64,000 bases of DNA, taken from Daejeonella sp. H1SJ63 (GTDB taxonomy: Bacteria > Bacteroidota > Bacteroidia > Sphingobacteriales > Sphingobacteriaceae). The position numbers were made by a program, and so were the translations under genes. The stretch covers positions 62,001 to 126,000 of the forward strand of contig NZ_JARKMZ010000001.1 in NCBI RefSeq assembly GCF_029360775.1, written 5' to 3'. The notes beneath the pieces were generated by a model. The model made no database searches. It saw only the letters and a list, made by a program, of their open reading frames with translations, and was not told where the DNA came from. Positions 1-64,000 of this stretch are shown here, piece by piece; the first letter of the stretch is position 1, and each line of letters begins with the position of its first letter.

Positions 1-456
1 TGCTTTAATTTCAGACTGATAATTTTCTATGCAAAGTTTGAAAGTGCCTGTACTGTTATTTGCCCCGCTTATTCCAATAAAATAGGTGATGCCCGGAACT
101 AATCCTGCACCGGTTATAATGGTTGTATTACCATCTTGTATTGTCTGTACAGTTCTTTGTGTGCCATCGCAGGCATTGTACAAACGAATTTCAGGTGATT
201 GTAAAGTACCGCTACCCGGAGAACCGCTAACGGTCACTTTAACTTCAAAATTTCTTGCATTAAACTTAAACCATACATCATTTCCAGTTCCAATGAAAGT
301 GGGAGTGGCGTTTATATTGCTATACTGTGCATTACCTGAACAATATTCACGGGCATCAGTAATTTCAATAGCATTAATGCAATCATCATTTGCAGGTTGT
401 GCATAGACAATACAAACAGAAATTAACAGAAATAATATCAGAAAAAAATATTTCAA
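1..456 (-). CDS. Secreted surface/adhesin-like protein, N-terminal part only
   Basis: A reading frame without stops runs leftwards from a TTG codon at 456 off the window edge (152 codons seen). No in-frame ATG lies upstream before the SDR terminator, so TTG is the best start. The first ~20 residues form a signal peptide (LKYFFLILFLLISVCIVYAQ), followed by the PANDDCINAIEI-type opening and a WFKFNA strand. These recur at the N-terminus of large Bacteroidota secreted proteins with CUB- or pre-peptidase-like beta-sandwiches, many of which end in a type 9 secretion sorting domain. The C-terminus is outside the window, so secretion by T9SS is inference. Function unknown. Confidence 0.6.
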   Translation of the reverse strand, partial: MKYFFLILFLLISVCIVYAQPANDDCINAIEITDAREYCSGNAQYSNINATPTFIGTGNDVWFKFNARNFEVKVTVSGSPGSGTLQSPEIRLYNACDGTQRTVQTIQDGNTTIITGAGLVPGITYFIGISGANNSTGTFKLCIENYQSEIKA

Positions 457-489
457 TTTTATAGTACTGGCTATTACGAAAATACGAAA

Positions 490-520
490 AAGCCCTCCAC
501 ATCTATTGATGGGAGGGCTT
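490..520 (-). terminator. Rho-independent terminator of the SDR gene
   Basis: The arm AAGCCCTCC at 490-498 pairs with GGAGGGCTT at 512-520, with an inner CAT/ATG pairing. On the minus strand the hairpin is followed by a T run. It lies about 35 bp past the stop of the SDR gene. Confidence 0.8.
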
Positions 521-554
521 ATAAATTTTGCCATCAGGTAGGATAGCAATTAAA

Positions 555-1421
555 TTATTTATTCAGTATCCCCTTTCTTACCTGGGCTTTCAATAGTTCT
601 CCATCAGGATCCAGACTTGTTTTTAATTTTGTAAATGCCAGGGTACCTTCAGAAGTGAGGTAGCGAACTTTAGGATGCGGATCGTTCATACACCCGATGA
701 TTACCGCAGCGATATCTGAGGGCTTTTGAAATGCCTTTTCCTTAAATTCATCGGTAAAAGTGGCCCGGTATCCCATATAGGTTTCCATCAGGGGTTTATA
801 ATCATCATTGAGAATTCCACCGGTCGATTCGAAATATTCGGTCAGGCTGTTTCCAAACTCTGTTATTGTGCCTCCCGGTTCAATCAGTGAAATATTGATT
901 CCGAAATAAGGCTCCAGGTAGGTTGCAAGACTTTCGCTCAAACCTTCGAGCGCAAATTTTGCAGCACAATAGATCTCATTTACCGGTGATCCCACGATTC
1001 CTCCAACCGAAGATACATTGATGATATGCCCGCTTTTTTGATTGCGCATATATGGCATTACCGCTTTACAGCACCGGATCGGGCCATAGAAGTTCACGTC
1101 CATCACCTGCTGAATTTCTTCCATGCTGGCCTGCTCCATCGGTTTGATGAATCCTGCTCCGGCATTATTGATCAAAACATCGATTCTGCTTTCATTTGAG
1201 ATGATTTCGGAAATACAGGTATGAATGCTTTTTTCATCCTGAACATCCAGTTGCCTGATATTGAGCTTTACATTTCTCTTTTCAACCTCAGTGTCGAGCA
1301 ATGACCTCTTATTCAGATCACGCATGGTTGCATAAACCTGATGCCCCTGTTCTGCAAGCTGCACAGCAGTTTCAAGTCCGATACCTGTTGATGTTCCTGT
1401 TATTAATATAACTTTTGCCAT
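555..1421 (-). CDS. Short-chain dehydrogenase/reductase (SDR)
   Basis: Classical SDR of 288 residues, an NAD(P)-dependent oxidoreductase of unknown substrate. It shows the Rossmann cofactor motif TGTSTGIG near the N-terminus, NNAG in the middle, and the catalytic Ser (NVSS) and YCAAK. I start it at the ATG at 1421 (MAKVILITG) and not at the in-frame codon at 1454. The longer version would add eleven residues encoded by the aconitase terminator region, and SDRs normally begin just before the first beta strand. It is monocistronic, flanked on both sides by terminator hairpins. The C-terminal ~60 residues, usual for substrate binding, give no recognisable specificity. Confidence 0.9.
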   Translation of the reverse strand: MAKVILITGTSTGIGLETAVQLAEQGHQVYATMRDLNKRSLLDTEVEKRNVKLNIRQLDVQDEKSIHTCISEIISNESRIDVLINNAGAGFIKPMEQASMEEIQQVMDVNFYGPIRCCKAVMPYMRNQKSGHIINVSSVGGIVGSPVNEIYCAAKFALEGLSESLATYLEPYFGINISLIEPGGTITEFGNSLTEYFESTGGILNDDYKPLMETYMGYRATFTDEFKEKAFQKPSDIAAVIIGCMNDPHPKVRYLTSEGTLAFTKLKTSLDPDGELLKAQVRKGILNK

Positions 1422-1450
1422 GGTAAATGATTTTAGAAAAATTAACAGAA

Positions 1451-1487
1451 GCAAAAAGCCAAAAGTGTTGAACTTTTGGCTTTTTGC
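1451..1487 (-). terminator. Terminator of the aconitase gene
   Basis: Perfect 16-bp inverted repeat: 1451-1466 (GCAAAAAGCCAAAAGT) pairs with 1472-1487 across a 5-nt loop. It starts 25 bp past the aconitase stop. The A/T flanks of the stem would provide a U-rich tail in either direction. Confidence 0.85.
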
Positions 1488-1511
1488 TATATTATAAAAT
1501 CGCTTATTGAA

Positions 1512-3779
1512 TTAAGCTTTCTGATTCATTCTGATGATATTTAATGCACCACCTGCTTTGAACCACTCAATTTGCTGTTCATTGTAAGTATGGTTTACAT
1601 TAAATGACTCTGATTTGCCATCAGCGTGATTCAATACAATTGTTAGTTGCTTACCCGGTGCAAAATCATTTAAGCCGGTGATGTCGATTACATCATCCTC
1701 AAGGATGCGGTCATAATCATTTGCATCAGCAAATGTCAATGCAAGCATACCTTGTTTCTTAAGATTTGTTTCGTGGATACGGGCAAAAGATTTAACAAGA
1801 ATTGCACGAACACCAAGGTGTCTTGGCTCCATTGCTGCGTGTTCACGTGAAGAACCTTCACCGTAGTTTTCATCACCAACAACGATACTTCCAATGCCTG
1901 CGGCTTTGTAAGCACGGGCTGTAGCAGGTACTGCTCCATATTCTCCGTTAAGCTGGTTCTTAACGGTATCAGCTTTATCATTGAAGAAGTTGGTAGCACC
2001 GATAAGCATATTGTTGGAAATGTTATCCAGGTGACCTCTGAATTTTAACCATGGGCCAGCCATAGAGATATGGTCAGTAGTACATTTTCCTTTTGCTTTG
2101 ATCAGAAGTTTTAATCCTTTAACATCAGTACCTTCCCAAGCTTTGAACGGATCAAGTAATTGTAAACGTGCAGATGCAGGATCGACAATGACACTTACTT
2201 TGCTTCCATCTTCTGCAGGAGCCTGATATCCGGCATCTTCAACTGCAAAGCCTTTTAACGGCATTTCAAGTCCCTGTGGTTCATCAAGCTTAACCTGCTC
2301 GCCTGCCGAGTTGGTCAGGGTATCAGTCATTGGATTGAAAGCAAGATCACCGGCTATAGTTAATGCAGTAACGATCTCAGGAGATGCTACGAATGCATGA
2401 GTATTCGGGTTTCCGTCGTTACGGGCTTTGAAGTTTCTGTTGAATGAAGTAATGATTGAGTTTTTACGGGTAGGATCATCGCTATGACGAGCCCACTGCC
2501 CGATACATGGTCCGCATGCATTTGCAAGAACCACACCACCCATTTTTTCAAAAGTATCCAGGTAACCATCACGCTCTACGGTATAACGAACTAATTCAGA
2601 TCCCGGAGTGATAGTAAATTCAGCTTTAGCAACAAGGTTTTTATCTACCGCCTGTTTTGCAAGAGAAGCTGCTCTTGAAATATCCTCGTAAGAAGAGTTG
2701 GTACAAGAACCGATCAGACCAACCTCCAGTGTCTGAGGCCATCCGTTTTCTTTAACAGCAGCAGCAAATTTAGAGATAGGCCATGCCATATCCGGAGTGA
2801 ATGGTCCGTTTACATGTGGCTCTAACGAAGAAAGATCAATCTCGATAACCTGATCGAAATATTTCTCAGGATTAGCATAAACTTCATCATCGCCGGTTAA
2901 GTGTTCTTTAACCTGATCAGCAAGTTTTGCGATCTCTTCTCTTTCAGTACCTTTTAAGTAAGTAGCAATTTTATCATCGTAACCGAATACTGAAGTGGTA
3001 GCACCAATTTCAGCACCCATATTACAGATTGTACCTTTTCCTGTTGCAGAAAGTGATCTTGCACCTTCGCCGAAGTATTCAACGATTGCACCTGTACCAC
3101 CTTTTACAGTAAGGATTCCGGCTACTTTAAGAATCACGTCTTTTGCAGAAGCCCAGCCTGAAAGTTTACCGGTTAATTTTACTCCGATAAGTTTAGGGAA
3201 TTTTAACTCCCATGCCAAACCTGCCATTACATCACATGCATCAGCACCACCAACACCAATTGCGATCATACCCAAACCACCTGCATTTGGTGTATGAGAG
3301 TCAGTACCGATCATCATTCCACCAGGGAATGCATAATTTTCTAAAACTACCTGGTGAATAATACCTGCACCCGGTTTCCAGAAACCAATTCCGTATTTGT
3401 TTGAAACTGAAGCAAGGAAGTCATAAACCTCTTTGTTTTGAGTATTGGCAGTTGCCAAATCCTGATCAGCTCCGATTTTTGCCTGAATAAGGTGATCGCA
3501 GTGTACAGTAGACGGAACAGCAACAGTTGGTCTTCCTGCCTGCATAAATTGCAAAAGTGCCATTTGCGCAGTAGCATCCTGCATCGCAACGCGGTCAGGA
3601 GCAAAATCAACATAAGTTACTCCGCGTTCATGCGCTTCTGTAGCATTACCTTCCCATAAGTGGGCGTATAAAATTTTCTCTGTTAATGTAAGTGGCTTAC
3701 CAACAACTTTACGTGCAGCCGCAATACGCGGACCGTAGTTGTTATAAACCTTTTTGATCATGTCTAAATCAAATGCCAT
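1512..3779 (-). CDS. acnA: Aconitate hydratase (mitochondrial type)
   Basis: TCA-cycle aconitase, which interconverts citrate and isocitrate through cis-aconitate using a [4Fe-4S] cluster. At 755 residues it matches the length of mitochondrial-type aconitases. The cluster cysteines are visible at Cys359 ([10 protein letters not shown]) and at Cys422/Cys425 (NACGPCIG). The substrate-binding TDSHTPN stretch lies near residue 160, and the mobile C-terminal swivel domain contains GSSREHAA. The start [10 protein letters not shown] is the only sensible one. The symbol acnA is used loosely: Bacteroidota aconitase is closer to eukaryotic ACO2 than to E. coli AcnA. It has its own terminator and is probably monocistronic. 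Confidence 0.95.
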
Positions 3780-3904
3780 GTTATTTGCTTGATTTTAATT
3801 TATTTCCAATTATAACTGACAGCGAAGTTACATAAAACGACCTTAAAAATGAATAGGAGAGGACAAGGAAATCAGAAAAAATGTACATTATAAGTAAAAT
3901 AATA

Positions 3905-3937
3905 CAAAGCCTCCGCATTTTTTAACCGAAGGCTTTG
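3905..3937 (-). terminator. Terminator-like hairpin upstream of aconitase
   Basis: CAAAGCCT (3905-3912) pairs with AGGCTTTG (3930-3937), with an inner CG/CG pair. It lies about 260 bp past the DUF302 stop and could end that transcript or a separate small RNA. Confidence 0.6.
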
Positions 3938-4023
3938 ATAGTATATAATGGAAATGTGTAATTAATGGATCTCTTTGAGTACTTTATTTTTGTTTGAAAA
4001 GTTCTGAACTCTGGTGTAATTCA

Positions 4024-4143
4024 CATCTCAGGTAAGCGTGAGGACTTTTTTCTCATGCTTCTTACTCCGCAATATTTTACCTGAGAGAGGATAACTGCCG
4101 GCATAGCTGCCTATCTGATCCTTATAATTTATACACTGAGATG
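4024..4143. ncRNA. Candidate switch-like structured RNA element
   Basis: CATCTCAG at 4024-4031 is complementary to CTGAGATG at 4136-4143 (8 bp). The overlapping TCTCAGGTAA at 4026-4035 is also complementary to TTACCTGAGA at 4077-4086 (10 bp), so the two helices cannot coexist. Smaller local stems lie inside: GTGAG/CTCAT at 4038-4056, and GGCA/TGCC near 4100. Strand is not certain. On the minus strand it would be the 3' UTR of the DUF302 gene or an independent small RNA ending at the 3905-3937 hairpin. It matches no riboswitch class I know. Confidence 0.3.
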
Positions 4144-4195
4144 GCAACATATTCAATCAGGTTTTTACTTCATGTACCCTGCTTATCTGATTGGT

Positions 4196-4582
4196 TTAAA
4201 GATTCTGAATTACTCTGCTGAGTTTTTCTCTGACAGAGGTAGCAACAGAACCTAAAGTATCGTTTTTGATAGCCATCATAGATGCCACAGGGTCAACAGC
4301 TGTTACTTCAATTTGTCCTCCTTCATGCTCCTGTACAATCACATTGCATGGAAGCATGGTGCCGATTTTATCTTCAGCTTTGATTGCCTCAAATGCAAAA
4401 TTAGGATTGCAGGCACCCAGAATGCGGTATTTACGAAAATCAATATCCAGTTTCTTTTTGAAGGTTTCCTTAACATCAATTTCAGTTAGTATTCCAAATC
4501 CTTCTTTTTTTAATTCTTCGCTTACTCTTGCTATTGCAGTATCGAAATCTGTATTTAATGTTTTTGAAAAAAAGTAGCTCAT
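4196..4582 (-). CDS. DUF302 domain protein
   Basis: 128-residue protein that is nearly all DUF302. The diagnostic stretch LGACNPNFAFEAI followed by IGTMLPCNVIV lies in the middle, with the conserved cysteines in GACNP and LPCNV. There is no signal peptide. The biochemical role of DUF302 is not settled. The fold is a small alpha/beta dimer, and homologues often sit near redox or stress genes. No functional partner is evident here: upstream is a 334-bp gap and downstream the structured intergenic region before aconitase. Function unknown beyond the domain. Confidence 0.85.
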   Translation of the reverse strand: MSYFFSKTLNTDFDTAIARVSEELKKEGFGILTEIDVKETFKKKLDIDFRKYRILGACNPNFAFEAIKAEDKIGTMLPCNVIVQEHEGGQIEVTAVDPVASMMAIKNDTLGSVATSVREKLSRVIQNL

Positions 4583-4916
4583 GATTTTGTTTTTTAGGTT
4601 TTATTGATACTCAAATATCCTTATTTTTTCATCTTTTTGACTGTTACTTCTGTTACAATTTTCATTCAATTAAATAAGATTGCGTCTTCCTTAAATCAAA
4701 TAATTAAGACTGGCAGCAAATAGATTTTAAATAAAAATCTATTTATCTTTTTTGCAATGAGAATAAAATGTATCCAAAGCTCTGGTTTAGTGCTGCTTAT
4801 GCTATTGCGGGTCAGCAATCTACCCTGGTAATAATAAATCCGGTACGTTCAGTTAATACATGGGATACAGGTTTGCAGTAGCAGGGGGTAAAGATCAGCT
4901 GCGAAGAACATTTAAT
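4583..4916. other. Intergenic region, nothing recognisable
   Basis: 334 bp, AT-rich, containing the upstream region of the DUF302 gene. A 38-codon plus-strand frame (about 4767-4883) has no ribosome-binding site or recognisable product. No RNA or repeat is seen. Confidence 0.4.
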
Positions 4917-5273
4917 TCAATTTCCTTCGTAGATCACACCTGAAGTAGGAGTTTCCTTTAATTCGATTCGCTTCAAACCGGGGATAAGGGGTTTAATTTT
5001 TTCCCATAACCATACAGATAAAATTTCGCTGGTCGGGTTTTCAAGCCCCTGAATATTGTTCAGAACCTGATGATCCAGTATGTCAATAACCGGTTTGATG
5101 TGCATTTTGAGATCGGCGTAATCAATGATCCAACCGCTCTTCTCATCCGGTTTGCCCTCAACGAAAACGCTAAGAGCATAGGTGTGTCCGTGCATGTTTC
5201 CGCATTTATGCCCCACCGGAACATTAGGGAGGAAATGTGCAGAATCAAATGTGAATTGCTTGTATATTATCAT
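4917..5273 (-). CDS. queD: 6-carboxytetrahydropterin synthase (QueD/PTPS family)
   Basis: 118-residue T-fold enzyme. QueD converts 7,8-dihydroneopterin triphosphate to 6-carboxytetrahydropterin in the queuosine/7-deazaguanine pathway. The zinc ligands are visible as His in FDSAHF and the two His of MHGHTY, and the catalytic Cys lies in HKCGNMHGH. The C-terminal KETPTSGVIYEG matches the substrate-anchoring Glu motif of the family. Paralogous PTPS enzymes of biopterin synthesis share these motifs, so QueD is the likeliest but not the only reading. It lies 50 bp after the ketoacyl synthase gene and could be co-transcribed with it. No other queuosine gene is in the window. Confidence 0.88.
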   Translation of the reverse strand: MIIYKQFTFDSAHFLPNVPVGHKCGNMHGHTYALSVFVEGKPDEKSGWIIDYADLKMHIKPVIDILDHQVLNNIQGLENPTSEILSVWLWEKIKPLIPGLKRIELKETPTSGVIYEGN

Positions 5274-5323
5274 GGGGCAAAATTAGATTTTGCCCTACAT
5301 GATAAAAATGATCCTTATCAGTT

Positions 5324-6487
5324 TTAAAGATTATTTTCTATCAGAATACTGAGTGCAGTACCTCCGAATCCGGCGGCATTGATCAGTATTTTCCGGAGCT
5401 TTCTGTTTTGCTTTTGCTCAGGGAGATATGGAGCCTGAATGAAATGATCGTGTTTCAGCATGAGTAGTGCCATTTCAAGACTCAACGCTCCTGATGCCCC
5501 GAAGGTATGTCCGATTTTCCATTTGTTACCGGTTAGCAGAGGTTTGTTCTGACCAAATACAGACTCAAGAGCCTTCATTTCGGAATTATCTCCCAAAATA
5601 GTTCCCGGAGAGTGCATGATTATAACATCGATACTTTCTGGTTCATGCCCTTCCATTGCCATTTTCATTGATTTTTGAAGGCATTGAGCATCTGCTGATA
5701 ATGATGCGCCATGACTGATTATTTCTGTTCCATAGCCTATTCCGCTAATATATGCGAGTGCATTTTTAGAGGATAATTCCAGACAAAAGCAGGCTGCTCC
5801 TTCACCCAGTATCAGGGTATTCTGTTCTTTTGTAAGATCCATACTTCGGCATGGATAATCATTATTCAGGCCTGAATAAATTTTCAGGGCCTTCATTTGA
5901 GCAATAGTAAAACTGGTTAGCGGTGCCTCACTTCCTCCGGCAAGAAAACTTTTGCTAAAACCAGATTGGAGCCAGGCAGCTGCATTGGCAATTGATTGTA
6001 GTGCAGTTGAGCAGGTGGCAGAATGTGAAATAGAAGGCCCGCTATTGTTCAGATCGCAGGCAACCCAGCTGGCAATATTACCCAAAGTAGTACCCGGCGA
6101 TGTTAATGGGTTAACTTTCTGGCTGCCATTCTCAATAAATTCTCTGTGATATTTTTCGAATGTTTCAGTAGCTCCTCTGGAAGAGCCGATATTGATCCCA
6201 AATTCTTCATTTTTATTCCAGCCGGCATTTTCTACTGCAATTCTGGATGCTGCAAGAGCATAATGAACACTGGGATCCAGAGACTGATATTTTTTATCCC
6301 TTTTAAGTCCGAAAATTATTTCATTCCCCTCCGGAGTTAAAGCTGCAACCCAGTCTTCCGATACGTCAAACTGCTTTTTCATAAAGCAGTGCTGATTATC
6401 CAGATACCTGTTCCAGATATGTTCACTGTTTACGCCCAAAGCTGATATACTTCCGTATCCGCTGATTGCAATTTTTAGATTCTTCAT
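5324..6487 (-). CDS. Beta-ketoacyl-ACP synthase-like protein (FabF/KAS II fold)
   Basis: 387-residue thiolase-fold condensing enzyme. The Cys-His-His triad is present: Cys159 (SATCSTAL), His292 (MHSPGT) and His327 (KIGHTFGASG). The glycine-rich C-terminal signature (NAAGFGGTALS) is also there. The protein is shorter and more divergent than FabF (~410 residues), and the usual TKSxxGH is NKWKIGH. No acyl carrier protein or other fatty-acid gene lies near. It is therefore probably a specialised synthase (polyene or modified lipid type) and not the housekeeping FabF. The gene lies 58 bp downstream of the YhbP-like gene on the same strand. Confidence 0.85.
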   Translation of the reverse strand: MKNLKIAISGYGSISALGVNSEHIWNRYLDNQHCFMKKQFDVSEDWVAALTPEGNEIIFGLKRDKKYQSLDPSVHYALAASRIAVENAGWNKNEEFGINIGSSRGATETFEKYHREFIENGSQKVNPLTSPGTTLGNIASWVACDLNNSGPSISHSATCSTALQSIANAAAWLQSGFSKSFLAGGSEAPLTSFTIAQMKALKIYSGLNNDYPCRSMDLTKEQNTLILGEGAACFCLELSSKNALAYISGIGYGTEIISHGASLSADAQCLQKSMKMAMEGHEPESIDVIIMHSPGTILGDNSEMKALESVFGQNKPLLTGNKWKIGHTFGASGALSLEMALLMLKHDHFIQAPYLPEQKQNRKLRKILINAAGFGGTALSILIENNL

Positions 6488-6545
6488 TAAAACAGAAGCC
6501 TTTTATATGTTCAATTTTTCAGGTAGCTTAATCAGAATATCAGAA

Positions 6546-6980
6546 CTAGTACCTTGTTGCATCCCTTTCCCAGTGTAATTTTTTCCCGAAGAAATTCGTG
6601 TTATCTGACATTTTAACTTTTAACAGCTCAATACACCACACTTTACCGGGTTTTGCCAGAGCAAGCGGAAATACCTTATGATAGAATACTTCAGGATTGA
6701 TTTGCATTAAATAAGGCTCATTCAGAACCCGTCCTGTTAATTGTATTCCCTTTAATGCTAAAAAATCATGCTTTTCAGGCAAGATACTTCCTGCGATGTT
6801 TGAGTTTTCTGTAAGAAGCTTCGAATGTAGCGATGAAATTGAAGATTTGAAAAATAAGAGCTGGTTTTTTTCATCAAAAGCATAGAAGCAGTGGAAACAA
6901 TAAGGTTTGTTTTCCGCATCGATACATGAAATACTTGCTATTCGGTTAGCTTTGATGAAATCTTTAATTCCTTTTTCCAT
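6546..6980 (-). CDS. YhbP/UPF0306-like split-barrel flavin-fold protein
   Basis: 144 residues of the pyridoxamine-phosphate-oxidase-like split barrel. The C-terminus (DNTNFFGKKLHWERD) closely matches the end of E. coli YhbP (TDNTLGFGKKMIWLRD, from memory), and the N-terminal half has the barrel strand pattern with YCFHCFYAFDE. Members bind flavin or related cofactors, but the reaction of YhbP is not established. Cytoplasmic, with no signal peptide. It sits between the TonB receptor gene (55 bp upstream) and the ketoacyl synthase, possibly in one transcript. Confidence 0.75.
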   Translation of the reverse strand: MEKGIKDFIKANRIASISCIDAENKPYCFHCFYAFDEKNQLLFFKSSISSLHSKLLTENSNIAGSILPEKHDFLALKGIQLTGRVLNEPYLMQINPEVFYHKVFPLALAKPGKVWCIELLKVKMSDNTNFFGKKLHWERDATRY

Positions 6981-7035
6981 TTAAGTCTTATTTTATAAAT
7001 TCCTGCTAAATCTGACAGGCTATCAGATTATCTTT

Positions 7036-9063
7036 TTAAAACTTCATGGATAGCATCATATAAATGTTTCTTCCCGGACGAAGCATTTTACCCCAGTCGA
7101 GGTGCTCGTAATAAGCTTTGTCCAACAGGTTTTCGGCACCGGCGGATAATTCCAGTTTGTAAGTTTTTAATTGAAAGGTATAATTCGCCCTCAGGTTAAT
7201 GATTGAAAACCCCTGACTGCTTTTTTCTCCGAACTCCTGACTTATCCTGTTTTGCCCGCTGCTTAATTCATTTTCAGCCTGAATAAATAAATTATTATGA
7301 TTAAATCTCAGGCTGCTGACGGATTTGAATGGGGCAATCAGTGGCAGAGGATTTCCATTATTGTCTTTGCCATATAATAATTTCAGAGTGTTGTTAAAGC
7401 TAAAGTGCCTGTTGGCAAATTGATAGTTCATACTGCTTTCGGCACCGCTGACTCTGGCTGAAGGGATATTGAAATATGACCTCACTCCTGATGCTCCGAT
7501 TGTCATTACGCTCAGACCACTCTGTGTTTTTCCTAAAATATAATGCTGCAGATAACTTGTAAACCCGCTAATTTTAACTGAAAGATCACTGCCGGAATAG
7601 ATCAGATTTAACTCTGCATTCAATGCCTGTTCGTTCTTCAGGTCAGGATTTCCGATATAATCATGATTATCCATCCGGTTGAAAAGGTAAAAGCCAAACC
7701 GTTCGGAAGTAGTGGGATTCCGTTCGCTGTAACCGGCGCTGGCATAAAGGGAAAATTCTGAATTCAGATAGTGCGTGTACCCGGTGCTGAAGTTTTTCAG
7801 GATGCCCGTTTTTACTTTGGCAACATCATAACCCAGAACTGCAAACTGATCCTGTCCCATTTTGTCAGAAACCTTTGAGAAAGCGGCGTCTATACGTAAT
7901 TTCAGATCTATTCTGCTTTTATCGTTCAGACTGATCTGGTCCTGAGCAAATAAACCGGATACCGTTTGATGATTTACCGGCCAGGTAAGCATATACATAG
8001 GTGCACTGTTTGCCGGATACATGGTCATATCTGCTTTTACCCTGTTGTGATAGCTATCCAGTTTCAGATTAAATGTATGTTTCCCAGCACTTTTTAGCTG
8101 TGTTTGGACAAAAGCACCCTGGGTATCGCTCCATCCCGGCATATCCATATGTATTGGTACTACCGGTCTTTTGGTATCGTCCATTGCATGCCGGATACTG
8201 TTTGCATAAACTTTGGCTTCCAGTTCACTGATTATTCCGTTTTGCGGATTATTTTTAAAACTGAGAGCAGCAACTCTTGCCTTGGCATAAGCTACGTCCA
8301 TAGGCAGCGCAGGGTATCCGATATTCCATCCTTCATCAATCAGGACATCGGCTTTTAATGTGCTTGTTTTGCTGAGCTGGTATTTCCCTGAAATATTGGC
8401 ATTGGCCTTTTCATACTTTGAAAAATCCACTTTTTGATCCATGCCATTACGGTAATTCCCCGCTTTTCTGTAAACCCCGCTAATACGCATTGCCCATTTA
8501 GCTGAACTATAATCCATAGCAAGGATGTTCTGAACCGCTGAAGCTGCAGAATAGTAACCTGAAGCAATTGTGCCTGACAGTTTTTGCCCTGAATTAATCA
8601 TGGCCTCAGCCAATTTCAGGTTCAGCGTTCCTCCAACTGAGGACCCCATCGCCATTCCGTCGCCTGAATATTTTATATCAATACTTTTCAGGTTAACAGG
8701 TTCAGTATAAATGGTCACAGGATCCATTTTATCAGTACAGGCGCCAAAAAATTTCATTCCGTCGATCACCACATTTACCTGCCCTGCACTGAAAGCACGA
8801 AGGCTTGGTTCCATTCCGATCGGCCCCCGGCGGATGAGGCTTACGCCTTCAATTCTGGAAAGAATATCTTCAGTACTTGAGAGGCTTGATGACTGATAAA
8901 ATGCTGATCCGGGATGCTTGCTTTGTGTATATCCCTGAATCTGAATTTCTTTCAGAACAAGGTGTTTGAATACAGTGTCCTGCGTAGTCTGAGAAAATGC
9001 TGAGAAGCCGCCTGTAAGAGGCAGGCTGCTCAGCATCAAGAGAATTTTGAATGAGGGTTTCAT
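7036..9063 (-). CDS. TonB-dependent receptor, probable copper receptor (OprC/NosA-like)
   Basis: 675-residue outer-membrane receptor with a signal peptide ending near FSAFSQ, a plug domain (residues ~50-150) and a beta-barrel ending in an aromatic residue (MLSMKF). It lacks the carboxypeptidase-like domain of SusC proteins. The plug carries FFGACTDKMDPVT, which resembles the Cys/Met segment of the copper receptors OprC and NosA. The neighbouring Met/His-rich lipoprotein and small CxxxC protein fit copper. Copper specificity is inferred from this motif and context. The gene starts 5 bp after the lipoprotein stop, which indicates translational coupling in one operon. Confidence 0.85.
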   Translation of the reverse strand: MKPSFKILLMLSSLPLTGGFSAFSQTTQDTVFKHLVLKEIQIQGYTQSKHPGSAFYQSSSLSSTEDILSRIEGVSLIRRGPIGMEPSLRAFSAGQVNVVIDGMKFFGACTDKMDPVTIYTEPVNLKSIDIKYSGDGMAMGSSVGGTLNLKLAEAMINSGQKLSGTIASGYYSAASAVQNILAMDYSSAKWAMRISGVYRKAGNYRNGMDQKVDFSKYEKANANISGKYQLSKTSTLKADVLIDEGWNIGYPALPMDVAYAKARVAALSFKNNPQNGIISELEAKVYANSIRHAMDDTKRPVVPIHMDMPGWSDTQGAFVQTQLKSAGKHTFNLKLDSYHNRVKADMTMYPANSAPMYMLTWPVNHQTVSGLFAQDQISLNDKSRIDLKLRIDAAFSKVSDKMGQDQFAVLGYDVAKVKTGILKNFSTGYTHYLNSEFSLYASAGYSERNPTTSERFGFYLFNRMDNHDYIGNPDLKNEQALNAELNLIYSGSDLSVKISGFTSYLQHYILGKTQSGLSVMTIGASGVRSYFNIPSARVSGAESSMNYQFANRHFSFNNTLKLLYGKDNNGNPLPLIAPFKSVSSLRFNHNNLFIQAENELSSGQNRISQEFGEKSSQGFSIINLRANYTFQLKTYKLELSAGAENLLDKAYYEHLDWGKMLRPGRNIYMMLSMKF

Positions 9064-9068
9064 GTCAA

Positions 9069-9887
9069 TCAGAATAACAGGTCAAAGAAAGTTTTAGTAC
9101 TTAAACCGTCTTTATTGAGATCCAGATTGATTCTCCAGTCGCCGGTCATGGTAAAGTTCACTTTCCCTTTATAATGCCCGTTTTTGGTAAGAACCGGGTT
9201 TATATTGTTTGGTGATCCGTGTCCCATGCTGGGCATTTCAGGAGTCATGCTGATGCTGTAACTGTCTTCTGCAGGGAAAGTCATCATATCCTGCTTTCTG
9301 AATATTGCAAGCTCAAAATCATTCACCCCAACTTTTGGACTCAGGGGAGATACATAGGCAACAATTATTTTTGACCCATTGGCTGTAGTAATATTTTTTA
9401 CACGCTCTGGTTGTGATTGCTTTACCTGAATTGGCATCTCTGCTTTTCCGAATTTAGTCTGGCCTTCTTTTTTGACCATGACTGTCATTTTCCATTTTCC
9501 GCTTTCGCCGGTGCTTGGCATAGTAAATACTGTTGCACACTGGAATAATGAATTGTCGGCATCAAGACTAAGGGGATTTTCAAACGGGGCAGAATGGCTT
9601 ATTTTCATTCCATTCATATCCATCTCCATCATCGGCATGATTTGTACAGTAGATCTGCTGATAGATTTTCCTGAGGCTGAGTCATACAGTGCAACAAATA
9701 AATTCTGGTATCCTGTGCTTAATTCAGATTTTGACCATAATTCGACCCTGGCCGATGAACCTATGGCATAAGCCTCAGAAATCTTAAGTAAAGATGTTTT
9801 AGGATCAGTAATTTCAACTAAGGTGTCTTTTTCGCAGGAGGTAAAAAGTGTAATTGCAGTTGCAGCTGCCAGTAATATCTTTTTCAT
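9069..9887 (-). CDS. Met-rich lipoprotein, probable copper-binding partner of the receptor
   Basis: 272 residues starting with a lipoprotein signal (lipobox LFTSC, acylated Cys near residue 18). Two beta-sandwich repeats of YtkA/FixH-like appearance follow. The first has a methionine cluster (MPMMEMDMNGMKISH), the second MTPEMPSMGHG, both resembling low-affinity Cu(I)/Cu(II) sites. The second repeat ends with a TGDWRINLDL strand typical of YtkA-like domains. It is probably a periplasmic-face lipoprotein handing copper to or from the TonB receptor encoded 5 bp downstream. Metal binding is inferred from residue content only. Confidence 0.7.
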   Translation of the reverse strand: MKKILLAAATAITLFTSCEKDTLVEITDPKTSLLKISEAYAIGSSARVELWSKSELSTGYQNLFVALYDSASGKSISRSTVQIMPMMEMDMNGMKISHSAPFENPLSLDADNSLFQCATVFTMPSTGESGKWKMTVMVKKEGQTKFGKAEMPIQVKQSQPERVKNITTANGSKIIVAYVSPLSPKVGVNDFELAIFRKQDMMTFPAEDSYSISMTPEMPSMGHGSPNNINPVLTKNGHYKGKVNFTMTGDWRINLDLNKDGLSTKTFFDLLF

Positions 9888-10037
9888 AATTTTAACAATA
9901 AGTAAATCTCTTTCAGGTACAGATGTGCACGGGCATTCCCCATGGTTTACATCATATAACCTGTTGGCATTTCAGAGGCAGTAATTGCCTGAATAAAAAA
10001 TCTGTTGAATCTTTACCCGCTTGGGTATGAGAAAGAT

Positions 10038-10406
10038 TTAAGCCAGTGGGGGATGGAATATTTTATTGTGAATATTATGAGAATAAAGATCTTTCAGAAT
10101 AAAAGGCAGGCTTTTTATGTCTATACATTCAATATTGAAAGTGAGCGTAGAGTTTGGAATAAAAGCCGGGAATTCGATCTGTTTGAAAATTTCATTAGTC
10201 TTTTTTTCAGCTTCATCAGCTTGAGCCATCTTCTTCTTTAAAAAACACTTACCCTTACATTTCAATTCAGGTTTGTCTTTGTTCTCGCAAAGCTCTTTGA
10301 CGATGTATTCAATGTTTACAGAATAATAGGTTAAAAGCCCTAATTTAACCAGACACTGAAAACTCAGTGCCAGGATCAAAGTAAGACTTATAAATCTGTT
10401 TATCAT
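10038..10406 (-). CDS. Small membrane protein with CKGKC motif
   Basis: 122 residues with one N-terminal membrane segment (residues ~5-30) and a charged stretch containing ELKCKGKCFLKKKM, a CxxxC pair in a basic context. I do not know a characterised homologue, but proteins of this layout often precede Met-rich lipoprotein and TonB-receptor genes in Bacteroidota. It lies about 150 bp upstream of the lipoprotein gene on the same strand. A role in thiol-based metal handling fits, but is inference. The start (MINRFISLTL) gives a normal membrane anchor. Confidence 0.65.
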   Translation of the reverse strand: MINRFISLTLILALSFQCLVKLGLLTYYSVNIEYIVKELCENKDKPELKCKGKCFLKKKMAQADEAEKKTNEIFKQIEFPAFIPNSTLTFNIECIDIKSLPFILKDLYSHNIHNKIFHPPLA

Positions 10407-10623
10407 CTATTGTATTCTGTTTACAGGTGTAAATTTATAAAAGACAGAACTGTCCGAAAATGATGATAGTCTGACAAAAACATGAGATAGGTCACCTTTT
10501 AAGCTCCCCGGGTATTGATACTGATTCATTTCAGAAGACTAATATCAAAATTCGAATTTCGGCGCAAAAATACTGATATTTAAATAGAAATGCTATGTGT
10601 ACTCTGAATTAGCGGGTATTTTT

Positions 10624-11241
10624 TCAGAGTGTTTTAAAGCCAAATCCTTGTTCATTAAGAACAGTTAAAACTACAGGCAGAGTATGCTCCAGTCGGCCAT
10701 AGGCTTTTTCACTATCATGAAATACGATGATAGAGCCATTTTTTGCATTTTTCAGGACATTTTGAATGCATTTTTCAGGGCTTATATTTTGGTCCCAATC
10801 ACCGCTGAGAACATCCCACATAATAATTTCAGTTGCAGGATATAATGCTTTTATAATCTTAATCTGAGATTTTTTTATTCTTCCATAGGGCGGTCTGAAC
10901 AATCTGCTTCCTGTTAGTTCAGCACATTCTTCAAAATTTTTCAGGTATTCTTTATTATCTGTTTTCCAGCCTTTCAGATGATTGTAGGTGTGATTTCCAA
11001 CAGTATGACCTTCGGCCTCAAGCAAAGAAAAAATATCAGGATGCTTTCTTACATTGTCGCCTATACAGAAAAACGTAGCTTTCGCATTGAATTTTTTAAG
11101 TGTATTTAAAACAAAGGGTGTAACAACCGGTATAGGTCCGTCGTCAAATGTCAAATAAATAAATTTTTGCCTGCGATTTTTATGCCAGGTTAGCTTTGGA
11201 TAAAACCATTGCAGCCAGAAAGGAGATTTAGCCAGGTACAA
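10624..11241 (-). CDS. Polysaccharide deacetylase (NodB homology domain)
   Basis: 205-residue CE4-type deacetylase that removes N- or O-acetyl groups from peptidoglycan or other polysaccharides. The motifs are in order: TFDDGP (catalytic base Asp and metal Asp), GNHTYNH (metal His pair), RPPYG, the WDVLSGDWD loop, and HDS near the C-terminus. There is no clear cleavable signal peptide. The first ~25 residues are aromatic and basic (FWLQWFYPKLTW), so it may be a peripheral or anchored enzyme. It is a stand-alone gene divergent from the TolC gene, about 100 bp apart. Confidence 0.92.
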   Translation of the reverse strand: MYLAKSPFWLQWFYPKLTWHKNRRQKFIYLTFDDGPIPVVTPFVLNTLKKFNAKATFFCIGDNVRKHPDIFSLLEAEGHTVGNHTYNHLKGWKTDNKEYLKNFEECAELTGSRLFRPPYGRIKKSQIKIIKALYPATEIIMWDVLSGDWDQNISPEKCIQNVLKNAKNGSIIVFHDSEKAYGRLEHTLPVVLTVLNEQGFGFKTL

Positions 11242-11340
11242 ATGCCGTATAATAATTTATCACGAAGATAAATATGTTATTAATTAATTGGTAGTAATTT
11301 TAGACTCAGTATAAAACGAACCAATCTTGTTGAATTGTGT

Positions 11341-12690
11341 ATGAAAAAAATAAACTTTAAGTTCTTTGGCCGGATTAGTATTTTAGGATTAATACTTTCT
11401 GCTTCATTTTTTCATTCGCTCTCAGCACAGGAGCGGATTACCTTGAAGAGGGCAACAGAACTGGTGATAGAAAATAATTTACAGATCAAGCAGTCGCAGT
11501 TTTCGGAGGCATTATCTGAAGAGAATCTGCAGCAATCGAAGCTGGCTGTCTTCCCTACACTTAATGCCAATACGGGACTTAATTTCAATTTTGGACGAAG
11601 TATTGATCCTTTAACCAATCAGTTTATAAATCAGGCAATTACTTCAACCAGTGGTAATGTTTCATCGGTTACTTCCCTGTTTCAGGGCTTTCAGAAGATG
11701 AATCAGATATCCCAGAATAAACTTCAGCTGGAGGCGGATAAAAGCAATACACAGAAGATCAAAAATGATCTGGTGCTTGCTGTTGTAACTAATTATTTGT
11801 CAGTTTTAAATGCGCTGGATCTTTTAGAAGCTTCGCGTCAGCAACTGGATATTTCAAATCAAAGACGGGATGTAGAACAAAAATTCTTTGATGTGGGGAA
11901 TAAGACTTTAGCGGATCTTTCACAGGCAAAATCGCAGGTGGCAACGGCAGAACTGAATGTAACCAATGCACGTAATCAGGTAGATCTTGCCTATCTCAAT
12001 CTTGCACAATTGCTTGAGAGGGATCCCTCTGTTGCATTTGAGGTGGAAAGACCTGAGGTAGAAGACGTATTAAAGTTAAACCCGTCTTATTCAGCCTCTG
12101 ATGTTTTTAAAATAGCATCTTCCAATTTTCCTGATATTAAACTGGCTGAGTTCAGAAAACAGGTCTCAGAGAAAGGAATAGAAGTTGCACGTGGCGACTA
12201 TTTCCCAAGGTTAAATCTTCAAACCGGTTTTGGAACCCGTTATTCAAACGGAACTTTTGCAAACAATGGCTTCTCTACCCAGATAAAAGACAATTTCAAT
12301 CAGTTTATAGGATTCGGATTAAGCATTCCCGTATTTAACGGAATGGCTGCCAGATCATCGGTAAGAAAAGCAAAAATAGGCTTCCAGAATGCAATGCTTA
12401 ATGAGCAGCTTGCAAAAAATAATTTAAACAAGGTGATCAATCAGGCTGTTTATGATCTGAGGGCTGCAGAAAAGCGTTATGCTTCCACCCGGTCTGCATT
12501 TGAATCATCCAAAGAGGCATTTAATGTTATTGAACAGCGTTATGCGGTAGGTTTAGTGAATTCGCTCGACTTTAATCAGGCACAGACCAATCTTAATAAA
12601 GCACAGTTTGATCAGATTCAGGCACGTTACGATTTGATATTCAGAAGCAAGGTTATTGACTATTACCTTGGCAATCCAATTACCTTTTAA
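11341..12690 (+). CDS. TolC family outer-membrane efflux protein
   Basis: 449 residues with a signal peptide cleaved near SLSAQ, then the two-fold alpha-helical/beta-strand repeat of TolC-type channels. Long heptad-rich helices carry the family hallmarks ALDLLEAS and NKTLADLSQAKSQVATAE. The ATG at 11341 starts the signal peptide directly, and an upstream in-frame TTG at 11335 is less likely. It forms the outer-membrane duct of a tripartite efflux system. The adaptor gene follows 28 bp later, but no RND or ABC inner-membrane gene is present. Confidence 0.9.
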   Translation: MKKINFKFFGRISILGLILSASFFHSLSAQERITLKRATELVIENNLQIKQSQFSEALSEENLQQSKLAVFPTLNANTGLNFNFGRSIDPLTNQFINQAITSTSGNVSSVTSLFQGFQKMNQISQNKLQLEADKSNTQKIKNDLVLAVVTNYLSVLNALDLLEASRQQLDISNQRRDVEQKFFDVGNKTLADLSQAKSQVATAELNVTNARNQVDLAYLNLAQLLERDPSVAFEVERPEVEDVLKLNPSYSASDVFKIASSNFPDIKLAEFRKQVSEKGIEVARGDYFPRLNLQTGFGTRYSNGTFANNGFSTQIKDNFNQFIGFGLSIPVFNGMAARSSVRKAKIGFQNAMLNEQLAKNNLNKVINQAVYDLRAAEKRYASTRSAFESSKEAFNVIEQRYAVGLVNSLDFNQAQTNLNKAQFDQIQARYDLIFRSKVIDYYLGNPITF

Positions 12691-12718
12691 TTAAAATATT
12701 CCCCATTATATTTGAATC

Positions 12719-14083
12719 ATGGCAAAGAAAAAAAATACCCTGAAATATGTGCTCATCGGAGCAGGAGTACTCGTTATAGCTGCAGTTGCAGGGAATAAAC
12801 TAGGCTGGTTTGGGAAGAAGGATATAGTACAGGTAGCAGTAGATAAGGCTGAAAAGCGTACAATTATCGAAACTGTTTCAGCAAGTGGTAAGGTACAGCC
12901 CGAAGTGGAGGTCAAACTTAGTGCAGAGGTCTCAGGAGAGGTTGTTGAATTACATGTTAAGGAGGGCGACGTGGTTAAAAAAGGACAGCTTTTGTGTAAG
13001 GTGCGTCCGGATGTACTTCAGTCGGGTTATGATCGTGCAGTAGCGTCTTTAAACAGTCAGAAGGCATCTCTTGCTAGTACACAGCAACAATTGAAACAGG
13101 TTGAAGCCAGTTTTGCCAATACTGAAGCAAAATATAAGCGTAATCAGGAGCTTTTCAGTAAGAAGGTAATTTCTGCAGCTGAATTTGACGCAGTGAAAGC
13201 TGAGTATGAAGCTGCAAAAGCCAGTCTGGGTGCTGCCCGTCAGAATGTTGTTGCTTCACGTTTTGGGGTGGATCAGTCAGGAGCGGTGGTGAAAGAAGCC
13301 GGTGCAAACCTTGCTAAAACCACAATTTATGCACCTGTTGAGGGTGTGATCTCTAAATTATCGGTAGAGTTAGGAGATCGTATTCTGGGGACTTCACAAA
13401 TGGCAGGTACTGAGATTATGCGAATTTCAAACATGAGTGCGATGGAAGTTAGTGTAGATGTAAATGAAAGTGATATCAACAGAGTATCTATAGGTGATAA
13501 GGCAGATATTGAGATCGATGCATTCCAGAATCAAAAATTCAAAGGGGAGGTAACTGAAATTGCCAGCTCTTCAAGTATAGTAGGTACATCTACAGACCAG
13601 GTTACTAACTTTAGTGTGAAGGTGCGGATTCTTCCTGAGTCATATGCTAAATTGTTACGTGCCGATAGTGCCAATCCTTCGCCTTTCCGCCCCGGATTAT
13701 CTGCCACAGTAGATATTCAGACTGAACAATTTGAGGGACTGGCAGTTCCGATCCAGTCGGTAACTACCAGAGAGGAGAAAAAGGATGAAAAAGCCGGAGA
13801 AAAGGGAGATAAACCTGCATCGTCTGCTGATGAAAAGACTAAACCCAAAGATGCAGCTCCTGTGAGAGAATTCGTATTTGTGCATAACGCCGGAAAGGTT
13901 AAACAGGTACAGGTTACAACCGGTATTCAGGATGATACTTATATTCTGATCAAGACAGGATTGAAAGGTGAAGAAGAAGTTGTTTCGCGCCCTTTTACCG
14001 CAATATCAAAAACACTGAAGGATGGATCAGCAGTAGAGAAGGTTGATAAAGACAAGCTTTTTAAAGCTGAAAGTAAAGAGTAA
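12719..14083 (+). CDS. HlyD/MacA-type periplasmic adaptor protein
   Basis: 454 residues: one N-terminal membrane anchor (residues ~9-28), then beta-barrel, lipoyl and coiled-coil hairpin (Ala/Gln/Lys-rich helices at ~95-200), then the adaptor beta domains. The lipoyl halves are seen as SAEVSGEVVELHVKEGD and IYAPVEGVISKLSV. A lysine/glutamate-rich insert at ~350-385 (KKDEKAGEKGDK) is unusual and probably a flexible loop. MacA-like adaptors usually precede MacB ABC permease genes. Here a terminator follows directly, so the transporter partner must be elsewhere. Confidence 0.9.
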   Translation: MAKKKNTLKYVLIGAGVLVIAAVAGNKLGWFGKKDIVQVAVDKAEKRTIIETVSASGKVQPEVEVKLSAEVSGEVVELHVKEGDVVKKGQLLCKVRPDVLQSGYDRAVASLNSQKASLASTQQQLKQVEASFANTEAKYKRNQELFSKKVISAAEFDAVKAEYEAAKASLGAARQNVVASRFGVDQSGAVVKEAGANLAKTTIYAPVEGVISKLSVELGDRILGTSQMAGTEIMRISNMSAMEVSVDVNESDINRVSIGDKADIEIDAFQNQKFKGEVTEIASSSSIVGTSTDQVTNFSVKVRILPESYAKLLRADSANPSPFRPGLSATVDIQTEQFEGLAVPIQSVTTREEKKDEKAGEKGDKPASSADEKTKPKDAAPVREFVFVHNAGKVKQVQVTTGIQDDTYILIKTGLKGEEEVVSRPFTAISKTLKDGSAVEKVDKDKLFKAESKE

Positions 14084-14105
14084 TTTCTAAGAAATCCTTA
14101 TCTTG

Positions 14106-14154
14106 TCCCGATTAATCAGGTTTTCTATCAGATCTGATTAGCCGGGATTTTTTT
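14106..14154 (+). terminator. Terminator of the TolC/HlyD operon
   Basis: TCCCGATTAATCAG (14106-14119) pairs with CTGATTAGCCGGGA (14134-14147), with one mismatch and one G-T pair, followed by a run of seven T. The T run ends exactly before the first ATG of gpsA. Confidence 0.85.
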
Positions 14155-15165
14155 ATGATGTCAGAAATTCAAAATAGTATTGCTGTTGTTGGAGGCGGAA
14201 GTTGGGCAACCGCTATTGTTAAGATATTATCAGATAATCTGATCAGTAAGGAGGTTTTCTGGTGGATGCGGAATGCTGAAGCTATTGAACATATCCGCAA
14301 GTATAACCACAATCCGCATTATCTGAGTTCCGTAGAAATCAAAGTCCCTGATGCTAATCTGAGTACTGATCTGAAAGAGATAATTTCCAAATCTGATTAT
14401 ATTCTCTTAAATGTTCCCGCTGTCTTTTTAAAGGATGCGCTTAAAGGGATTGACCCCGATGATTTTAAAGGCAAAAAGGTCATTTCTGCAATAAAGGGTA
14501 TTGTTCCGGATGAAAATACGATCATTGGAGAATTCCTGAATCAGCATTATCATATTCCCTTTGAGGATATTATTGTTGTGAGCGGACCATGCCATGCCGA
14601 GGAAGTTGCATTGGAAAAGTTGTCCTATCTGACCATTGCATCTCAGGATGCAGAAACGGCCCGTCATTTTGCCTCTATGTTAAATACCAGATATATTAAA
14701 ACCAATGTATCTGATGATATTTACGGAACCGAATACGCGGCTGTTTTGAAGAATATTTATGCCGTTGCCAGCGGGATTTGCCGTGGATTGGGCTATGGAG
14801 ATAATTTTCAGGCAGTTTTGATCTCCAACGCAATTCGGGAAATTGAGGATTTTGTGGGCGCAGTTCATCCAATCGACCGGGATATTAAGGAATCAGCATA
14901 TCTTGGTGATCTTTTAGTGACCGCATATTCGCAGTTCAGCCGTAACCGCACTTTTGGTACAATGATCGGTAAGGGCTATACCGTTACTTCTGCCCAGCTG
15001 GAAATGAATATGGTTGCTGAAGGTTATTATGCGGTTTGCTGTCTTCACCAGATTAACAAAGCATATAAAGTAAACATGCCTATTTGCAGGGCTGTTTATG
15101 CAATCCTTTATGAAAGACATTCGCCCCAGATTGAGATGAAACTTCTGTCAGAGCAGTTAACCTGA
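14155..15165 (+). CDS. gpsA: Glycerol-3-phosphate dehydrogenase [NAD(P)+]
   Basis: 336-residue cytoplasmic enzyme that reduces dihydroxyacetone phosphate to sn-glycerol-3-phosphate for phospholipid synthesis. The N-terminal Rossmann motif is VVGGGSWATA, the central family motif is VVSGPCHAEEVA, and the catalytic-lysine helix is KNIYAVASGICRGLGYGDN. Length is usual for the family. The start is ATG ATG. The first ATG touches the T run of the upstream terminator, so the second (14158) is equally possible and differs by one residue. Its own promoter would overlap the terminator or the end of the HlyD gene. Confidence 0.95.
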   Translation: MMSEIQNSIAVVGGGSWATAIVKILSDNLISKEVFWWMRNAEAIEHIRKYNHNPHYLSSVEIKVPDANLSTDLKEIISKSDYILLNVPAVFLKDALKGIDPDDFKGKKVISAIKGIVPDENTIIGEFLNQHYHIPFEDIIVVSGPCHAEEVALEKLSYLTIASQDAETARHFASMLNTRYIKTNVSDDIYGTEYAAVLKNIYAVASGICRGLGYGDNFQAVLISNAIREIEDFVGAVHPIDRDIKESAYLGDLLVTAYSQFSRNRTFGTMIGKGYTVTSAQLEMNMVAEGYYAVCCLHQINKAYKVNMPICRAVYAILYERHSPQIEMKLLSEQLT

Positions 15166-15659
15166 TTGGTTAATTAAGGACATATCAGATGTTTTATTTG
15201 TCGGTTATTCTCCATTTTTCTTCAGGAAAATAATTTCCCGTGTTACATGGCCTTCTAAATAAATTGGGGAGGCTCATTGAAAGGCTCTTAAAAGCATCGC
15301 GTGTTATTATGGCTGGAATAAAAGCCTTAAGCCTGTAATTCAAGGCTTGATGATAATTTCAGTGATGGCCATGCTCTGGCGTTGACTCTGCTCACAATAA
15401 TTTACAAATCGAATATACATTCTACAGTCTGTTGGATTTTGTGACTATTAAATTATCTGTTCCGATCTTCCGGTGCACTAAATCCTTAAAGTGCAGGATA
15501 ACAGGCCATACTTTCTCTGCATATATCATCTACGACTACTTTAAAATTGGTTTGTCGGAAAAGAAGATAGCTGAAAAGTACCAAAGGCAGGATCTATCGC
15601 TGCCATCAAAACATACAGCGCCTTAAAAAAATAATTGGCTGATAATGAGTGATTTGAGT

Positions 15660-15700
15660 CGTTACATCAATTTTTTTTTGAAAAAAAAATTGATGTAACG
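15660..15700. repeat. 41-bp perfect palindrome with single-base centre
   Basis: The left arm is CGTTACATCAA followed by nine T (15660-15679), the centre is G at 15680, and the right arm (15681-15700) is the exact reverse complement. The 20-bp arms would form a strong hairpin in RNA or a cruciform in DNA. On the plus strand no T run follows, so it is not a standard terminator. Confidence 0.85.
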
Positions 15701-15728
15701 GTAATGTTATGTTTATATTAGATTAGGA

Positions 15729-15747
15729 TAGTGTAGTTAATACACTA
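15729..15747. promoter_or_regulatory. Operator-like inverted repeat
   Basis: TAGTGTA (15729-15735), 5-nt spacer, TACACTA (15741-15747): a perfect 7-bp inverted repeat of dimeric-regulator size, about 240 bp before the SusC start. The regulator is unknown. Confidence 0.4.
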
Positions 15748-15890
15748 AATGTTTTATCCCGGGTTCAGAAACTTATGGGGTTAATTGCGGTACTGATGTT
15801 TTGTAAAAAAGCCTTTAAACCAAATTTTATAAATAATAACAATAATTAAACCAAACTAAAAATGTATGCTAAAAATCCTGTTACTCTTTA

Positions 15891-15925
15891 AAAACACCGT
15901 GTTTTAATCTCATTTACCGTAAATG
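15891..15925. promoter_or_regulatory. Tandem 15-bp palindromes with a common ACCGT core
   Basis: AAAACACCGTGTTTT at 15891-15905 and CATTTACCGTAAATG at 15911-15925 are each a 7+1+7 palindrome sharing the central ACCGT. Their centres (15898 and 15918) are 20 bp apart, about two helical turns. They lie 64 bp before the SusC start, a good position for a regulator-binding pair. Confidence 0.45.
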
Positions 15926-15988
15926 GATTATTAACAAAAGAAAATTATTAATTAAACCAATCTAACTAACAAATTTAACAAGCAAATT

Positions 15989-18900
15989 ATGATATTTAAA
16001 ACTTTACTCCTCCAGAAAAGGAAGGTGTGCTTATCAATTTTGTGCATACTAATCTCTTTAACTGCTGTTGCTCAACCAAGAGTTACGGGAAAAGTCATAG
16101 GTAGTGATGACAATCAGCCGATAATTGGGGCAACAGTTCATATTAAAGGAAGCAATGTGGGAACAATGACGAACCTGCAGGGTGCTTTCTCCATCAATGC
16201 AAAACAAGGCGATATATTGGTAGTGACTTATATCGGCTTCGCTATCAAAGAAGTTTCTGTTACTAATCAGGCTAACTATGATATTATTCTGTCTCCATCG
16301 CAAAGCACTTTAGATGAAGTGATTGTAACCGGATATTCTACTGAAAAGAAAAAGGATATTACAGGGTCAGTTTCTATAGTTAATGTGGCTGATATGAAAA
16401 CCATCCCGACAGGAAGTCCTGAACAAATGTTGCAGGGACGTGCATCCGGACTAAATGTTACTACTTCCGGTGAACCGGGTGGTGGAAGTAATATTCGTAT
16501 CCGTGGTATTACTTCATTAGGAAATGTTGATCCTTTGGTTATGATTGATGGTGTTCAGGGAAGTTTGCGTAACATCAATGCAAACGATATTGCATCAATT
16601 CAGGTATTGAAAGATGCGGGTGCTGCTGCAGTGTATGGTGTACGTGGTGCCAATGGGGTAATTGTTGTTACTACCAAAAAAGGTTCCGGTAAGCCTAACA
16701 TTACTTATGATGCTTATGCCGGTACTCAGGTACCTTTACAGGGTAATGTATTTAATCTGTTAAATACTCAGGGAATGGCTGATCTTACCTGGTTAGCTTT
16801 AAGAAATTCAGGACAGGTTGCCTCAAACGGCAATCCGACACATCCGCAGTATGGTAATGGTGCAAAACCAGTAATTCCGGATTATTTGTTAATTGGCGGT
16901 ACAAACGGAGTAACAGGACAACCAACAGCTGCTCAGATGGATAGCTATAATGTGGATTACAGCAAGGGAAATATCTATCAGATAATTCCTGCAAATAAGA
17001 CCGGTACTGACTGGTTTCATGAAATATTCAAACCTGCTCCAATACAACAACATACAGTTACAGCATCAGGTGGAGCCGACAGATCAAACTATCTGTTCTC
17101 TTTAGGATCCTTTGATCAGCAGGGAACATTACAGAATACTTACCTGAAAAGATACAGTCTGCGTGCCAACACTACCTTTAATGTTAAAAACAATATCAGG
17201 ATAGGTGAGAATGCTTATATCTTTTACAGAAATCAAAGGGGAACACCTTCAGGTAATCAGGGTGAAGGAAATCCTATATCAATGTCTTACCGACAGCAGC
17301 CAATAATTCCGGTTTTTGATGCAATGGGTAATTATGCCGGAACACGGGCTCAGGGCCTGGGAAATGCACAAAACCCATATGCTATGATTGACCGCGTAGA
17401 TGGCAATAGAAATAATATCTGGGATATTCAGGGAAATGTATTTGCTGAAATCGATTTTCTGAAGCATTTCACGGCAAAAACTTCCTTTGGGGGTACTCTG
17501 GATAATCAGTATAATTTTAGTTTTGGCTACAGAACCTATGAGAATGCAGAAAATAATGCTTCGAATAGTTTCAACGAAAATGCCCAGTACAACAGAAACT
17601 GGACCTGGACGAATACCGTCACTTATAACCAGGTATTCGGGAAGCATAGTGTAAGGGTTTTAGCCGGTTTAGAAGCAGTTGAACTATATGGCAGAGGTCT
17701 GGCTGGTGGCGCTTTAGGATTATTTACTGATAACCCTAACTTCCGTACATTAAGTAATGGTTCAGGTGGCTTTACCAACTCCAGTTACGTTTACCAGGAA
17801 GCATTGTCATCACAGTTTGGTAAAGTTGATTATGCCTATAATGATAAATACTTATTAAGCGCTACTATTCGCAGAGACGGTTCTTCACGTTTCGGACCGG
17901 AAAGCAGATGGGGTATTTTCCCTTCTTTCTCTGCAGGATGGAGATTATCAAGTGAAGCATTTTTGAAAAACCAGACCTGGATTGATAACCTTTTAGTAAA
18001 AGGCAGCTATGGTATCCTTGGAAATCAGCTGAATGTTAATCCAACCAATGCCTTCAATCAGTTTGGCGGAGGCCCGGGAAATGCATATTATGATATTAAT
18101 GGTACAAGTACGAGCACTGTTCAGGGTTTCATTGCGTCCAGAATCGGTAATCCAAAAACAAGCTGGGAAGAAGATAAGTTAACTAACTTCGGTATTGACG
18201 GTACATTTTTTAACAATAAGATTGATTTCTCTGTAGAGTATTATAAAAAATCAATTGAAGGACTATTATTTGCAGATCAGTCTCCTGCAACAGTTGGTGG
18301 TGCAGCTTTACCTGCGGTTAATATCGGGAATATTGAAAACAAAGGTCTTGACTTTTCTACAACCTATCATGGTTCTGTAGGCAGCGACTTGAAATTTGAT
18401 ATTGGTGCGATTGTCACTACTTATAAAAGTAATATTACCGATATCCCCGGCAAATTCTTTGATGCAGGAGCTTCCAGGATTGGTAATTTTGTACGTAATC
18501 AGGTAGGTCAGCCTATAGGTGCATTCTTTGGTTATGAGGTTGAAAGACTATTCAGGGATGCTGCTGATGTTACAGGTTCTCCTGTACAGGATGCTGCAGC
18601 CCCAGGCCGTTTTAAATACCGTGATGTGAATGGTGATAAGAAGATAAGTGCTGATGACCGTACTTTCTTTGGTGATCCAAATCCGGATTTTACCTACGGA
18701 CTTAATTTGGGAGCGAACTATAAAGGTTTGGATTTTTCTGCATTCTTATACGGATCCCAGGGTAATGAGGCTATAAACTATGTACGTTACTGGACAGATT
18801 TCTATCCTTCATTCCAGGGGGCAAAGAGTCTTGACTTGTTAAACAATTCATGGACCCCGCAAAACCTGAATGCAAAAACCCCTATTGCAGAGAATGCTTC

Positions 18901-19207
18901 TAATTTCAGTAATAACTCAGTGCCAAACTCATATTATTTAGAGGATGCATCATTCCTGAAATTACGTTCTTTAGTTATCGGTTATACCATTCCTGCTGCC
19001 AAGTTAAAAAGATTTGGAATTGACAGAATGCGTGTTTATGTACAGGGTGCTAATCTGTTCACTATTACCAAATACACCGGATTGGATCCTGAATTGATAG
19101 GTCTTAATTCCAATGGTACTAATAATAATACTGCCTTTGGTATTGATTACGGTAACTATCCCAACAATCAGAAAAACTATAATTTCGGTGTAAATCTTAC
19201 TTTTTAA
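15989..19207 (+). CDS. SusC/RagA-type TonB-dependent outer-membrane transporter
   Basis: 1072 residues: signal peptide to ~residue 29 (LTAVAQ), carboxypeptidase-like regulatory domain (~30-115, with GKVIGSDDNQPIIGATV and a VTYIGF turn), the TonB-linked plug (EVIVTGYS at ~115 and IRIRGITSLGNVDPLVMIDGV), then a beta-barrel ending NFGVNLTF. It imports a substrate captured by the SusD partner, energised by TonB. It lacks the N-terminal STN domain of the other two SusC proteins here, and no sigma/FecR pair precedes it, so its regulation must differ. The palindromes upstream are candidates. The SusD gene follows after 28 bp. Confidence 0.95.
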   Translation: MIFKTLLLQKRKVCLSILCILISLTAVAQPRVTGKVIGSDDNQPIIGATVHIKGSNVGTMTNLQGAFSINAKQGDILVVTYIGFAIKEVSVTNQANYDIILSPSQSTLDEVIVTGYSTEKKKDITGSVSIVNVADMKTIPTGSPEQMLQGRASGLNVTTSGEPGGGSNIRIRGITSLGNVDPLVMIDGVQGSLRNINANDIASIQVLKDAGAAAVYGVRGANGVIVVTTKKGSGKPNITYDAYAGTQVPLQGNVFNLLNTQGMADLTWLALRNSGQVASNGNPTHPQYGNGAKPVIPDYLLIGGTNGVTGQPTAAQMDSYNVDYSKGNIYQIIPANKTGTDWFHEIFKPAPIQQHTVTASGGADRSNYLFSLGSFDQQGTLQNTYLKRYSLRANTTFNVKNNIRIGENAYIFYRNQRGTPSGNQGEGNPISMSYRQQPIIPVFDAMGNYAGTRAQGLGNAQNPYAMIDRVDGNRNNIWDIQGNVFAEIDFLKHFTAKTSFGGTLDNQYNFSFGYRTYENAENNASNSFNENAQYNRNWTWTNTVTYNQVFGKHSVRVLAGLEAVELYGRGLAGGALGLFTDNPNFRTLSNGSGGFTNSSYVYQEALSSQFGKVDYAYNDKYLLSATIRRDGSSRFGPESRWGIFPSFSAGWRLSSEAFLKNQTWIDNLLVKGSYGILGNQLNVNPTNAFNQFGGGPGNAYYDINGTSTSTVQGFIASRIGNPKTSWEEDKLTNFGIDGTFFNNKIDFSVEYYKKSIEGLLFADQSPATVGGAALPAVNIGNIENKGLDFSTTYHGSVGSDLKFDIGAIVTTYKSNITDIPGKFFDAGASRIGNFVRNQVGQPIGAFFGYEVERLFRDAADVTGSPVQDAAAPGRFKYRDVNGDKKISADDRTFFGDPNPDFTYGLNLGANYKGLDFSAFLYGSQGNEAINYVRYWTDFYPSFQGAKSLDLLNNSWTPQNLNAKTPIAENASNFSNNSVPNSYYLEDASFLKLRSLVIGYTIPAAKLKRFGIDRMRVYVQGANLFTITKYTGLDPELIGLNSNGTNNNTAFGIDYGNYPNNQKNYNFGVNLTF

Positions 19208-19235
19208 GTTTACTTATAAAATAAAATAAAAGTTT

Positions 19236-20987
19236 ATGAAACGATCATATATAAAAATAATTCTGGTGTTGAGCATTTCCTCAGTGCTGTTTTATGCCTG
19301 TAAAAAAGAATTCCTTGAAAGAGCTCCTTTAGGATCTCTGGATCAGGGTAATCTTACGACCTCTGCAGGTGTCAGGGGACTGTTAATCGGAGCTTATTCA
19401 TTATTGGATGGCTACGGTGGTGCAGGAGGAGGGTTTGCTACAGCAGCGTCCAATTGGGTATTTGGTGGTGTAGCTTCAGATGATGCCTATAAAGGATCTG
19501 ATCCGGGCGACCAGGCTGATATTGTATCTATTGAAACATACAGCGCAAATGCATCTAATCCATATTTTGAATCAAAATGGCGTCATTTATATGATGCTAT
19601 CCAGCGTAGCAATGATGTGCTGAGAGTTATGGCCGATGTAAAAGGTATGAGCGATACAGAAAAGAAAGTAGCAGGTGCTGAAGCAAGATTTCTAAGAGCT
19701 CATTATCATTTCGAGGCCAAAAGAATGTGGAATATGATACCCTACGTAGATGAAACTATCACTTACGCGAAGGCAAACATCCTGGTGGCTAATGACAAGG
19801 ATATCTGGCCAAATATTGAAGCAGATCTGAAATTTGCGGTAGCTAATCTGCCTGCTACCCAACCTGCAATTGGCCGGGCAAATAGCTGGGCAGCCAAAGC
19901 ATACCTGGCAAAGGTTTATTTGTACCAGAAAAAATATGCTGAAGCAAAGACACTATTGGATGATGTTATTACTAATGGAACAACCGCTTCAGGTAAAAAA
20001 TATGACTTGGTAAATTTCTTTGACAACTTTAATCCGGAGACCAAAAACAGTGTAGAAAGTGTTTTCTCAGCACAAATGTCTGTAAATGACAATTCCGGAG
20101 GTAGCAATGGTAACTGGGGAGATGTATTAAATTTCCCTTACAACGGAGGTCCCGGCGGATGCTGCGGTTTCTATCAGCCTTCTCAAAGCCTGGTTAATTC
20201 CTACCGCGTTGATACAGATGGCCTCCCATTCCTTGATAATTTCAATAGTGTGGATGTTAAAAATGACCAGGGATTAAAATCTGATGACCCTTTCACCCCG
20301 GAAACCGCTCCTTTGGATCCTCGTTTAGACATTACAGTAGGAAGAAGAGGTATCCCTTATCTTGACTGGGGAGTTCATCCGGGAAATAACTGGATACGTG
20401 ATCAGGCAAATGGCGGACCATATGCTCCGAAAAAAAGTGTTTATGCTAAAAGACAGCAGGGCGCTTTAACTGATAAATCTTTCTGGTCAACAGGTATAAC
20501 TGCTAATAATTATACGATTATCCGCTTTGCAGATGTATTGTTAATGGCAGCTGAAGCTGAGGTTGAAGTAGGTTCACTGGATAAAGCCAAAGATTTGGTG
20601 AACAGGGTTAGACAAAGGGCAGCAGCTCCGGAAGGATGGGTGAAAACTTATGTTGATCCGGCCGCGCCTGAAAAGGGATTTACCAGCACTCCTGCTGCAA
20701 ATTATAAAATAGGCTTGTACCCTGCATTCCCTGATAAAGTGTATGCACGTAAGGCAGTACGATTTGAGAGAAAATTAGAGTTGGCTATGGAGGGCTCACG
20801 TTTCTTCGACCTGGTACGTTATGGTACTGCGGCTGAAGAGCTAAATGCTTATATTGCTGTTGAAAAAAATCGTCGTTCTTATTTGAATAACGCTTCTTTC
20901 ACTAAGGCGAAGAATGAGTATTTCCCAATTCCACGTAACCAGATTGATTTAAGTAAAGGAACACTGAAACAAAATCCGGGATACTAA
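19236..20987 (+). CDS. SusD/RagB family outer-membrane lipoprotein
   Basis: 583 residues with a lipobox (LFYAC, acylated Cys at ~22) and the SusD N-terminal opening (KKEFLERAPLGSL), followed by the helical TPR-like scaffold and a C-terminal RagB domain ending in FPIPRNQIDLS and LKQNPGY. It is the classic RagB/SusD type, distinct from the SusD-like pair further right. It forms the surface lid over the SusC pore encoded upstream. No glycoside hydrolase or peptidase follows, so the substrate is unknown. A terminator hairpin lies 21 bp after the stop. Confidence 0.95.
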   Translation: MKRSYIKIILVLSISSVLFYACKKEFLERAPLGSLDQGNLTTSAGVRGLLIGAYSLLDGYGGAGGGFATAASNWVFGGVASDDAYKGSDPGDQADIVSIETYSANASNPYFESKWRHLYDAIQRSNDVLRVMADVKGMSDTEKKVAGAEARFLRAHYHFEAKRMWNMIPYVDETITYAKANILVANDKDIWPNIEADLKFAVANLPATQPAIGRANSWAAKAYLAKVYLYQKKYAEAKTLLDDVITNGTTASGKKYDLVNFFDNFNPETKNSVESVFSAQMSVNDNSGGSNGNWGDVLNFPYNGGPGGCCGFYQPSQSLVNSYRVDTDGLPFLDNFNSVDVKNDQGLKSDDPFTPETAPLDPRLDITVGRRGIPYLDWGVHPGNNWIRDQANGGPYAPKKSVYAKRQQGALTDKSFWSTGITANNYTIIRFADVLLMAAEAEVEVGSLDKAKDLVNRVRQRAAAPEGWVKTYVDPAAPEKGFTSTPAANYKIGLYPAFPDKVYARKAVRFERKLELAMEGSRFFDLVRYGTAAEELNAYIAVEKNRRSYLNNASFTKAKNEYFPIPRNQIDLSKGTLKQNPGY

Positions 20988-21007
20988 CAAAAATTAATTA
21001 TACTCTT

Positions 21008-21035
21008 AAAAGGGCAGAGATTTCTGCCCTTTTTT
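21008..21035 (+). terminator. Terminator after the first SusC/SusD pair
   Basis: AAAAGGGCAGA (21008-21018) pairs with TCTGCCCTTTT (21023-21033), followed by further T. It lies between SusD and the FG-GAP gene, so that gene has its own promoter or depends on read-through. Confidence 0.85.
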
Positions 21036-21070
21036 AATTTTATATCAGAGTTTAGTATTTACTATTAATT

Positions 21071-24000
21071 ATGATCAGAATCATTTTTTATTCAGTTCTT
21101 TTACTAATTTTTTCGTCCTGTAAAAACTCAGGCCCATTATTCGAAAAAATTAATTCCAACACAAGCGGTATTCATTTTGAAAATACTATAAATGAAACCG
21201 ATTCCATAAATGTACTTGATTTTGCAAATGTTTATAATGGCGGGGGGGTCGGTATTGGTGATTTTAATAAAGATGGATTACAGGATATCTATTTTACCGG
21301 AAATATGGTAAGTAATAAATTATACCTGAACAAAGGAGATTTCGCTTTTGAGGATATTACAGACAAGGCTAAGGTAAACGGGCTGGGAAGATGGGGAAGG
21401 GGGGTTTCTGTAGTGGATATTAATAACGACGGATGGGATGACTTATATATTTGCGCATCAATAAAGAAAAAGGCCAAAGAGAGAGAGAACTTATTGTATG
21501 TTAATCAGGGTTTGAATAAGGATGGGATTCCAAGTTTTAAAGAGATGGGAGCTGAATATGGATTGAATGATACCACACATTCAACCATGGCAAATTTTTT
21601 TGATTATGATAATGATGGTGATCTGGATGTTTTTATAGTTGTCAATGAAATTATAGATGGCGATTTTCCCAATAGGTTTCGGCCACGTTTGTTAAATGGA
21701 GAACATCCAAGCACAGACAGATTATACCGGAATGATCCGGACGAAAAGCTGGGGCATCCCTTTTTTACTGATGTTTCAAGACAGGCAGGGATATTAATTG
21801 AAGGATATGGACATAATGCTTCTGTTGCAGATATAAATCAGGATGGATGGAAAGATATTTATGTTTCCAACGACTATCTTTCTAATAATGTTTTATATAT
21901 CAATAACCGGGATGGAACATTTACCGATAAGGTAACATCCTATTTTAAGCATGCAGCTGCTAATGCTATGGGTACTGATATAATTGATATTAATAATGAT
22001 GGTCTTGATGATCTGGTGGAGCTGGATATGAGTCCTGAAGATAATTACCGGAAAAAGATGATGACGAATGGGAATAACTACCAAACCTATCAAAACATCG
22101 AATACTTAAATTATCAATACCAATATGTTAGAAACATGCTTCAGGTTAATCAGGGGCCGAGGATTAATCAGAATGATTCTATAGGGGATCCGATTTTTAG
22201 CGAGCAATCATTTTTTGCCGGAGTGGCTGAAACTGACTGGAGCTGGGCGCCTGTAGTAATGGATTTTGACAACGACGGATTTCGTGATATTGTTATTACT
22301 AACGGTTTTCCAAAAGATGTTACTGATCATGATTTCATCACTTTTCGGAATACGGCTTATTCCATCGCCACCAAGGCAGAGTTATTAGCACAAATTCCCG
22401 CAGTCAAAATTCCTAATTATGCTTTCCATAATAATGGTAATCTATCATTTACAAAGGTGTCTAAAGATTGGGGATTTGATACCCCCTCTTTTTCAAACGG
22501 AGCTGTATATGCAGATTTGGATAATGATGGGGATATGGATTTGGTGATGAATAATATTAATGATAAGGCCTTTTTATACCGTAATAATACGAAACAGGAA
22601 AGTAAAGAAGCATATCATTATCTGCAGATCAAATTTGTGGGCGATAGCCTGAATAGAACCGGAATTGGTGCCCGGGCAGAATTGCATTATAATCAGGGCA
22701 GGCAGCAAGTTTTTGAAAATACCCCATACCGGGGTTATTTATCATCCATGCAAAATATTGCTCATTTTGGATTAGGGAATATTGCCTCCATTGATTCAGT
22801 GATAATCAAATGGCCAAATGGAAAATTACAATTGTTGAAAAATGTAAAGACAGATCAATTATTAACTGTTGAAATCACCAGCGCAAGGGAAGTATATTCA
22901 TCTCAAAATGAAAAGTTCGCAAAGAATAATTTGTTTCGTGAAGTGAGCGATTCTGTGAATATACATTATCAGCAGGAAGAGAAGGATTTTGTGGATTTTA
23001 ATATTCAAAAATTATTGCCGCATAAATTTTCTGAATACGGGCCTGCTTTAGCAGCCGGAGATGTTGATGGAAACGGACTCGATGACATCATTAGCGGAGG
23101 GTCTTTTTCATTTAGTGCCCAGCTATTTTTACAACAGGAAAATGGTCGCTTTATTCAAAAAAGCTTGATACCTGATGCAGATATAAATACTAAAAGATGG
23201 GAGGATACGGGAGTTTTGCTTTTTGATGCTGATGGGGATGGTGATCTGGATTTATATTCTGCCAGTGGTGGTTTTGAAAATGAAAGAAATACCATGGTAT
23301 ATCAGGATAAACTATTTATTAACGACGGAAAGGGAAACTTTAAAATAGATTTACCGGCATTACCTCAGAATTTCACCAGTAAATTTTGCGTCAGGGCAAG
23401 CGACTATGACAAAGATGGTGATCTTGATTTGTTTGTGGCCGGCAGGGTAGACCCCTGGAATTATCCCAGGCCGGTTTCCAGCTTTATCTTTAGAAATGAC
23501 AGCCGCAAAGGGAAGGCTAAATTCACAGATGTTACCCAAACCATTGCGAAAGATCTTATAAATGCCGGACTCGTTTGTGACGCTGTTTTTACTGATTTTG
23601 ACAATGATGGCTGGCAGGATCTGATATTAGCAGGAGAGTGGATGCCTGTTACCTTTTTAAAGAATGAAAAAGGGTTGTTTAAAAATGTAAGTTCAGCCTC
23701 TGGAATTAACGATAAGGTGGGCTGGTGGAATACAATTGCTCCGGGTGACTTTGATAATGATGGAGATATCGATTATGTTATTGGCAACCAGGGTAAAAAT
23801 TCATTTTATAAAGGGAACGATAAATATCCTGTCTTTATTACAGCTGATGACTTTGATAAGAATGGAAGTTATGATGCCATACCTTCTTTATTTCTGCCTG
23901 ATCAGAATGACGAACTGAAAGAATTTCCAGCTCAGACCAGAGAGGATATGGTAAAGCAAATGATCAGCATGCGGTCTAAATTTCAAAATTACAACTCCTT

Positions 24001-24643
24001 TGCTGTTGCCACAATGGATGAAGTGCTGCCTGAAATTCAAAGAAAAGGTGCATTAAGGCTAAGAGCGAATTATCTTCTCTCAAGCTTTATTCGAAACGAT
24101 GGCAAAGGAAAATTTACGATCAGTCCATTGCCTTCGCAAGCTCAGGTCTCTGTATTGAATGGAATCACGGTGGATGATTTTAATGGAGATGGTAATTTAG
24201 ACCTTGTGATCAATGGAAATGATTATGGTACGGAAGTATCAGTAGGAAGATATGATGCATTGAATGGTTTATTTCTTAAAGGTAATGGCAAAGGCGGTTT
24301 TGAAGCTGAAACTATCCTGCAAAGTGGTATATTCATTCCAGGCAACGGGAAAGCACTGATTAAACTAAGAAGTAAATACGGTAATTGCTTACTGGCAGCC
24401 AGTCAGAACAGGGGGGCTTTGAAGATATTTCAATTAAAGCGGGCTATAAATCTTGTTCCGGTTTTAGCTGGTGATATGAGTGCCGTCATTAAATATAAGA
24501 ATGGTAAGCGCAGACGTGAAGAAATATATTATGGTTCGTCCTTTCTATCCCAGTCAGCCAGATTCTTAAATATCGATAATAATATTTCCAGCGTACAGTT
24601 AACAAATTATAAAGGGTCAAGTAGAAATTTACAATTGAAATAA
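21071..24643 (+). CDS. FG-GAP/VCBS-repeat lipoprotein with UnbV/ASPIC domain
   Basis: 1190-residue exported lipoprotein (lipobox IFSSC, Cys ~17). Repeated calcium-binding-type D-x-D-x-D-G loops (DFNKDGLQDI, DINNDGWDDL, DYDNDGDLDV, DADGDGDLDL and more) mark integrin-like beta-propeller blades along the whole length. In the middle (~residues 515-600) is an ASPIC/UnbV domain ending in IKWPNGKLQ. Such CRTAC1-like proteins are common beside SusC/SusD in Bacteroidota, but their biochemical role is not known. It ends 2 bp before the haloperoxidase-like gene, so these two are co-transcribed. Confidence 0.9.
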   Translation: MIRIIFYSVLLLIFSSCKNSGPLFEKINSNTSGIHFENTINETDSINVLDFANVYNGGGVGIGDFNKDGLQDIYFTGNMVSNKLYLNKGDFAFEDITDKAKVNGLGRWGRGVSVVDINNDGWDDLYICASIKKKAKERENLLYVNQGLNKDGIPSFKEMGAEYGLNDTTHSTMANFFDYDNDGDLDVFIVVNEIIDGDFPNRFRPRLLNGEHPSTDRLYRNDPDEKLGHPFFTDVSRQAGILIEGYGHNASVADINQDGWKDIYVSNDYLSNNVLYINNRDGTFTDKVTSYFKHAAANAMGTDIIDINNDGLDDLVELDMSPEDNYRKKMMTNGNNYQTYQNIEYLNYQYQYVRNMLQVNQGPRINQNDSIGDPIFSEQSFFAGVAETDWSWAPVVMDFDNDGFRDIVITNGFPKDVTDHDFITFRNTAYSIATKAELLAQIPAVKIPNYAFHNNGNLSFTKVSKDWGFDTPSFSNGAVYADLDNDGDMDLVMNNINDKAFLYRNNTKQESKEAYHYLQIKFVGDSLNRTGIGARAELHYNQGRQQVFENTPYRGYLSSMQNIAHFGLGNIASIDSVIIKWPNGKLQLLKNVKTDQLLTVEITSAREVYSSQNEKFAKNNLFREVSDSVNIHYQQEEKDFVDFNIQKLLPHKFSEYGPALAAGDVDGNGLDDIISGGSFSFSAQLFLQQENGRFIQKSLIPDADINTKRWEDTGVLLFDADGDGDLDLYSASGGFENERNTMVYQDKLFINDGKGNFKIDLPALPQNFTSKFCVRASDYDKDGDLDLFVAGRVDPWNYPRPVSSFIFRNDSRKGKAKFTDVTQTIAKDLINAGLVCDAVFTDFDNDGWQDLILAGEWMPVTFLKNEKGLFKNVSSASGINDKVGWWNTIAPGDFDNDGDIDYVIGNQGKNSFYKGNDKYPVFITADDFDKNGSYDAIPSLFLPDQNDELKEFPAQTREDMVKQMISMRSKFQNYNSFAVATMDEVLPEIQRKGALRLRANYLLSSFIRNDGKGKFTISPLPSQAQVSVLNGITVDDFNGDGNLDLVINGNDYGTEVSVGRYDALNGLFLKGNGKGGFEAETILQSGIFIPGNGKALIKLRSKYGNCLLAASQNRGALKIFQLKRAINLVPVLAGDMSAVIKYKNGKRRREEIYYGSSFLSQSARFLNIDNNISSVQLTNYKGSSRNLQLK

Positions 24644-24645
24644 TA

Positions 24646-25968
24646 ATGGAATATAATTTAAAAAGGCTAGTATATGCAGGAATTTGCATTATGGCTTTAT
24701 TTACTGCTTGTAATAAAAAGGAAGAAGGCAGATTATCAGATGCTGAAATATTACACCAAAATCAGGATCAGCTTACAGAAGTAATCATATATGATGTTTT
24801 TACTCCCCCGGTGGCCAGCCGGATATACGCTTATTCTTCACTTGCTTCGTATGAAGCAATGCGTTTTGCAAAACCCGGTTCTCCATCAATTGTCTTAAAA
24901 CTAAATGGCTTTAAAGCGTTGCCTGAACCCGAAAAAGATAAAAATTATAACTTTACCTTAGCCGCTACCAAAGCGTTTTTTACAGTAGTTCATAAGGTTG
25001 TATTTTCAATTGATTCTTTAAAAGGTTATGAAGCGAGGGTTTTCGGCCAGTTTAAAAAATCTTTACCCAAAGAAACTTTTGAAAGGTCAGTTGCCTTTGG
25101 TGATTCTATCGGTAAAGGGGTTTTAGCAATAGCAGCAGTTGATGGATATTTCAAAAGCAGAGGCAAAGCTAAATTTTTGGGGAATCAGAATCCGGGTCAA
25201 TGGCGTCCTACCCCTCCCGATTATATGGATGGTGTAGAATGGTGCTGGGGGACTATGAAGCCATTCCTGCTGGATTCGGCCTCTTTATCTGCAAATCTGC
25301 CAGCTCCTCCTAAATATGATCTGGATACCAATAGTGTTTATTATAAGGAAGTGACCGGATTGTATAAGCTTACAAAAAATTTGACACAGGAACAAAAAGA
25401 TATAGCACGTTACTGGGATGATAATCCTTTTGTAATGGAACATTCAGGTCATATGATGTTCGCAAATAAAAAAATCACCCCTGGAGGCCATTGGATGGGC
25501 ATTGCAGCAATTGCTTCCCGGCAAACGAATGCTGATGCGGTAAAAACAGCAAAAGCTTATGCTGCTACTGCGGTTGCTTTGTATGATGCTTTTATATCCT
25601 GTTGGAATTTAAAATATAAGTATAATACGGTTAGGCCTGTTACAGTTATCAATGAGAAGATTGATAATAACTGGATGCCAATGCTTCAAACTCCGCCTTT
25701 TCCTGAATACCCCAGCGGTCATAGTACAATAACAAGAGCAGCTGCAGAGGTGTTAACTAAGATGTTTGGAGAAAATTTCGCCTTTGAAGATACAAGTGAT
25801 CTTAAATATATTGGCATGAAGCGAAACTTCAAATCATTTATAGAAGCCGCAGATGAAGCCTCTATAAGCAGGGTTTACGGAGGAATTCATTATCGGTTTA
25901 GTGTAGATGAGGGTGCAGAAATAGGTAGTAAAATAGGAAAAACGGTTGTTAATAAATTAGACCTGTAA
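24646..25968 (+). CDS. Vanadium-haloperoxidase-like PAP2 superfamily lipoprotein
   Basis: 440 residues with a lipoprotein signal (LFTAC, Cys ~22). The C-terminal half carries the acid-phosphatase/vanadium-haloperoxidase site: NTVRP (phosphate/vanadate Arg), PSGHST and SRVYGGIHYRFSVDEG, all conserved. The N-terminal half is the helical partner typical of the haloperoxidase branch. Whether it halogenates, oxidises or is a phosphatase cannot be told from sequence. It follows the FG-GAP gene by 2 bp and precedes the thioredoxin-fold gene by about 110 bp, a trio that recurs in Bacteroidota. Confidence 0.85.
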   Translation: MEYNLKRLVYAGICIMALFTACNKKEEGRLSDAEILHQNQDQLTEVIIYDVFTPPVASRIYAYSSLASYEAMRFAKPGSPSIVLKLNGFKALPEPEKDKNYNFTLAATKAFFTVVHKVVFSIDSLKGYEARVFGQFKKSLPKETFERSVAFGDSIGKGVLAIAAVDGYFKSRGKAKFLGNQNPGQWRPTPPDYMDGVEWCWGTMKPFLLDSASLSANLPAPPKYDLDTNSVYYKEVTGLYKLTKNLTQEQKDIARYWDDNPFVMEHSGHMMFANKKITPGGHWMGIAAIASRQTNADAVKTAKAYAATAVALYDAFISCWNLKYKYNTVRPVTVINEKIDNNWMPMLQTPPFPEYPSGHSTITRAAAEVLTKMFGENFAFEDTSDLKYIGMKRNFKSFIEAADEASISRVYGGIHYRFSVDEGAEIGSKIGKTVVNKLDL

Positions 25969-26076
25969 GTTTTTTGAGGTTTAATAGTATATTCTGTTTT
26001 GTCACTTTATAAATTAACGTCTGCAGATGTTTTTATCCTGCAGATACTTAATCACGTTATTATTATTATTATTAAA

Positions 26077-26586
26077 ATGTTTAAATCAAGTTTCATAATT
26101 CGTTTATTTTTTGGATTTGTCCTGTCCGGATTAATTTTAGTTCAGGAGCTTAGTGCTCAGGTGACTCCTGTGAATAAAATTCCTGAATTTACATTCTCTA
26201 CCCTGAATGGGCAATCATTCACAAGAAATGAACTGAAAAAAAACAAAAAACTGGTTATCGTTTTCTTTGATATTACCTGTGATCATTGCCAAATTGAACT
26301 CGCAGCAATAGGTGATCATATCAATGAATTTAAAAATGCAGAATTTTATCTTGTTTCTTTAAATCAAGTGGCTGGGATCAGAACATTCATGAGCACTTAT
26401 GGAAGGAAGCTGAATGGAAGAAGCAATGTAACTGTGCTCCGTGATTTTCAAAATCAGTTTATTACCCGGTTTACACCTGTTCAATATCCGGCACTATATG
26501 TATTTGGGCAGGACTTTCGTTTGATAAAATATTTTGGACAAAACAGTAATGTGAAGGAAATAATCAGCACCGTCAATAAAATCTAA
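26077..26586 (+). CDS. Thioredoxin-fold (TlpA/redoxin-like) periplasmic protein
   Basis: 169 residues with a signal peptide ending near LSAQ, a redoxin-type opening (IPEFTFSTLNGQSF), and the active-site pair in FDITCDHCQIEL at the start of the first long helix. A cis-Pro-like VQYPALYVF lies near the C-terminus. The start is set at the ATG at 26077 because it begins a normal signal peptide. An in-frame upstream codon at 25999 would add 26 residues ahead of it. It is a periplasmic thiol oxidoreductase, possibly servicing the preceding exported proteins. Confidence 0.85.
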   Translation: MFKSSFIIRLFFGFVLSGLILVQELSAQVTPVNKIPEFTFSTLNGQSFTRNELKKNKKLVIVFFDITCDHCQIELAAIGDHINEFKNAEFYLVSLNQVAGIRTFMSTYGRKLNGRSNVTVLRDFQNQFITRFTPVQYPALYVFGQDFRLIKYFGQNSNVKEIISTVNKI

Positions 26587-26630
26587 ACGGATCTGTTCGG
26601 TACTATTCCTTGTTTCAGGACGGGACAAAC

Positions 26631-26665
26631 AAAAAGAAAAGGCTCCTCAGGAGCCTTTTCTTTTT
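26631..26665. terminator. Bidirectional terminator
   Basis: Perfect 17-bp arms (26631-26647 and 26649-26665) with GGCTCCT/AGGAGCC in the middle and A-rich/T-rich ends. It serves the plus-strand thioredoxin-fold gene and the convergent minus-strand helicase gene. Confidence 0.9.
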
Positions 26666-26685
26666 AGAATTTTAGAATATTTAAC

Positions 26686-28551
26686 TTAGCTGCGTCTGCG
26701 TCTTTCGCCGCCTTCGCGACGACCGGCACTGCTGCTTCCTCCACGATCTTCACGGCGTTTGCCTGAAAAATCACGGAATCCACCGCCACTGCTACCGCCT
26801 TCGCGACGTCCGCTTGCACCTTCACGGCGTCCGCCACCGCTGCCGCCACGATAGCCACCGCCTTCACGACGACCACCACCGCTTCCGCCGCGGTAAGAAC
26901 CACGGTCACTGCTTCCGCCTTCGCGGTCGCCGGCTAACTCAATGCGTACACTTCTGCCCTGAAAATCAACAGATTTGAATCCTTCGATTACCTGATTTAC
27001 TGCAGATTCTTCAACTTCAAAGAAGGTGAAAACACCTTTCAGGTCAATCTTGCCAACACTCTTTCCGCTGATCTTGGTATTATTGCAGATGAATCCAAGC
27101 ATATCTCCACGGGTGAAATCATCCACAGAACCAAGGTTCATGAACAGACGGGTATAACCCGGACTGGTACTTGATCTGAATGCACGATCAGGGCGTTCAC
27201 CGCGCTCAAAGCTGCGTTCATCACCCGAAACATTCAGATCAGGTGCTTTTGAATAATATTCAAGGAAACGGTTAAACTCAAGAGATGCAAAGCGTTTAAT
27301 AATATCTTCTTTTGAAAGATCCTTAAACTCTTCCATAATACGTGGAATGTACTGCTCAATTTGCTCTTCATTCACTTCAACATTATGAACTTTGTGAACC
27401 AGTGCAAACAGCTGCTTCTCACATACATCAAATCCGTTTGGAATCTCTGCCTTGGTGAATTGCTTGCCGATTACACGTTCAATTTGACGGATCTTACCAA
27501 GTTCTTTTGAATTAATGATCGCGATAGATACACCTGTTTTACCGGCACGGGCTGTACGTCCGCTTCGGTGGGTGTAATTTTCGATCTCATCAGGAAGAGA
27601 ATAGTTAATTACGTGTGTAACGTCATTCACATCGATTCCTCTTGCCGCCACATCAGTTGCAATAAGCAATTGAAGACTGCGGTCGCGGTAACGCTTCATT
27701 ACTTTGTCGCGTTGCTGCTGAGAAAGATCTCCGTGAAGTGCATCTGCATTATAACCATCCTTAATTAAAGCCTCAGCAATTTCCTGGGTTTCAATTTTAG
27801 TACGGCAGAATACGATACCAAAGATCTCAGGATTGAAATCTACGATTCGCTTAAATGCGGCGTATTTATCACGTGCCTTTACAATATAATACTCGTGTTC
27901 GATATTAGCATTGCCGGTATTTTTGGTACCCATGGTCAGCTCGAAAGGATCTGTCATGTATTTTTTTGCAATGCGGCGAACCTCTGAAGGCATGGTTGCA
28001 GAGAACAACCAGGTCTTTTTATCGTCAGGTGTTGTTGATAAAATACTGTCGATGTCTTCCTGAAAGCCCATGTTCAGCATCTCATCAGCTTCGTCAAGTA
28101 CTACATATTGTACCTGAGAAAAGTCAATTGCCTTACGGTTAATAATATCAAGCATACGGCCTGGAGTGGCCACTACGATCTGCACACCACGCTTGATCTG
28201 GCGTAACTGATCTGAAATATTTGCTCCTCCATAAACTGCCACAACATTTACGTTGCGCATGTTTTTGGAATAATTCTTTAAGTCGCTGGTGATCTGTAAA
28301 CAAAGTTCACGGGTTGGACATAGAATAAGAGCTTGTGGATAATTTTCTTCGAAATCCAATAATTCTAATAATGGAAGGCCGAAGGCTGCCGTTTTACCGG
28401 TTCCTGTTTGAGCTAATCCGACAAAATCGTTGCTGCCTGAAAGTAATACCGGGATAGATTGTTCCTGGATTGGTGTGGGATTTTCGAATCCCAGCTCAGT
28501 AATGGCATTAACAATATCATGACGGATACCCAAGTTACTAAATGGGTTCAT
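26686..28551 (-). CDS. deaD: DEAD-box RNA helicase with DbpA domain and RG-rich tail
   Basis: 621-residue ATP-dependent RNA helicase of the CsdA/DeaD layout. The motifs are Q-motif PTPIQEQ, motif I AQTGTGKT (47-54), DEAD (153-156), SAT (184-186) and HRSGRTAR (328-335). A DbpA-like RNA-binding domain follows at ~465-545 (LFMNLGSVDDFTRGD, IDLKGVFTFFEVEE). The last ~70 residues are a Gly/Arg/Ser-rich tail with repeated RREGG units. Such tails bind RNA non-specifically and promote condensates in related helicases. Likely roles are ribosome assembly, mRNA unwinding and cold adaptation. The symbol deaD rests on architecture. Confidence 0.92.
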   Translation of the reverse strand: MNPFSNLGIRHDIVNAITELGFENPTPIQEQSIPVLLSGSNDFVGLAQTGTGKTAAFGLPLLELLDFEENYPQALILCPTRELCLQITSDLKNYSKNMRNVNVVAVYGGANISDQLRQIKRGVQIVVATPGRMLDIINRKAIDFSQVQYVVLDEADEMLNMGFQEDIDSILSTTPDDKKTWLFSATMPSEVRRIAKKYMTDPFELTMGTKNTGNANIEHEYYIVKARDKYAAFKRIVDFNPEIFGIVFCRTKIETQEIAEALIKDGYNADALHGDLSQQQRDKVMKRYRDRSLQLLIATDVAARGIDVNDVTHVINYSLPDEIENYTHRSGRTARAGKTGVSIAIINSKELGKIRQIERVIGKQFTKAEIPNGFDVCEKQLFALVHKVHNVEVNEEQIEQYIPRIMEEFKDLSKEDIIKRFASLEFNRFLEYYSKAPDLNVSGDERSFERGERPDRAFRSSTSPGYTRLFMNLGSVDDFTRGDMLGFICNNTKISGKSVGKIDLKGVFTFFEVEESAVNQVIEGFKSVDFQGRSVRIELAGDREGGSSDRGSYRGGSGGGRREGGGYRGGSGGGRREGASGRREGGSSGGGFRDFSGKRREDRGGSSSAGRREGGERRRRS

Positions 28552-28921
28552 GATAATTTTTATTGCTTATCAGCCTTATTGCCGAAAGCGCCGCAAAGGT
28601 ACGTTTTTTTAAATTAAAAATAGTATTCAGATTGGGATTTGAAGCTAAGACGGGAATATTTAATTAGAAAAGCGGGCTTCGAACTGCCTCCCGGACCTGC
28701 TGCACAGGATTATCCGCTTCATTTATTTTATTGAAATCTTTTACTTATTTATTTTATTTCTAATTTACTTGTGATGAGGAGTTTAATAATTGTATTTTCA
28801 GAAATTGGGATTTAAGTCAAAGGTCGTTTGAGATATGTATAATTCGGCAGATTATTTAATTAAGTTATGGGACTTTTCCTGATTTCAGGCTCTCTTTATT
28901 AGGGCTTAAATAATTAAATTT
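28552..28921. other. Divergent intergenic region with presumed promoters
   Basis: 370 bp between the start of the helicase gene and the first gene of module A. It is AT-rich and must hold the promoters of both. No hairpin, repeat or convincing Bacteroidota promoter box pair could be fixed by eye. Confidence 0.4.
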
Positions 28922-30166
28922 ATGAAAAGACTGGTTTTCCTCCTTCTTGGGTTTCTAATTGCAGGATTTAATGGTGCTTTAGCCCAGCAAGAGAGTAAAT
29001 TATATGGAATTATCATCAGCGGCGGGCATCTGATCGACCCCGGAAATCAGATCGATGCACCGATGGATATTGCTATTAATGATGGGAAAATCGCCCTCAT
29101 TGCTAAATATATTAATCCCGAAAAGGCCACTCAGGTGGTGGATGCCAAAGGGATGTACATTTCTCCGGGTTTAATCGATATTCATTCACGCCTGGGATCA
29201 AATCTTCCTGATGGTTATACCCTGCGGGTGGGTGTTACCACAATTGTTGATGCAGGAGATGCTGACCGGAATACTTTTAAAGACTTCAAAAAAAATATCA
29301 TAGACCGATCTGTAACACGGGTATTGTCATTTCTGAATATTGAAGGTGCTAATTACAGTGGCGGAACAAATGAGAAGAATTCAGGAGATAAAATCGCTGC
29401 AGAATCTGCTCAGCTGGCGCTGCTTCACAAGAAGGATATAGTTGGATTTAAAGTTGATTTTGTGGGTCCGGACTGGTCTGCTGTTGATCGTGGTGTAGAA
29501 GCCGGAAATATGGCCAAAATGCCGATCATGCTGGATGGAGGAAGAAATCATCCGCATCCTTCTTTGTCAGATCTTTTTACTAAACACATGCGCAAAGGGG
29601 ATATTTACACGCATACCTATACAATTATTGAAGATTTTAATGCCCGCGACCGTATTGTTGATCAGCAAACGGAAAAAATTAACCCTGCGTTTTTAGAGGC
29701 ACAGAAGAAGGGGATTGTTTTTGATGTTGGCCATGGTTCAGCTTTTCGCTATTCAAATGCTATTCCGGCAATGAAGCAGGGTTTTTGGCCCAATACCATT
29801 AGCACAGATATTTCGATGGGCAGCGTAAATGCTTTTATGAAAGACATGATGAATGTTATGTCTAAATTTCTGAACATGGGAATGAGTCTTAAAGATGTTA
29901 TCAAAGCCAGTACCTGGGCTCCTGCTCAGGCCATCAGAAGAGAGGAACTTGGACATTTATCTCCTGGAGCTATCGCTGATCTCACCGTCTTTAGCCTGCG
30001 CAAAGGCAAATTTGGCTTTTATGAAACTGCCGGATACAAGATGGAGGGCGATCAAAAGTTTGAATGCGAGATGACCATTAAAGACGGCAGGATTGTATAC
30101 GATTTGAATGGTATTGCAAAACCGTTAAATAATTTTTTCCGTGAAGGAAATCAGTTCCGACAATAA
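28922..30166 (+). CDS. COG3964-type amidohydrolase paralogue 1, altered metal site
   Basis: 414 residues with a Sec signal peptide (cleavage near ALAQQ). It has the amidohydrolase barrel framing strands (GGHLIDPGNQID) and the family segments GFKV (Lys177), YTHTY (His231), FDVGHG (His271) and ISTD (Asp296). The first metal motif, HxH in family members, reads GLIDIHSR here: His88 is kept and the second His is Arg90. Loss of one ligand suggests a mononuclear or inactive enzyme, but this is inference. It is the first gene of module A, 17 bp before paralogue 2. Automated labels such as dihydroorotase would be wrong. Confidence 0.85.
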   Translation: MKRLVFLLLGFLIAGFNGALAQQESKLYGIIISGGHLIDPGNQIDAPMDIAINDGKIALIAKYINPEKATQVVDAKGMYISPGLIDIHSRLGSNLPDGYTLRVGVTTIVDAGDADRNTFKDFKKNIIDRSVTRVLSFLNIEGANYSGGTNEKNSGDKIAAESAQLALLHKKDIVGFKVDFVGPDWSAVDRGVEAGNMAKMPIMLDGGRNHPHPSLSDLFTKHMRKGDIYTHTYTIIEDFNARDRIVDQQTEKINPAFLEAQKKGIVFDVGHGSAFRYSNAIPAMKQGFWPNTISTDISMGSVNAFMKDMMNVMSKFLNMGMSLKDVIKASTWAPAQAIRREELGHLSPGAIADLTVFSLRKGKFGFYETAGYKMEGDQKFECEMTIKDGRIVYDLNGIAKPLNNFFREGNQFRQ

Positions 30167-30183
30167 AACCAACACACATATCT

Positions 30184-31461
30184 ATGAAAATGAATCATTT
30201 TTTTTACTGCTTACTTTTTTCAATCCTCTTGTCCTCCGGAGGGGCTTTTGCTCAAAAGATTGATATTCTGCTTAAAGGCGGTCATGTTATCGATCCCAAA
30301 AACAATATTAATTCGGTGATGGATGTTGCTATCTCAGAGGGTAAGATCCTTCGTGTTGCTCCACAGATAGATGCGGCAAATGCAGCAAAAGTGGTTGATG
30401 TCAAAGGGATGTACATAAGCCCCGGACTGATTGATCTTCACGTGCATGTATTTGCCGGCAATAAAATCAGCCAGAAGTATATGGACGGTCCAAACTCACT
30501 TCCCCCTGATGGATTTACTTTCAGGGCAGGCGTTACCACAGTTGTGGATGCGGGAAGTGCAGGCTGGAAAAGCTTTCCGCTATTCAAAAAGAATGTTATT
30601 GACATCGCCAAAACCAGAGTTCTGGCATTTTTGAATATTGTTGGTGATGGAATGGGAGAGTTTGAACAGGATACTTTGGATATGGACCCTAAAATGGCGG
30701 CTGCTTCAGCTATTTTCTACAAACAGCATATTGTTGGCTTTAAGGTAGCACATTATAACGGGGTACAATGGATTCCGGTTGATAATTCTGTTGAAGCAGG
30801 TCGTCTGGCTAAGATGCCTGTAATGATCGACTGGCGGGGGCTTCCACCGGTTAATTCTCTTGAAGCATTATTATTAAAGCATCTCCGTCCGGGTGATATC
30901 CTTACTCATATGTATCATGCAGGGAAGGGTGCAGGTGCAGGCAGTCCGATGTACAAAGAATCTGTTGTTGATCTCAGCGGAAATGTTAAACCCTATGTTT
31001 TTCAGGCTCAGAAAAGAGGGATCATTTTCGATGTTGGACACGGAGGTAACGGGTTTGTATTTGGTCAGGCAATTCCGTCAATGAAACAGGGCTTTGTTCC
31101 GAACACCATCAGCTCTGACCTGCATATCGGGAATATGAATGCAGGTATGAAGGATATGGCAAATATCATGTCCAAGTTTCTGAATATGGGGATGTCGGTA
31201 CAGGATGTAATTACCAAGTCCACATGGATTCCTGCACAGAGTATTCACAGGCCTGAGCTCGGCAATTTAAGTGCGGGTACAGAAGCGGATATCGCAGTTT
31301 TTAATATTAGAAATGGTGATTTTGGATATATTGATTCTCACGGAGGAAAGTTTAAAGGGACTAAAAAACTGGAGGCAGAACTAACTATCAGAGCCGGAAA
31401 AGTAGTCTGGGATCTGAATGGTATTGCTGCTGATTCTTACGATCAGGCAGTTAAAAAATAA
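30184..31461 (+). CDS. COG3964-type amidohydrolase paralogue 2, complete site
   Basis: 425 residues with a signal peptide ending near GAFAQ, so periplasmic. All predicted binuclear metal ligands are present: His86/His88 (DLHVH), Lys187 (GFKVAH, probably carboxylated), His242 (LTHMYH), His286 (DVGHGG) and Asp312 (SSDLH). The family includes EF0837 and Atu3266. From memory, Atu3266 was shown to hydrolyse acetyl-(R)-mandelate, and other members are thought to be deacetylases. The natural reaction here is hydrolysis of an amide or ester of unknown identity. It lies between paralogue 1 and the first PLP enzyme (26 bp), in one operon. Confidence 0.9.
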   Translation: MKMNHFFYCLLFSILLSSGGAFAQKIDILLKGGHVIDPKNNINSVMDVAISEGKILRVAPQIDAANAAKVVDVKGMYISPGLIDLHVHVFAGNKISQKYMDGPNSLPPDGFTFRAGVTTVVDAGSAGWKSFPLFKKNVIDIAKTRVLAFLNIVGDGMGEFEQDTLDMDPKMAAASAIFYKQHIVGFKVAHYNGVQWIPVDNSVEAGRLAKMPVMIDWRGLPPVNSLEALLLKHLRPGDILTHMYHAGKGAGAGSPMYKESVVDLSGNVKPYVFQAQKRGIIFDVGHGGNGFVFGQAIPSMKQGFVPNTISSDLHIGNMNAGMKDMANIMSKFLNMGMSVQDVITKSTWIPAQSIHRPELGNLSAGTEADIAVFNIRNGDFGYIDSHGGKFKGTKKLEAELTIRAGKVVWDLNGIAADSYDQAVKK

Positions 31462-31487
31462 TTTATTACATCAACTACCAGAAAAAC

Positions 31488-33152
31488 ATGAAACGCAGAG
31501 ATATTTTAAAAGGCCTGACATTGCTTCCCTTTGCAGGTAGCACTTCAGCCATGGAAGTCAGGGTGCCGCAAAACAGCAATGGATTTACCTTTTTATCGGA
31601 TGTATCCAGAACATCTGATACTGAGCTTGCTGACAGGGGGAGAAAAATTCTTAAATCTATTGGAGTTGAACCCTTTGTCAATTGCAAGGGGACCAATACT
31701 ATTATGGGAGGTTCTGTTGCAAGAACAGAGGTTAGACTGGCAATGGAAGCCGTAGCAACACTTAATGTTCAGATGGATGAACTTGTTGAGGGTGTGGGTA
31801 AACGTCTTTCTGAATTAACCGGCGCAGAATGGGGTTTGGTTACTGCCGGTGCTGCAGCTGGTATTAAGTTGTGTACCATTGCCTGTATGACAGGAGGTAA
31901 CCCTGAGAAACTGGTCAGAATACCGAATTTAAACGGATTTGAAAAAACAGAGGTGATTATCCCGGCAGGCATGAGGACGGTTTATGATCAGTCGGTTAGA
32001 ACTACCGGAGCTACAATTATTACAGTTGAGAATGAAGACGATCTAAGAAAAAAAATCGGACCCAAAACAGCAATGATCTATGTTGAAGCGGAGAAAGAAA
32101 ATTTTATGTCGCTGGAGACCATCGTAAAAATTGCAAAACCATTGAAAGTTCCTGTATTTGTTGATGCTGCTGCACATATCCTTACCTTCCCGAATGTTCA
32201 TTTAGCTAAAGGAGCCGATATTGTTGCTTTCAGTGGTGGTAAAGGATTAAAGGCTCCGGGCAGTTCCGGATTGTTACTGGGACGAAAGGATATATTAATG
32301 TCTGCATGGCAGGCTGCCGCTCCGCATCATGGTCCGGGTCGGGATAATAAGGTTGGACGTGAGGAACATATCGGGATGCTGGCAGCAGTTGAGCGATGGA
32401 TCGAGATGGATCATCAGAAAGAAATGCAAACCTGGGTGAGCTGGCTTGAAAATATCGGAAAGGAGGCTTCTGCAGTAAAAGGAGTTACTTATCGTATCAG
32501 AATGCCTGATCCGAAGCTGGTACATCACGTTACCCCTTATTTGTTCATTACCTGGGATCCGGCAAAATTGAATGTTACCGGACAGGAAATATCCGAAGAA
32601 TTGGGTAATACTTATCCAAGAGTTGGGGTAGCTATTTACAGAGATGAACCGGGAGTTACAGGAATTAGTTTGGTTGGATACATGATGGTGCCGGGTGATG
32701 ATAAACTTGCAGCATCGAGAATCAGGGAAGTACTGTCTAAGAAAAGAGAAGCCAAACCGGTTATTCCATTAAAGTCGCCGGCTATAAATATGACCGGACA
32801 CTGGGATATGGATATTGAATTCTATAACAGCTCAGAAAAGCATCTTTTATTTATTGATACTCAGGATGGAAATTATTTTTCCGGAATTTATAAGTCCCGG
32901 TTTTCTGATCGTGTGATAAACGGAACAATAGATGGAGATCTCATTCATATGCAAAGTACCTGGGTTGTTCCCGGTGATCGGATTCAAACTACTTTCCGCG
33001 GCACAGTAAGCGGAGAAAATGTATCAGGCGATGTTGATATGAATGAATTCCTTTCAGCAAAGTTCAGCATCAAACGCAACCGTTCAGCAATTGTAAAACA
33101 AAAGATAGTTTTTCCAAAAGGAAGACCTCAGGGGGGCAATTTTTTAATTTAA
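31488..33152 (+). CDS. Exported SelA/DgaE-like PLP enzyme 1, long form
   Basis: 554 residues. The N-terminus MKRRDILKGLTLLPFAG has a KRR twin-arginine pair and a mild hydrophobic segment, as in Tat leaders. The body (~50-420) is the type I PLP fold of the SelA/DgaE group, with Schiff-base Lys252 in FSGGKGLK and Asp226 (VFVDAAAH) positioned for the pyridine nitrogen. A beta-rich extension (~433-530) with alternating GxW and SG motifs has no counterpart in the short paralogues. Reaction by analogy with DgaE: ammonia-lyase (alpha,beta-elimination) on an amino acid or amino-sugar acid. The loop after Lys is KAPGSSG where the other four have GPQ, so specificity may differ. Confidence 0.85.
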   Translation: MKRRDILKGLTLLPFAGSTSAMEVRVPQNSNGFTFLSDVSRTSDTELADRGRKILKSIGVEPFVNCKGTNTIMGGSVARTEVRLAMEAVATLNVQMDELVEGVGKRLSELTGAEWGLVTAGAAAGIKLCTIACMTGGNPEKLVRIPNLNGFEKTEVIIPAGMRTVYDQSVRTTGATIITVENEDDLRKKIGPKTAMIYVEAEKENFMSLETIVKIAKPLKVPVFVDAAAHILTFPNVHLAKGADIVAFSGGKGLKAPGSSGLLLGRKDILMSAWQAAAPHHGPGRDNKVGREEHIGMLAAVERWIEMDHQKEMQTWVSWLENIGKEASAVKGVTYRIRMPDPKLVHHVTPYLFITWDPAKLNVTGQEISEELGNTYPRVGVAIYRDEPGVTGISLVGYMMVPGDDKLAASRIREVLSKKREAKPVIPLKSPAINMTGHWDMDIEFYNSSEKHLLFIDTQDGNYFSGIYKSRFSDRVINGTIDGDLIHMQSTWVVPGDRIQTTFRGTVSGENVSGDVDMNEFLSAKFSIKRNRSAIVKQKIVFPKGRPQGGNFLI

Positions 33153-33225
33153 AATTCAGGAAGTTTTAATAGAGCAGTAGTTTACCTGATCTGTAGCAGC
33201 AGCTCATCATATATCCAAATATTCA

Positions 33226-34899
33226 ATGAAACGCAGAAATCTAATAAAAGGACTGGCACTTCTACCTGTTGCCGGTTCAGTATTTTCAAATAACAGCCTT
33301 AATGCTGCAGTTCCGGAAAGCTCAGCAGAAGCGTTTGTTCCGGCAGCAAATGCAGATCCCAAAGCCATCTCTACGGTTTCATCTTTTATGAACGAATCGA
33401 ATATTTTTCGTTCGATCGGAGTGGAGCCGGTAATCAATTGTATGGGTACATTCACCATCATAGGTGGTTCCCTCGAGCGTTCCGCAGTTCGTGTTGCAAT
33501 GGAAGCTGCAGCACATAATTTCGTTCAGTATGATGAACTTGCCGATGGAATCGGTCAGCGTCTTGCAGATCTGACCGGAGCAGAATGGGGAATGGTTTCT
33601 GCAGGATGCGCTGCAGGGCTAAAACATATTACCGCTGCATGTGTTACGGGTGGTAATCCTGAAAAGTTAATTCGCATACCTGATTTGACGGGTTTTGATA
33701 AGAACGAGGTCATAATTCCGAGTTTCTCAAGAAATGCATATGATCATGCAATCAGGAATATTGGCGTAAAAATTATTAGTGTTAATACGCCTGAAGAGCT
33801 TGAAAAAGCGATTAATCCGCGTACAGCTATGATCTATATCCGATCCACAGATAGTGCAACCTTTACCGGAGAGCCTTTTTCGCTGGAGGTGATATCTTCT
33901 ATTGCCAAACCGCGACAAGTTCCTGTGCTGGTAGATGCAGCGGCAGAAAACCTGACTTTGCCTCCTGTACATCTTAAGCGTGGGGCAACCATTGTAGCCT
34001 ACAGCGGAGGCAAAGCGATATGTGGTCCGCAATGTGCCGGACTCATGCTTGGGGATAAGGCGATACTGAAATCTGCATGGCAGTCAAGTTCTCCTCATCA
34101 CGGGCCGGGTCGTGATAATAAGGTAGGCAGAGAAGAAATGGTAGGGATGATGGCGGCAGTAGAGGATTGGGTTAAGCGTGATCATGATGCCGACTGGAAA
34201 AGGTGGCTTTCCTGGCTTGCTACAATTCAAAAAAGACTGGCTCCGGTTGACGGATTGAAAATGGAAGTAATTGAAAGGACTTTACTGGACAATAAAACTC
34301 CGGTTTTGAAGCTTAGCTGGAATCCTGATAAACTGCATATCAGTGCTTTTGAAGTGGCAGAAGAACTTGGAAGAAATAAACCAAGAATTGCTGTTTGGGC
34401 AGAGGATCCTCAAAATGAAGACAGTTTTTTCAATATCACAACAGGTCAGATGCAGGCGGGTGAGGAAAAAATTGTTGCTGAAAGGGTTTATGCCATATTT
34501 TCAAAAAAGCGCAGTCCGAAACCTGAGACAATGACGGCTCCGGCAGCTGATCTTTCAGGTAAGTGGGATGTTAGTATGCAGTTTTTTAGTAGTATAAGTC
34601 AGCATACATTTAATATTGCACAGGATGGAAACTGGCTTAACGGGACTTATCAGGCTGAATTTCAATCCGGAAATCTTACCGGAACCATTGAAGGTGATCA
34701 GGTCAAAATTCAATGTTCAATGCGAATCGTGGGTGATCATCTGATTTATTTATTCTCAGGGAAGTTGAACGCTGATACCATGTCGGGCGATATACACCTT
34801 GGTGAATATCGTACGGCGAAGTTTACTGCAAAACGTAACACTGGCAAAGCTCCGAGAAGAAAAGTAAATATTCCTGCAGGTCCGCCATTGGCTACCTGA
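33226..34899 (+). CDS. Exported SelA/DgaE-like PLP enzyme 2, long form
   Basis: 557 residues, same layout as the preceding paralogue: KRR Tat-like leader (MKRRNLIKGLALLPVAG), PLP fold with Lys263 in YSGGKAICGPQ and Asp237 in LVDAAAEN, then a beta-rich C-terminal domain (~440-540, with GKWDVSMQFF and GEYRTAKF). Both long forms share the segment APHHGPGRDNKVGREE or a close variant (SPHHGPGRDNKVGREE here) after the PLP loop, so they are recent relatives. It lies 73 bp after the first and 36 bp before RidA. SelA itself is excluded by the leader and the lack of any selenocysteine gene. Confidence 0.85.
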   Translation: MKRRNLIKGLALLPVAGSVFSNNSLNAAVPESSAEAFVPAANADPKAISTVSSFMNESNIFRSIGVEPVINCMGTFTIIGGSLERSAVRVAMEAAAHNFVQYDELADGIGQRLADLTGAEWGMVSAGCAAGLKHITAACVTGGNPEKLIRIPDLTGFDKNEVIIPSFSRNAYDHAIRNIGVKIISVNTPEELEKAINPRTAMIYIRSTDSATFTGEPFSLEVISSIAKPRQVPVLVDAAAENLTLPPVHLKRGATIVAYSGGKAICGPQCAGLMLGDKAILKSAWQSSSPHHGPGRDNKVGREEMVGMMAAVEDWVKRDHDADWKRWLSWLATIQKRLAPVDGLKMEVIERTLLDNKTPVLKLSWNPDKLHISAFEVAEELGRNKPRIAVWAEDPQNEDSFFNITTGQMQAGEEKIVAERVYAIFSKKRSPKPETMTAPAADLSGKWDVSMQFFSSISQHTFNIAQDGNWLNGTYQAEFQSGNLTGTIEGDQVKIQCSMRIVGDHLIYLFSGKLNADTMSGDIHLGEYRTAKFTAKRNTGKAPRRKVNIPAGPPLAT

Positions 34900-34935
34900 T
34901 CCCTCCATTTTTCTAATATTCAATAAATGTAAGCT

Positions 34936-35403
34936 ATGGAATCAAGCAGAAGGTCAGTGATCACCCGGATATTTTCAGCAATTGCCGGTGTTGCCGGATT
35001 GAGCTTAGTAGCCCGATCTCAAACTCCATCTGATAGTGATCAGCTATTTTTAAGTGCCCGAGCTTCACCCGATGTAAAATTATATCCCGGATCGATCAGA
35101 TATGGAAACCTGGTTTTTGTTTCCGGAACCGGTGCAGATGCAGAATCTGAATTTGAAATAAAGGCCGATACAGATTTCGTTCTTAAAAAGATGGAAAAAC
35201 GATTAATTGCAGCAGGCTCCTCAATGGAGAAGGTGCTGAAAGTAACGGTATTTTTAAGTGATATGGCAGATTTTGAAGGGATGAATTCAATATATAAAGG
35301 CCGTTTTGGGAAAAATCCTCCCGTTCGTTCAACCGTTGCGGTGGCAAAGGGTGGAATTCCGGGCAAATCAATCGTTGAGATTGACTGTATCGCTTATGTA
35401 TGA
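34936..35403 (+). CDS. Exported RidA family protein 1
   Basis: 155 residues: an N-terminal leader with SRRSVITR and a hydrophobic stretch (~12-25) resembling a Tat signal, then a complete RidA domain. The catalytic Arg131 (VRSTVAV) and Glu148 (IVEIDCIAYV), equivalents of RidA Arg105 and Glu120, are present. RidA proteins hydrolyse reactive enamines/imines released by PLP enzymes, which matches its place as last gene of module A. A leader on RidA is unusual, because the housekeeping protein is cytoplasmic. The start at 34936 is supported by the leader itself. Confidence 0.85.
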   Translation: MESSRRSVITRIFSAIAGVAGLSLVARSQTPSDSDQLFLSARASPDVKLYPGSIRYGNLVFVSGTGADAESEFEIKADTDFVLKKMEKRLIAAGSSMEKVLKVTVFLSDMADFEGMNSIYKGRFGKNPPVRSTVAVAKGGIPGKSIVEIDCIAYV

Positions 35404-35482
35404 TCATTTAACTACTTATTCTTTATTGAAAGAATTTGTTTAGGTTTTGGTTCATGCTACTTTTTTGCTGAAATGTTTTAAA

Positions 35483-35504
35483 GAAGTCTAAAAATTCAGA
35501 CTTC
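35483..35504 (+). terminator. Weak hairpin after module A
   Basis: GAAGTCT (35483-35489) pairs with AGACTTC (35498-35504). The stem is short and no T run follows, so termination is doubtful. Confidence 0.3.
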
Positions 35505-35625
35505 AGAAGAGTTTTGATTCAATATTTGCTTTTAATTTAAAGAGGGGGGAGCCAGGAACCTGAATTTTTTTGAACGAAAATTGTAATATTAAATATTATA
35601 TTCGAATAGATAAATTTTTAAGGTC

Positions 35626-36177
35626 TTGAACTTTAAGTCTTCAACGGATAAGGAATTATTAGAATATCTAAATTTAGGTAATGAAGAGGCGTTTACAGAG
35701 ATATATAACAGATACTGGAAGCGGCTTCTTGCAATTGCTTATAACTTTAGTAAAGATAAAACTGTTGCCCAAGATATAGTTCAGGAGATTTTTACACGTC
35801 TTTGGGTTAAGCATGCCAAGCTTAATATTGAATGTCTGAATACTTATTTGGCAGCAGCTGTTAAGTTTTCAGTATTCAAGTTAATTTATCGGCAAAAAAG
35901 AAGAATGGAAATTGAATCTGAGAATTGTGCGGATGAACTGTCTACCCTTTCTGAAGATGAAATAGATGCAAGATTTATACAGGAATATATCAATAAGGTG
36001 GTAGAATTTCTTCCAGAGAATTGCAGGCTTGTATTTAAATATAGTCGTAATTCAGGACTCTCAATTACTGAAATTTCTCTTGAGTTAGGTATTTCTCCGA
36101 AAACAGTTGAGGGACATCTGACTAAAGGATTAAAAGCCATTCGGTTGAATCTTAGAAATGCTTTAAACCTGTTCTAG
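35626..36177 (+). CDS. ECF RNA polymerase sigma factor 1 (FecI-like)
   Basis: 183 residues with sigma region 2 (NEEAFTEIYNRYWKRL, DIVQEIFTRLW) and region 4 with a helix-turn-helix (LSITEISLELGISPKTVEGHL). It begins at TTG (35626), with no suitable ATG nearby. Bacteroidota ECF factors of this kind work with the adjacent FecR anti-sigma and an STN-domain SusC receptor to switch on the SusC operon when substrate binds. The FecR gene follows after 95 bp. Likely targets are the SusC gene at 37568 and genes after it, and possibly module A. Confidence 0.92.
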   Translation: MNFKSSTDKELLEYLNLGNEEAFTEIYNRYWKRLLAIAYNFSKDKTVAQDIVQEIFTRLWVKHAKLNIECLNTYLAAAVKFSVFKLIYRQKRRMEIESENCADELSTLSEDEIDARFIQEYINKVVEFLPENCRLVFKYSRNSGLSITEISLELGISPKTVEGHLTKGLKAIRLNLRNALNLF

Positions 36178-36272
36178 GTTATAAGCTCGCAGCAAAAAAC
36201 TTTTTTTTCAAATTGACCAAGGGTAATAGCTGCTGCTATGGTACTTATCTATGTAGGCTATAAAGGTGAATT

Positions 36273-37448
36273 ATGCAAAATGAGGAAGTAGAAAAATTAG
36301 TTGAAAAGTACCTCCAGAATACTGCTTCAAAGGAGGAAGTCAATAAATTATTTCGATGGTATCGAACTGAAAGTTCAAGAGAGTTGGAATGGCATTTTGA
36401 TCATTCTGAGAACGAGGAAAGTTTGAAATTATCAATGCTGTCTAAAATCATTAAGTCAGATTTAGAACAGAAAAAAGAACCATTAATCAAATCGTTTTAT
36501 TACACAATAGCCGCTGCTGCCAGTATTATAATTTTGTTTAGTTATGCTTTCTACAATTATATAAGTAAAGATAATACTCAATTAGTCCGCACCGAACAGA
36601 TTGAAAAGCAAAAACCTCTTGATATTCAGCCTGGTGGACATATAGCAATCCTCACATTGGCTGATGGTAGAAAGATAGTGTTAGACGATTCGCATAACGG
36701 GGTTTTAGTTAATGAGGGGGGGATTAAAGTGCATAAAAATCTGAATGGCATTCTTGAGTATACGATAAGCAAACAGGCTCCTGGTGAGGGCCAAAACAGC
36801 ACTGATAAAAATCTGATCGTCTACAATACCATTCAAACACCTGTAGGCGGTAAGTTTCAGCTAAATCTTTCGGATGGAAGTAAGGTATGGTTGAATTCTG
36901 CTTCGTCACTGCGTTTTCCTGTGGTATTTACAGATAATACACGGGAGGTTGAACTAAAGGGTGAAGCATACTTTGAAGTCTCAAAAGACAATAATAAAAA
37001 ATTTTCAGTTCGTTCGGGTAATCAATCTGTTGAAGTTTTGGGCACACATTTTAATATCAATGCCTATTCAGATGAGCCATCAATTACTACAACTTTGATT
37101 GAAGGAAAAGTACGGGTTATTGAATTAAATACTCATGAATCACAAATACTCGAACCCGGGGAGCAATCGAAAGTTGATAGAAATATAAAAATTAAGAAAA
37201 CGGATACTCAGGTTGACGTAGCCTGGAAAGATGGTTACTTCTATTTTGAGAATGCAGATATCAAAATAGTAATGCGTCAGTTGGCCAGATGGTATGGTAT
37301 TACCACAAGGTATGAGGGTGTATTACCTGAACATCATTTTGCAGGAGCAATTTCAACTAGTCTGACACTTTTGGAAGTGTTGGAAATACTTGAAAAGAGT
37401 AATATTCATTTTAGACTTGAAGGGAAGGAGGTTATTGTGATGCCTTAA
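36273..37448 (+). CDS. FecR-type anti-sigma factor 1
   Basis: 391-residue single-pass membrane protein: a cytoplasmic N-terminal anti-sigma segment (~1-75), a membrane helix (~82-98), and the periplasmic FecR domain, in which IQTPVGGKFQLNLSDGSKVWLN and LKGEAYFEVS are diagnostic. The C-terminal DUF4974-type domain (~310-390) contacts the receptor STN domain. It holds the ECF sigma factor until SusC signals. A terminator-like hairpin separates it from the SusC gene, so sigma/FecR form their own short transcript. Confidence 0.92.
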   Translation: MQNEEVEKLVEKYLQNTASKEEVNKLFRWYRTESSRELEWHFDHSENEESLKLSMLSKIIKSDLEQKKEPLIKSFYYTIAAAASIIILFSYAFYNYISKDNTQLVRTEQIEKQKPLDIQPGGHIAILTLADGRKIVLDDSHNGVLVNEGGIKVHKNLNGILEYTISKQAPGEGQNSTDKNLIVYNTIQTPVGGKFQLNLSDGSKVWLNSASSLRFPVVFTDNTREVELKGEAYFEVSKDNNKKFSVRSGNQSVEVLGTHFNINAYSDEPSITTTLIEGKVRVIELNTHESQILEPGEQSKVDRNIKIKKTDTQVDVAWKDGYFYFENADIKIVMRQLARWYGITTRYEGVLPEHHFAGAISTSLTLLEVLEILEKSNIHFRLEGKEVIVMP

Positions 37449-37473
37449 ATTCGAAATAATTGAAGGCAAAGAA

Positions 37474-37517
37474 AAAGCCAGAAGCGTTGGAGCGCTTCCA
37501 GCTAAAGTCTGGCCTTT
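37474..37517 (+). terminator. Hairpin between FecR 1 and SusC 2
   Basis: AAAAGCCAGA (37473-37482) pairs with TCTGGCCTTT (37508-37517) with one mismatch, with an inner GAAGCG/CGCTTC stem. It splits the sigma/FecR transcript from the SusC operon. Confidence 0.7.
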
Positions 37518-37567
37518 AAATAAAATACTTACGAGATAGATTATTAATCACCAAACGAAACAAATTT

Positions 37568-40500
37568 ATGAATTTATTTACTAAAACTGGAGGCTGTTCA
37601 GGACGAGTCCTTTCCTTGGACTTAGAGCCGAAAATAACCAGCGAAATTCGATTCTTAACGCATGGTATTAGCCAATGGATTACATTTCATTCAATTCTCC
37701 TTGTCATGAAGCTGACATTCATTTTTATTATTGTTTTAATTTTAAATGTTCGTGCTGAAGGATTTTCTCAAAAAGTAACATTTAGCGGAGAAAATGTTCC
37801 AATAGAAAAGGTCTTCTCTACAATCAAAAAGCAGACAGGCTATGGATTCTTCTTTCAGGAGGAACTAATCAATTTGGCAAAGCCGGTAACTATTAATGCT
37901 GTTAACGAGGATCTTTCGGAAGTATTGATAATTGTATTTAAAGGACAGCCATTAGAGTTTAGCATTAAAAATAAGACAATATTAGTATTTAAAAAGCCGG
38001 CATCGGTGGTTGGTGGGGAAACTACAAAATTTAATATTCAAGCCTCATCCCAACAACGTGATGTTATTGTCCGTGGTCAGGTTACTGATACTAAAGGCGA
38101 GACACTCCCCGGAGTTAGTATTAAATTAAAGGGGTCAGGTATAGGAGCTACAACGGATCTTGATGGCCGTTTTAGTATAAATGTTCCGGATGAAAGTAGC
38201 GTTCTGATATTTACTTATATAGGCTATAATACTAAGGAGCTTATTGTTGGCGGGAGAACAACAATCAATGTGCAGCTGGAAACAGCTAATACTGCATTGA
38301 ATGAGGTGGTTGTAACTGCTCTTGGTATTTCAAGGGAGTCGAAATCTTTAACTTATTCCGCTCAGAATGTTAGGGGAGATGAATTAACCAAAGCTACCGG
38401 AACCAATGTGGTAAATGCATTGCAAGGAAAAGTTGCAGGTATGACTATTACAAGAGGATCTGGAGGTGTCGGAGGGGGGTCAACGGTTTTACTTCGTGGA
38501 AACCGTTCAATAACAGGTAATAACGCACCTCTATATGTTACTGATGGTGTTCCCGGAAGCATAGGTATTGAAGATGGCGATAATATTGAGAGTATTACCG
38601 TACTTAAGGGTGCGGCGGCAGCAGCATTGTATGGTAGTGCTGGTCAAAACGGAGTAATTCTTATCACAACTAAAAAGGGAAAGGTAGGAACAACATCTGT
38701 GGAATTTAATGGAGGTGTTCTTTTCGATCAGGCTGATATTCATACAGAACTTCAGAACGAATATGCACAGGGTGATGCAGGAATCTATGTTCCATCTTCT
38801 GAGCATAGTTATGGTCCCAAAATGACGGGTCAAAGTGTTGCTTTGTGGAATGGGAAAACGGTGTCTCTTACAGGACAGCCGGATAATTTAAAAGATTTTT
38901 TCAGAACCGGAGCAACCTATAATAATTCCTTGAGTATCAACACCGGAACCGAGAAAATGCAAACATATTTTTCATATGGAAATATTCAGGCTCAGGGAGT
39001 GATGCAGAATAATGATCTTACCAGGCATAATCTGACATTAAGGGTAAATAATACAATTTCTAAGAAATTATCTATTGACACCAAGCTAACTTATAATTCC
39101 GAAAATGTAGACAATGCTCCGGTGAGTTATGCAATCACATCCATTTATCGTACACCGGTGTCGATTCCAACCAGTGAGATGAGAAACTATTTGTATACAG
39201 ATGCAAACGGTAATCCACGTCAGAATTACTGGAAACCAGGATCCTCAATAATTGGGAATCCTTATTTCTACATGTATAGAAATTTAAATAATGATAAGGT
39301 GAGTCGTATTGTCGGATTATTATCTGCAAAATATGATTTCAATGACTGGTTATCATTTCAGATTCGGGGTAATATAAACCGGACTTTTTCTGAGAGTGAC
39401 AATAAGACATACTCAGACTCTTATTGGAGTACTGTAGGTTCTTCCTATGCTATGGGTTTCAATAATAACATTAATTCTAATCTGGATGGATTATTGACCT
39501 TTAAGCGGGATCTGACAAAAAGCATTAAGTTGTCCGGACATCTAGGTGCCTATATTCAGGGAAGCACAAACCGTGGAACGACCAATAATACAAATGGCCT
39601 GAATAAGCAGGATTTTTTCTATTTAAGTAATGCCAGAGCTATTCAGGCTGTCAATACTTTTTCTCAAAGTCCATTGATTCAATCTGTTTATTCATCACTG
39701 ACATTTGCTTATAAAGATTATTTATATCTGGATGTTACAGGTAGAAACGATTGGTCTTCTGCGCTACCTGGTGGAGAGGAGTCTGTATTCTATCCTTCAC
39801 TTGGGCTTACAGCAATTGTGTCAGATATGGTTAAACTTCCATCATGGATTTCATATGGCAAGGCCAGATTATCATCAGCTAATGCAGGAAATGGGGGTAA
39901 TGCTTACTTCGGTAAAGAATATTATCGGGTAGGTGTGGGTGGCCTCATCTCAACACCAACAATTCAGACATTTGACAATTATAAACCTGAACTAACCACC
40001 TCATTTGAAGCAGGATTGGACTGGAGATTTTTTAATAACAGATTGGGTTTTGACTTTACTTATTACAAGACTAAAACTACTAATCAATTGCTTTTAATCG
40101 GAGCTCCGTCTGCTTCAACTTATGATCAGAGGTACATAAATGCAGGTCTGATTGAAAATGATGGAATAGAACTTATTATGAATGTAACCCCATTAAAGAT
40201 TGGTAAATTCTCATGGGATGCAACATTTAATTATTCCAAAAATAATAACAATGTAGTTAGGATAACTGACGAGCAGAAATCAGTTATCATCCAAAGTGAT
40301 GATATCGTTACTACACGAGTTGAGGTTGGACGTCCTTTTGGCGAACTTTATGTAAAGGGATGGCAAAGAGATTCTCAGGGAAGAAAATTAGTGGATTCTC
40401 AGGGCAGGCCATTATTGACTCCGGGTCTGACCATTTATGCCGGTAATTTTAATCCGGATTTTATGACCGGATTAACCAATAGCTTTAATTATAAAAACGT

Positions 40501-40966
40501 ATCATTTGCTTTTCAAATTGATTACAGAAAAGGTGGAAGTATTATAGCAGGTACACAACCCCTGTTAGATGCAGATGGACATTCTAAAAGGTCGCTGGAA
40601 GGGCGCGAAAGTGGGATTATTTTAGATGCTTATCGTGCCGATGGTACGAAGAATTCGACCCCGATTACCTCTCAGGCTTATTTTAGTACAATTGGAGACC
40701 GGAAGCCTACCGGAGAAGAATATAATTATTCTGCTAATAATATGAGATTAAGAGAGGTGACATTGGATTATACAATTCCTGCTAAATTGTTGACCAAAGC
40801 AAAATATATAAAAGGGGCCAAGATTTCCTTTATTGGCAGGAATTTATTCTTCTTTAGTAAGTCAACTCCATTTGATCCCGATATCGCCCGCGGCAGGGGA
40901 GGGAATGAATATATCGCACTTCCTTTTTCAAAAACTTTTGGGCTTAATTTGAGAGCATCATTTTAG
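37568..40966 (+). CDS. SusC-type TonB-dependent transducer/transporter 2 (STN domain)
   Basis: 1132 residues. It has an N-terminal extension, then signal peptide, STN secretin/TonB short domain (~75-140, with YGFFFQEELI), carboxypeptidase-like domain (GQVTDTKGETLPGVSI), TonB-linked plug (EVVVTALGISR) and barrel ending LNLRASF. The STN domain marks it as a transducer signalling to FecR 1. The start is uncertain: an internal ATG at 37706 (MKLTFIFIIVLIL) gives a textbook signal peptide, and the preceding 46 residues may not be translated. Its sequence from the carboxypeptidase-like domain to TALGISRE is very like SusC 3, which suggests duplication. Confidence 0.93.
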   Translation: MNLFTKTGGCSGRVLSLDLEPKITSEIRFLTHGISQWITFHSILLVMKLTFIFIIVLILNVRAEGFSQKVTFSGENVPIEKVFSTIKKQTGYGFFFQEELINLAKPVTINAVNEDLSEVLIIVFKGQPLEFSIKNKTILVFKKPASVVGGETTKFNIQASSQQRDVIVRGQVTDTKGETLPGVSIKLKGSGIGATTDLDGRFSINVPDESSVLIFTYIGYNTKELIVGGRTTINVQLETANTALNEVVVTALGISRESKSLTYSAQNVRGDELTKATGTNVVNALQGKVAGMTITRGSGGVGGGSTVLLRGNRSITGNNAPLYVTDGVPGSIGIEDGDNIESITVLKGAAAAALYGSAGQNGVILITTKKGKVGTTSVEFNGGVLFDQADIHTELQNEYAQGDAGIYVPSSEHSYGPKMTGQSVALWNGKTVSLTGQPDNLKDFFRTGATYNNSLSINTGTEKMQTYFSYGNIQAQGVMQNNDLTRHNLTLRVNNTISKKLSIDTKLTYNSENVDNAPVSYAITSIYRTPVSIPTSEMRNYLYTDANGNPRQNYWKPGSSIIGNPYFYMYRNLNNDKVSRIVGLLSAKYDFNDWLSFQIRGNINRTFSESDNKTYSDSYWSTVGSSYAMGFNNNINSNLDGLLTFKRDLTKSIKLSGHLGAYIQGSTNRGTTNNTNGLNKQDFFYLSNARAIQAVNTFSQSPLIQSVYSSLTFAYKDYLYLDVTGRNDWSSALPGGEESVFYPSLGLTAIVSDMVKLPSWISYGKARLSSANAGNGGNAYFGKEYYRVGVGGLISTPTIQTFDNYKPELTTSFEAGLDWRFFNNRLGFDFTYYKTKTTNQLLLIGAPSASTYDQRYINAGLIENDGIELIMNVTPLKIGKFSWDATFNYSKNNNNVVRITDEQKSVIIQSDDIVTTRVEVGRPFGELYVKGWQRDSQGRKLVDSQGRPLLTPGLTIYAGNFNPDFMTGLTNSFNYKNVSFAFQIDYRKGGSIIAGTQPLLDADGHSKRSLEGRESGIILDAYRADGTKNSTPITSQAYFSTIGDRKPTGEEYNYSANNMRLREVTLDYTIPAKLLTKAKYIKGAKISFIGRNLFFFSKSTPFDPDIARGRGGNEYIALPFSKTFGLNLRASF

Positions 40967-41015
40967 TATTAAATGAGAATTAGATTAGTGTCATTACATT
41001 TTTAAACTTCAGGAA

Positions 41016-42572
41016 ATGAAAAATTATATAAATATTCCATTAAGGGTTAGTATGTTATTCTTGTTATTCATAGCAGCTATTCTAAATAGCTGTACTAAAG
41101 AATTTGACGAAAGAAATACTGATCCAACAGCAGTTACAACACTAAGCCAAACCGATCTTAAGGGTTTGTTCCCAAATGCGCAATGGCAGGGAGTTGCTCT
41201 GGGTGGGGGGTCACAATATCAAAGAGGAGTGAATGCATTCGCTGATTTGTATGCGCAGTATTTTGCGGTAACTCAAACAGCTTTTGCATCAGATCGTTTT
41301 GATTTAACTCAGGCTCGTTTACAGAATCATTGGATACGTTCTTATGTGTTTACTATGCCATCTTTACTTACAATTATTAAACAAACGCAGACCCCGGAGA
41401 CTAAGCCTCTGAATGCAATTGCACGAATTTGGAAAGTATTTAGCCTGATGCGTATCACAGATTACTACGGGCCGGTACCTTATTCTAAGATTGGTTCTTT
41501 AGAAAAAACAATTCCTTACGACTCGCAAAAAGATATTTACTACGATTTCTTTAAGGAGTTAACTGAAGCAAGCGCTGATCTGAAAAATAATATAGCATTA
41601 CCTGGTTATGGATCTCAGGATTTGATATACAATGGAGATAATGCTAAATGGCTTAAGTTTGCTAATACATTACGACTCCGTCTGGCATTGAGAATTTCAA
41701 AAGCTGATGCCGCTAAAGCAAGAATTGAGGCTGAGGCTGCTGTTGCTAACGGTGTTATGACAGCTGTTGCTGATGATGCATATATGAAAGTTGATCCGGC
41801 TCGTCCAAATGCTTTGGGCTTTATCTCTGCATGGAATGAATTCAGAATGAGTCAAACGATGGAAAGTTTTTTAAAGGGATATGATGATCCACGACTCAGT
41901 AGTTATTTTCAACCAGCTGTTAATGATAAGCAATACCGGGGGTTGAGGAATGGAATGATTCCAGCTCAAATTGTTTTACCCGCGAATGGCTACAATAATG
42001 CGTCTAATCTCAATGATCGTTTTACACCGGTGAAGATGAACACTGAACCAATGACCGTTATTCGTTCAGGGGAAGCTTATTTGCTTCGTGCAGAGGGTGC
42101 TGTGAATGGATGGAATATGGGAGGAACGGCAGCTGATTTGTATGCCAAGGGCATCGAAATGTCCATGAGGACGAATGGTATAACAGATGCTACAATCATT
42201 GATAATTATATTAATAGCACTAATTTGCCTTCGGCACCCGGAGGATATTTTAACACTCCGGCAATTAGTGATATTCCTGTCAAGTTTTCAGCGGATCCTG
42301 CAAAGCAGAGAGAGCAGATTGGTACACAGAAATGGCTGGCTTTATTTCCCGATGGGCAGGAAGCCTGGGCTGAGGTCAGAAGATCCGGGTTCCCAAAGAG
42401 GTATAATGTGATTAATTCGGACAATCCGGATGTACCGGTTGGGAAATTTGTTCGCCGGATTGTATTCCTCGAGTATGATAAAGACAGGAATGGTCAGGCC
42501 GTTAAGGATGCTGTGGCTCTTTTAGGAGGGCCTGACTTGGCATCGACTCCCCTGTGGTGGGATAAGAATTAA
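41016..42572 (+). CDS. SusD-like outer-membrane lipoprotein 2
   Basis: 518-residue lipoprotein (lipobox ILNSC) of the SusD-like branch that begins CTKEFDERNTDPT and ends in a conserved WWDKN. It differs from the RagB type at 19236. It pairs with SusC 2 encoded 49 bp upstream and should capture the substrate at the surface. SusD 3 in module C has the same architecture (start CTKDLAELNKNPN, end WWDKE). A long perfect hairpin follows, so the next three genes are probably transcribed less or separately. Confidence 0.93.
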   Translation: MKNYINIPLRVSMLFLLFIAAILNSCTKEFDERNTDPTAVTTLSQTDLKGLFPNAQWQGVALGGGSQYQRGVNAFADLYAQYFAVTQTAFASDRFDLTQARLQNHWIRSYVFTMPSLLTIIKQTQTPETKPLNAIARIWKVFSLMRITDYYGPVPYSKIGSLEKTIPYDSQKDIYYDFFKELTEASADLKNNIALPGYGSQDLIYNGDNAKWLKFANTLRLRLALRISKADAAKARIEAEAAVANGVMTAVADDAYMKVDPARPNALGFISAWNEFRMSQTMESFLKGYDDPRLSSYFQPAVNDKQYRGLRNGMIPAQIVLPANGYNNASNLNDRFTPVKMNTEPMTVIRSGEAYLLRAEGAVNGWNMGGTAADLYAKGIEMSMRTNGITDATIIDNYINSTNLPSAPGGYFNTPAISDIPVKFSADPAKQREQIGTQKWLALFPDGQEAWAEVRRSGFPKRYNVINSDNPDVPVGKFVRRIVFLEYDKDRNGQAVKDAVALLGGPDLASTPLWWDKN

Positions 42573-42590
42573 AATATGCTGATTGTATAA

Positions 42591-42635
42591 AAACAAGTAG
42601 TATTTATAATTACCTGTTATAAATACTACTTGTTT
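42591..42635 (+). terminator. Terminator after SusC/SusD pair 2
   Basis: Perfect 18-bp stem: 42591-42608 (AAACAAGTAGTATTTATA) pairs with 42618-42635 across a 9-nt loop. It starts 18 bp past the SusD stop. Confidence 0.8.
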
Positions 42636-42736
42636 CAGGGTTAAAATCTGTAAGTTTTTTCTTAAAGAATATTTCTGCGATTTAGAATTTGCAAGTGTTT
42701 AAATCCTTGAATTGATTCTCATAATGTTTATTAAAT

Positions 42737-43486
42737 ATGGGCTCTTATAAATTGCCATTTATAGTCATATTGTTTCTTTTGATTTCTTATGTATCCTTTG
42801 CTCAGGAAAATATTTCTGTATCAAAGCGTATTGCGAAATCCTATAAAGTACCACGATTAAAGAATGAGCTGATTATAGACGGGGATTGGAATAAGCCTCA
42901 GTGGCGAAAAGTGAAATCTTTAGGGATTAATAATTTTATTCGTGAAAATCCGAAATTTCGGCCCAGGGTATATGCAAAAATGATGTATGATGATGCAAAT
43001 ATATATGTTATTTTTCAGGTTAAGGATCGTTTTGTACGAAGCGTAACAACTGAGATTAACGGACCTGTATGGAAAGATTCAGCCGTTGAATTCTTCTTTT
43101 CTCCTGACACGACTATGCCTCTTAGTTATTTTAATCTTGAGGTAAATTGTGGTGGGACGCCTTTATTGGGATATAATTCTATACCACGTAAACGGCCTGT
43201 AATTGAAGATATACAGAAAATCACTATAGGACATACACTTCCTGTTAAAGTTGATCCTGAAAGAGAGGAGCCAATAACCTGGATTATCGAGTATAAAATT
43301 CCTTTAGATATGCTTGATAATTATTCTAATGTTACACGTCCTCAAAAAGGAGTATTCTGGAGAGCAAATTTTTATAAGATCGCAGAAATAAATTCGAATC
43401 CTCATCATGCAACCTGGTCGGTTATCAATGCTCCAAGACCTACATTTCATCTTCCACAGTTTTTTGGTACGCTTAAATTTCAATAA
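42737..43486 (+). CDS. Exported CBM9-like carbohydrate-binding protein
   Basis: 249 residues with a signal peptide (to ~residue 23, SFAQE) and one family-9-like beta-sandwich. The frame IIDGDWNKPQWRKV, MYDDANIYVIFQVKD, VWKDSAVEFFFSPD and the late WIIEYKIPLDML is typical of CBM9-like domains of Bacteroidota. The ligand is usually a reducing-end sugar, but is unproven for stand-alone members. The stop overlaps the next start (TAATG), so it is translationally coupled to the PQQ dehydrogenase. This pair points to a sugar-like substrate for module B. Confidence 0.85.
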   Translation: MGSYKLPFIVILFLLISYVSFAQENISVSKRIAKSYKVPRLKNELIIDGDWNKPQWRKVKSLGINNFIRENPKFRPRVYAKMMYDDANIYVIFQVKDRFVRSVTTEINGPVWKDSAVEFFFSPDTTMPLSYFNLEVNCGGTPLLGYNSIPRKRPVIEDIQKITIGHTLPVKVDPEREEPITWIIEYKIPLDMLDNYSNVTRPQKGVFWRANFYKIAEINSNPHHATWSVINAPRPTFHLPQFFGTLKFQ

Positions 43487-45060
43487 TGAATAGAAAAGTC
43501 TTTGTTGCTGGTATATGTTTGTTAACAACATTTATTTGGATCTTGTTTCTAAGCCTGAAACCAGTGCAGGAACCTTGGAAGGCTCCCGTATGGACAGATG
43601 GTTTAAAGTCAACATTACGTCAAAATCAAAATACTTTAGTCCAGGGTAAAGAACTGTATAATCAATACTGCCAATCTTGTCATGGTAGCAAAGGTTTGGG
43701 TGATGGGGTATTAGGAGGTGAATTGCCGGTTAAACCTGCGAATTTTCATCTTCAGGCTCTGGTAAATCAAAAAGATGGAGCGATCTTCTGGAAGTTATCG
43801 GAAGGAAGAGGCAGCATGCCATCCTATAAAGAATCATTGTCTGCAGAGAAGAGATGGCAATTGGTATCTTATATCAGGCAGCTGACCTCGGAAAATAAAG
43901 ATGAACAACTTGTTCCTAAACCTAAGAATTTACTGCCTGTCGCTGATTTTTTGATAGAGCGAAAATTATTGAGTAGTTATTTTCCATTACCGGAGAAAGT
44001 TATGAATGCAATAGCTTCAGAAGATATTGTATTCATGGTAGACACAGTTGTTTCAGGCTTATTAAGGCCATGGAGTATGGCATTCTTGCCAGATAACAGT
44101 ATCCTGATCACAGAGCGGTCTGGCAATCTCAGGATAGTTAAAAATGGTAAGTTATCTGCCAATTCTGTCAAAGGTAATGTTCCAAAAGGTTTGCGTGATG
44201 TGAAGTTGCACCCCCAGTTCAGTAAGAACAGGTTGATTTATCTTTCATATTATATTGAACCCCAAAAACCGGATGGTGGTTATACTGTTCTTATGCAAGG
44301 GAAGTTAAATGGGGATAGTTTTGTGGATGAAAAAATTCTTTATAAGGCCGGTCCTTTCAGGGAAGGTGGTGAAACATTTGGTAGCAGGATAGCTTTTGAT
44401 AAGTTTGGGTTTCTTTATTTTACTGTTGGACAACGAACTATAGATGAAAGACACAGGTGGAAAACAGTACAGGATAGAACAAATCCATCGGGTAAGGTAA
44501 TGCGTTTTAATGATGATGGAACAATACCAAAAGATAATCCATTTGTAGATAGTTTACAGATATTGCCTGAAATTTATACATATGGTCATCGTCAGCCGCA
44601 AGGGTTAATCAGACATCCTCTTACGGGAGAAATCTGGGAAACTGAACATGGCGAGATGGGCGGATCTGAACTTAATTTACTAAAATCTGGTTCAAATTAT
44701 GGGTGGCCTGATGTAACTTTTAGCAGAAATTATGATGGTACTCTTATTTCACAGGATACAGCCCGTGTGGGTATCGAGTCACCTGTTCATCATTGGACAC
44801 CATCTATTGCTCCTTCTGACTTTGATTTCGTCTTCAGCAACAATTATCCAAAGTGGAAAGGGAATTTGTTTGTTGGAGCGATGGTACATAAAAGATTGAA
44901 TAGAACAGCTTTTAATAATGGGAAGCCGGTACATGATGAAATACTTCTTGAAAATATCGGTCGAATAAGGGATGTAAAAGTTCCATCTGATGGATTTATC
45001 TACCTTATGATTGAAGATACAGGACAAATTGTTCGGCTTTTGCCTCTGAAAAAAAGATAA
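43486..45060 (+). CDS. Cytochrome c-PQQ sugar dehydrogenase fusion
   Basis: 524 residues: an N-terminal membrane anchor or signal (~5-25), a class I cytochrome c domain (~45-140) with haem motif CQSCHG and a Met ligand in GSMPSY, then a six-bladed soluble aldose dehydrogenase domain (~185-515). That domain has LRPWSMAFLPDN, RDVKLHPQF, YGHRQPQGL and GEMGGSELNLL, typical of PQQ-dependent Asd/YliI/GdhB-type enzymes. It should oxidise an aldose-type substrate in the periplasm and pass electrons through its own haem. PQQ itself must come from elsewhere, as no pqq gene is in the window. Confidence 0.9.
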   Translation: MNRKVFVAGICLLTTFIWILFLSLKPVQEPWKAPVWTDGLKSTLRQNQNTLVQGKELYNQYCQSCHGSKGLGDGVLGGELPVKPANFHLQALVNQKDGAIFWKLSEGRGSMPSYKESLSAEKRWQLVSYIRQLTSENKDEQLVPKPKNLLPVADFLIERKLLSSYFPLPEKVMNAIASEDIVFMVDTVVSGLLRPWSMAFLPDNSILITERSGNLRIVKNGKLSANSVKGNVPKGLRDVKLHPQFSKNRLIYLSYYIEPQKPDGGYTVLMQGKLNGDSFVDEKILYKAGPFREGGETFGSRIAFDKFGFLYFTVGQRTIDERHRWKTVQDRTNPSGKVMRFNDDGTIPKDNPFVDSLQILPEIYTYGHRQPQGLIRHPLTGEIWETEHGEMGGSELNLLKSGSNYGWPDVTFSRNYDGTLISQDTARVGIESPVHHWTPSIAPSDFDFVFSNNYPKWKGNLFVGAMVHKRLNRTAFNNGKPVHDEILLENIGRIRDVKVPSDGFIYLMIEDTGQIVRLLPLKKR

Positions 45061-45090
45061 TTACTCAATTTAAAATCAATATTACTCAAA

Positions 45091-46341
45091 ATGAATATGA
45101 AAGAGTTAACAAGATATAGTCATGCCTGCTTAATGACACTCACGATATTTTTTGTTGTGGGACTAACAGCAATTAAGGCACAAAACGTAGACATATTAAT
45201 AAAAGGCGGCCATGTAATAGATGCCAAAAATAATATCAATTCAGTTATGGATGTGGCAATTACCGACAGGAAAATTACACAGGTTGCTGTTAATATTCCT
45301 GTAAATTCTGCTAAAAAGGTCATTAATGCAAAAGGGTTATATGTAACACCCGGATTAATCGATATGCATGCCCATCATTTTGCGGGTATTTCTGAAGAAA
45401 GAAATGGAGATCCTATGCCTGATGATTACACATTACGTACAGGAGTTACAACTTCAATAGATGCAGGAAGTTCAGGATGGAAGTCTTTCAAGGCATTCAA
45501 AGCGCACACTATAGATAAATCGAAAACAAGAGTTCTTGCATGGTTAAATATTGTTGGTGAAGGATATTTGGGCAGAGAACCATGGGAGCAAAATACAGGA
45601 GATATGGATGCAAAATTAACTGCAATGTCAGCTCGTATAAACAAAGAATATATTATTGGGATTAAAGTTTCACATTACAAGGGAGGGGATTGGATATCTG
45701 TTGATCGGGCTGTTGAAGCAGGTAAGATAGTGAATATGCCGGTTATGGTAGATTTTGGTGAACATAATCCCCCACAGTCAATTGAGGAGCTGTTCACAAA
45801 GCATTTCAGACCCGGTGATATCTTTACTCATTGTTTCGCCGCAGGTGCAAATAACCGGGAAACCATTGTAGATGAGAATGGGAAAGTGAAGCCATTTGTT
45901 TTTGAGGCTCAAAGAAATGGGATTGTTTTTGATGTTGGTCATGGAGCCGGTGCATTTGCGTTTTCGCAGGCTATTCCGGCCTTAAAGCAGGGTTTCGTAC
46001 CAAATTCAATCAGTACTGATTTTAATAATGGGAGTAAAAATGCAGCTATGAAAGATATTTTAAATGTGATGTCTAAATTCATGGCTATGGGGATGGATTT
46101 GCAAACTGTTATTAAATTAACTACAATGACTCCTGCAAAGCAAATCCAAAGGGAAGATTTGGGTAATTTATCCGTTGGAGCAGAGGCAGATGTAGCAATA
46201 TTCAGCGTAAGAAAAGGTGATTTCGGCTTTACTGATGTAAGGAAAACAAAGGTCAAAGGAACTCAAAAGCTGGAGGCTGAACTTACTATTCGTGCAGGTA
46301 GTATAGTTTGGGATCTGAATGGAATAAGTATTCAAGATTAA
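45091..46341 (+). CDS. COG3964-type amidohydrolase paralogue 3
   Basis: 416 residues with a signal peptide ending near AIKAQ. The ligands are present: His93/His95 (GLIDMHAHHFAG), a Lys in GIKVSHY, FTHCF, FDVGHGAG, and Asp in ISTDFNNG. The last segment has Asn where others carry His (STDLH), which lies in the substrate pocket in this family. It is 30 bp after the PQQ dehydrogenase gene and is the only amidohydrolase of the set without a neighbouring PLP enzyme. It closes module B and is followed by a terminator. Confidence 0.88.
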   Translation: MNMKELTRYSHACLMTLTIFFVVGLTAIKAQNVDILIKGGHVIDAKNNINSVMDVAITDRKITQVAVNIPVNSAKKVINAKGLYVTPGLIDMHAHHFAGISEERNGDPMPDDYTLRTGVTTSIDAGSSGWKSFKAFKAHTIDKSKTRVLAWLNIVGEGYLGREPWEQNTGDMDAKLTAMSARINKEYIIGIKVSHYKGGDWISVDRAVEAGKIVNMPVMVDFGEHNPPQSIEELFTKHFRPGDIFTHCFAAGANNRETIVDENGKVKPFVFEAQRNGIVFDVGHGAGAFAFSQAIPALKQGFVPNSISTDFNNGSKNAAMKDILNVMSKFMAMGMDLQTVIKLTTMTPAKQIQREDLGNLSVGAEADVAIFSVRKGDFGFTDVRKTKVKGTQKLEAELTIRAGSIVWDLNGISIQD

Positions 46342-46891
46342 TTAATAATTTATCAGGGGGGAGACTAATTTATTTTTTGGTAAATGTCTCTCCAAAAAAT
46401 CATTTAGAACGGCTCAAAGAAATCTGATTTTTTTGAGCCGTAATGTATTTATAATTTGATGTCTGATATGTTAATGTAAACAATTAGTCAAGATTTTTTA
46501 ATGTCAGATAAACCCAGAAAATGAAATCTTCTTTCGATTTTTTTTAATTAGATACCTTCTGGTAAAAAGACCTGACCCTAAAGATATCCTGGGCAGGATC
46601 AGAATTTGGAATACAGTCATTTCAGGCCTCAAACTTCCCGGGTTGATCATTTCTTCAATTAAATCAATCATTTGGAGCTAAATAAAAATTTAGCTTGATT
46701 TTCAGGTGTGCTGTTCACTTTGAAATAATCTAAATAGTGCAAATTTCTTAAAATGTACATTGATTAATTGAGTTTATAGTTTAGGTTCAATTGAGCTTGG
46801 ATTAATGTTTCCGGACTCTTATAAAATTTTATCCTTTGTATTTAGGATATAAAGTTTTTATCTTGGGTTATAACTTATAATAAATTAAAGA
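46342..46891. other. Intergenic region between modules B and C
   Basis: 550 bp. It contains two hairpins behind amidohydrolase 3 (46358-46393, weak; 46409-46441, strong). A block around 46560-46680 is less AT-rich and can be read in frame for about 35 codons, but matches nothing I recognise and may be a decayed gene. The last ~200 bp are AT-rich and should hold the promoter of sigma factor 2. Confidence 0.5.
46409..46441 (+). terminator. Terminator of module B
   Basis: ACGGCTCAAA (46409-46418) pairs with TTTGAGCCGT (46432-46441). The loop is partly T-rich. It lies about 70 bp after the amidohydrolase stop. Confidence 0.75.
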
Positions 46892-47479
46892 GTGAAACAG
46901 CCTATTTTGCAGAATGAGCCTACACTCCTGAAGCTGGTGGCTGAAGGTGATGAAATTGCTTTTCGCAAAATATTTAATCATTATAAAGACAAACTGTTTA
47001 ATTATACCTACAGGATTACAGACAATGAAGAATTGTCTGAAGAAATTGTAATGGATGCTTTTCTAAAGATCTGGTGCAATCGTGAGGAGCTGATCTGCAT
47101 TAATCGTTTTGACGCTTATCTGTATACAATTATTCGTAACAGGGCTTTTAGTGCCATTAAGCGCAGAGCCCATGAAGCCTTGATCATTACAAAGTTAAGT
47201 CATGTATCTTCCGAATACCAGGAGTGTACAGAAGAAACAGTGGTTTTCAATGAATATCAGTATCTTCTCAATAAGGCAATTAATCAGTTACCCCCGCAGC
47301 AAAAACTGGTTTACAGTATGAGCCGTGAAGAAGGGCTCAAATATGAAGAGATTGCTGATCAGCTTAATCTTTCAAAAAATACAGTTAAAGCCCATCTGAA
47401 AAAAGCATTGCACACACTAAGATTAGTGGTTTCTAATTTTTTGCTGCTTTCCCTTGTCTCCTTGCTGTTTCATAACTGA
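46892..47479 (+). CDS. ECF RNA polymerase sigma factor 2 (FecI-like)
   Basis: 195 residues starting at GTG (46892). Region 2 is seen as DEIAFRKIFNHYKDKLFNYT and EEIVMDAFLKIW, and region 4 as LKYEEIADQLNLSKNTVKAHLKKAL. The C-terminus adds a hydrophobic stretch (SNFLLLSLVSLLF), common in Bacteroidetes ECF factors. It is followed by its FecR anti-sigma gene after 113 bp and controls, by analogy, SusC 3 and the long operon of module C. It is only moderately similar to sigma factor 1, so the two modules are likely induced separately. Confidence 0.93.
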   Translation: MKQPILQNEPTLLKLVAEGDEIAFRKIFNHYKDKLFNYTYRITDNEELSEEIVMDAFLKIWCNREELICINRFDAYLYTIIRNRAFSAIKRRAHEALIITKLSHVSSEYQECTEETVVFNEYQYLLNKAINQLPPQQKLVYSMSREEGLKYEEIADQLNLSKNTVKAHLKKALHTLRLVVSNFLLLSLVSLLFHN

Positions 47480-47592
47480 TTCTTAGTTCTTTTTTTAAAA
47501 AAATATTTTTCCGGCACTAACCCTTTTATTCTTTCCGATAGTCTTTAAATGAAATGAGGATATAAAACCCTTGTTTTAACTAAACTATTGAT

Positions 47593-48609
47593 ATGTCAAT
47601 TCATAGGTTCAAATATCTCTTTCAACAGTTTATTGATAAAACTGCATCCCCGGCAGAGGTTGAAGAGTTTCTTTCAATGATGAAAAGAGATGGTTATAAT
47701 GAAGAAGTTCAAACTCTTCTGGATGAATTCTGGGATGAACCAACTTCTGTTACCTCACTTGGTGAAGAAAGGGCAGAAAAGATCTTTAACAAAATAATGG
47801 CCTCATCCGGCAACCGGAAGAATGGGAGTATTTTTAGCATTAAACCTCAGTTTTACAGAGCAGCTGCAGCTATACTGATAATTGGTATTTCCGTGTTCTT
47901 TTATACAAATCATAACAAAGACCTTAGGGTTCATGACGCTAAGCCAAAGCTTGCTGAAGCAAAAAAATATGAAAAACCAACACGAAGATTTATTAACCTG
48001 CCCGACGGAAGTTCAGTAATACTCAATGAAAACAGTCAGATTGAACTTGCTGAAAATTTCAACTCAGGGGGGAAGCGGGAAGTATACCTGATGGGAGAAG
48101 CTTTTTTTGATATTGCTCATGATCCGAAGCACCCTTTCGTTGTACATACAGGGAAGTTAAAAACAACAGTTCTTGGAACCGCATTCAATGTTAAGTCGAG
48201 TGCAGGTGCAAAGACTGTTACAGTAACGGTTACCAGGGGAAAGGTTAAAGTTGGTGATGAAAAGCAGACTTTTAATGTAATTACGCCGAATGAACAGGTA
48301 GTTTTTAAAGAGGAACAAAATAATGTGGTTAAGATTCCGGTGAAGGCCGAGTCATACATCAAATGGACAAGTGAAGATATTTATTTTGATGATGTGAGCA
48401 TAAAGGATGTAGCTAAACAGCTGCAGGAGAGGTTCGGAGTTTCTATAGTTTTTTCAAATGAACAGATTAAAACCTGCAAATTCAGCGCTACATTCCTTAA
48501 GTCTCAAAGCCTTCCACAGATTTTAAATGTTATTGGTGAATTTAATCAGATTAAGTACCAGTTCAAAGACAATAAAACCGTTGTTCTGGATGGTTCCGGT
48601 TGCGAATGA
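47593..48609 (+). CDS. FecR-type anti-sigma factor 2
   Basis: 338 residues: an N-terminal anti-sigma segment, a membrane helix (~93-112, AAAAILIIGISVFFYT), the FecR domain (INLPDGSSVILNENSQI, LMGEAFFDIA, VLGTAFNV) and a C-terminal STN-contacting domain (IYFDDVSIKDVAKQLQERFGV). It is shorter than FecR 1 because the linker is reduced. It releases sigma factor 2 when SusC 3 binds ligand. The start ATG is 113 bp after the sigma factor stop, and a terminator-like hairpin follows. Confidence 0.92.
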   Translation: MSIHRFKYLFQQFIDKTASPAEVEEFLSMMKRDGYNEEVQTLLDEFWDEPTSVTSLGEERAEKIFNKIMASSGNRKNGSIFSIKPQFYRAAAAILIIGISVFFYTNHNKDLRVHDAKPKLAEAKKYEKPTRRFINLPDGSSVILNENSQIELAENFNSGGKREVYLMGEAFFDIAHDPKHPFVVHTGKLKTTVLGTAFNVKSSAGAKTVTVTVTRGKVKVGDEKQTFNVITPNEQVVFKEEQNNVVKIPVKAESYIKWTSEDIYFDDVSIKDVAKQLQERFGVSIVFSNEQIKTCKFSATFLKSQSLPQILNVIGEFNQIKYQFKDNKTVVLDGSGCE

Positions 48610-48682
48610 TGACAAAATAAATGCTATTTAAAGTAAATAAAACTTAACCTATGCATAAGAAATTACCACCTTAAAAAACGTA

Positions 48683-48728
48683 AAAACCCTCCGAATACTT
48701 CACGGCAATGAAGCATTCAGAAGGTTTT
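48683..48728 (+). terminator. Hairpin between FecR 2 and SusC 3
   Basis: The 20-nt arms at 48683-48702 and 48709-48728 pair with three mismatches (outer stem AAAACC/GGTTTT). It occupies the same position as the hairpin between FecR 1 and SusC 2. Confidence 0.65.
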
Positions 48729-48809
48729 GTGCTATTAGTCAGACTATTAGCAGTTTTAATTTAATTCATCCAATGAGAGGATTTTAATCAAATAAAAACA
48801 TGTAAAAAT

Positions 48810-51800
48810 ATGAAATATTTTACAAACAGTACGTCAGGGGCTATACTCGTGAATACGATCACAGTTAGCTCTAACCGCAAAAAACTTATAATTCAGATTA
48901 TGCGAATTGGCTTTATATCCATTGCCATGCTACTCATTTCTTTGCAGATGCTCATGGCTCTGCCGGCTAAGAGCCAGAAGATTAGTTCGGTAGAAGTCAG
49001 GTTAGAGCTCAGGAATGAGACTTTATTGTCAGCGTTTAAGAAAATCGAGCAGCAAACTCCTTTTCGTTTTGTATATCGCAAAGGAGAATTGATGACCTTG
49101 CCTTCAAAAAACATCAGCCAATCAACTTATACGGTTGAGCAGGTACTGAATTTGCTTTTGGAGAATACTGATCTTTCCTATAAGCAGGTAGATAATAATG
49201 TACTTATACAGTCAAATAATAATCAGTCTGCAAGACTAATCAAGACTGAAGAAACTGTTAATGTTGTTGCTGACATTACCATCCGTGGTCAGATTACAGA
49301 TTCTAAAGGAGAAACCCTTCCCGGAGTAAGTATCAAAATAAAAGGCAGTAATACCGGTGCAACAACAGATATTGACGGAAGATATTCAATCAATGTGCCG
49401 GATAAGAGCAGCGTTTTGGTATTTACCTATATCGGATATCAAACTCAGGAAGTTACAATAGGCGACAGAACTACTTTGAATGTAAAGCTTGAAGCTGCCA
49501 ATACAGCACTTACCGAAGTGGTTGTAACCGCTTTGGGTATTTCCAGAGAGAAGAAAGCCCTTGCTTATGCAGTAACCGAGGTTAAGGGAGAAGAGTTTAC
49601 CCAGGCAAGGGAAAACAACGTTGCAAATGCATTTAGTGGTAAGATCGCCGGTGTGAACGTAACAGGTATGTCATCAGGTCCGGGTGGCTCCAGCCGTGTA
49701 ATTATCCGTGGTAACGGATCATTGAGTGGTAATAATCAGCCTTTATATGTGATCAATGGTATGCCGATGAACAATACAGCACGTTCACAGGCACAGGGTG
49801 AGGGAGCAACCATATTAGACCGAGGCGATGGTATTGCTGCGATTAATCCTGATGATATTGAAACTATTAACGTACTTAAAGGCGGGCCAGCTGCTGCACT
49901 TTATGGTAGCCAGGCATCAAACGGTGTAATTTTGATTACGACGAAAAGTGGTAAGGCTCAGAAAGGCGTTGGTGTAGAACTCAATAGTAACTTTACTGTC
50001 GGCAGTCCGTCGATGTATCCTGATCTGCAGTATGTTTATGGTCAGGGTCTTGATGGAGTGAAGCCTAAAACCAAAGCTGAGGCAATCAGCTCAGGCCGTC
50101 TTTCATTCGGTGCCAAAATGGATGGTCAGCCCTATATTCAGTTTGACGGGGTGATGCGTCCTTATTCTCCGGTTAATGTCAAAGATAACTGGAAGAACTT
50201 CTACAGACCTAGTACCAATTTAACCAATACTGTGGCATTTTCGGGAGGAAGCACTCCGCAATTAACTTACAGATTGTCATTATCTGACCTTGAGGCTCAG
50301 GCTATGGAGCCAGGTTCAAGCTATAACAGACAAACCGGTAACTTAAGTTTAAGATCTGTTCTTGGAAAGAGGATCATCGTTGAGTCAACAATGCAGTACA
50401 ACGTTGAAAGAGGTATCAATCGTCCGGGAAATGGATATGCTGATAACACCACATCATGGGCAACCAATCTTTTGGCAAATACGGTAGATATCCGCAGTCT
50501 GGCACCGGGTTATGATGCCAACTTTAATGAAGTTCAGTGGCAGCAGGTGCCGGAGGCTCAGAATCCTTATTTCGTTATTAACAGAATGGGAAATAAGGAT
50601 ACCAAGAACCGCTTTATGGGACAGGCAAGTATTCAGTATAATATTCTGGATGATTTGTCGGTTAAAGTTAGTGGAATGAGAGATATTGACAGATTCAACT
50701 CAATGGATTATATGCCGATAGGTACTGCAAAGAGACCCAGAGGTTTGTTCAATTCCGGTACTTCTTTTGTAACCAAAACTACTGCTCAGGCATTATTGAA
50801 TTACAATAAAACTTTCTTTAAAGATTTCCAGTTAACTGCAATGGCGGGGGGGAATATTGAAAGAAACGTTGCTGAATCAACTGCAAATTACGGATCGGAA
50901 TTCATTGTTCCTGATTTTATCAGTTTCTCTAACCTTGCTATTCAGTCGGCAAGCGTGGGTTTAAGCCGCTTCGGACAGAATTCGGTATTTGGTTCTGCTG
51001 ATATTGGCTATAAGAGTTTGCTTTATTTCACATTTACAGGAAGACAGGATTGGTTCTCAACTTTGAATCCGGGGAATAACTCAATATTCTATCCTTCATT
51101 TGGTACAAGCTTTATTCTTTCAGATGCCATCAAATTACCTTCTGTTATCAGTTTTGCTAAGTTGAGAGCTTCATGGGCACAGGTGGGTGGAGCAACTGTT
51201 AGTCCTTATCAGATCAACCAGCTTTATACTTTTGAACAGGGTGGGCACATTGGTCGTCCGGTTCAGAATACTTCAAGTGCTTTGTCAAACCCGAATTTGA
51301 GACCTCTTACTTCAACAACCTATGAAGGAGGTATTGATATTCAGTTTCTTAACAACCGCTTAGGGTTAGATTTTACTTATTATAACCGTAAAACTACAGA
51401 TGATATCCTGAGTACTTCGATTGCAGGTTCATCAGGTTATACCTCGGCATTATTAAATGTTGGAGAGCTGAGTAATAGGGGAGTTGAGATCCTGTTAACC
51501 GGTACTCCGATTAAATCAAATAAGTTCACCTGGGATGTAAGCTATAATGCGGCTTACAATAAGAGTGAGATTTTGAAACTTGCGCCGGGCCTGAGTACTG
51601 TGGGCGGTGCCGGTGTTGGCAGGCCTTATAATACAATCAGAGGAAGAACTTATTTAACCAATGCAAGTGGTGTACGAGTATATAATAAGCTGAGTGGATA
51701 TGAAGTTCAGAGCCCTGAGATGGAATATGGTCAGGGTGTGCCTCCGTATACAATGGGACTGACCAATAATTTCAGATACAAAAACTTCTCACTTAATATT

Positions 51801-52268
51801 CTTTTGGATGCCAAATTCGGAAATATCGTTCAGTCGGGCTTAAGCCGCTATATGTACCGTTTCGGACTATCTAAGAATACACTTCCGGGAAGAGAAAATG
51901 GTTTGACTGTTTCGGGAGTTGATCAAACGGGAGCACCTTTTACAAAAACCTGGCCAGTTGATCAGTTAGATACCTATTATAATAACCAGGCAAGTATCAG
52001 CCCATTAACTACTTCAGTTTTTGATGGCGATTTCGTGAAACTTCGCAGCGCAGTTTTAAGCTACAGATTACCTGTAAATAAACTGCAGTCTCTGAAGATT
52101 CAGTCGGCTGATATTTCCCTTGTTGCAAGAAATCCGTTTATACTTTATAAGCATATCACGGATTTCGATCCTGAATCTGCCTACACGATCGGCAATACTC
52201 AGGGGCAATCATCAAATACAATTCCAAGAACCCGCGATATTGGGGTGAATTTAATTGTAAGGTTTTAA
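48810..52268 (+). CDS. SusC-type TonB-dependent transducer/transporter 3 (STN domain)
   Basis: 1152 residues: extension and signal peptide (cleavage near AKSQK), STN domain (~60-130, FRFVYRKGELM), carboxypeptidase-like domain (GQITDSKGETLPGVSI), plug (EVVVTALGISR, ENNVANAFSGKIAGVNV) and barrel ending VNLIVRF. An internal ATG at 48900 (MRIGFISIAML) could be the true start. As a transducer it signals to FecR 2 and sigma factor 2. SusD 3 follows almost without a gap. The substrate is probably that of the enzymes downstream in the same module. Confidence 0.93.
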   Translation: MKYFTNSTSGAILVNTITVSSNRKKLIIQIMRIGFISIAMLLISLQMLMALPAKSQKISSVEVRLELRNETLLSAFKKIEQQTPFRFVYRKGELMTLPSKNISQSTYTVEQVLNLLLENTDLSYKQVDNNVLIQSNNNQSARLIKTEETVNVVADITIRGQITDSKGETLPGVSIKIKGSNTGATTDIDGRYSINVPDKSSVLVFTYIGYQTQEVTIGDRTTLNVKLEAANTALTEVVVTALGISREKKALAYAVTEVKGEEFTQARENNVANAFSGKIAGVNVTGMSSGPGGSSRVIIRGNGSLSGNNQPLYVINGMPMNNTARSQAQGEGATILDRGDGIAAINPDDIETINVLKGGPAAALYGSQASNGVILITTKSGKAQKGVGVELNSNFTVGSPSMYPDLQYVYGQGLDGVKPKTKAEAISSGRLSFGAKMDGQPYIQFDGVMRPYSPVNVKDNWKNFYRPSTNLTNTVAFSGGSTPQLTYRLSLSDLEAQAMEPGSSYNRQTGNLSLRSVLGKRIIVESTMQYNVERGINRPGNGYADNTTSWATNLLANTVDIRSLAPGYDANFNEVQWQQVPEAQNPYFVINRMGNKDTKNRFMGQASIQYNILDDLSVKVSGMRDIDRFNSMDYMPIGTAKRPRGLFNSGTSFVTKTTAQALLNYNKTFFKDFQLTAMAGGNIERNVAESTANYGSEFIVPDFISFSNLAIQSASVGLSRFGQNSVFGSADIGYKSLLYFTFTGRQDWFSTLNPGNNSIFYPSFGTSFILSDAIKLPSVISFAKLRASWAQVGGATVSPYQINQLYTFEQGGHIGRPVQNTSSALSNPNLRPLTSTTYEGGIDIQFLNNRLGLDFTYYNRKTTDDILSTSIAGSSGYTSALLNVGELSNRGVEILLTGTPIKSNKFTWDVSYNAAYNKSEILKLAPGLSTVGGAGVGRPYNTIRGRTYLTNASGVRVYNKLSGYEVQSPEMEYGQGVPPYTMGLTNNFRYKNFSLNILLDAKFGNIVQSGLSRYMYRFGLSKNTLPGRENGLTVSGVDQTGAPFTKTWPVDQLDTYYNNQASISPLTTSVFDGDFVKLRSAVLSYRLPVNKLQSLKIQSADISLVARNPFILYKHITDFDPESAYTIGNTQGQSSNTIPRTRDIGVNLIVRF

Positions 52269-52292
52269 TTAATGTTATCTAATATTTTGAAC

Positions 52293-53846
52293 ATGAAAAA
52301 GCTAAGTTTTAAACCTATATATACGACTCTTGTTCTGGCCATCTTCTTGTCATCCTGTACAAAGGATCTTGCCGAGCTGAATAAGAATCCAAATGCTTAC
52401 GAGAGTGTAAACCCTAATTTCCTCTTTACAAAAGCTCAACTGGGAGCCATTGGATTAAATCCAAATGGAAACCGCTTTAATAATATGCAGATGCTTCAGC
52501 AGGAAGCTACTTACAGTGAAGTAACAGCTCCGGGCGATAAATATTTTGCTGAAGGCTACGTCAGGAATAACTGGGCAGCATTTTCCGGATGTTTGAATCA
52601 AATACAGCTGGTAATCAATGAAGTGAAGAAGGATCCTGCGATGGTTAATAAATTATCTGCAGCAAGAATCTGGAGAGTTTATATCAATCATCAGTTAACA
52701 GATCTGTATGGGGATATTCCATATTCTGAAGCTCTTAAAGGTCTGGATGGAAAATATCAACCTAAATATGATCTTCAGTCTGATATCTATAAGGATATGT
52801 TTAAGGAACTTGAAGAATCGGCAGCAGCATTCGATGCATCTAAACCTACATTCGGAAATTCTGATCTGTTTTATGATGGTAATACTGTAAAATGGAAGAA
52901 ATTCGCCTATTCTATGATGCTTAGATTAGGAATGCGTTTAACCAAGATCGATCCTGCTCTGGCTAAAACCTGGGTTGAAAAAGCGATTGCGGGCGGTCCA
53001 ATCATTGATGATGCTGACCTTACAAGAGCACCATATGCTGATGGAGGATTAGCGAGTAACAGAAATCCATTCTCAGAACAGATGAGAATTCTTGATTATG
53101 TTGATGGTCAAAATCCTTTGAATGTTCAGGGATCTAAGATTTCTCAGCGTTTTATTGATCATCTGAAGGGTAATTCAACAACTACAAAAGATCCGCGTTT
53201 GAATGTTATCGCCGTTTTATGGGTAAAACAGTCTACCGGAGGTTACGTAGCGGATACTGCCACTGCTTTACAGAAAGGTATGAAGAATGCTCAGTTTAAC
53301 GGATATCCTGCGGATTTTGAAACCTATTCTGAGCCAAATCCAAATACCGTAATGAGATACGATGCTCCTGTTATTGTAATGAGTTCGGCTGAAGTTCATT
53401 TTCTGCTTGCAGAAGCATCTATCCGGGGCTGGTATACAGGAAATGAGGCTACCTCTTATAATAATGGGGTAAGATCAGCAATGAAACAATGGTCGCTTTA
53501 TGGTGCCGGGGGCGCAATTTCTACTGATAAGGTTGATACTTATCTGAAATATAATCCATTCCTTTCTGCGGGTACTTTTGAGCAGAAGCTTGAGCAGATT
53601 TCCACTCAGCGCTGGGTTTTAGGTTATCTCGACCAGATTGAAAACTTCTCTAACTGGAGACGTACAGGATATCCGGTTCTGATTCCAACGAATTATCCTG
53701 GTAATATTACCGGCGGTAGAATTCCTCGTCGTTATATTGTTCCGGAGTCTGAGGAAACTTTGAACAGAGAGAACTTCCTGGCTGCCAAGGCCAGACAAAG
53801 CGGAGATAATACCCTGCTGAGTCGTGTTTGGTGGGATAAGGAGTAA
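52293..53846 (+). CDS. SusD-like outer-membrane lipoprotein 3
   Basis: 517 residues from the ATG at 52293 (MKKLSFKPIYTT), which begins the lipoprotein signal (FLSSC). An in-frame ATG at 52272 would add seven residues without purpose. It belongs to the same SusD-like branch as the module B protein (CTKDLAELNKNPNAY, ending RVWWDKE). It is the surface substrate-binding partner of SusC 3. A terminator follows, so the enzyme genes of module C may be expressed by read-through or their own promoter. Confidence 0.93.
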   Translation: MKKLSFKPIYTTLVLAIFLSSCTKDLAELNKNPNAYESVNPNFLFTKAQLGAIGLNPNGNRFNNMQMLQQEATYSEVTAPGDKYFAEGYVRNNWAAFSGCLNQIQLVINEVKKDPAMVNKLSAARIWRVYINHQLTDLYGDIPYSEALKGLDGKYQPKYDLQSDIYKDMFKELEESAAAFDASKPTFGNSDLFYDGNTVKWKKFAYSMMLRLGMRLTKIDPALAKTWVEKAIAGGPIIDDADLTRAPYADGGLASNRNPFSEQMRILDYVDGQNPLNVQGSKISQRFIDHLKGNSTTTKDPRLNVIAVLWVKQSTGGYVADTATALQKGMKNAQFNGYPADFETYSEPNPNTVMRYDAPVIVMSSAEVHFLLAEASIRGWYTGNEATSYNNGVRSAMKQWSLYGAGGAISTDKVDTYLKYNPFLSAGTFEQKLEQISTQRWVLGYLDQIENFSNWRRTGYPVLIPTNYPGNITGGRIPRRYIVPESEETLNRENFLAAKARQSGDNTLLSRVWWDKE

Positions 53847-53854
53847 AATTTTAT

Positions 53855-53907
53855 AAACAAAGAGGAGAAATCTATATCTTACGGTATGAATTTTTTCCTC
53901 TTTGTTT
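53855..53907 (+). terminator. Terminator after SusC/SusD pair 3
   Basis: AAACAAAGAGGAGAAA (53855-53870) pairs with the T/C-rich arm ending at 53907 (one mismatch), followed by T. All three SusC/SusD pairs in the window are followed by such a hairpin. Confidence 0.8.
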
Positions 53908-53947
53908 TTTCGTTCAACTCATATTCTAAAATTCTATTTTTCATAAA

Positions 53948-55246
53948 ATGAAGCGCAGAGACCTTATTAAATACCTGTCAGTATTGCCTGTGTCGGGTAC
54001 AGTGGCGGGTGCTATTTTGCCGGTACAGTCTGTAAATGCAGAAGAGATCCAGACTTATAAACCTGATGTGCAATCCGGACCCAAACGTATTGCTGCAATT
54101 TTAACAGAATATCGTCCGATTTCCCATGCCGATGTAATAGTTGGTAAATACCTTGAGGGTTTTAATCAGGATCAGATGGCACCTTATCCTGATTCTAAGA
54201 TCGTTTCAATATTTACCGAGCAGGTACCGGAAAATGATATGAGCCGTTCAATGGCGAAGAAATATAATGTACCTGTTTTCAGAACAGTTGCAGACGCTTT
54301 GACTCTGGGTGGTGATAATCTTGCAGTTGACGGAATTTTGCTGATCGGAGAGCATGGAGTTTACCCGATGAATGATAAAGAGCAAAAACTTTATCCAAGG
54401 TTTGAAATGTTTCTTAAGATAACTGATGTCTTCAGACAGTACAAAAAATCAGTTCCTGTTTTTAACGATAAACATTTATCCTATAGCTGGCGACAGGCAA
54501 AGCGAATGGTGGAAATATCAAAGGAGTTAAAATTCCCGATGCTTGCAGGCTCAACTATTCCGGTTTCGTTACGTATTCCGGCGGTGGATACACCTTATGG
54601 AGTGAAGCAAAAATATGCTGTTGGGATTTCTTTCAGCGGACTGGATATTTATGGATTTCATTTGCTGGATGGTTTACAGGCTGTTGTTGAGAGAAGAAAG
54701 GGCGGTGAAACAGGTGTTCGTGCAGTACAATGCCTGGAGGGGCAGGATTGCTGGAATTATATTGATCAGAATGAATGGGTAAAACGACTGTTTGATCAGG
54801 CAATTTCTCATAGTGAAACCCGGGTGGCAGGTAATATGAAAGAATTGGTTAAGAAGCCTGCGGTATTTATTATAGATTATAATGATGGTCTGAAGGCAGC
54901 AGCATTTCTGATGACCGGGCTCGTTCAGGATTTTACGTATGCTGTGGATCTTGAAGGCCAGCAAAAACCATTCTCCACATTAATGAAGTTGCAGGCAGGA
55001 AGACCTCATTATCATTTTGGGTGTCTGGTTAAGAAAATAGAAATAATGTTCAAAACCGGCAAGGCTCCTTATCCGGTAGAACGTACAATGTTGAGTAGCG
55101 GAATATTGGATTTTGCACTTGAATCACGTATATTGGGATATAAAAAACTGGAAACTCCGGAATTGTCACGGGTACGTTACCTTACTTCTTCGGAATCGCA
55201 CTTTTTTAGTAAAGGATGGGATAGTAATGGCAAAAGATTAGACTGA
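53948..55246 (+). CDS. Uncharacterised exported protein with Tat-like leader
   Basis: 432 residues with a KRR Tat-like leader (MKRRDLIKYLSVLPVSG), the same type as on the PLP enzymes. The body has ILTEYRPISHADVIVGKYLEGF-like text near residue 36, GVLLIGEHG-like text (ILLIGEHGVYPMN) near 138, VPVFNDKHLSYSW near 178 and IYGFHLLDGLQAVVERRKGGETG near 240. I recall similar unnamed proteins from Planctomycetes and Acidobacteria but no known activity. The N-terminal part may be Rossmann-like. It is the first enzyme-side gene of module C, so it probably acts on the same substrate. Function unknown. Confidence 0.75.
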   Translation: MKRRDLIKYLSVLPVSGTVAGAILPVQSVNAEEIQTYKPDVQSGPKRIAAILTEYRPISHADVIVGKYLEGFNQDQMAPYPDSKIVSIFTEQVPENDMSRSMAKKYNVPVFRTVADALTLGGDNLAVDGILLIGEHGVYPMNDKEQKLYPRFEMFLKITDVFRQYKKSVPVFNDKHLSYSWRQAKRMVEISKELKFPMLAGSTIPVSLRIPAVDTPYGVKQKYAVGISFSGLDIYGFHLLDGLQAVVERRKGGETGVRAVQCLEGQDCWNYIDQNEWVKRLFDQAISHSETRVAGNMKELVKKPAVFIIDYNDGLKAAAFLMTGLVQDFTYAVDLEGQQKPFSTLMKLQAGRPHYHFGCLVKKIEIMFKTGKAPYPVERTMLSSGILDFALESRILGYKKLETPELSRVRYLTSSESHFFSKGWDSNGKRLD

Positions 55247-55344
55247 TAATTTGATTTGAATCTGCTGAGAACCCGCTCTTTCATTCATCATGATTAGTAT
55301 TTATTAAAAATTTGAGTAATTAACTTAAACCAAAAACATAACAA

Positions 55345-56598
55345 ATGAGAAAGCTTTATATTTTTCTTTTTAGTCTTCTGTTGCCATGTCTATTAATGGC
55401 TCAGACAAAACCATACAATATTATTATTAAAGGCGGTCACGTAATTGATCCAAAGAATAATATCAATCGTGTTATGGATGTGGCTATTGCTAATGGTAAG
55501 GTTGCTAAGGTCGCAGCAAATATCGATGCTTCTCAGTCAACCCATGTGGTCAATGCAGCAGGGATGTATGTTACTCCCGGTCTTATTGATATTCATGGGC
55601 ATGTTTTTGCCGGTACTCAGGAAAATCATATGTACAGCAATGGCTTTAATAGCATAATGCCTGATGGATTTTATCAGCGTGTGGGTGTTACTACCGTAGT
55701 TGATGCCGGAGGTTCAGGCTGGAGAGATTTTCTGACATTTAAAAAGAATATTATTGATAATTCCCAGACACGTGTTCTGGCTTTTCTGAATATTGTTGGT
55801 AATGGAATGCGCGGAGGAATTATTGAGCAGAATACCACCGATATGGATCCGCAAATTGCGGCTAAAGCTGCACTTGCTTACAAGGAGCATGTTGTTGGAA
55901 TAAAGGTAGCTCATTTTACAAGCCCTGATTTTACCAATGTTGATCGTGGTGTTGCAGCAGGAAAACTTGCAAATATGCCTGTAATGATCGATTTCGGAGG
56001 TACTAAACCTCGTCTTTCATTGTACTCTCTGCTGATGGAGCGTCTTCGTCCGGGTGATATATTCACACATACTTTTGGAGAACTTCTTGACACTAAAGAA
56101 GCTATTGTTGATACAGCAAAACAGCAGCTAAAACCTTACGTAATGGCTGCTCAGAAAAGAGGGGTGATCTTTGATGTAGGTTACGGTGGTTCAAGTTTCA
56201 GATATTCACAGGCAATTCCTGCGGCAAAAGCGGGATTTCATCCTAATACCATCAGTACAGATTTACACATCAGCAGTATGAAGGGATCAATGAAAGATAT
56301 GCTTTTGGTGATGTCGAAATTTTTGAAACTGGGAATGGATCTTCCTGCAGTAATCAATGCAAGTACCTGGGCTCCGGCAAAAGCAATTAATCGCCCTCAG
56401 CTGGGGCATCTTTCTGAAGGAGCAATCGCTGATATTGCGATTTTAGGGATGAGAAAAGGAAAATTCGGATTCTATGATATGCAGGGCTACAAGATGGACA
56501 GTGATGAAAAACTGGAGTGTGAAATGACCATTTTCGGTGGCAAAATAGTTTACGATCTGAATGGGATTGTGAATCCGCTGCCTGATCTTACTAAATAA
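55345..56598 (+). CDS. COG3964-type amidohydrolase paralogue 4, altered metal site
   Basis: 417 residues with a signal peptide (LLMAQ, ~residue 20). The HxH pair His84/His86 (DIHGHVFAG), the Lys in GIKVAHF, FTHTF and Asp in ISTDLH are present. The family DVGHG reads DVGYG: the metal-ligand His is Tyr280. A Tyr at this place may leave one metal, alter the substrate, or inactivate the enzyme. The gene is 31 bp before PLP enzyme 3 and near-identical in layout to paralogue 5, so gene duplication with divergence is likely. Confidence 0.87.
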   Translation: MRKLYIFLFSLLLPCLLMAQTKPYNIIIKGGHVIDPKNNINRVMDVAIANGKVAKVAANIDASQSTHVVNAAGMYVTPGLIDIHGHVFAGTQENHMYSNGFNSIMPDGFYQRVGVTTVVDAGGSGWRDFLTFKKNIIDNSQTRVLAFLNIVGNGMRGGIIEQNTTDMDPQIAAKAALAYKEHVVGIKVAHFTSPDFTNVDRGVAAGKLANMPVMIDFGGTKPRLSLYSLLMERLRPGDIFTHTFGELLDTKEAIVDTAKQQLKPYVMAAQKRGVIFDVGYGGSSFRYSQAIPAAKAGFHPNTISTDLHISSMKGSMKDMLLVMSKFLKLGMDLPAVINASTWAPAKAINRPQLGHLSEGAIADIAILGMRKGKFGFYDMQGYKMDSDEKLECEMTIFGGKIVYDLNGIVNPLPDLTK

Positions 56599-56629
56599 TA
56601 ACGAACCCTTAGTTTAAGCCGGTAAAACC

Positions 56630-57838
56630 ATGAAGCGCAGAGAGATTCTTAAAACATTGACCATGTTGCCTTTAGCAGGAGCAATGGGAAATTCCGGGTC
56701 TCTTTTGAATCCGGCTGAGGCAGCTCAGCAGGCGAAACTGGATGTTTTTAAGGAGTTTGGCTTGCGTACGTTTATTAATGCCTCGGGTTATTTTACCAGT
56801 CTGAGCGGATCGTTGATGCATGATGAGACAATGGATGCAATCCGCGAAGCTTCAAAGCATTTTTGCAGACTGGATGATGTTCAGGATAAGGTTGGAGCAA
56901 GGATCGCAGAACTTCTTCATGCAGAATCTGCCATGGTTACTGCAGGAGCATTTTCTGCATTGATGCTTGGAATGGCCGGTGTGCTGAGCGGAACCGATCC
57001 TAAGAAAGTTGCACGTATTCCGGATCTGGAGGGCTCAGGAATGAAATCTGAAGTGATCCTGCAGAAAGCTCATAATGATGGATATGCTCATGCACTTCGG
57101 AACTGTGGTGTAAAACTGATAACAGTTGAGACCAGTGAAGAACTTGAAAAAGCGATCTCTGAAAAAACGGCTATGATGTATTTTATTAATTATCAGGCTT
57201 CTCTGGGAGGTATACAGCATAATGAATGGCTTGAGCTTGCAAAAAAATATCAGATCCCGACTATGATCGATATGGCAGCCGATCTGCCGCCGAAAGAGAA
57301 CTTATGGAAGTTTCATGATCTTGGTTTTGACTTGGTTTGTGTATCAGGTGGAAAGTTTATGCGCGGACCACAAAGTACGGGTATATTGAGCGGCAGGAAA
57401 GATCTGATTTCCGCTGCAAGGTTAAATGCTCCGCCCAGAGGCTCAAATATTGGCCGGGGGATGAAAGTAAATAAAGAAGAGATTTTCGGGTTGTATTTCG
57501 CTCTTGAGCGATTTATTAATACCGATCAGGATAAGGAATGGAAAATGCTGGAAGACAGAATTGCCCTGATCGAAAGATCTGTTACCTCTATACCAGGTGT
57601 AAAGACAGAAATGTTGCCTCTGCCAGCAATTAACAGGGTTCCAACTTTGAAAATTTCATGGGATAAAGCAAAAGTGAGGCTTGAAAACCTCGCAGTGAAC
57701 CTGCGTAATGGTAATCCTTCCATTGAAGTAATGGGCGGTGCGGGAAGTATAAATGTGACTACCCATATGTTGAAGCCGGATGAAGTAAAAGTTGTAGCCG
57801 AAAGAATCAGGGCAGAACTTTCAGGCGCATTGATTTAA
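56630..57838 (+). CDS. Exported SelA/DgaE-like PLP enzyme 3, short form
   Basis: 402 residues: KRR Tat-like leader (MKRREILKTLTMLPLAG), then the PLP fold with Lys242 (VSGGKFMRGPQ) and Asp214 (MIDMAADLPP). Relative to the long forms it lacks the C-terminal beta domain and has RGMKVNKEE where they have GRDNKVGREE. Position 188-190 reads INYQA where the other short forms have LNRE, a probable pocket difference. It is placed directly after amidohydrolase 4 and before PLP enzyme 4 (89 bp). Confidence 0.87.
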   Translation: MKRREILKTLTMLPLAGAMGNSGSLLNPAEAAQQAKLDVFKEFGLRTFINASGYFTSLSGSLMHDETMDAIREASKHFCRLDDVQDKVGARIAELLHAESAMVTAGAFSALMLGMAGVLSGTDPKKVARIPDLEGSGMKSEVILQKAHNDGYAHALRNCGVKLITVETSEELEKAISEKTAMMYFINYQASLGGIQHNEWLELAKKYQIPTMIDMAADLPPKENLWKFHDLGFDLVCVSGGKFMRGPQSTGILSGRKDLISAARLNAPPRGSNIGRGMKVNKEEIFGLYFALERFINTDQDKEWKMLEDRIALIERSVTSIPGVKTEMLPLPAINRVPTLKISWDKAKVRLENLAVNLRNGNPSIEVMGGAGSINVTTHMLKPDEVKVVAERIRAELSGALI

Positions 57839-57927
57839 TGTGCAAAAGCTAATTCGGGATTGCTCCTGTTTAGCCCCGATATTTTGTCTCATTGTTATCA
57901 GATTAAATAAATTAAAATATATCAATA

Positions 57928-59145
57928 ATGAAACGCAGAGAAATTTTAAAGACTCTCAGTCTTCTTCCACTTAGCGGTGCGGTTACAGCAAGTGCAGCAC
58001 CGCTAACTAACATGCTGACTTCTACAGATGTTAAGCGTGATCTTTTTAAGGAACTGGGCATTCGCACTTTTATTAATGCTGCCGGTAATTATACGGTAAT
58101 GTCGGGATCTCTGATGCCGCCTGATGTGATGGATGCGATTAATTCTGCTTCAAAAAAATTCGCTCTGGTGGACGATGTTCAGGAGAAAGTGGGAGCAAAA
58201 ATTGCTGAAATGTGTCATGCAGAAGCAGCTATGGTTACAGCCGGTTGCTGGTCGGCTCTGATGCTCGGAATGGCAGGAGTGCTAACCGGAATGGATACCA
58301 AAAGAGTAAGTCAGGTGCCAAATCTTGCCGGAACCGGAATGAAGACGGAAGTTATCCTTCAGAAGAGCCATTCTCTTGGTTATGATCATGCACTTACTCA
58401 GGCAGGGGTTAAGCTGATCAAGGTTGAAACCAGAGCTGAACTGGAAGCCGCCATAAATGAGAATACAGCGATGTTATGGTTTCTGAATCGGGAAGTTCAT
58501 AAAGGACAAATTAAGCATCAGGAATGGCTTGAACTCGGTAAAAAATATAATCTGCCTACCATGATCGATATTGCTGCCGATGTTCCTCCGGTTGAAAATT
58601 TATGGAAATTTAATGATATGGGCTTTGATCTGGTAGTGATATCCGGTGGAAAAGCAATGCGCGGACCGCAGAGTTCGGGTATTCTGATGGGTAAGAAAAA
58701 ATATGTTTCTGCAGCATTATTGAGCAATAATCCCAGAGGTGGAATAGGGCGTGGCCAGAAGGTAAATAAGGAGGAGATTCTTGGAATGTATGCGGCATTG
58801 CATCGTTTCATTAACCTTGATCATAAAAAAGAATGGCAGATGTGGGAGAATAAGATTGCATTTATTGCCGGTCAGATCAAATCTATTCCGGGAGTAAAAA
58901 CCGAAACTCATATCCCGCCAACAGATAATAATATGCCAACCCTTAAAGTTACCTGGGATCCGGCAAAGATTAAATTAACCAATACCGAAATGGGTGAGCG
59001 TCTTCGCCAGGGTAATCCTTCTGTAGAGGTAATTTCATGGGAAGCTCCAAACACCTTCAGATGCGGTATGCATGTTCTTGAGGCTGGCGAAGAGAGGATT
59101 GTAGCAAGTCGTATTAAAGAAGAGTTATTAAAAGCTTCAGTATAA
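57928..59145 (+). CDS. Exported SelA/DgaE-like PLP enzyme 4, short form
   Basis: 405 residues with the leader MKRREILKTLSLLPLSG, Lys242 (ISGGKAMRGPQ) and Asp214 (MIDIAADVPP). Very close to PLP enzymes 3 and 5 throughout, including HAEAAMVTAGCWSALMLGMAGVLTG near residue 100 and GIGRGQKVNKEEIL. It is followed by amidohydrolase 5 after 23 bp. Whether paralogues 3-5 act on different stereoisomers or side chains, or form hetero-oligomers (DgaE and SelA are oligomeric), cannot be told. Confidence 0.88.
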   Translation: MKRREILKTLSLLPLSGAVTASAAPLTNMLTSTDVKRDLFKELGIRTFINAAGNYTVMSGSLMPPDVMDAINSASKKFALVDDVQEKVGAKIAEMCHAEAAMVTAGCWSALMLGMAGVLTGMDTKRVSQVPNLAGTGMKTEVILQKSHSLGYDHALTQAGVKLIKVETRAELEAAINENTAMLWFLNREVHKGQIKHQEWLELGKKYNLPTMIDIAADVPPVENLWKFNDMGFDLVVISGGKAMRGPQSSGILMGKKKYVSAALLSNNPRGGIGRGQKVNKEEILGMYAALHRFINLDHKKEWQMWENKIAFIAGQIKSIPGVKTETHIPPTDNNMPTLKVTWDPAKIKLTNTEMGERLRQGNPSVEVISWEAPNTFRCGMHVLEAGEERIVASRIKEELLKASV

Positions 59146-59168
59146 AACTAAAATCAAAACCTATAATA

Positions 59169-60422
59169 ATGCAAAAACGTTTTTTCTTATTGGCAGCACT
59201 TTTTTTAGTTGCTAATTTCTCAGTTCAGGCACAGACTTATCAAACTCTGCTAAAAGGCGGTCATCTTATTGACGCAAAAAATAATATTAATAAAGTAATG
59301 GATGTAGCCATTCAGGATGGCAAGATCGCAGCTGTTGCGGCAAATATTGATCCTAAATCGGCAAAGCAGGTAATTGATATTTCCGGAAAATATATCACTC
59401 CCGGATTGATTGATATTCATGGTCATGTGTTTGCGGGTACTGATCATGAAGGTCAGCTGGAGAATGGATTCTCTTCACTACCGGCTGATGGATTTACTTT
59501 CCGGGTTGGAGTTACCACCATTGTGGATTGTGGAGATTCAGGTGCAGAAACATTTGAGTTGTTCAAGAAAAATGTAATCGACAAAGTTCAGACCCGTGTT
59601 CTGGCATTTTTGAATATCTCAAAAAAGGGAATGTATGGTAGTGAATATTCTCTGGAGCAGCAAAATAACAGTTTCTTTGATCCGGTACTTGCAGCAGATG
59701 TTGCCAAACATTACAGTGACTATATTGTAGGGTTTAAAGTTGCACACTACCATAAATCTGACTGGGTAGCTGTTGACAGGACAGTGGAAGCGGGTAAACT
59801 TGCCAACAAGCCAATCATGGTTGATTTCGGAGGAGCGATCCCTAGATTATCACTGGAGGAATTGTTCCTTAGAAAAATGCGCCCCGGCGATATTTTTACT
59901 CATACTTACGGACAAATACTTAAAACAAAGGAAACTATTGTTGATCTTGATACAAAGAAATTATACCCGTATGTTCTTGAAGCAAGAAAAAGAGGGGTCA
60001 TTTTTGATGTAGGCCATGGTGGTGGAAGTTTCACCTTTTCACAGGCAATACCGGCTACAAAACAAGGGTTCTATCCTGAAACTATCAGTACTGACCTTCA
60101 TACAGGAAGTATGAATTCAGCAATGAAAGATCAGCTGAATGTAATGTCGAAATTCATGGCTCTTGATATGCCATTGGCAGATGTTGTGAAAGCCAGTACC
60201 TGGTCAGCTGCAAAAGCAATCAATCATGAGGAACTTGGACATTTATCTGTTGGTGCAATAGCTGATATCGCTGTATTGAACCTTCGTGAAGGCAAGTTCG
60301 GATTTTACGATGTAGCACGTTACAAAAAAGAAGGTAAGAATCTCCTTGAATGCGAGATGACTATTAAAGATGGCAGGGTAGTTTATGACCTGAATGCAAG
60401 ATCATTCCCATCTGCTGAATAA
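59169..60422 (+). CDS. COG3964-type amidohydrolase paralogue 5, complete site
   Basis: 417 residues with a signal peptide (VQAQT). The ligands are complete: His84/His86 (DIHGHVFAG), Lys in VGFKVAHYH, FTHTYGQ, FDVGHGGG and Asp in ISTDLHTGS. With paralogue 2 it is the best candidate for an active binuclear hydrolase. It is placed between PLP enzyme 4 and RidA 2 (48 bp). By family it cleaves an amide or ester bond in the periplasm, probably freeing an amino group for the PLP enzymes. Confidence 0.9.
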   Translation: MQKRFFLLAALFLVANFSVQAQTYQTLLKGGHLIDAKNNINKVMDVAIQDGKIAAVAANIDPKSAKQVIDISGKYITPGLIDIHGHVFAGTDHEGQLENGFSSLPADGFTFRVGVTTIVDCGDSGAETFELFKKNVIDKVQTRVLAFLNISKKGMYGSEYSLEQQNNSFFDPVLAADVAKHYSDYIVGFKVAHYHKSDWVAVDRTVEAGKLANKPIMVDFGGAIPRLSLEELFLRKMRPGDIFTHTYGQILKTKETIVDLDTKKLYPYVLEARKRGVIFDVGHGGGSFTFSQAIPATKQGFYPETISTDLHTGSMNSAMKDQLNVMSKFMALDMPLADVVKASTWSAAKAINHEELGHLSVGAIADIAVLNLREGKFGFYDVARYKKEGKNLLECEMTIKDGRVVYDLNARSFPSAE

Positions 60423-60470
60423 ACACTTGAATTAACATTTTCTAATTATATACAATCCTTTTACACCAAC

Positions 60471-61019
60471 ATGAAAAGATCAATTATTTTTTTTCTGTTC
60501 TTATTTACAGTTTGCATTTTAAATATTAGTTCAGCTCAGGCTCAGCAACTTACCGCAAAAGATCCGGAAACCAGAATTAAAGAGCTGGGTATTAAATTAA
60601 GAACTCCGGGACCGCCTTCTGCTAATTTTTTGGGAGCTGTCAGAGTAGGTAACCTGGTTTACCTTTCAGGTCAGGGTCCGCTGAAGGAAGATGGGAAATT
60701 CATGATCGGTAAGGTTGGTAAGGAATTCAATTTTGATGAGGCCAAATATGCTGCACGTTTAACAGGAATTAGTTTGCTGGCAGCATTAAAAGCTGAAGTT
60801 GGAAACCTGAATAATGTGAAAAGGATTGTAAAGGTGCTGGGAATGGTTAATGCTGTCCCTGAATTTGACAATCATTCACAGGTTATTAATGGATTCTCTG
60901 ATCTGATGGTAGAGGTCTTTGGTGAAAATGGGAAACATGCCCGTTCAGCGATCGGATTGGGCTCATTACCGAGAAATATACCGGTAGAAATCGAAATGAT
61001 CGTAGAAATGAAAGACTGA
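60471..61019 (+). CDS. Exported RidA family protein 2
   Basis: 182 residues with a Sec signal peptide (MKRSIIFFLFLFTVCIL, cleavage near SAQAQ) and a RidA domain. Arg158 (HARSAIGLGS) and Glu173 (PVEIEMIVEM) match the catalytic Arg and following Glu. It is of the longer RidA type with an extra N-terminal strand (IKLRTPGPPSANFLGAV). Together with RidA 1 it gives each enzyme module an imine deaminase, again exported. It lies between amidohydrolase 5 and PLP enzyme 5 (26 bp), in one operon. Confidence 0.87.
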   Translation: MKRSIIFFLFLFTVCILNISSAQAQQLTAKDPETRIKELGIKLRTPGPPSANFLGAVRVGNLVYLSGQGPLKEDGKFMIGKVGKEFNFDEAKYAARLTGISLLAALKAEVGNLNNVKRIVKVLGMVNAVPEFDNHSQVINGFSDLMVEVFGENGKHARSAIGLGSLPRNIPVEIEMIVEMKD

Positions 61020-61045
61020 TTTTTTAAACCTTTAAAAGTATTATC

Positions 61046-62278
61046 ATGAAACGTAGAGAAATCATTAAGTTTTTATCTGCTGCACCCCTTGCAGGAGGAA
61101 TCATAGGAAGCGGTCTTCCGCTTCAGTCGGCCTTTGCAGAAGAAGCAGCTGCTGCTGCCGGAAGAGATCTGTTCAAAGAGCTGGGCCTTAAAACTTTTAT
61201 CAATGCATCCTGTGTTTGTACTCGCTTAACGGCTTCCCTGATGCCTCCTGAGGTTACCCAGGCTATTACAAAAGGAGCTGAAGAGTTTGTATTACTTGAT
61301 GATGTGCTTGATAAGGTAGGTGAAAAGATTGCAGAACTTTGTCATGCGGAAGCTGCAACTGTTACTGCCGGTTGCTGGTCTGCCCTTGTACAGGGTCTTG
61401 CTGGTGTCATGACCGGTATGGATCGTAAAAAGGTGATGCAGCTTCCTAATGTGGATGGAATGAAGTCTGAAGTGATCCTTCAGAAATCTCATGCCAATGG
61501 ATATCACGAAGCTTTGAAAAACACAGGAGCTAAATTGGTTATTGTTGAAACTGCAGCGCAGGCTGAAGCAGCCATCAATGAGAAAACAGCGATGCTTTGG
61601 TTTCTGAACAGAGAACTTTCTGCTGGTCAGTTGAACTATGAACAATGGTTAGCCTTAGGTAAGAAGCACGGGGTTCCTACAATGATCGATATTGCATCTG
61701 ATGCACACCCGGTAGAGAATCTGTGGAAGTTCAATGATATGGGGTTTGATCTTGTTGCTATTTCAGGAGGAAAAGCAATGCGTGGTCCTCAAAGTGCCGG
61801 AATTCTGATGGGCAAAAAAGCTCTGATTGCTGCAGCACGCCTTAGTGCACCACCAAATAGTGGAATCTGCCGTGGTCATAAAGTAAATAAAGAAGAGATT
61901 CTGGCAATGTATGTGGCGCTGGAACGTCATATTAAAATGGACCATGAAAAAGAATGGAAAATGTGGGAAGACAGGATGGCGGTTGTGGTTAATACTATAA
62001 AGGGAATCAAGGGTGTGAAGACAGAAGTTTTCCTTCCGGAAATTGCAAACAACACTCCGACACTTCACCTTACATGGGATGATGCCCAAATAAAAATGAC
62101 GGGAAAAGAATTCAGAGAACGTTTGTGGAATGGTAATCCCGGTATTGAAGTAATGGGGGGCGGTACAATGGGTAAGAGCAAAGGAGGAATTGAACTATCT
62201 GTATGGCAGTTGAAGCCCGGACAGGATAAGATTGTCGCCAGAAGGCTAAAAGAGGAATTGATGGCAGCTTCAGTATAA
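61046..62278 (+). CDS. Exported SelA/DgaE-like PLP enzyme 5, short form
   Basis: 410 residues. The leader MKRREIIKFLSAAPLAG is followed by an alanine-rich AEEAAAAAG stretch at ~31-39, a likely cleavage zone. Lys243 (ISGGKAMRGPQ) and Asp215 (MIDIASDAHP) are present. It has DAHP where 3 and 4 have ADLP/ADVP, and a cysteine-containing SCVCTR near residue 55 where they have SGYFT or AGNYT, so it is the most divergent of the short forms. It lies 35 bp before the BASS transporter gene. Confidence 0.87.
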   Translation: MKRREIIKFLSAAPLAGGIIGSGLPLQSAFAEEAAAAAGRDLFKELGLKTFINASCVCTRLTASLMPPEVTQAITKGAEEFVLLDDVLDKVGEKIAELCHAEAATVTAGCWSALVQGLAGVMTGMDRKKVMQLPNVDGMKSEVILQKSHANGYHEALKNTGAKLVIVETAAQAEAAINEKTAMLWFLNRELSAGQLNYEQWLALGKKHGVPTMIDIASDAHPVENLWKFNDMGFDLVAISGGKAMRGPQSAGILMGKKALIAAARLSAPPNSGICRGHKVNKEEILAMYVALERHIKMDHEKEWKMWEDRMAVVVNTIKGIKGVKTEVFLPEIANNTPTLHLTWDDAQIKMTGKEFRERLWNGNPGIEVMGGGTMGKSKGGIELSVWQLKPGQDKIVARRLKEELMAASV

Positions 62279-62313
62279 TCGCCGCTTATTCAGCAAAATA
62301 TTTATATCCAAAC

Positions 62314-63414
62314 ATGTTAAAGAATAGTTTTTACAAGATTCTTATGGCCATTGCCATACTTAACCTGATCGTGGCGATAGTAATGGCTTATATAGGAAAT
62401 ATAGCTGATGCTGGTCCTTTTGTGATTGCCTTTTTTATTTTTATGGCAAGCAGTTTCAGAGGCTTTGCTCCATTGCGCGGACTTACTTTTACAACCTCAA
62501 TTCTGGCGGTAGTTGCTACTTCATTGTATTATCCCCAGTATTTTAAGGAATATCAGGGTTTTGAATATGCTACATTGATTACTCCCCTCATACAGATTAT
62601 TATGTTTGGTATGGGATGTTCAATGGGTTTGAAAGATTTTATAGCACTTGCCAAATCACCCAAATCGGTTATTGTGGGGGTTATAAGTCAATACACCATT
62701 ATGCCTCTGCTCGGGTTTTCTCTGGCAAGTTTCAGTGATTTCCCTCCTGAAATTTCAGCCGGTATTATCCTCTTAGGTTGTGCACCCACCTCTGTTACAG
62801 CCAGTGTAATGTGCTTCCTTGCAAAAGCTAATGTTGTTCTTGCAATTACAATTACTGCACTGACAACATTAATGGCACCATTCCTGATTCCATTATTAAT
62901 GAAGGTACTTGCCGGAGGTTTCATCGAGATCAACGTAATGGAGATGATGCTCGGAATCATTAAAATGGTTTTTGTTCCGATTGGTGCCGGATTGCTTTTT
63001 AATAAGTTTTTAAGTGGAAAAGCAAAATGGCTTGATGATGCCATGCCGATGGTATCAATGGTTGGAGTGGCATTTATTGTAGCAATTATTATGGCGGCCG
63101 GAAGGGATAGTATTTTAAATATAGGAGTTGAACTGATCATAGTGGTATTACTACTGATTGTTCTTGGCTTTTTCTTTGGATACTGGTTTGCAAAACTATT
63201 CAAACTCTCAGAAGGTGATTGCAGAACAATTGCAATTACAACCGGAACTCAGAATGCAGGTTTGGTTTCAGGTATTGCCAAAGTGATGGGAAAAATTGCA
63301 ACAGTTGGATTGGCCACCGCTATTTGCGGACCTATAATGGGCTTTACCTCTTCCATACTGGCATCTTACTGGAACAGTAACCTTCCCAAAGACGAGTTGA
63401 ATATAGAAAATTAA
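62314..63414 (+). CDS. BASS family (bile acid:sodium symporter-like) transporter
   Basis: 366 residues with about ten membrane helices. The family hallmark is the discontinuous-helix segment GCAPTSVTASVMCFLAKANV (GCCPGGTASN in classic members) and a later NAGLVSGIAK. BASS proteins carry organic anions (bile acids, 2-keto acids, pantoate-type) with sodium across the inner membrane. Following a periplasmic pathway it is a good candidate for moving the product, such as a keto acid, into the cytoplasm. That role is inferred from context. It is 5 bp before the MlrC-like gene. Confidence 0.85.
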   Translation: MLKNSFYKILMAIAILNLIVAIVMAYIGNIADAGPFVIAFFIFMASSFRGFAPLRGLTFTTSILAVVATSLYYPQYFKEYQGFEYATLITPLIQIIMFGMGCSMGLKDFIALAKSPKSVIVGVISQYTIMPLLGFSLASFSDFPPEISAGIILLGCAPTSVTASVMCFLAKANVVLAITITALTTLMAPFLIPLLMKVLAGGFIEINVMEMMLGIIKMVFVPIGAGLLFNKFLSGKAKWLDDAMPMVSMVGVAFIVAIIMAAGRDSILNIGVELIIVVLLLIVLGFFFGYWFAKLFKLSEGDCRTIAITTGTQNAGLVSGIAKVMGKIATVGLATAICGPIMGFTSSILASYWNSNLPKDELNIEN

Positions 63415-63418
63415 AATT

Positions 63419-64000
63419 ATGTCTAAAAGGATTGCCCTGATGGGCATTTATCACGAATCAAATACTTTTGTCAGCAAGCCGACTGTTCTCGATGATTTTA
63501 AAAATGGTCATTATCTGAGAGGAGAAGCAATTCGTAATGAATATCAGAATGCTCATAATGAAATAGGAGGTATGCTTGAGGTGATGGACAGGGAAGGTAT
63601 GGAAGTGCTTCCCCTGGTTTATGCTTCAGCTACTCCCGGAGGAACGATTTCAGCTGAAACTTATGATGTCCTGTTACAGGATATGCTTGCAGAACTTGAC
63701 AAAGTCTTGCCGGTTGATGCATGTCTTGTAATTCCGCATGGAGCCGGAGTTTCAGAAAAGTATCCTGATATGGATGGCCACTGGTTAAGTAAGGTGAGAG
63801 AAAAAGTAGGTAAAAATGTTCCTATTGTAGGTACGCTGGATCTCCATGCCAATGTCAGTCAACTTATGGTTGATTCCACGGATGCTCTGGTTGCATATAA
63901 AGAAAATCCGCATGTGGATATGAGGCAGCGCGGGGCAGAGGCCGCAAATATTCTGGCTGGTTTGCTGAAGGGGGAAACCAAACCTGTTCAGGCTTTGGTT
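63419..64000 (+). CDS. MlrC-like M81 family metallopeptidase, 5' part
   Basis: The first 194 codons run off the right edge. Family motifs are GIYHESNTF at the N-terminus, CLVIPHGAG near residue 100 and LDLHANVS near residue 140, holding zinc ligands of M81. MlrC cleaves linearised microcystin in its namesake, and most homologues have unknown substrates, often sitting in amidohydrolase or peptide clusters. No signal peptide is seen, so it is probably cytoplasmic and would act after uptake by the BASS transporter. The start is ATG at 63419. Confidence 0.88.
   Translation, partial: MSKRIALMGIYHESNTFVSKPTVLDDFKNGHYLRGEAIRNEYQNAHNEIGGMLEVMDREGMEVLPLVYASATPGGTISAETYDVLLQDMLAELDKVLPVDACLVIPHGAGVSEKYPDMDGHWLSKVREKVGKNVPIVGTLDLHANVSQLMVDSTDALVAYKENPHVDMRQRGAEAANILAGLLKGETKPVQALV

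Follow-up and report, generated by a model that had tools for sequence, protein, structure and literature searches.

PLP enzymes with twin-arginine leaders in Daejeonella sp. H1SJ63 and a probable periplasmic module of deacylation and ammonia elimination

PLP chemistry is generally regarded as cytoplasmic. The locus described here, which lies in a window of 64,000 nucleotides (the whole stretch of DNA analysed) from Daejeonella sp. H1SJ63, raises the question of whether a group of PLP enzymes may work outside the inner membrane and, if so, in which process and together with which partners. The original prediction had proposed that five PLP paralogues of the locus begin with the sequence MKRR[DEN][IL][LI]K, read as a Tat leader, and this common start was borne out both by the ORF starts and by the PLP-family matches of the encoded proteins.

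The PLP enzymes of the locus and their relatives

The five genes are the following:

31488..33152, plus strand: PLP1, predicted Tat leader, DgaE/SelA-like fold-type I core and C-terminal beta domain; 554 aa
33226..34899, plus strand: PLP2, layout like PLP1; 557 aa
56630..57838, plus strand: PLP3, predicted Tat leader and DgaE/SelA-like core; 402 aa
57928..59145, plus strand: PLP4, predicted Tat leader and DgaE/SelA-like core; 405 aa
61046..62278, plus strand: PLP5, predicted Tat leader and DgaE/SelA-like core; 410 aa

From PLP1 to PLP5 the leaders start with MKRRDILK, MKRRNLIK, MKRREILK, MKRREILK and MKRREIIK, and all five start codons are unambiguous, since a stop codon precedes any alternative upstream in-frame start. 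The cores of the other paralogues of the locus are 32–51% identical to that of PLP1. A sixth gene of the locus, with the leader MKRRDLIK (53948..55246, plus strand), encodes a protein for which the structure model was poor and searches of Pfam, NCBIfam and the PDB gave no match; it is conserved among relatives of the Daejeonella type and, to some extent, in Bryobacterales (L045).

The number five holds for the locus but not for the genome, as a search with the enzyme core only revealed 17 full-length PLP paralogues in 3.65 Mb, all with MKRR Tat-type leaders. Amidohydrolases of the cog3964 type, the type that neighbours the PLP genes, number 25 in this genome. In a sample of Sphingobacteriaceae the PLP enzymes were found in 25 of 151 genomes, with at least 13 scored copies only within the same genus, and in a phylum-wide sample in 7 of 296. 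Two more Sphingobacteriales genomes gave 18 and 17 matches, and Daejeonella lutea DSM 22385 has seven copies of the family. Outside this order, matches per genome reached 23 in Bryobacterales (G306), about 15, some of them fragments, in Latescibacterota (G305) and 14 in one acidobacterial genome.

Among the Pfam and NCBIfam families surrounding the PLP cores (aminotransferase class V, SelA), the best one was the DgaE ammonia-lyase family. All five proteins match the DgaE/SelA-related model TIGR01437 (E-values from 1e-38 to 1e-50), with 134–173 bits, well under the curated cut-off of 385.3, and score 126–145 bits with the DgaE model NF047797, below its membership threshold of 600. The cut-off of PF03841 was reached by PLP3–PLP5 only. 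A SelA function was ruled out by score (at most 38.5 bits, against a cut-off of 267.9 for TIGR00474). The Schiff-base lysine in an SGGK motif and the aspartate facing the pyridine nitrogen are present in all five enzymes and, in a family-wide alignment, in 193/193 and 192/193 sequences, respectively; the members of the family are thus likely to be catalytically active.

The closest solved structure to PLP4 was DgaE (7lc0; E = 2e-32), which shares the fold-type I PLP core and the catalytic Lys and Asp, with the whole core aligned. The AlphaFold2 model of PLP2 (pLDDT 84.9, with residues 1–47 at low confidence) shows a fold-type I core followed by an eight-strand beta domain at the C-terminus (residues 445–537). 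A Foldseek search with this model ranked DgaE first and Cap15 (8t7j) second, in a near tie, with a TM-score of 0.87 on the DgaE chain and about 25% identity to DgaE. The C-terminal beta domain of PLP1 and PLP2 is absent from DgaE, and the length of the C-terminal tail is bimodal across the family, with almost no residues or about 100–139.

In unrooted trees, from which the direction of any change of compartment is not readable, the leader-bearing enzymes separate from DgaE, Cap15 and the rhizobial and haloarchaeal enzymes; the sister clade with DgaE also holds the O2-dependent decarboxylase Cap15. By their sequences, the PLP enzymes of the locus are distantly related to DgaE (D-glucosaminate-6-phosphate ammonia-lyase) and retain the catalytic Lys; because their scores are far under the DgaE cut-offs, an ammonia-lyase reaction is suggested to us by the sister clade.

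Leaders and predicted export

The family profile starts at residue 39–60 of these proteins, so that the leader is an added extension, absent from cytoplasmic relatives. The motif RRx[hydrophobic] occurred in 6.4% of shuffled leaders versus 17/17 paralogues of the genome. Since the initial scan for homologues was seeded on the MKRR leader (97/99 with leader) and therefore biased, we relied on a profile of the core only: 69 of the 74 homologues selected in this way, from Bacteroidota, Acidobacteriota and others, have Tat-type leaders, namely 58/62 genes with intact N-terminus from the genome set that gave the copy numbers above and 11/12 from the phylum sample. The five exceptions are two leaderless copies from Anaerolineales, which fall inside the exported group in the tree, one distant match and two genes with possibly misplaced starts. 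Both Granulicella relatives carry a leader, and none of the ten plasmid-borne relatives (rhizobia, Caballeronia, haloarchaea, Lacticaseibacillus, Niallia) does; the leaderless relatives begin directly at the enzyme core.

The 178 distinct leaders follow the consensus xRRx[LVIF][LIF]K, with the first Arg of the RR pair at any position between residues 2 and 20, and this pair is conserved across phyla while the flanking sequence and the length of the leader vary. The mean hydrophobicity of the h-region was 1.59 in the PLP leaders versus 2.35 in the neighbouring Sec-like signal peptides. A strict AxA cleavage motif was found in only 114 of the 178 leaders and a lipobox in nine, and these nine argue for export, as lipoboxes make sense solely with it. 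The original prediction was to fall if the genome had no tatABC; one tatC (C54:182001) and three tatA/B-type genes were found. Its reading of the leader is supported by the fit to the Tat consensus, the weak h-region and the retention of RR across phyla, and we consider export of the PLP enzymes via Tat, as judged from sequence, very probable. Homologues that combine a Tat leader with a lipobox were observed at L155, L177, L179, L186, L192, L193, L195 and L197, and these are predicted Tat-exported PLP-binding lipoproteins.

Deacylases, RidA proteins and other neighbours

The PLP genes are intermixed in the window with five amidohydrolases of the cog3964 type, and two RidA genes lie alongside:

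28922..30166, plus strand: AH1, cog3964-type amidohydrolase/deacetylase, Sec-like signal peptide
30184..31461, plus strand: AH2, cog3964-type amidohydrolase, Sec-like signal peptide, metal-ligand motifs aligning with 2ogj
45091..46341, plus strand: AH3, cog3964-type amidohydrolase, Sec-like signal peptide
55345..56598, plus strand: AH4, cog3964-type amidohydrolase, Sec-like signal peptide
59169..60422, plus strand: AH5, cog3964-type amidohydrolase, Sec-like signal peptide
34936..35403, plus strand: RidA-family protein, twin-arginine leader (MESSRRSVITRIF), PF01042 73.5 bits
60471..61019, plus strand: RidA/YjgF-family protein, Sec-like signal peptide, PF14588/PF01042

AH1, the only amidohydrolase scored with PRK09237, reached 356 bits, slightly under the curated cut-off of 371. 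The solved structures closest to AH2 include two cog3964 amidohydrolases (2ogj, 2ics), whose metal-ligand motifs align with its own; unlike them, the proteins described here carry Sec-like signal peptides. The metal-ligand motifs HxH...K...H...H...D are complete in AH2, AH3 and AH5, and in AH1 the sequence HSR replaces HxH, while AH4 has a Tyr at the fourth motif, where the usual ligand is His; the metal sites of AH1 and AH4 are possibly altered, or the enzymes possibly inactive. A regular-expression check of these ligands across loci, which missed many members, served as a rough guide. Both RidA proteins of the locus score above the PF01042 cut-off of 27.3 bits (73.5 and 45.7). Near PLP genes across loci, a Sec-like leader was found in 92/96 intact amidohydrolases, and a Tat or Sec leader in 38/38 scored RidA proteins.

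Other genes of the locus are listed below:

37568..42572, plus strand: SusC/SusD-type outer-membrane uptake pair (SusD by PF12741, SusC by inspection)
42737..43486, plus strand: CBM9-like carbohydrate-binding domain protein with signal peptide (PF16011)
43486..45060, plus strand: fusion of cytochrome c and GSDH (glucose/sorbosone dehydrogenase) that may oxidise aldoses (PF07995, 349 bits)
48810..53846, plus strand: second SusC/SusD-type pair (by inspection)
62314..63414, plus strand: SBF/BASS-type symporter related to PanS (ketopantoate/pantoate transporter), which may import the 2-keto acid product

The second SusC/SusD pair lies upstream of a run formed by the 53948 gene, AH4, PLP3, PLP4, AH5, RidA, PLP5 and the SBF gene, with spacings of 3–101 bp; the short spacings (17–98 bp within runs) suggest that the runs are operons. 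Of 144 PLP loci, 61 have a cog3964 gene on the same strand no more than 6 kb away, and 36 have a RidA gene so placed. Recurrent neighbours were secreted RraA-like proteins, GSDH-cytochrome c proteins, SGL and 7-bladed lactonases and SBF transporters, as well as CBM9 proteins, KDPG aldolase, Amidohydro_2 proteins with a Tat leader, DgoK and UxuA; genes for sugar acids adjoin many PLP copies, not all.

Some further observations concern these neighbourhoods. RraA-like proteins (PF03737) with Sec-like signal peptides stand beside PLP genes in 18 loci (L031:8646, L025:7951, L121:6266 and others), and a secreted pyruvate-type aldolase of this kind would be odd. Positions 15989–26586 of the window encode, in a row, SusC/SusD, FG-GAP/UnbV_ASPIC, PAP2/haloperoxidase-like and thioredoxin-like proteins, and the order FG-GAP, GSDH, PLP and PAP2 was found again at L120, L013 and L014.

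A putative periplasmic pathway, its alternatives and known systems

Around the families, leaders, catalytic residues, Tat genes and co-localisation, which were observed directly, we infer an order of steps and a role for the transporter. The DgaE-like PLP ammonia-lyases would take up PLP while folding in the cytoplasm and then exit via Tat, the cog3964-type deacylases would exit via Sec, and the RidA-type enamine deaminases by either route. Once these enzymes are in the periplasm, the deacylase would take the N-acyl group off a 2-acylamino-3-hydroxy acid, the PLP enzyme would then remove water across C2–C3, and hydrolysis of the resulting enamine/imine by RidA would release ammonia and leave a 2-keto(-3-deoxy) acid, to be imported by an SBF-type or other symporter. 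The substrates could be the aldonic acids of N-acetylated amino sugars, supplied by the cytochrome c-linked sugar dehydrogenase and the secreted lactonases of the loci, with separate paralogues serving separate sugars. That deacylase, lyase and RidA form a catabolic module in the periplasm we regard as likely. As to the substrates, the repeated presence of sugar dehydrogenases, lactonases, KDPG aldolase and DgoK in the neighbourhood makes N-acetylated amino-sugar acids the best candidates; we give this assignment, drawn from neighbouring genes, an even chance. Taken as a whole, a Tat/Sec-exported module for periplasmic deacylation and ammonia elimination, perhaps working on amino-sugar acids, is the explanation that we favour with some reserve.

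The same exported module might act instead on N-acyl amino acids or N-acyl-homoserine lactones, which we consider unlikely: a secreted lactonase would open the lactone, the cog3964 enzyme would deacylate it, and the PLP and RidA proteins would deaminate homoserine, serine or threonine. Such a route is consistent with the co-encoded lactonases, acylase-type amidohydrolases and RidA proteins, with weak secondary matches of the PLP proteins to gamma-elimination PLP families and with the use of N-acyl-D-amino acids by related D-aminoacylases of the amidohydrolase superfamily (PMC12017989), but the nearby KDPG aldolase, DgoK, UxuA, GSDH and CBM9 genes indicate sugar acids, and of the characterised PLP enzymes the one most similar in sequence is an ammonia-lyase for an amino-sugar acid. 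A literature search on acyl-homoserine together with RidA and a PLP enzyme gave no matching paper. As regards the chemistry, the adjoining RidA implies a free enamine/imine product, and the deacylase and KDPG aldolase neighbours suit a catabolic lyase; this makes it improbable that, rather than ammonia elimination, the enzymes catalyse an O2-dependent reaction (oxidative decarboxylation to a carboxamide, or oxidative deamination) like Cap15 and PvdN, both of which use O2 and PLP (PMC6411801). Cap15 does come close to DgaE in the structure search, and the position of its essential Lys262 is a Lys in 193/193 members of the family; the same residue is a Lys in DgaE as well, and Cap15 clusters with DgaE outside the exported clade, so that it is not closer than DgaE.

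It could also be argued that the enzymes stay in the cytoplasm and that MKRR, as an N-terminal extension, was merely inherited among the paralogues of one genus. The retention of RR across phyla despite changing leader sequence and length, the lipobox leaders, the clear Sec-like signals of the partner enzymes and the leaderless relatives that start right at the core make this very unlikely. An equally slight chance is given to a tailoring role for the module, in which a secreted product would be modified much as pyoverdine is by PvdN and PtaA, rather than a role in breaking down nutrients: the described Tat-exported PLP enzymes are indeed tailoring enzymes (PMC6206403), but the genes described here come with SusC/D uptake pairs and ECF sigma/anti-sigma-type genes, exist as many paralogues and have catabolic neighbours, and inspection of the copies in the genome revealed no biosynthetic cluster around them.

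PvdN had been put forward in the original prediction as precedent for a Tat-exported PLP enzyme; the precedent is real and PtaA is a second case, as Tat carries both Pseudomonas enzymes out in folded form, cofactor included (PMC6206403). They are single siderophore-tailoring genes, described as encoding a decarboxylating amide-former and a transaminase, and differ in this from the DgaE/SelA-like lyases of the locus with their deacylase and RidA partners. The predicted co-export of deacylases and RidA proteins, the 17-member expansion and the grouping near DgaE go beyond what had been noticed originally. The exceptions that we found described are single tailoring enzymes, whereas 17 PLP enzymes would be exported by this one genome; members of the family are also found in several other phyla, in many cases at high copy number. 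It may equally well be or not be the case that these enzymes, at up to 17–23 per genome in Bacteroidota and Acidobacteriota, represent a large and apparently undescribed class of Tat-exported PLP lyases, with the whole PLP-dependent deamination placed in the periplasm together with exported deacylases and RidA. If the favoured pathway is true, amino-sugar acids would be processed outside the inner membrane and keto acids alone would need to cross it. An exported RidA protein implies the formation of reactive enamines in its own compartment, out of reach of the cytoplasmic PLP enzymes that they could otherwise poison, and this may be one reason for the placement of the pathway.

The steps resemble those of the Ong pathway of Pseudoalteromonas, in which a deacetylase, a PLP deaminase and RidA take N-acetylglucosaminate towards KDG in the cytoplasm, each gene being essential for growth on N-acetylglucosaminate (PMC9537276): the proposed deacetylation, PLP-dependent deamination, RidA protein and KDG-type product are common to both. 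By contrast, OngB is of the D-aminoacylase type (subtype V), OngC is a fold-type III PLP enzyme, and the Ong steps are cytoplasmic. The PLP step is therefore not homologous, and membership in the Ong pathway was ruled out, as the PLP core described here is of fold-type I, beside DgaE. DgaE itself is without leader, and its gene in Lacticaseibacillus sits with PTS genes.

The same enzyme families as in the Daejeonella locus stand side by side, without leaders, on rhizobial plasmids (Phyllobacterium, Rhizobium). In Phyllobacterium, a leaderless deacylase, RidA and PLP enzyme lie beside ABC permeases and a substrate-binding protein, and in Rhizobium a leaderless RidA and PLP enzyme lie beside a full ABC importer; being encoded with an importer, these enzymes presumably meet a substrate that is imported first. 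The arrangement fits an enzyme set that would be cytoplasmic in rhizobia and periplasmic here, and the same families with and without leaders offer a clean comparison for why a pathway switches compartment. Leaderless relatives from Sinorhizobium (L131, L132) were observed within phosphonate- or natural-product-like clusters (aepX, CDP-alcohol transferase).
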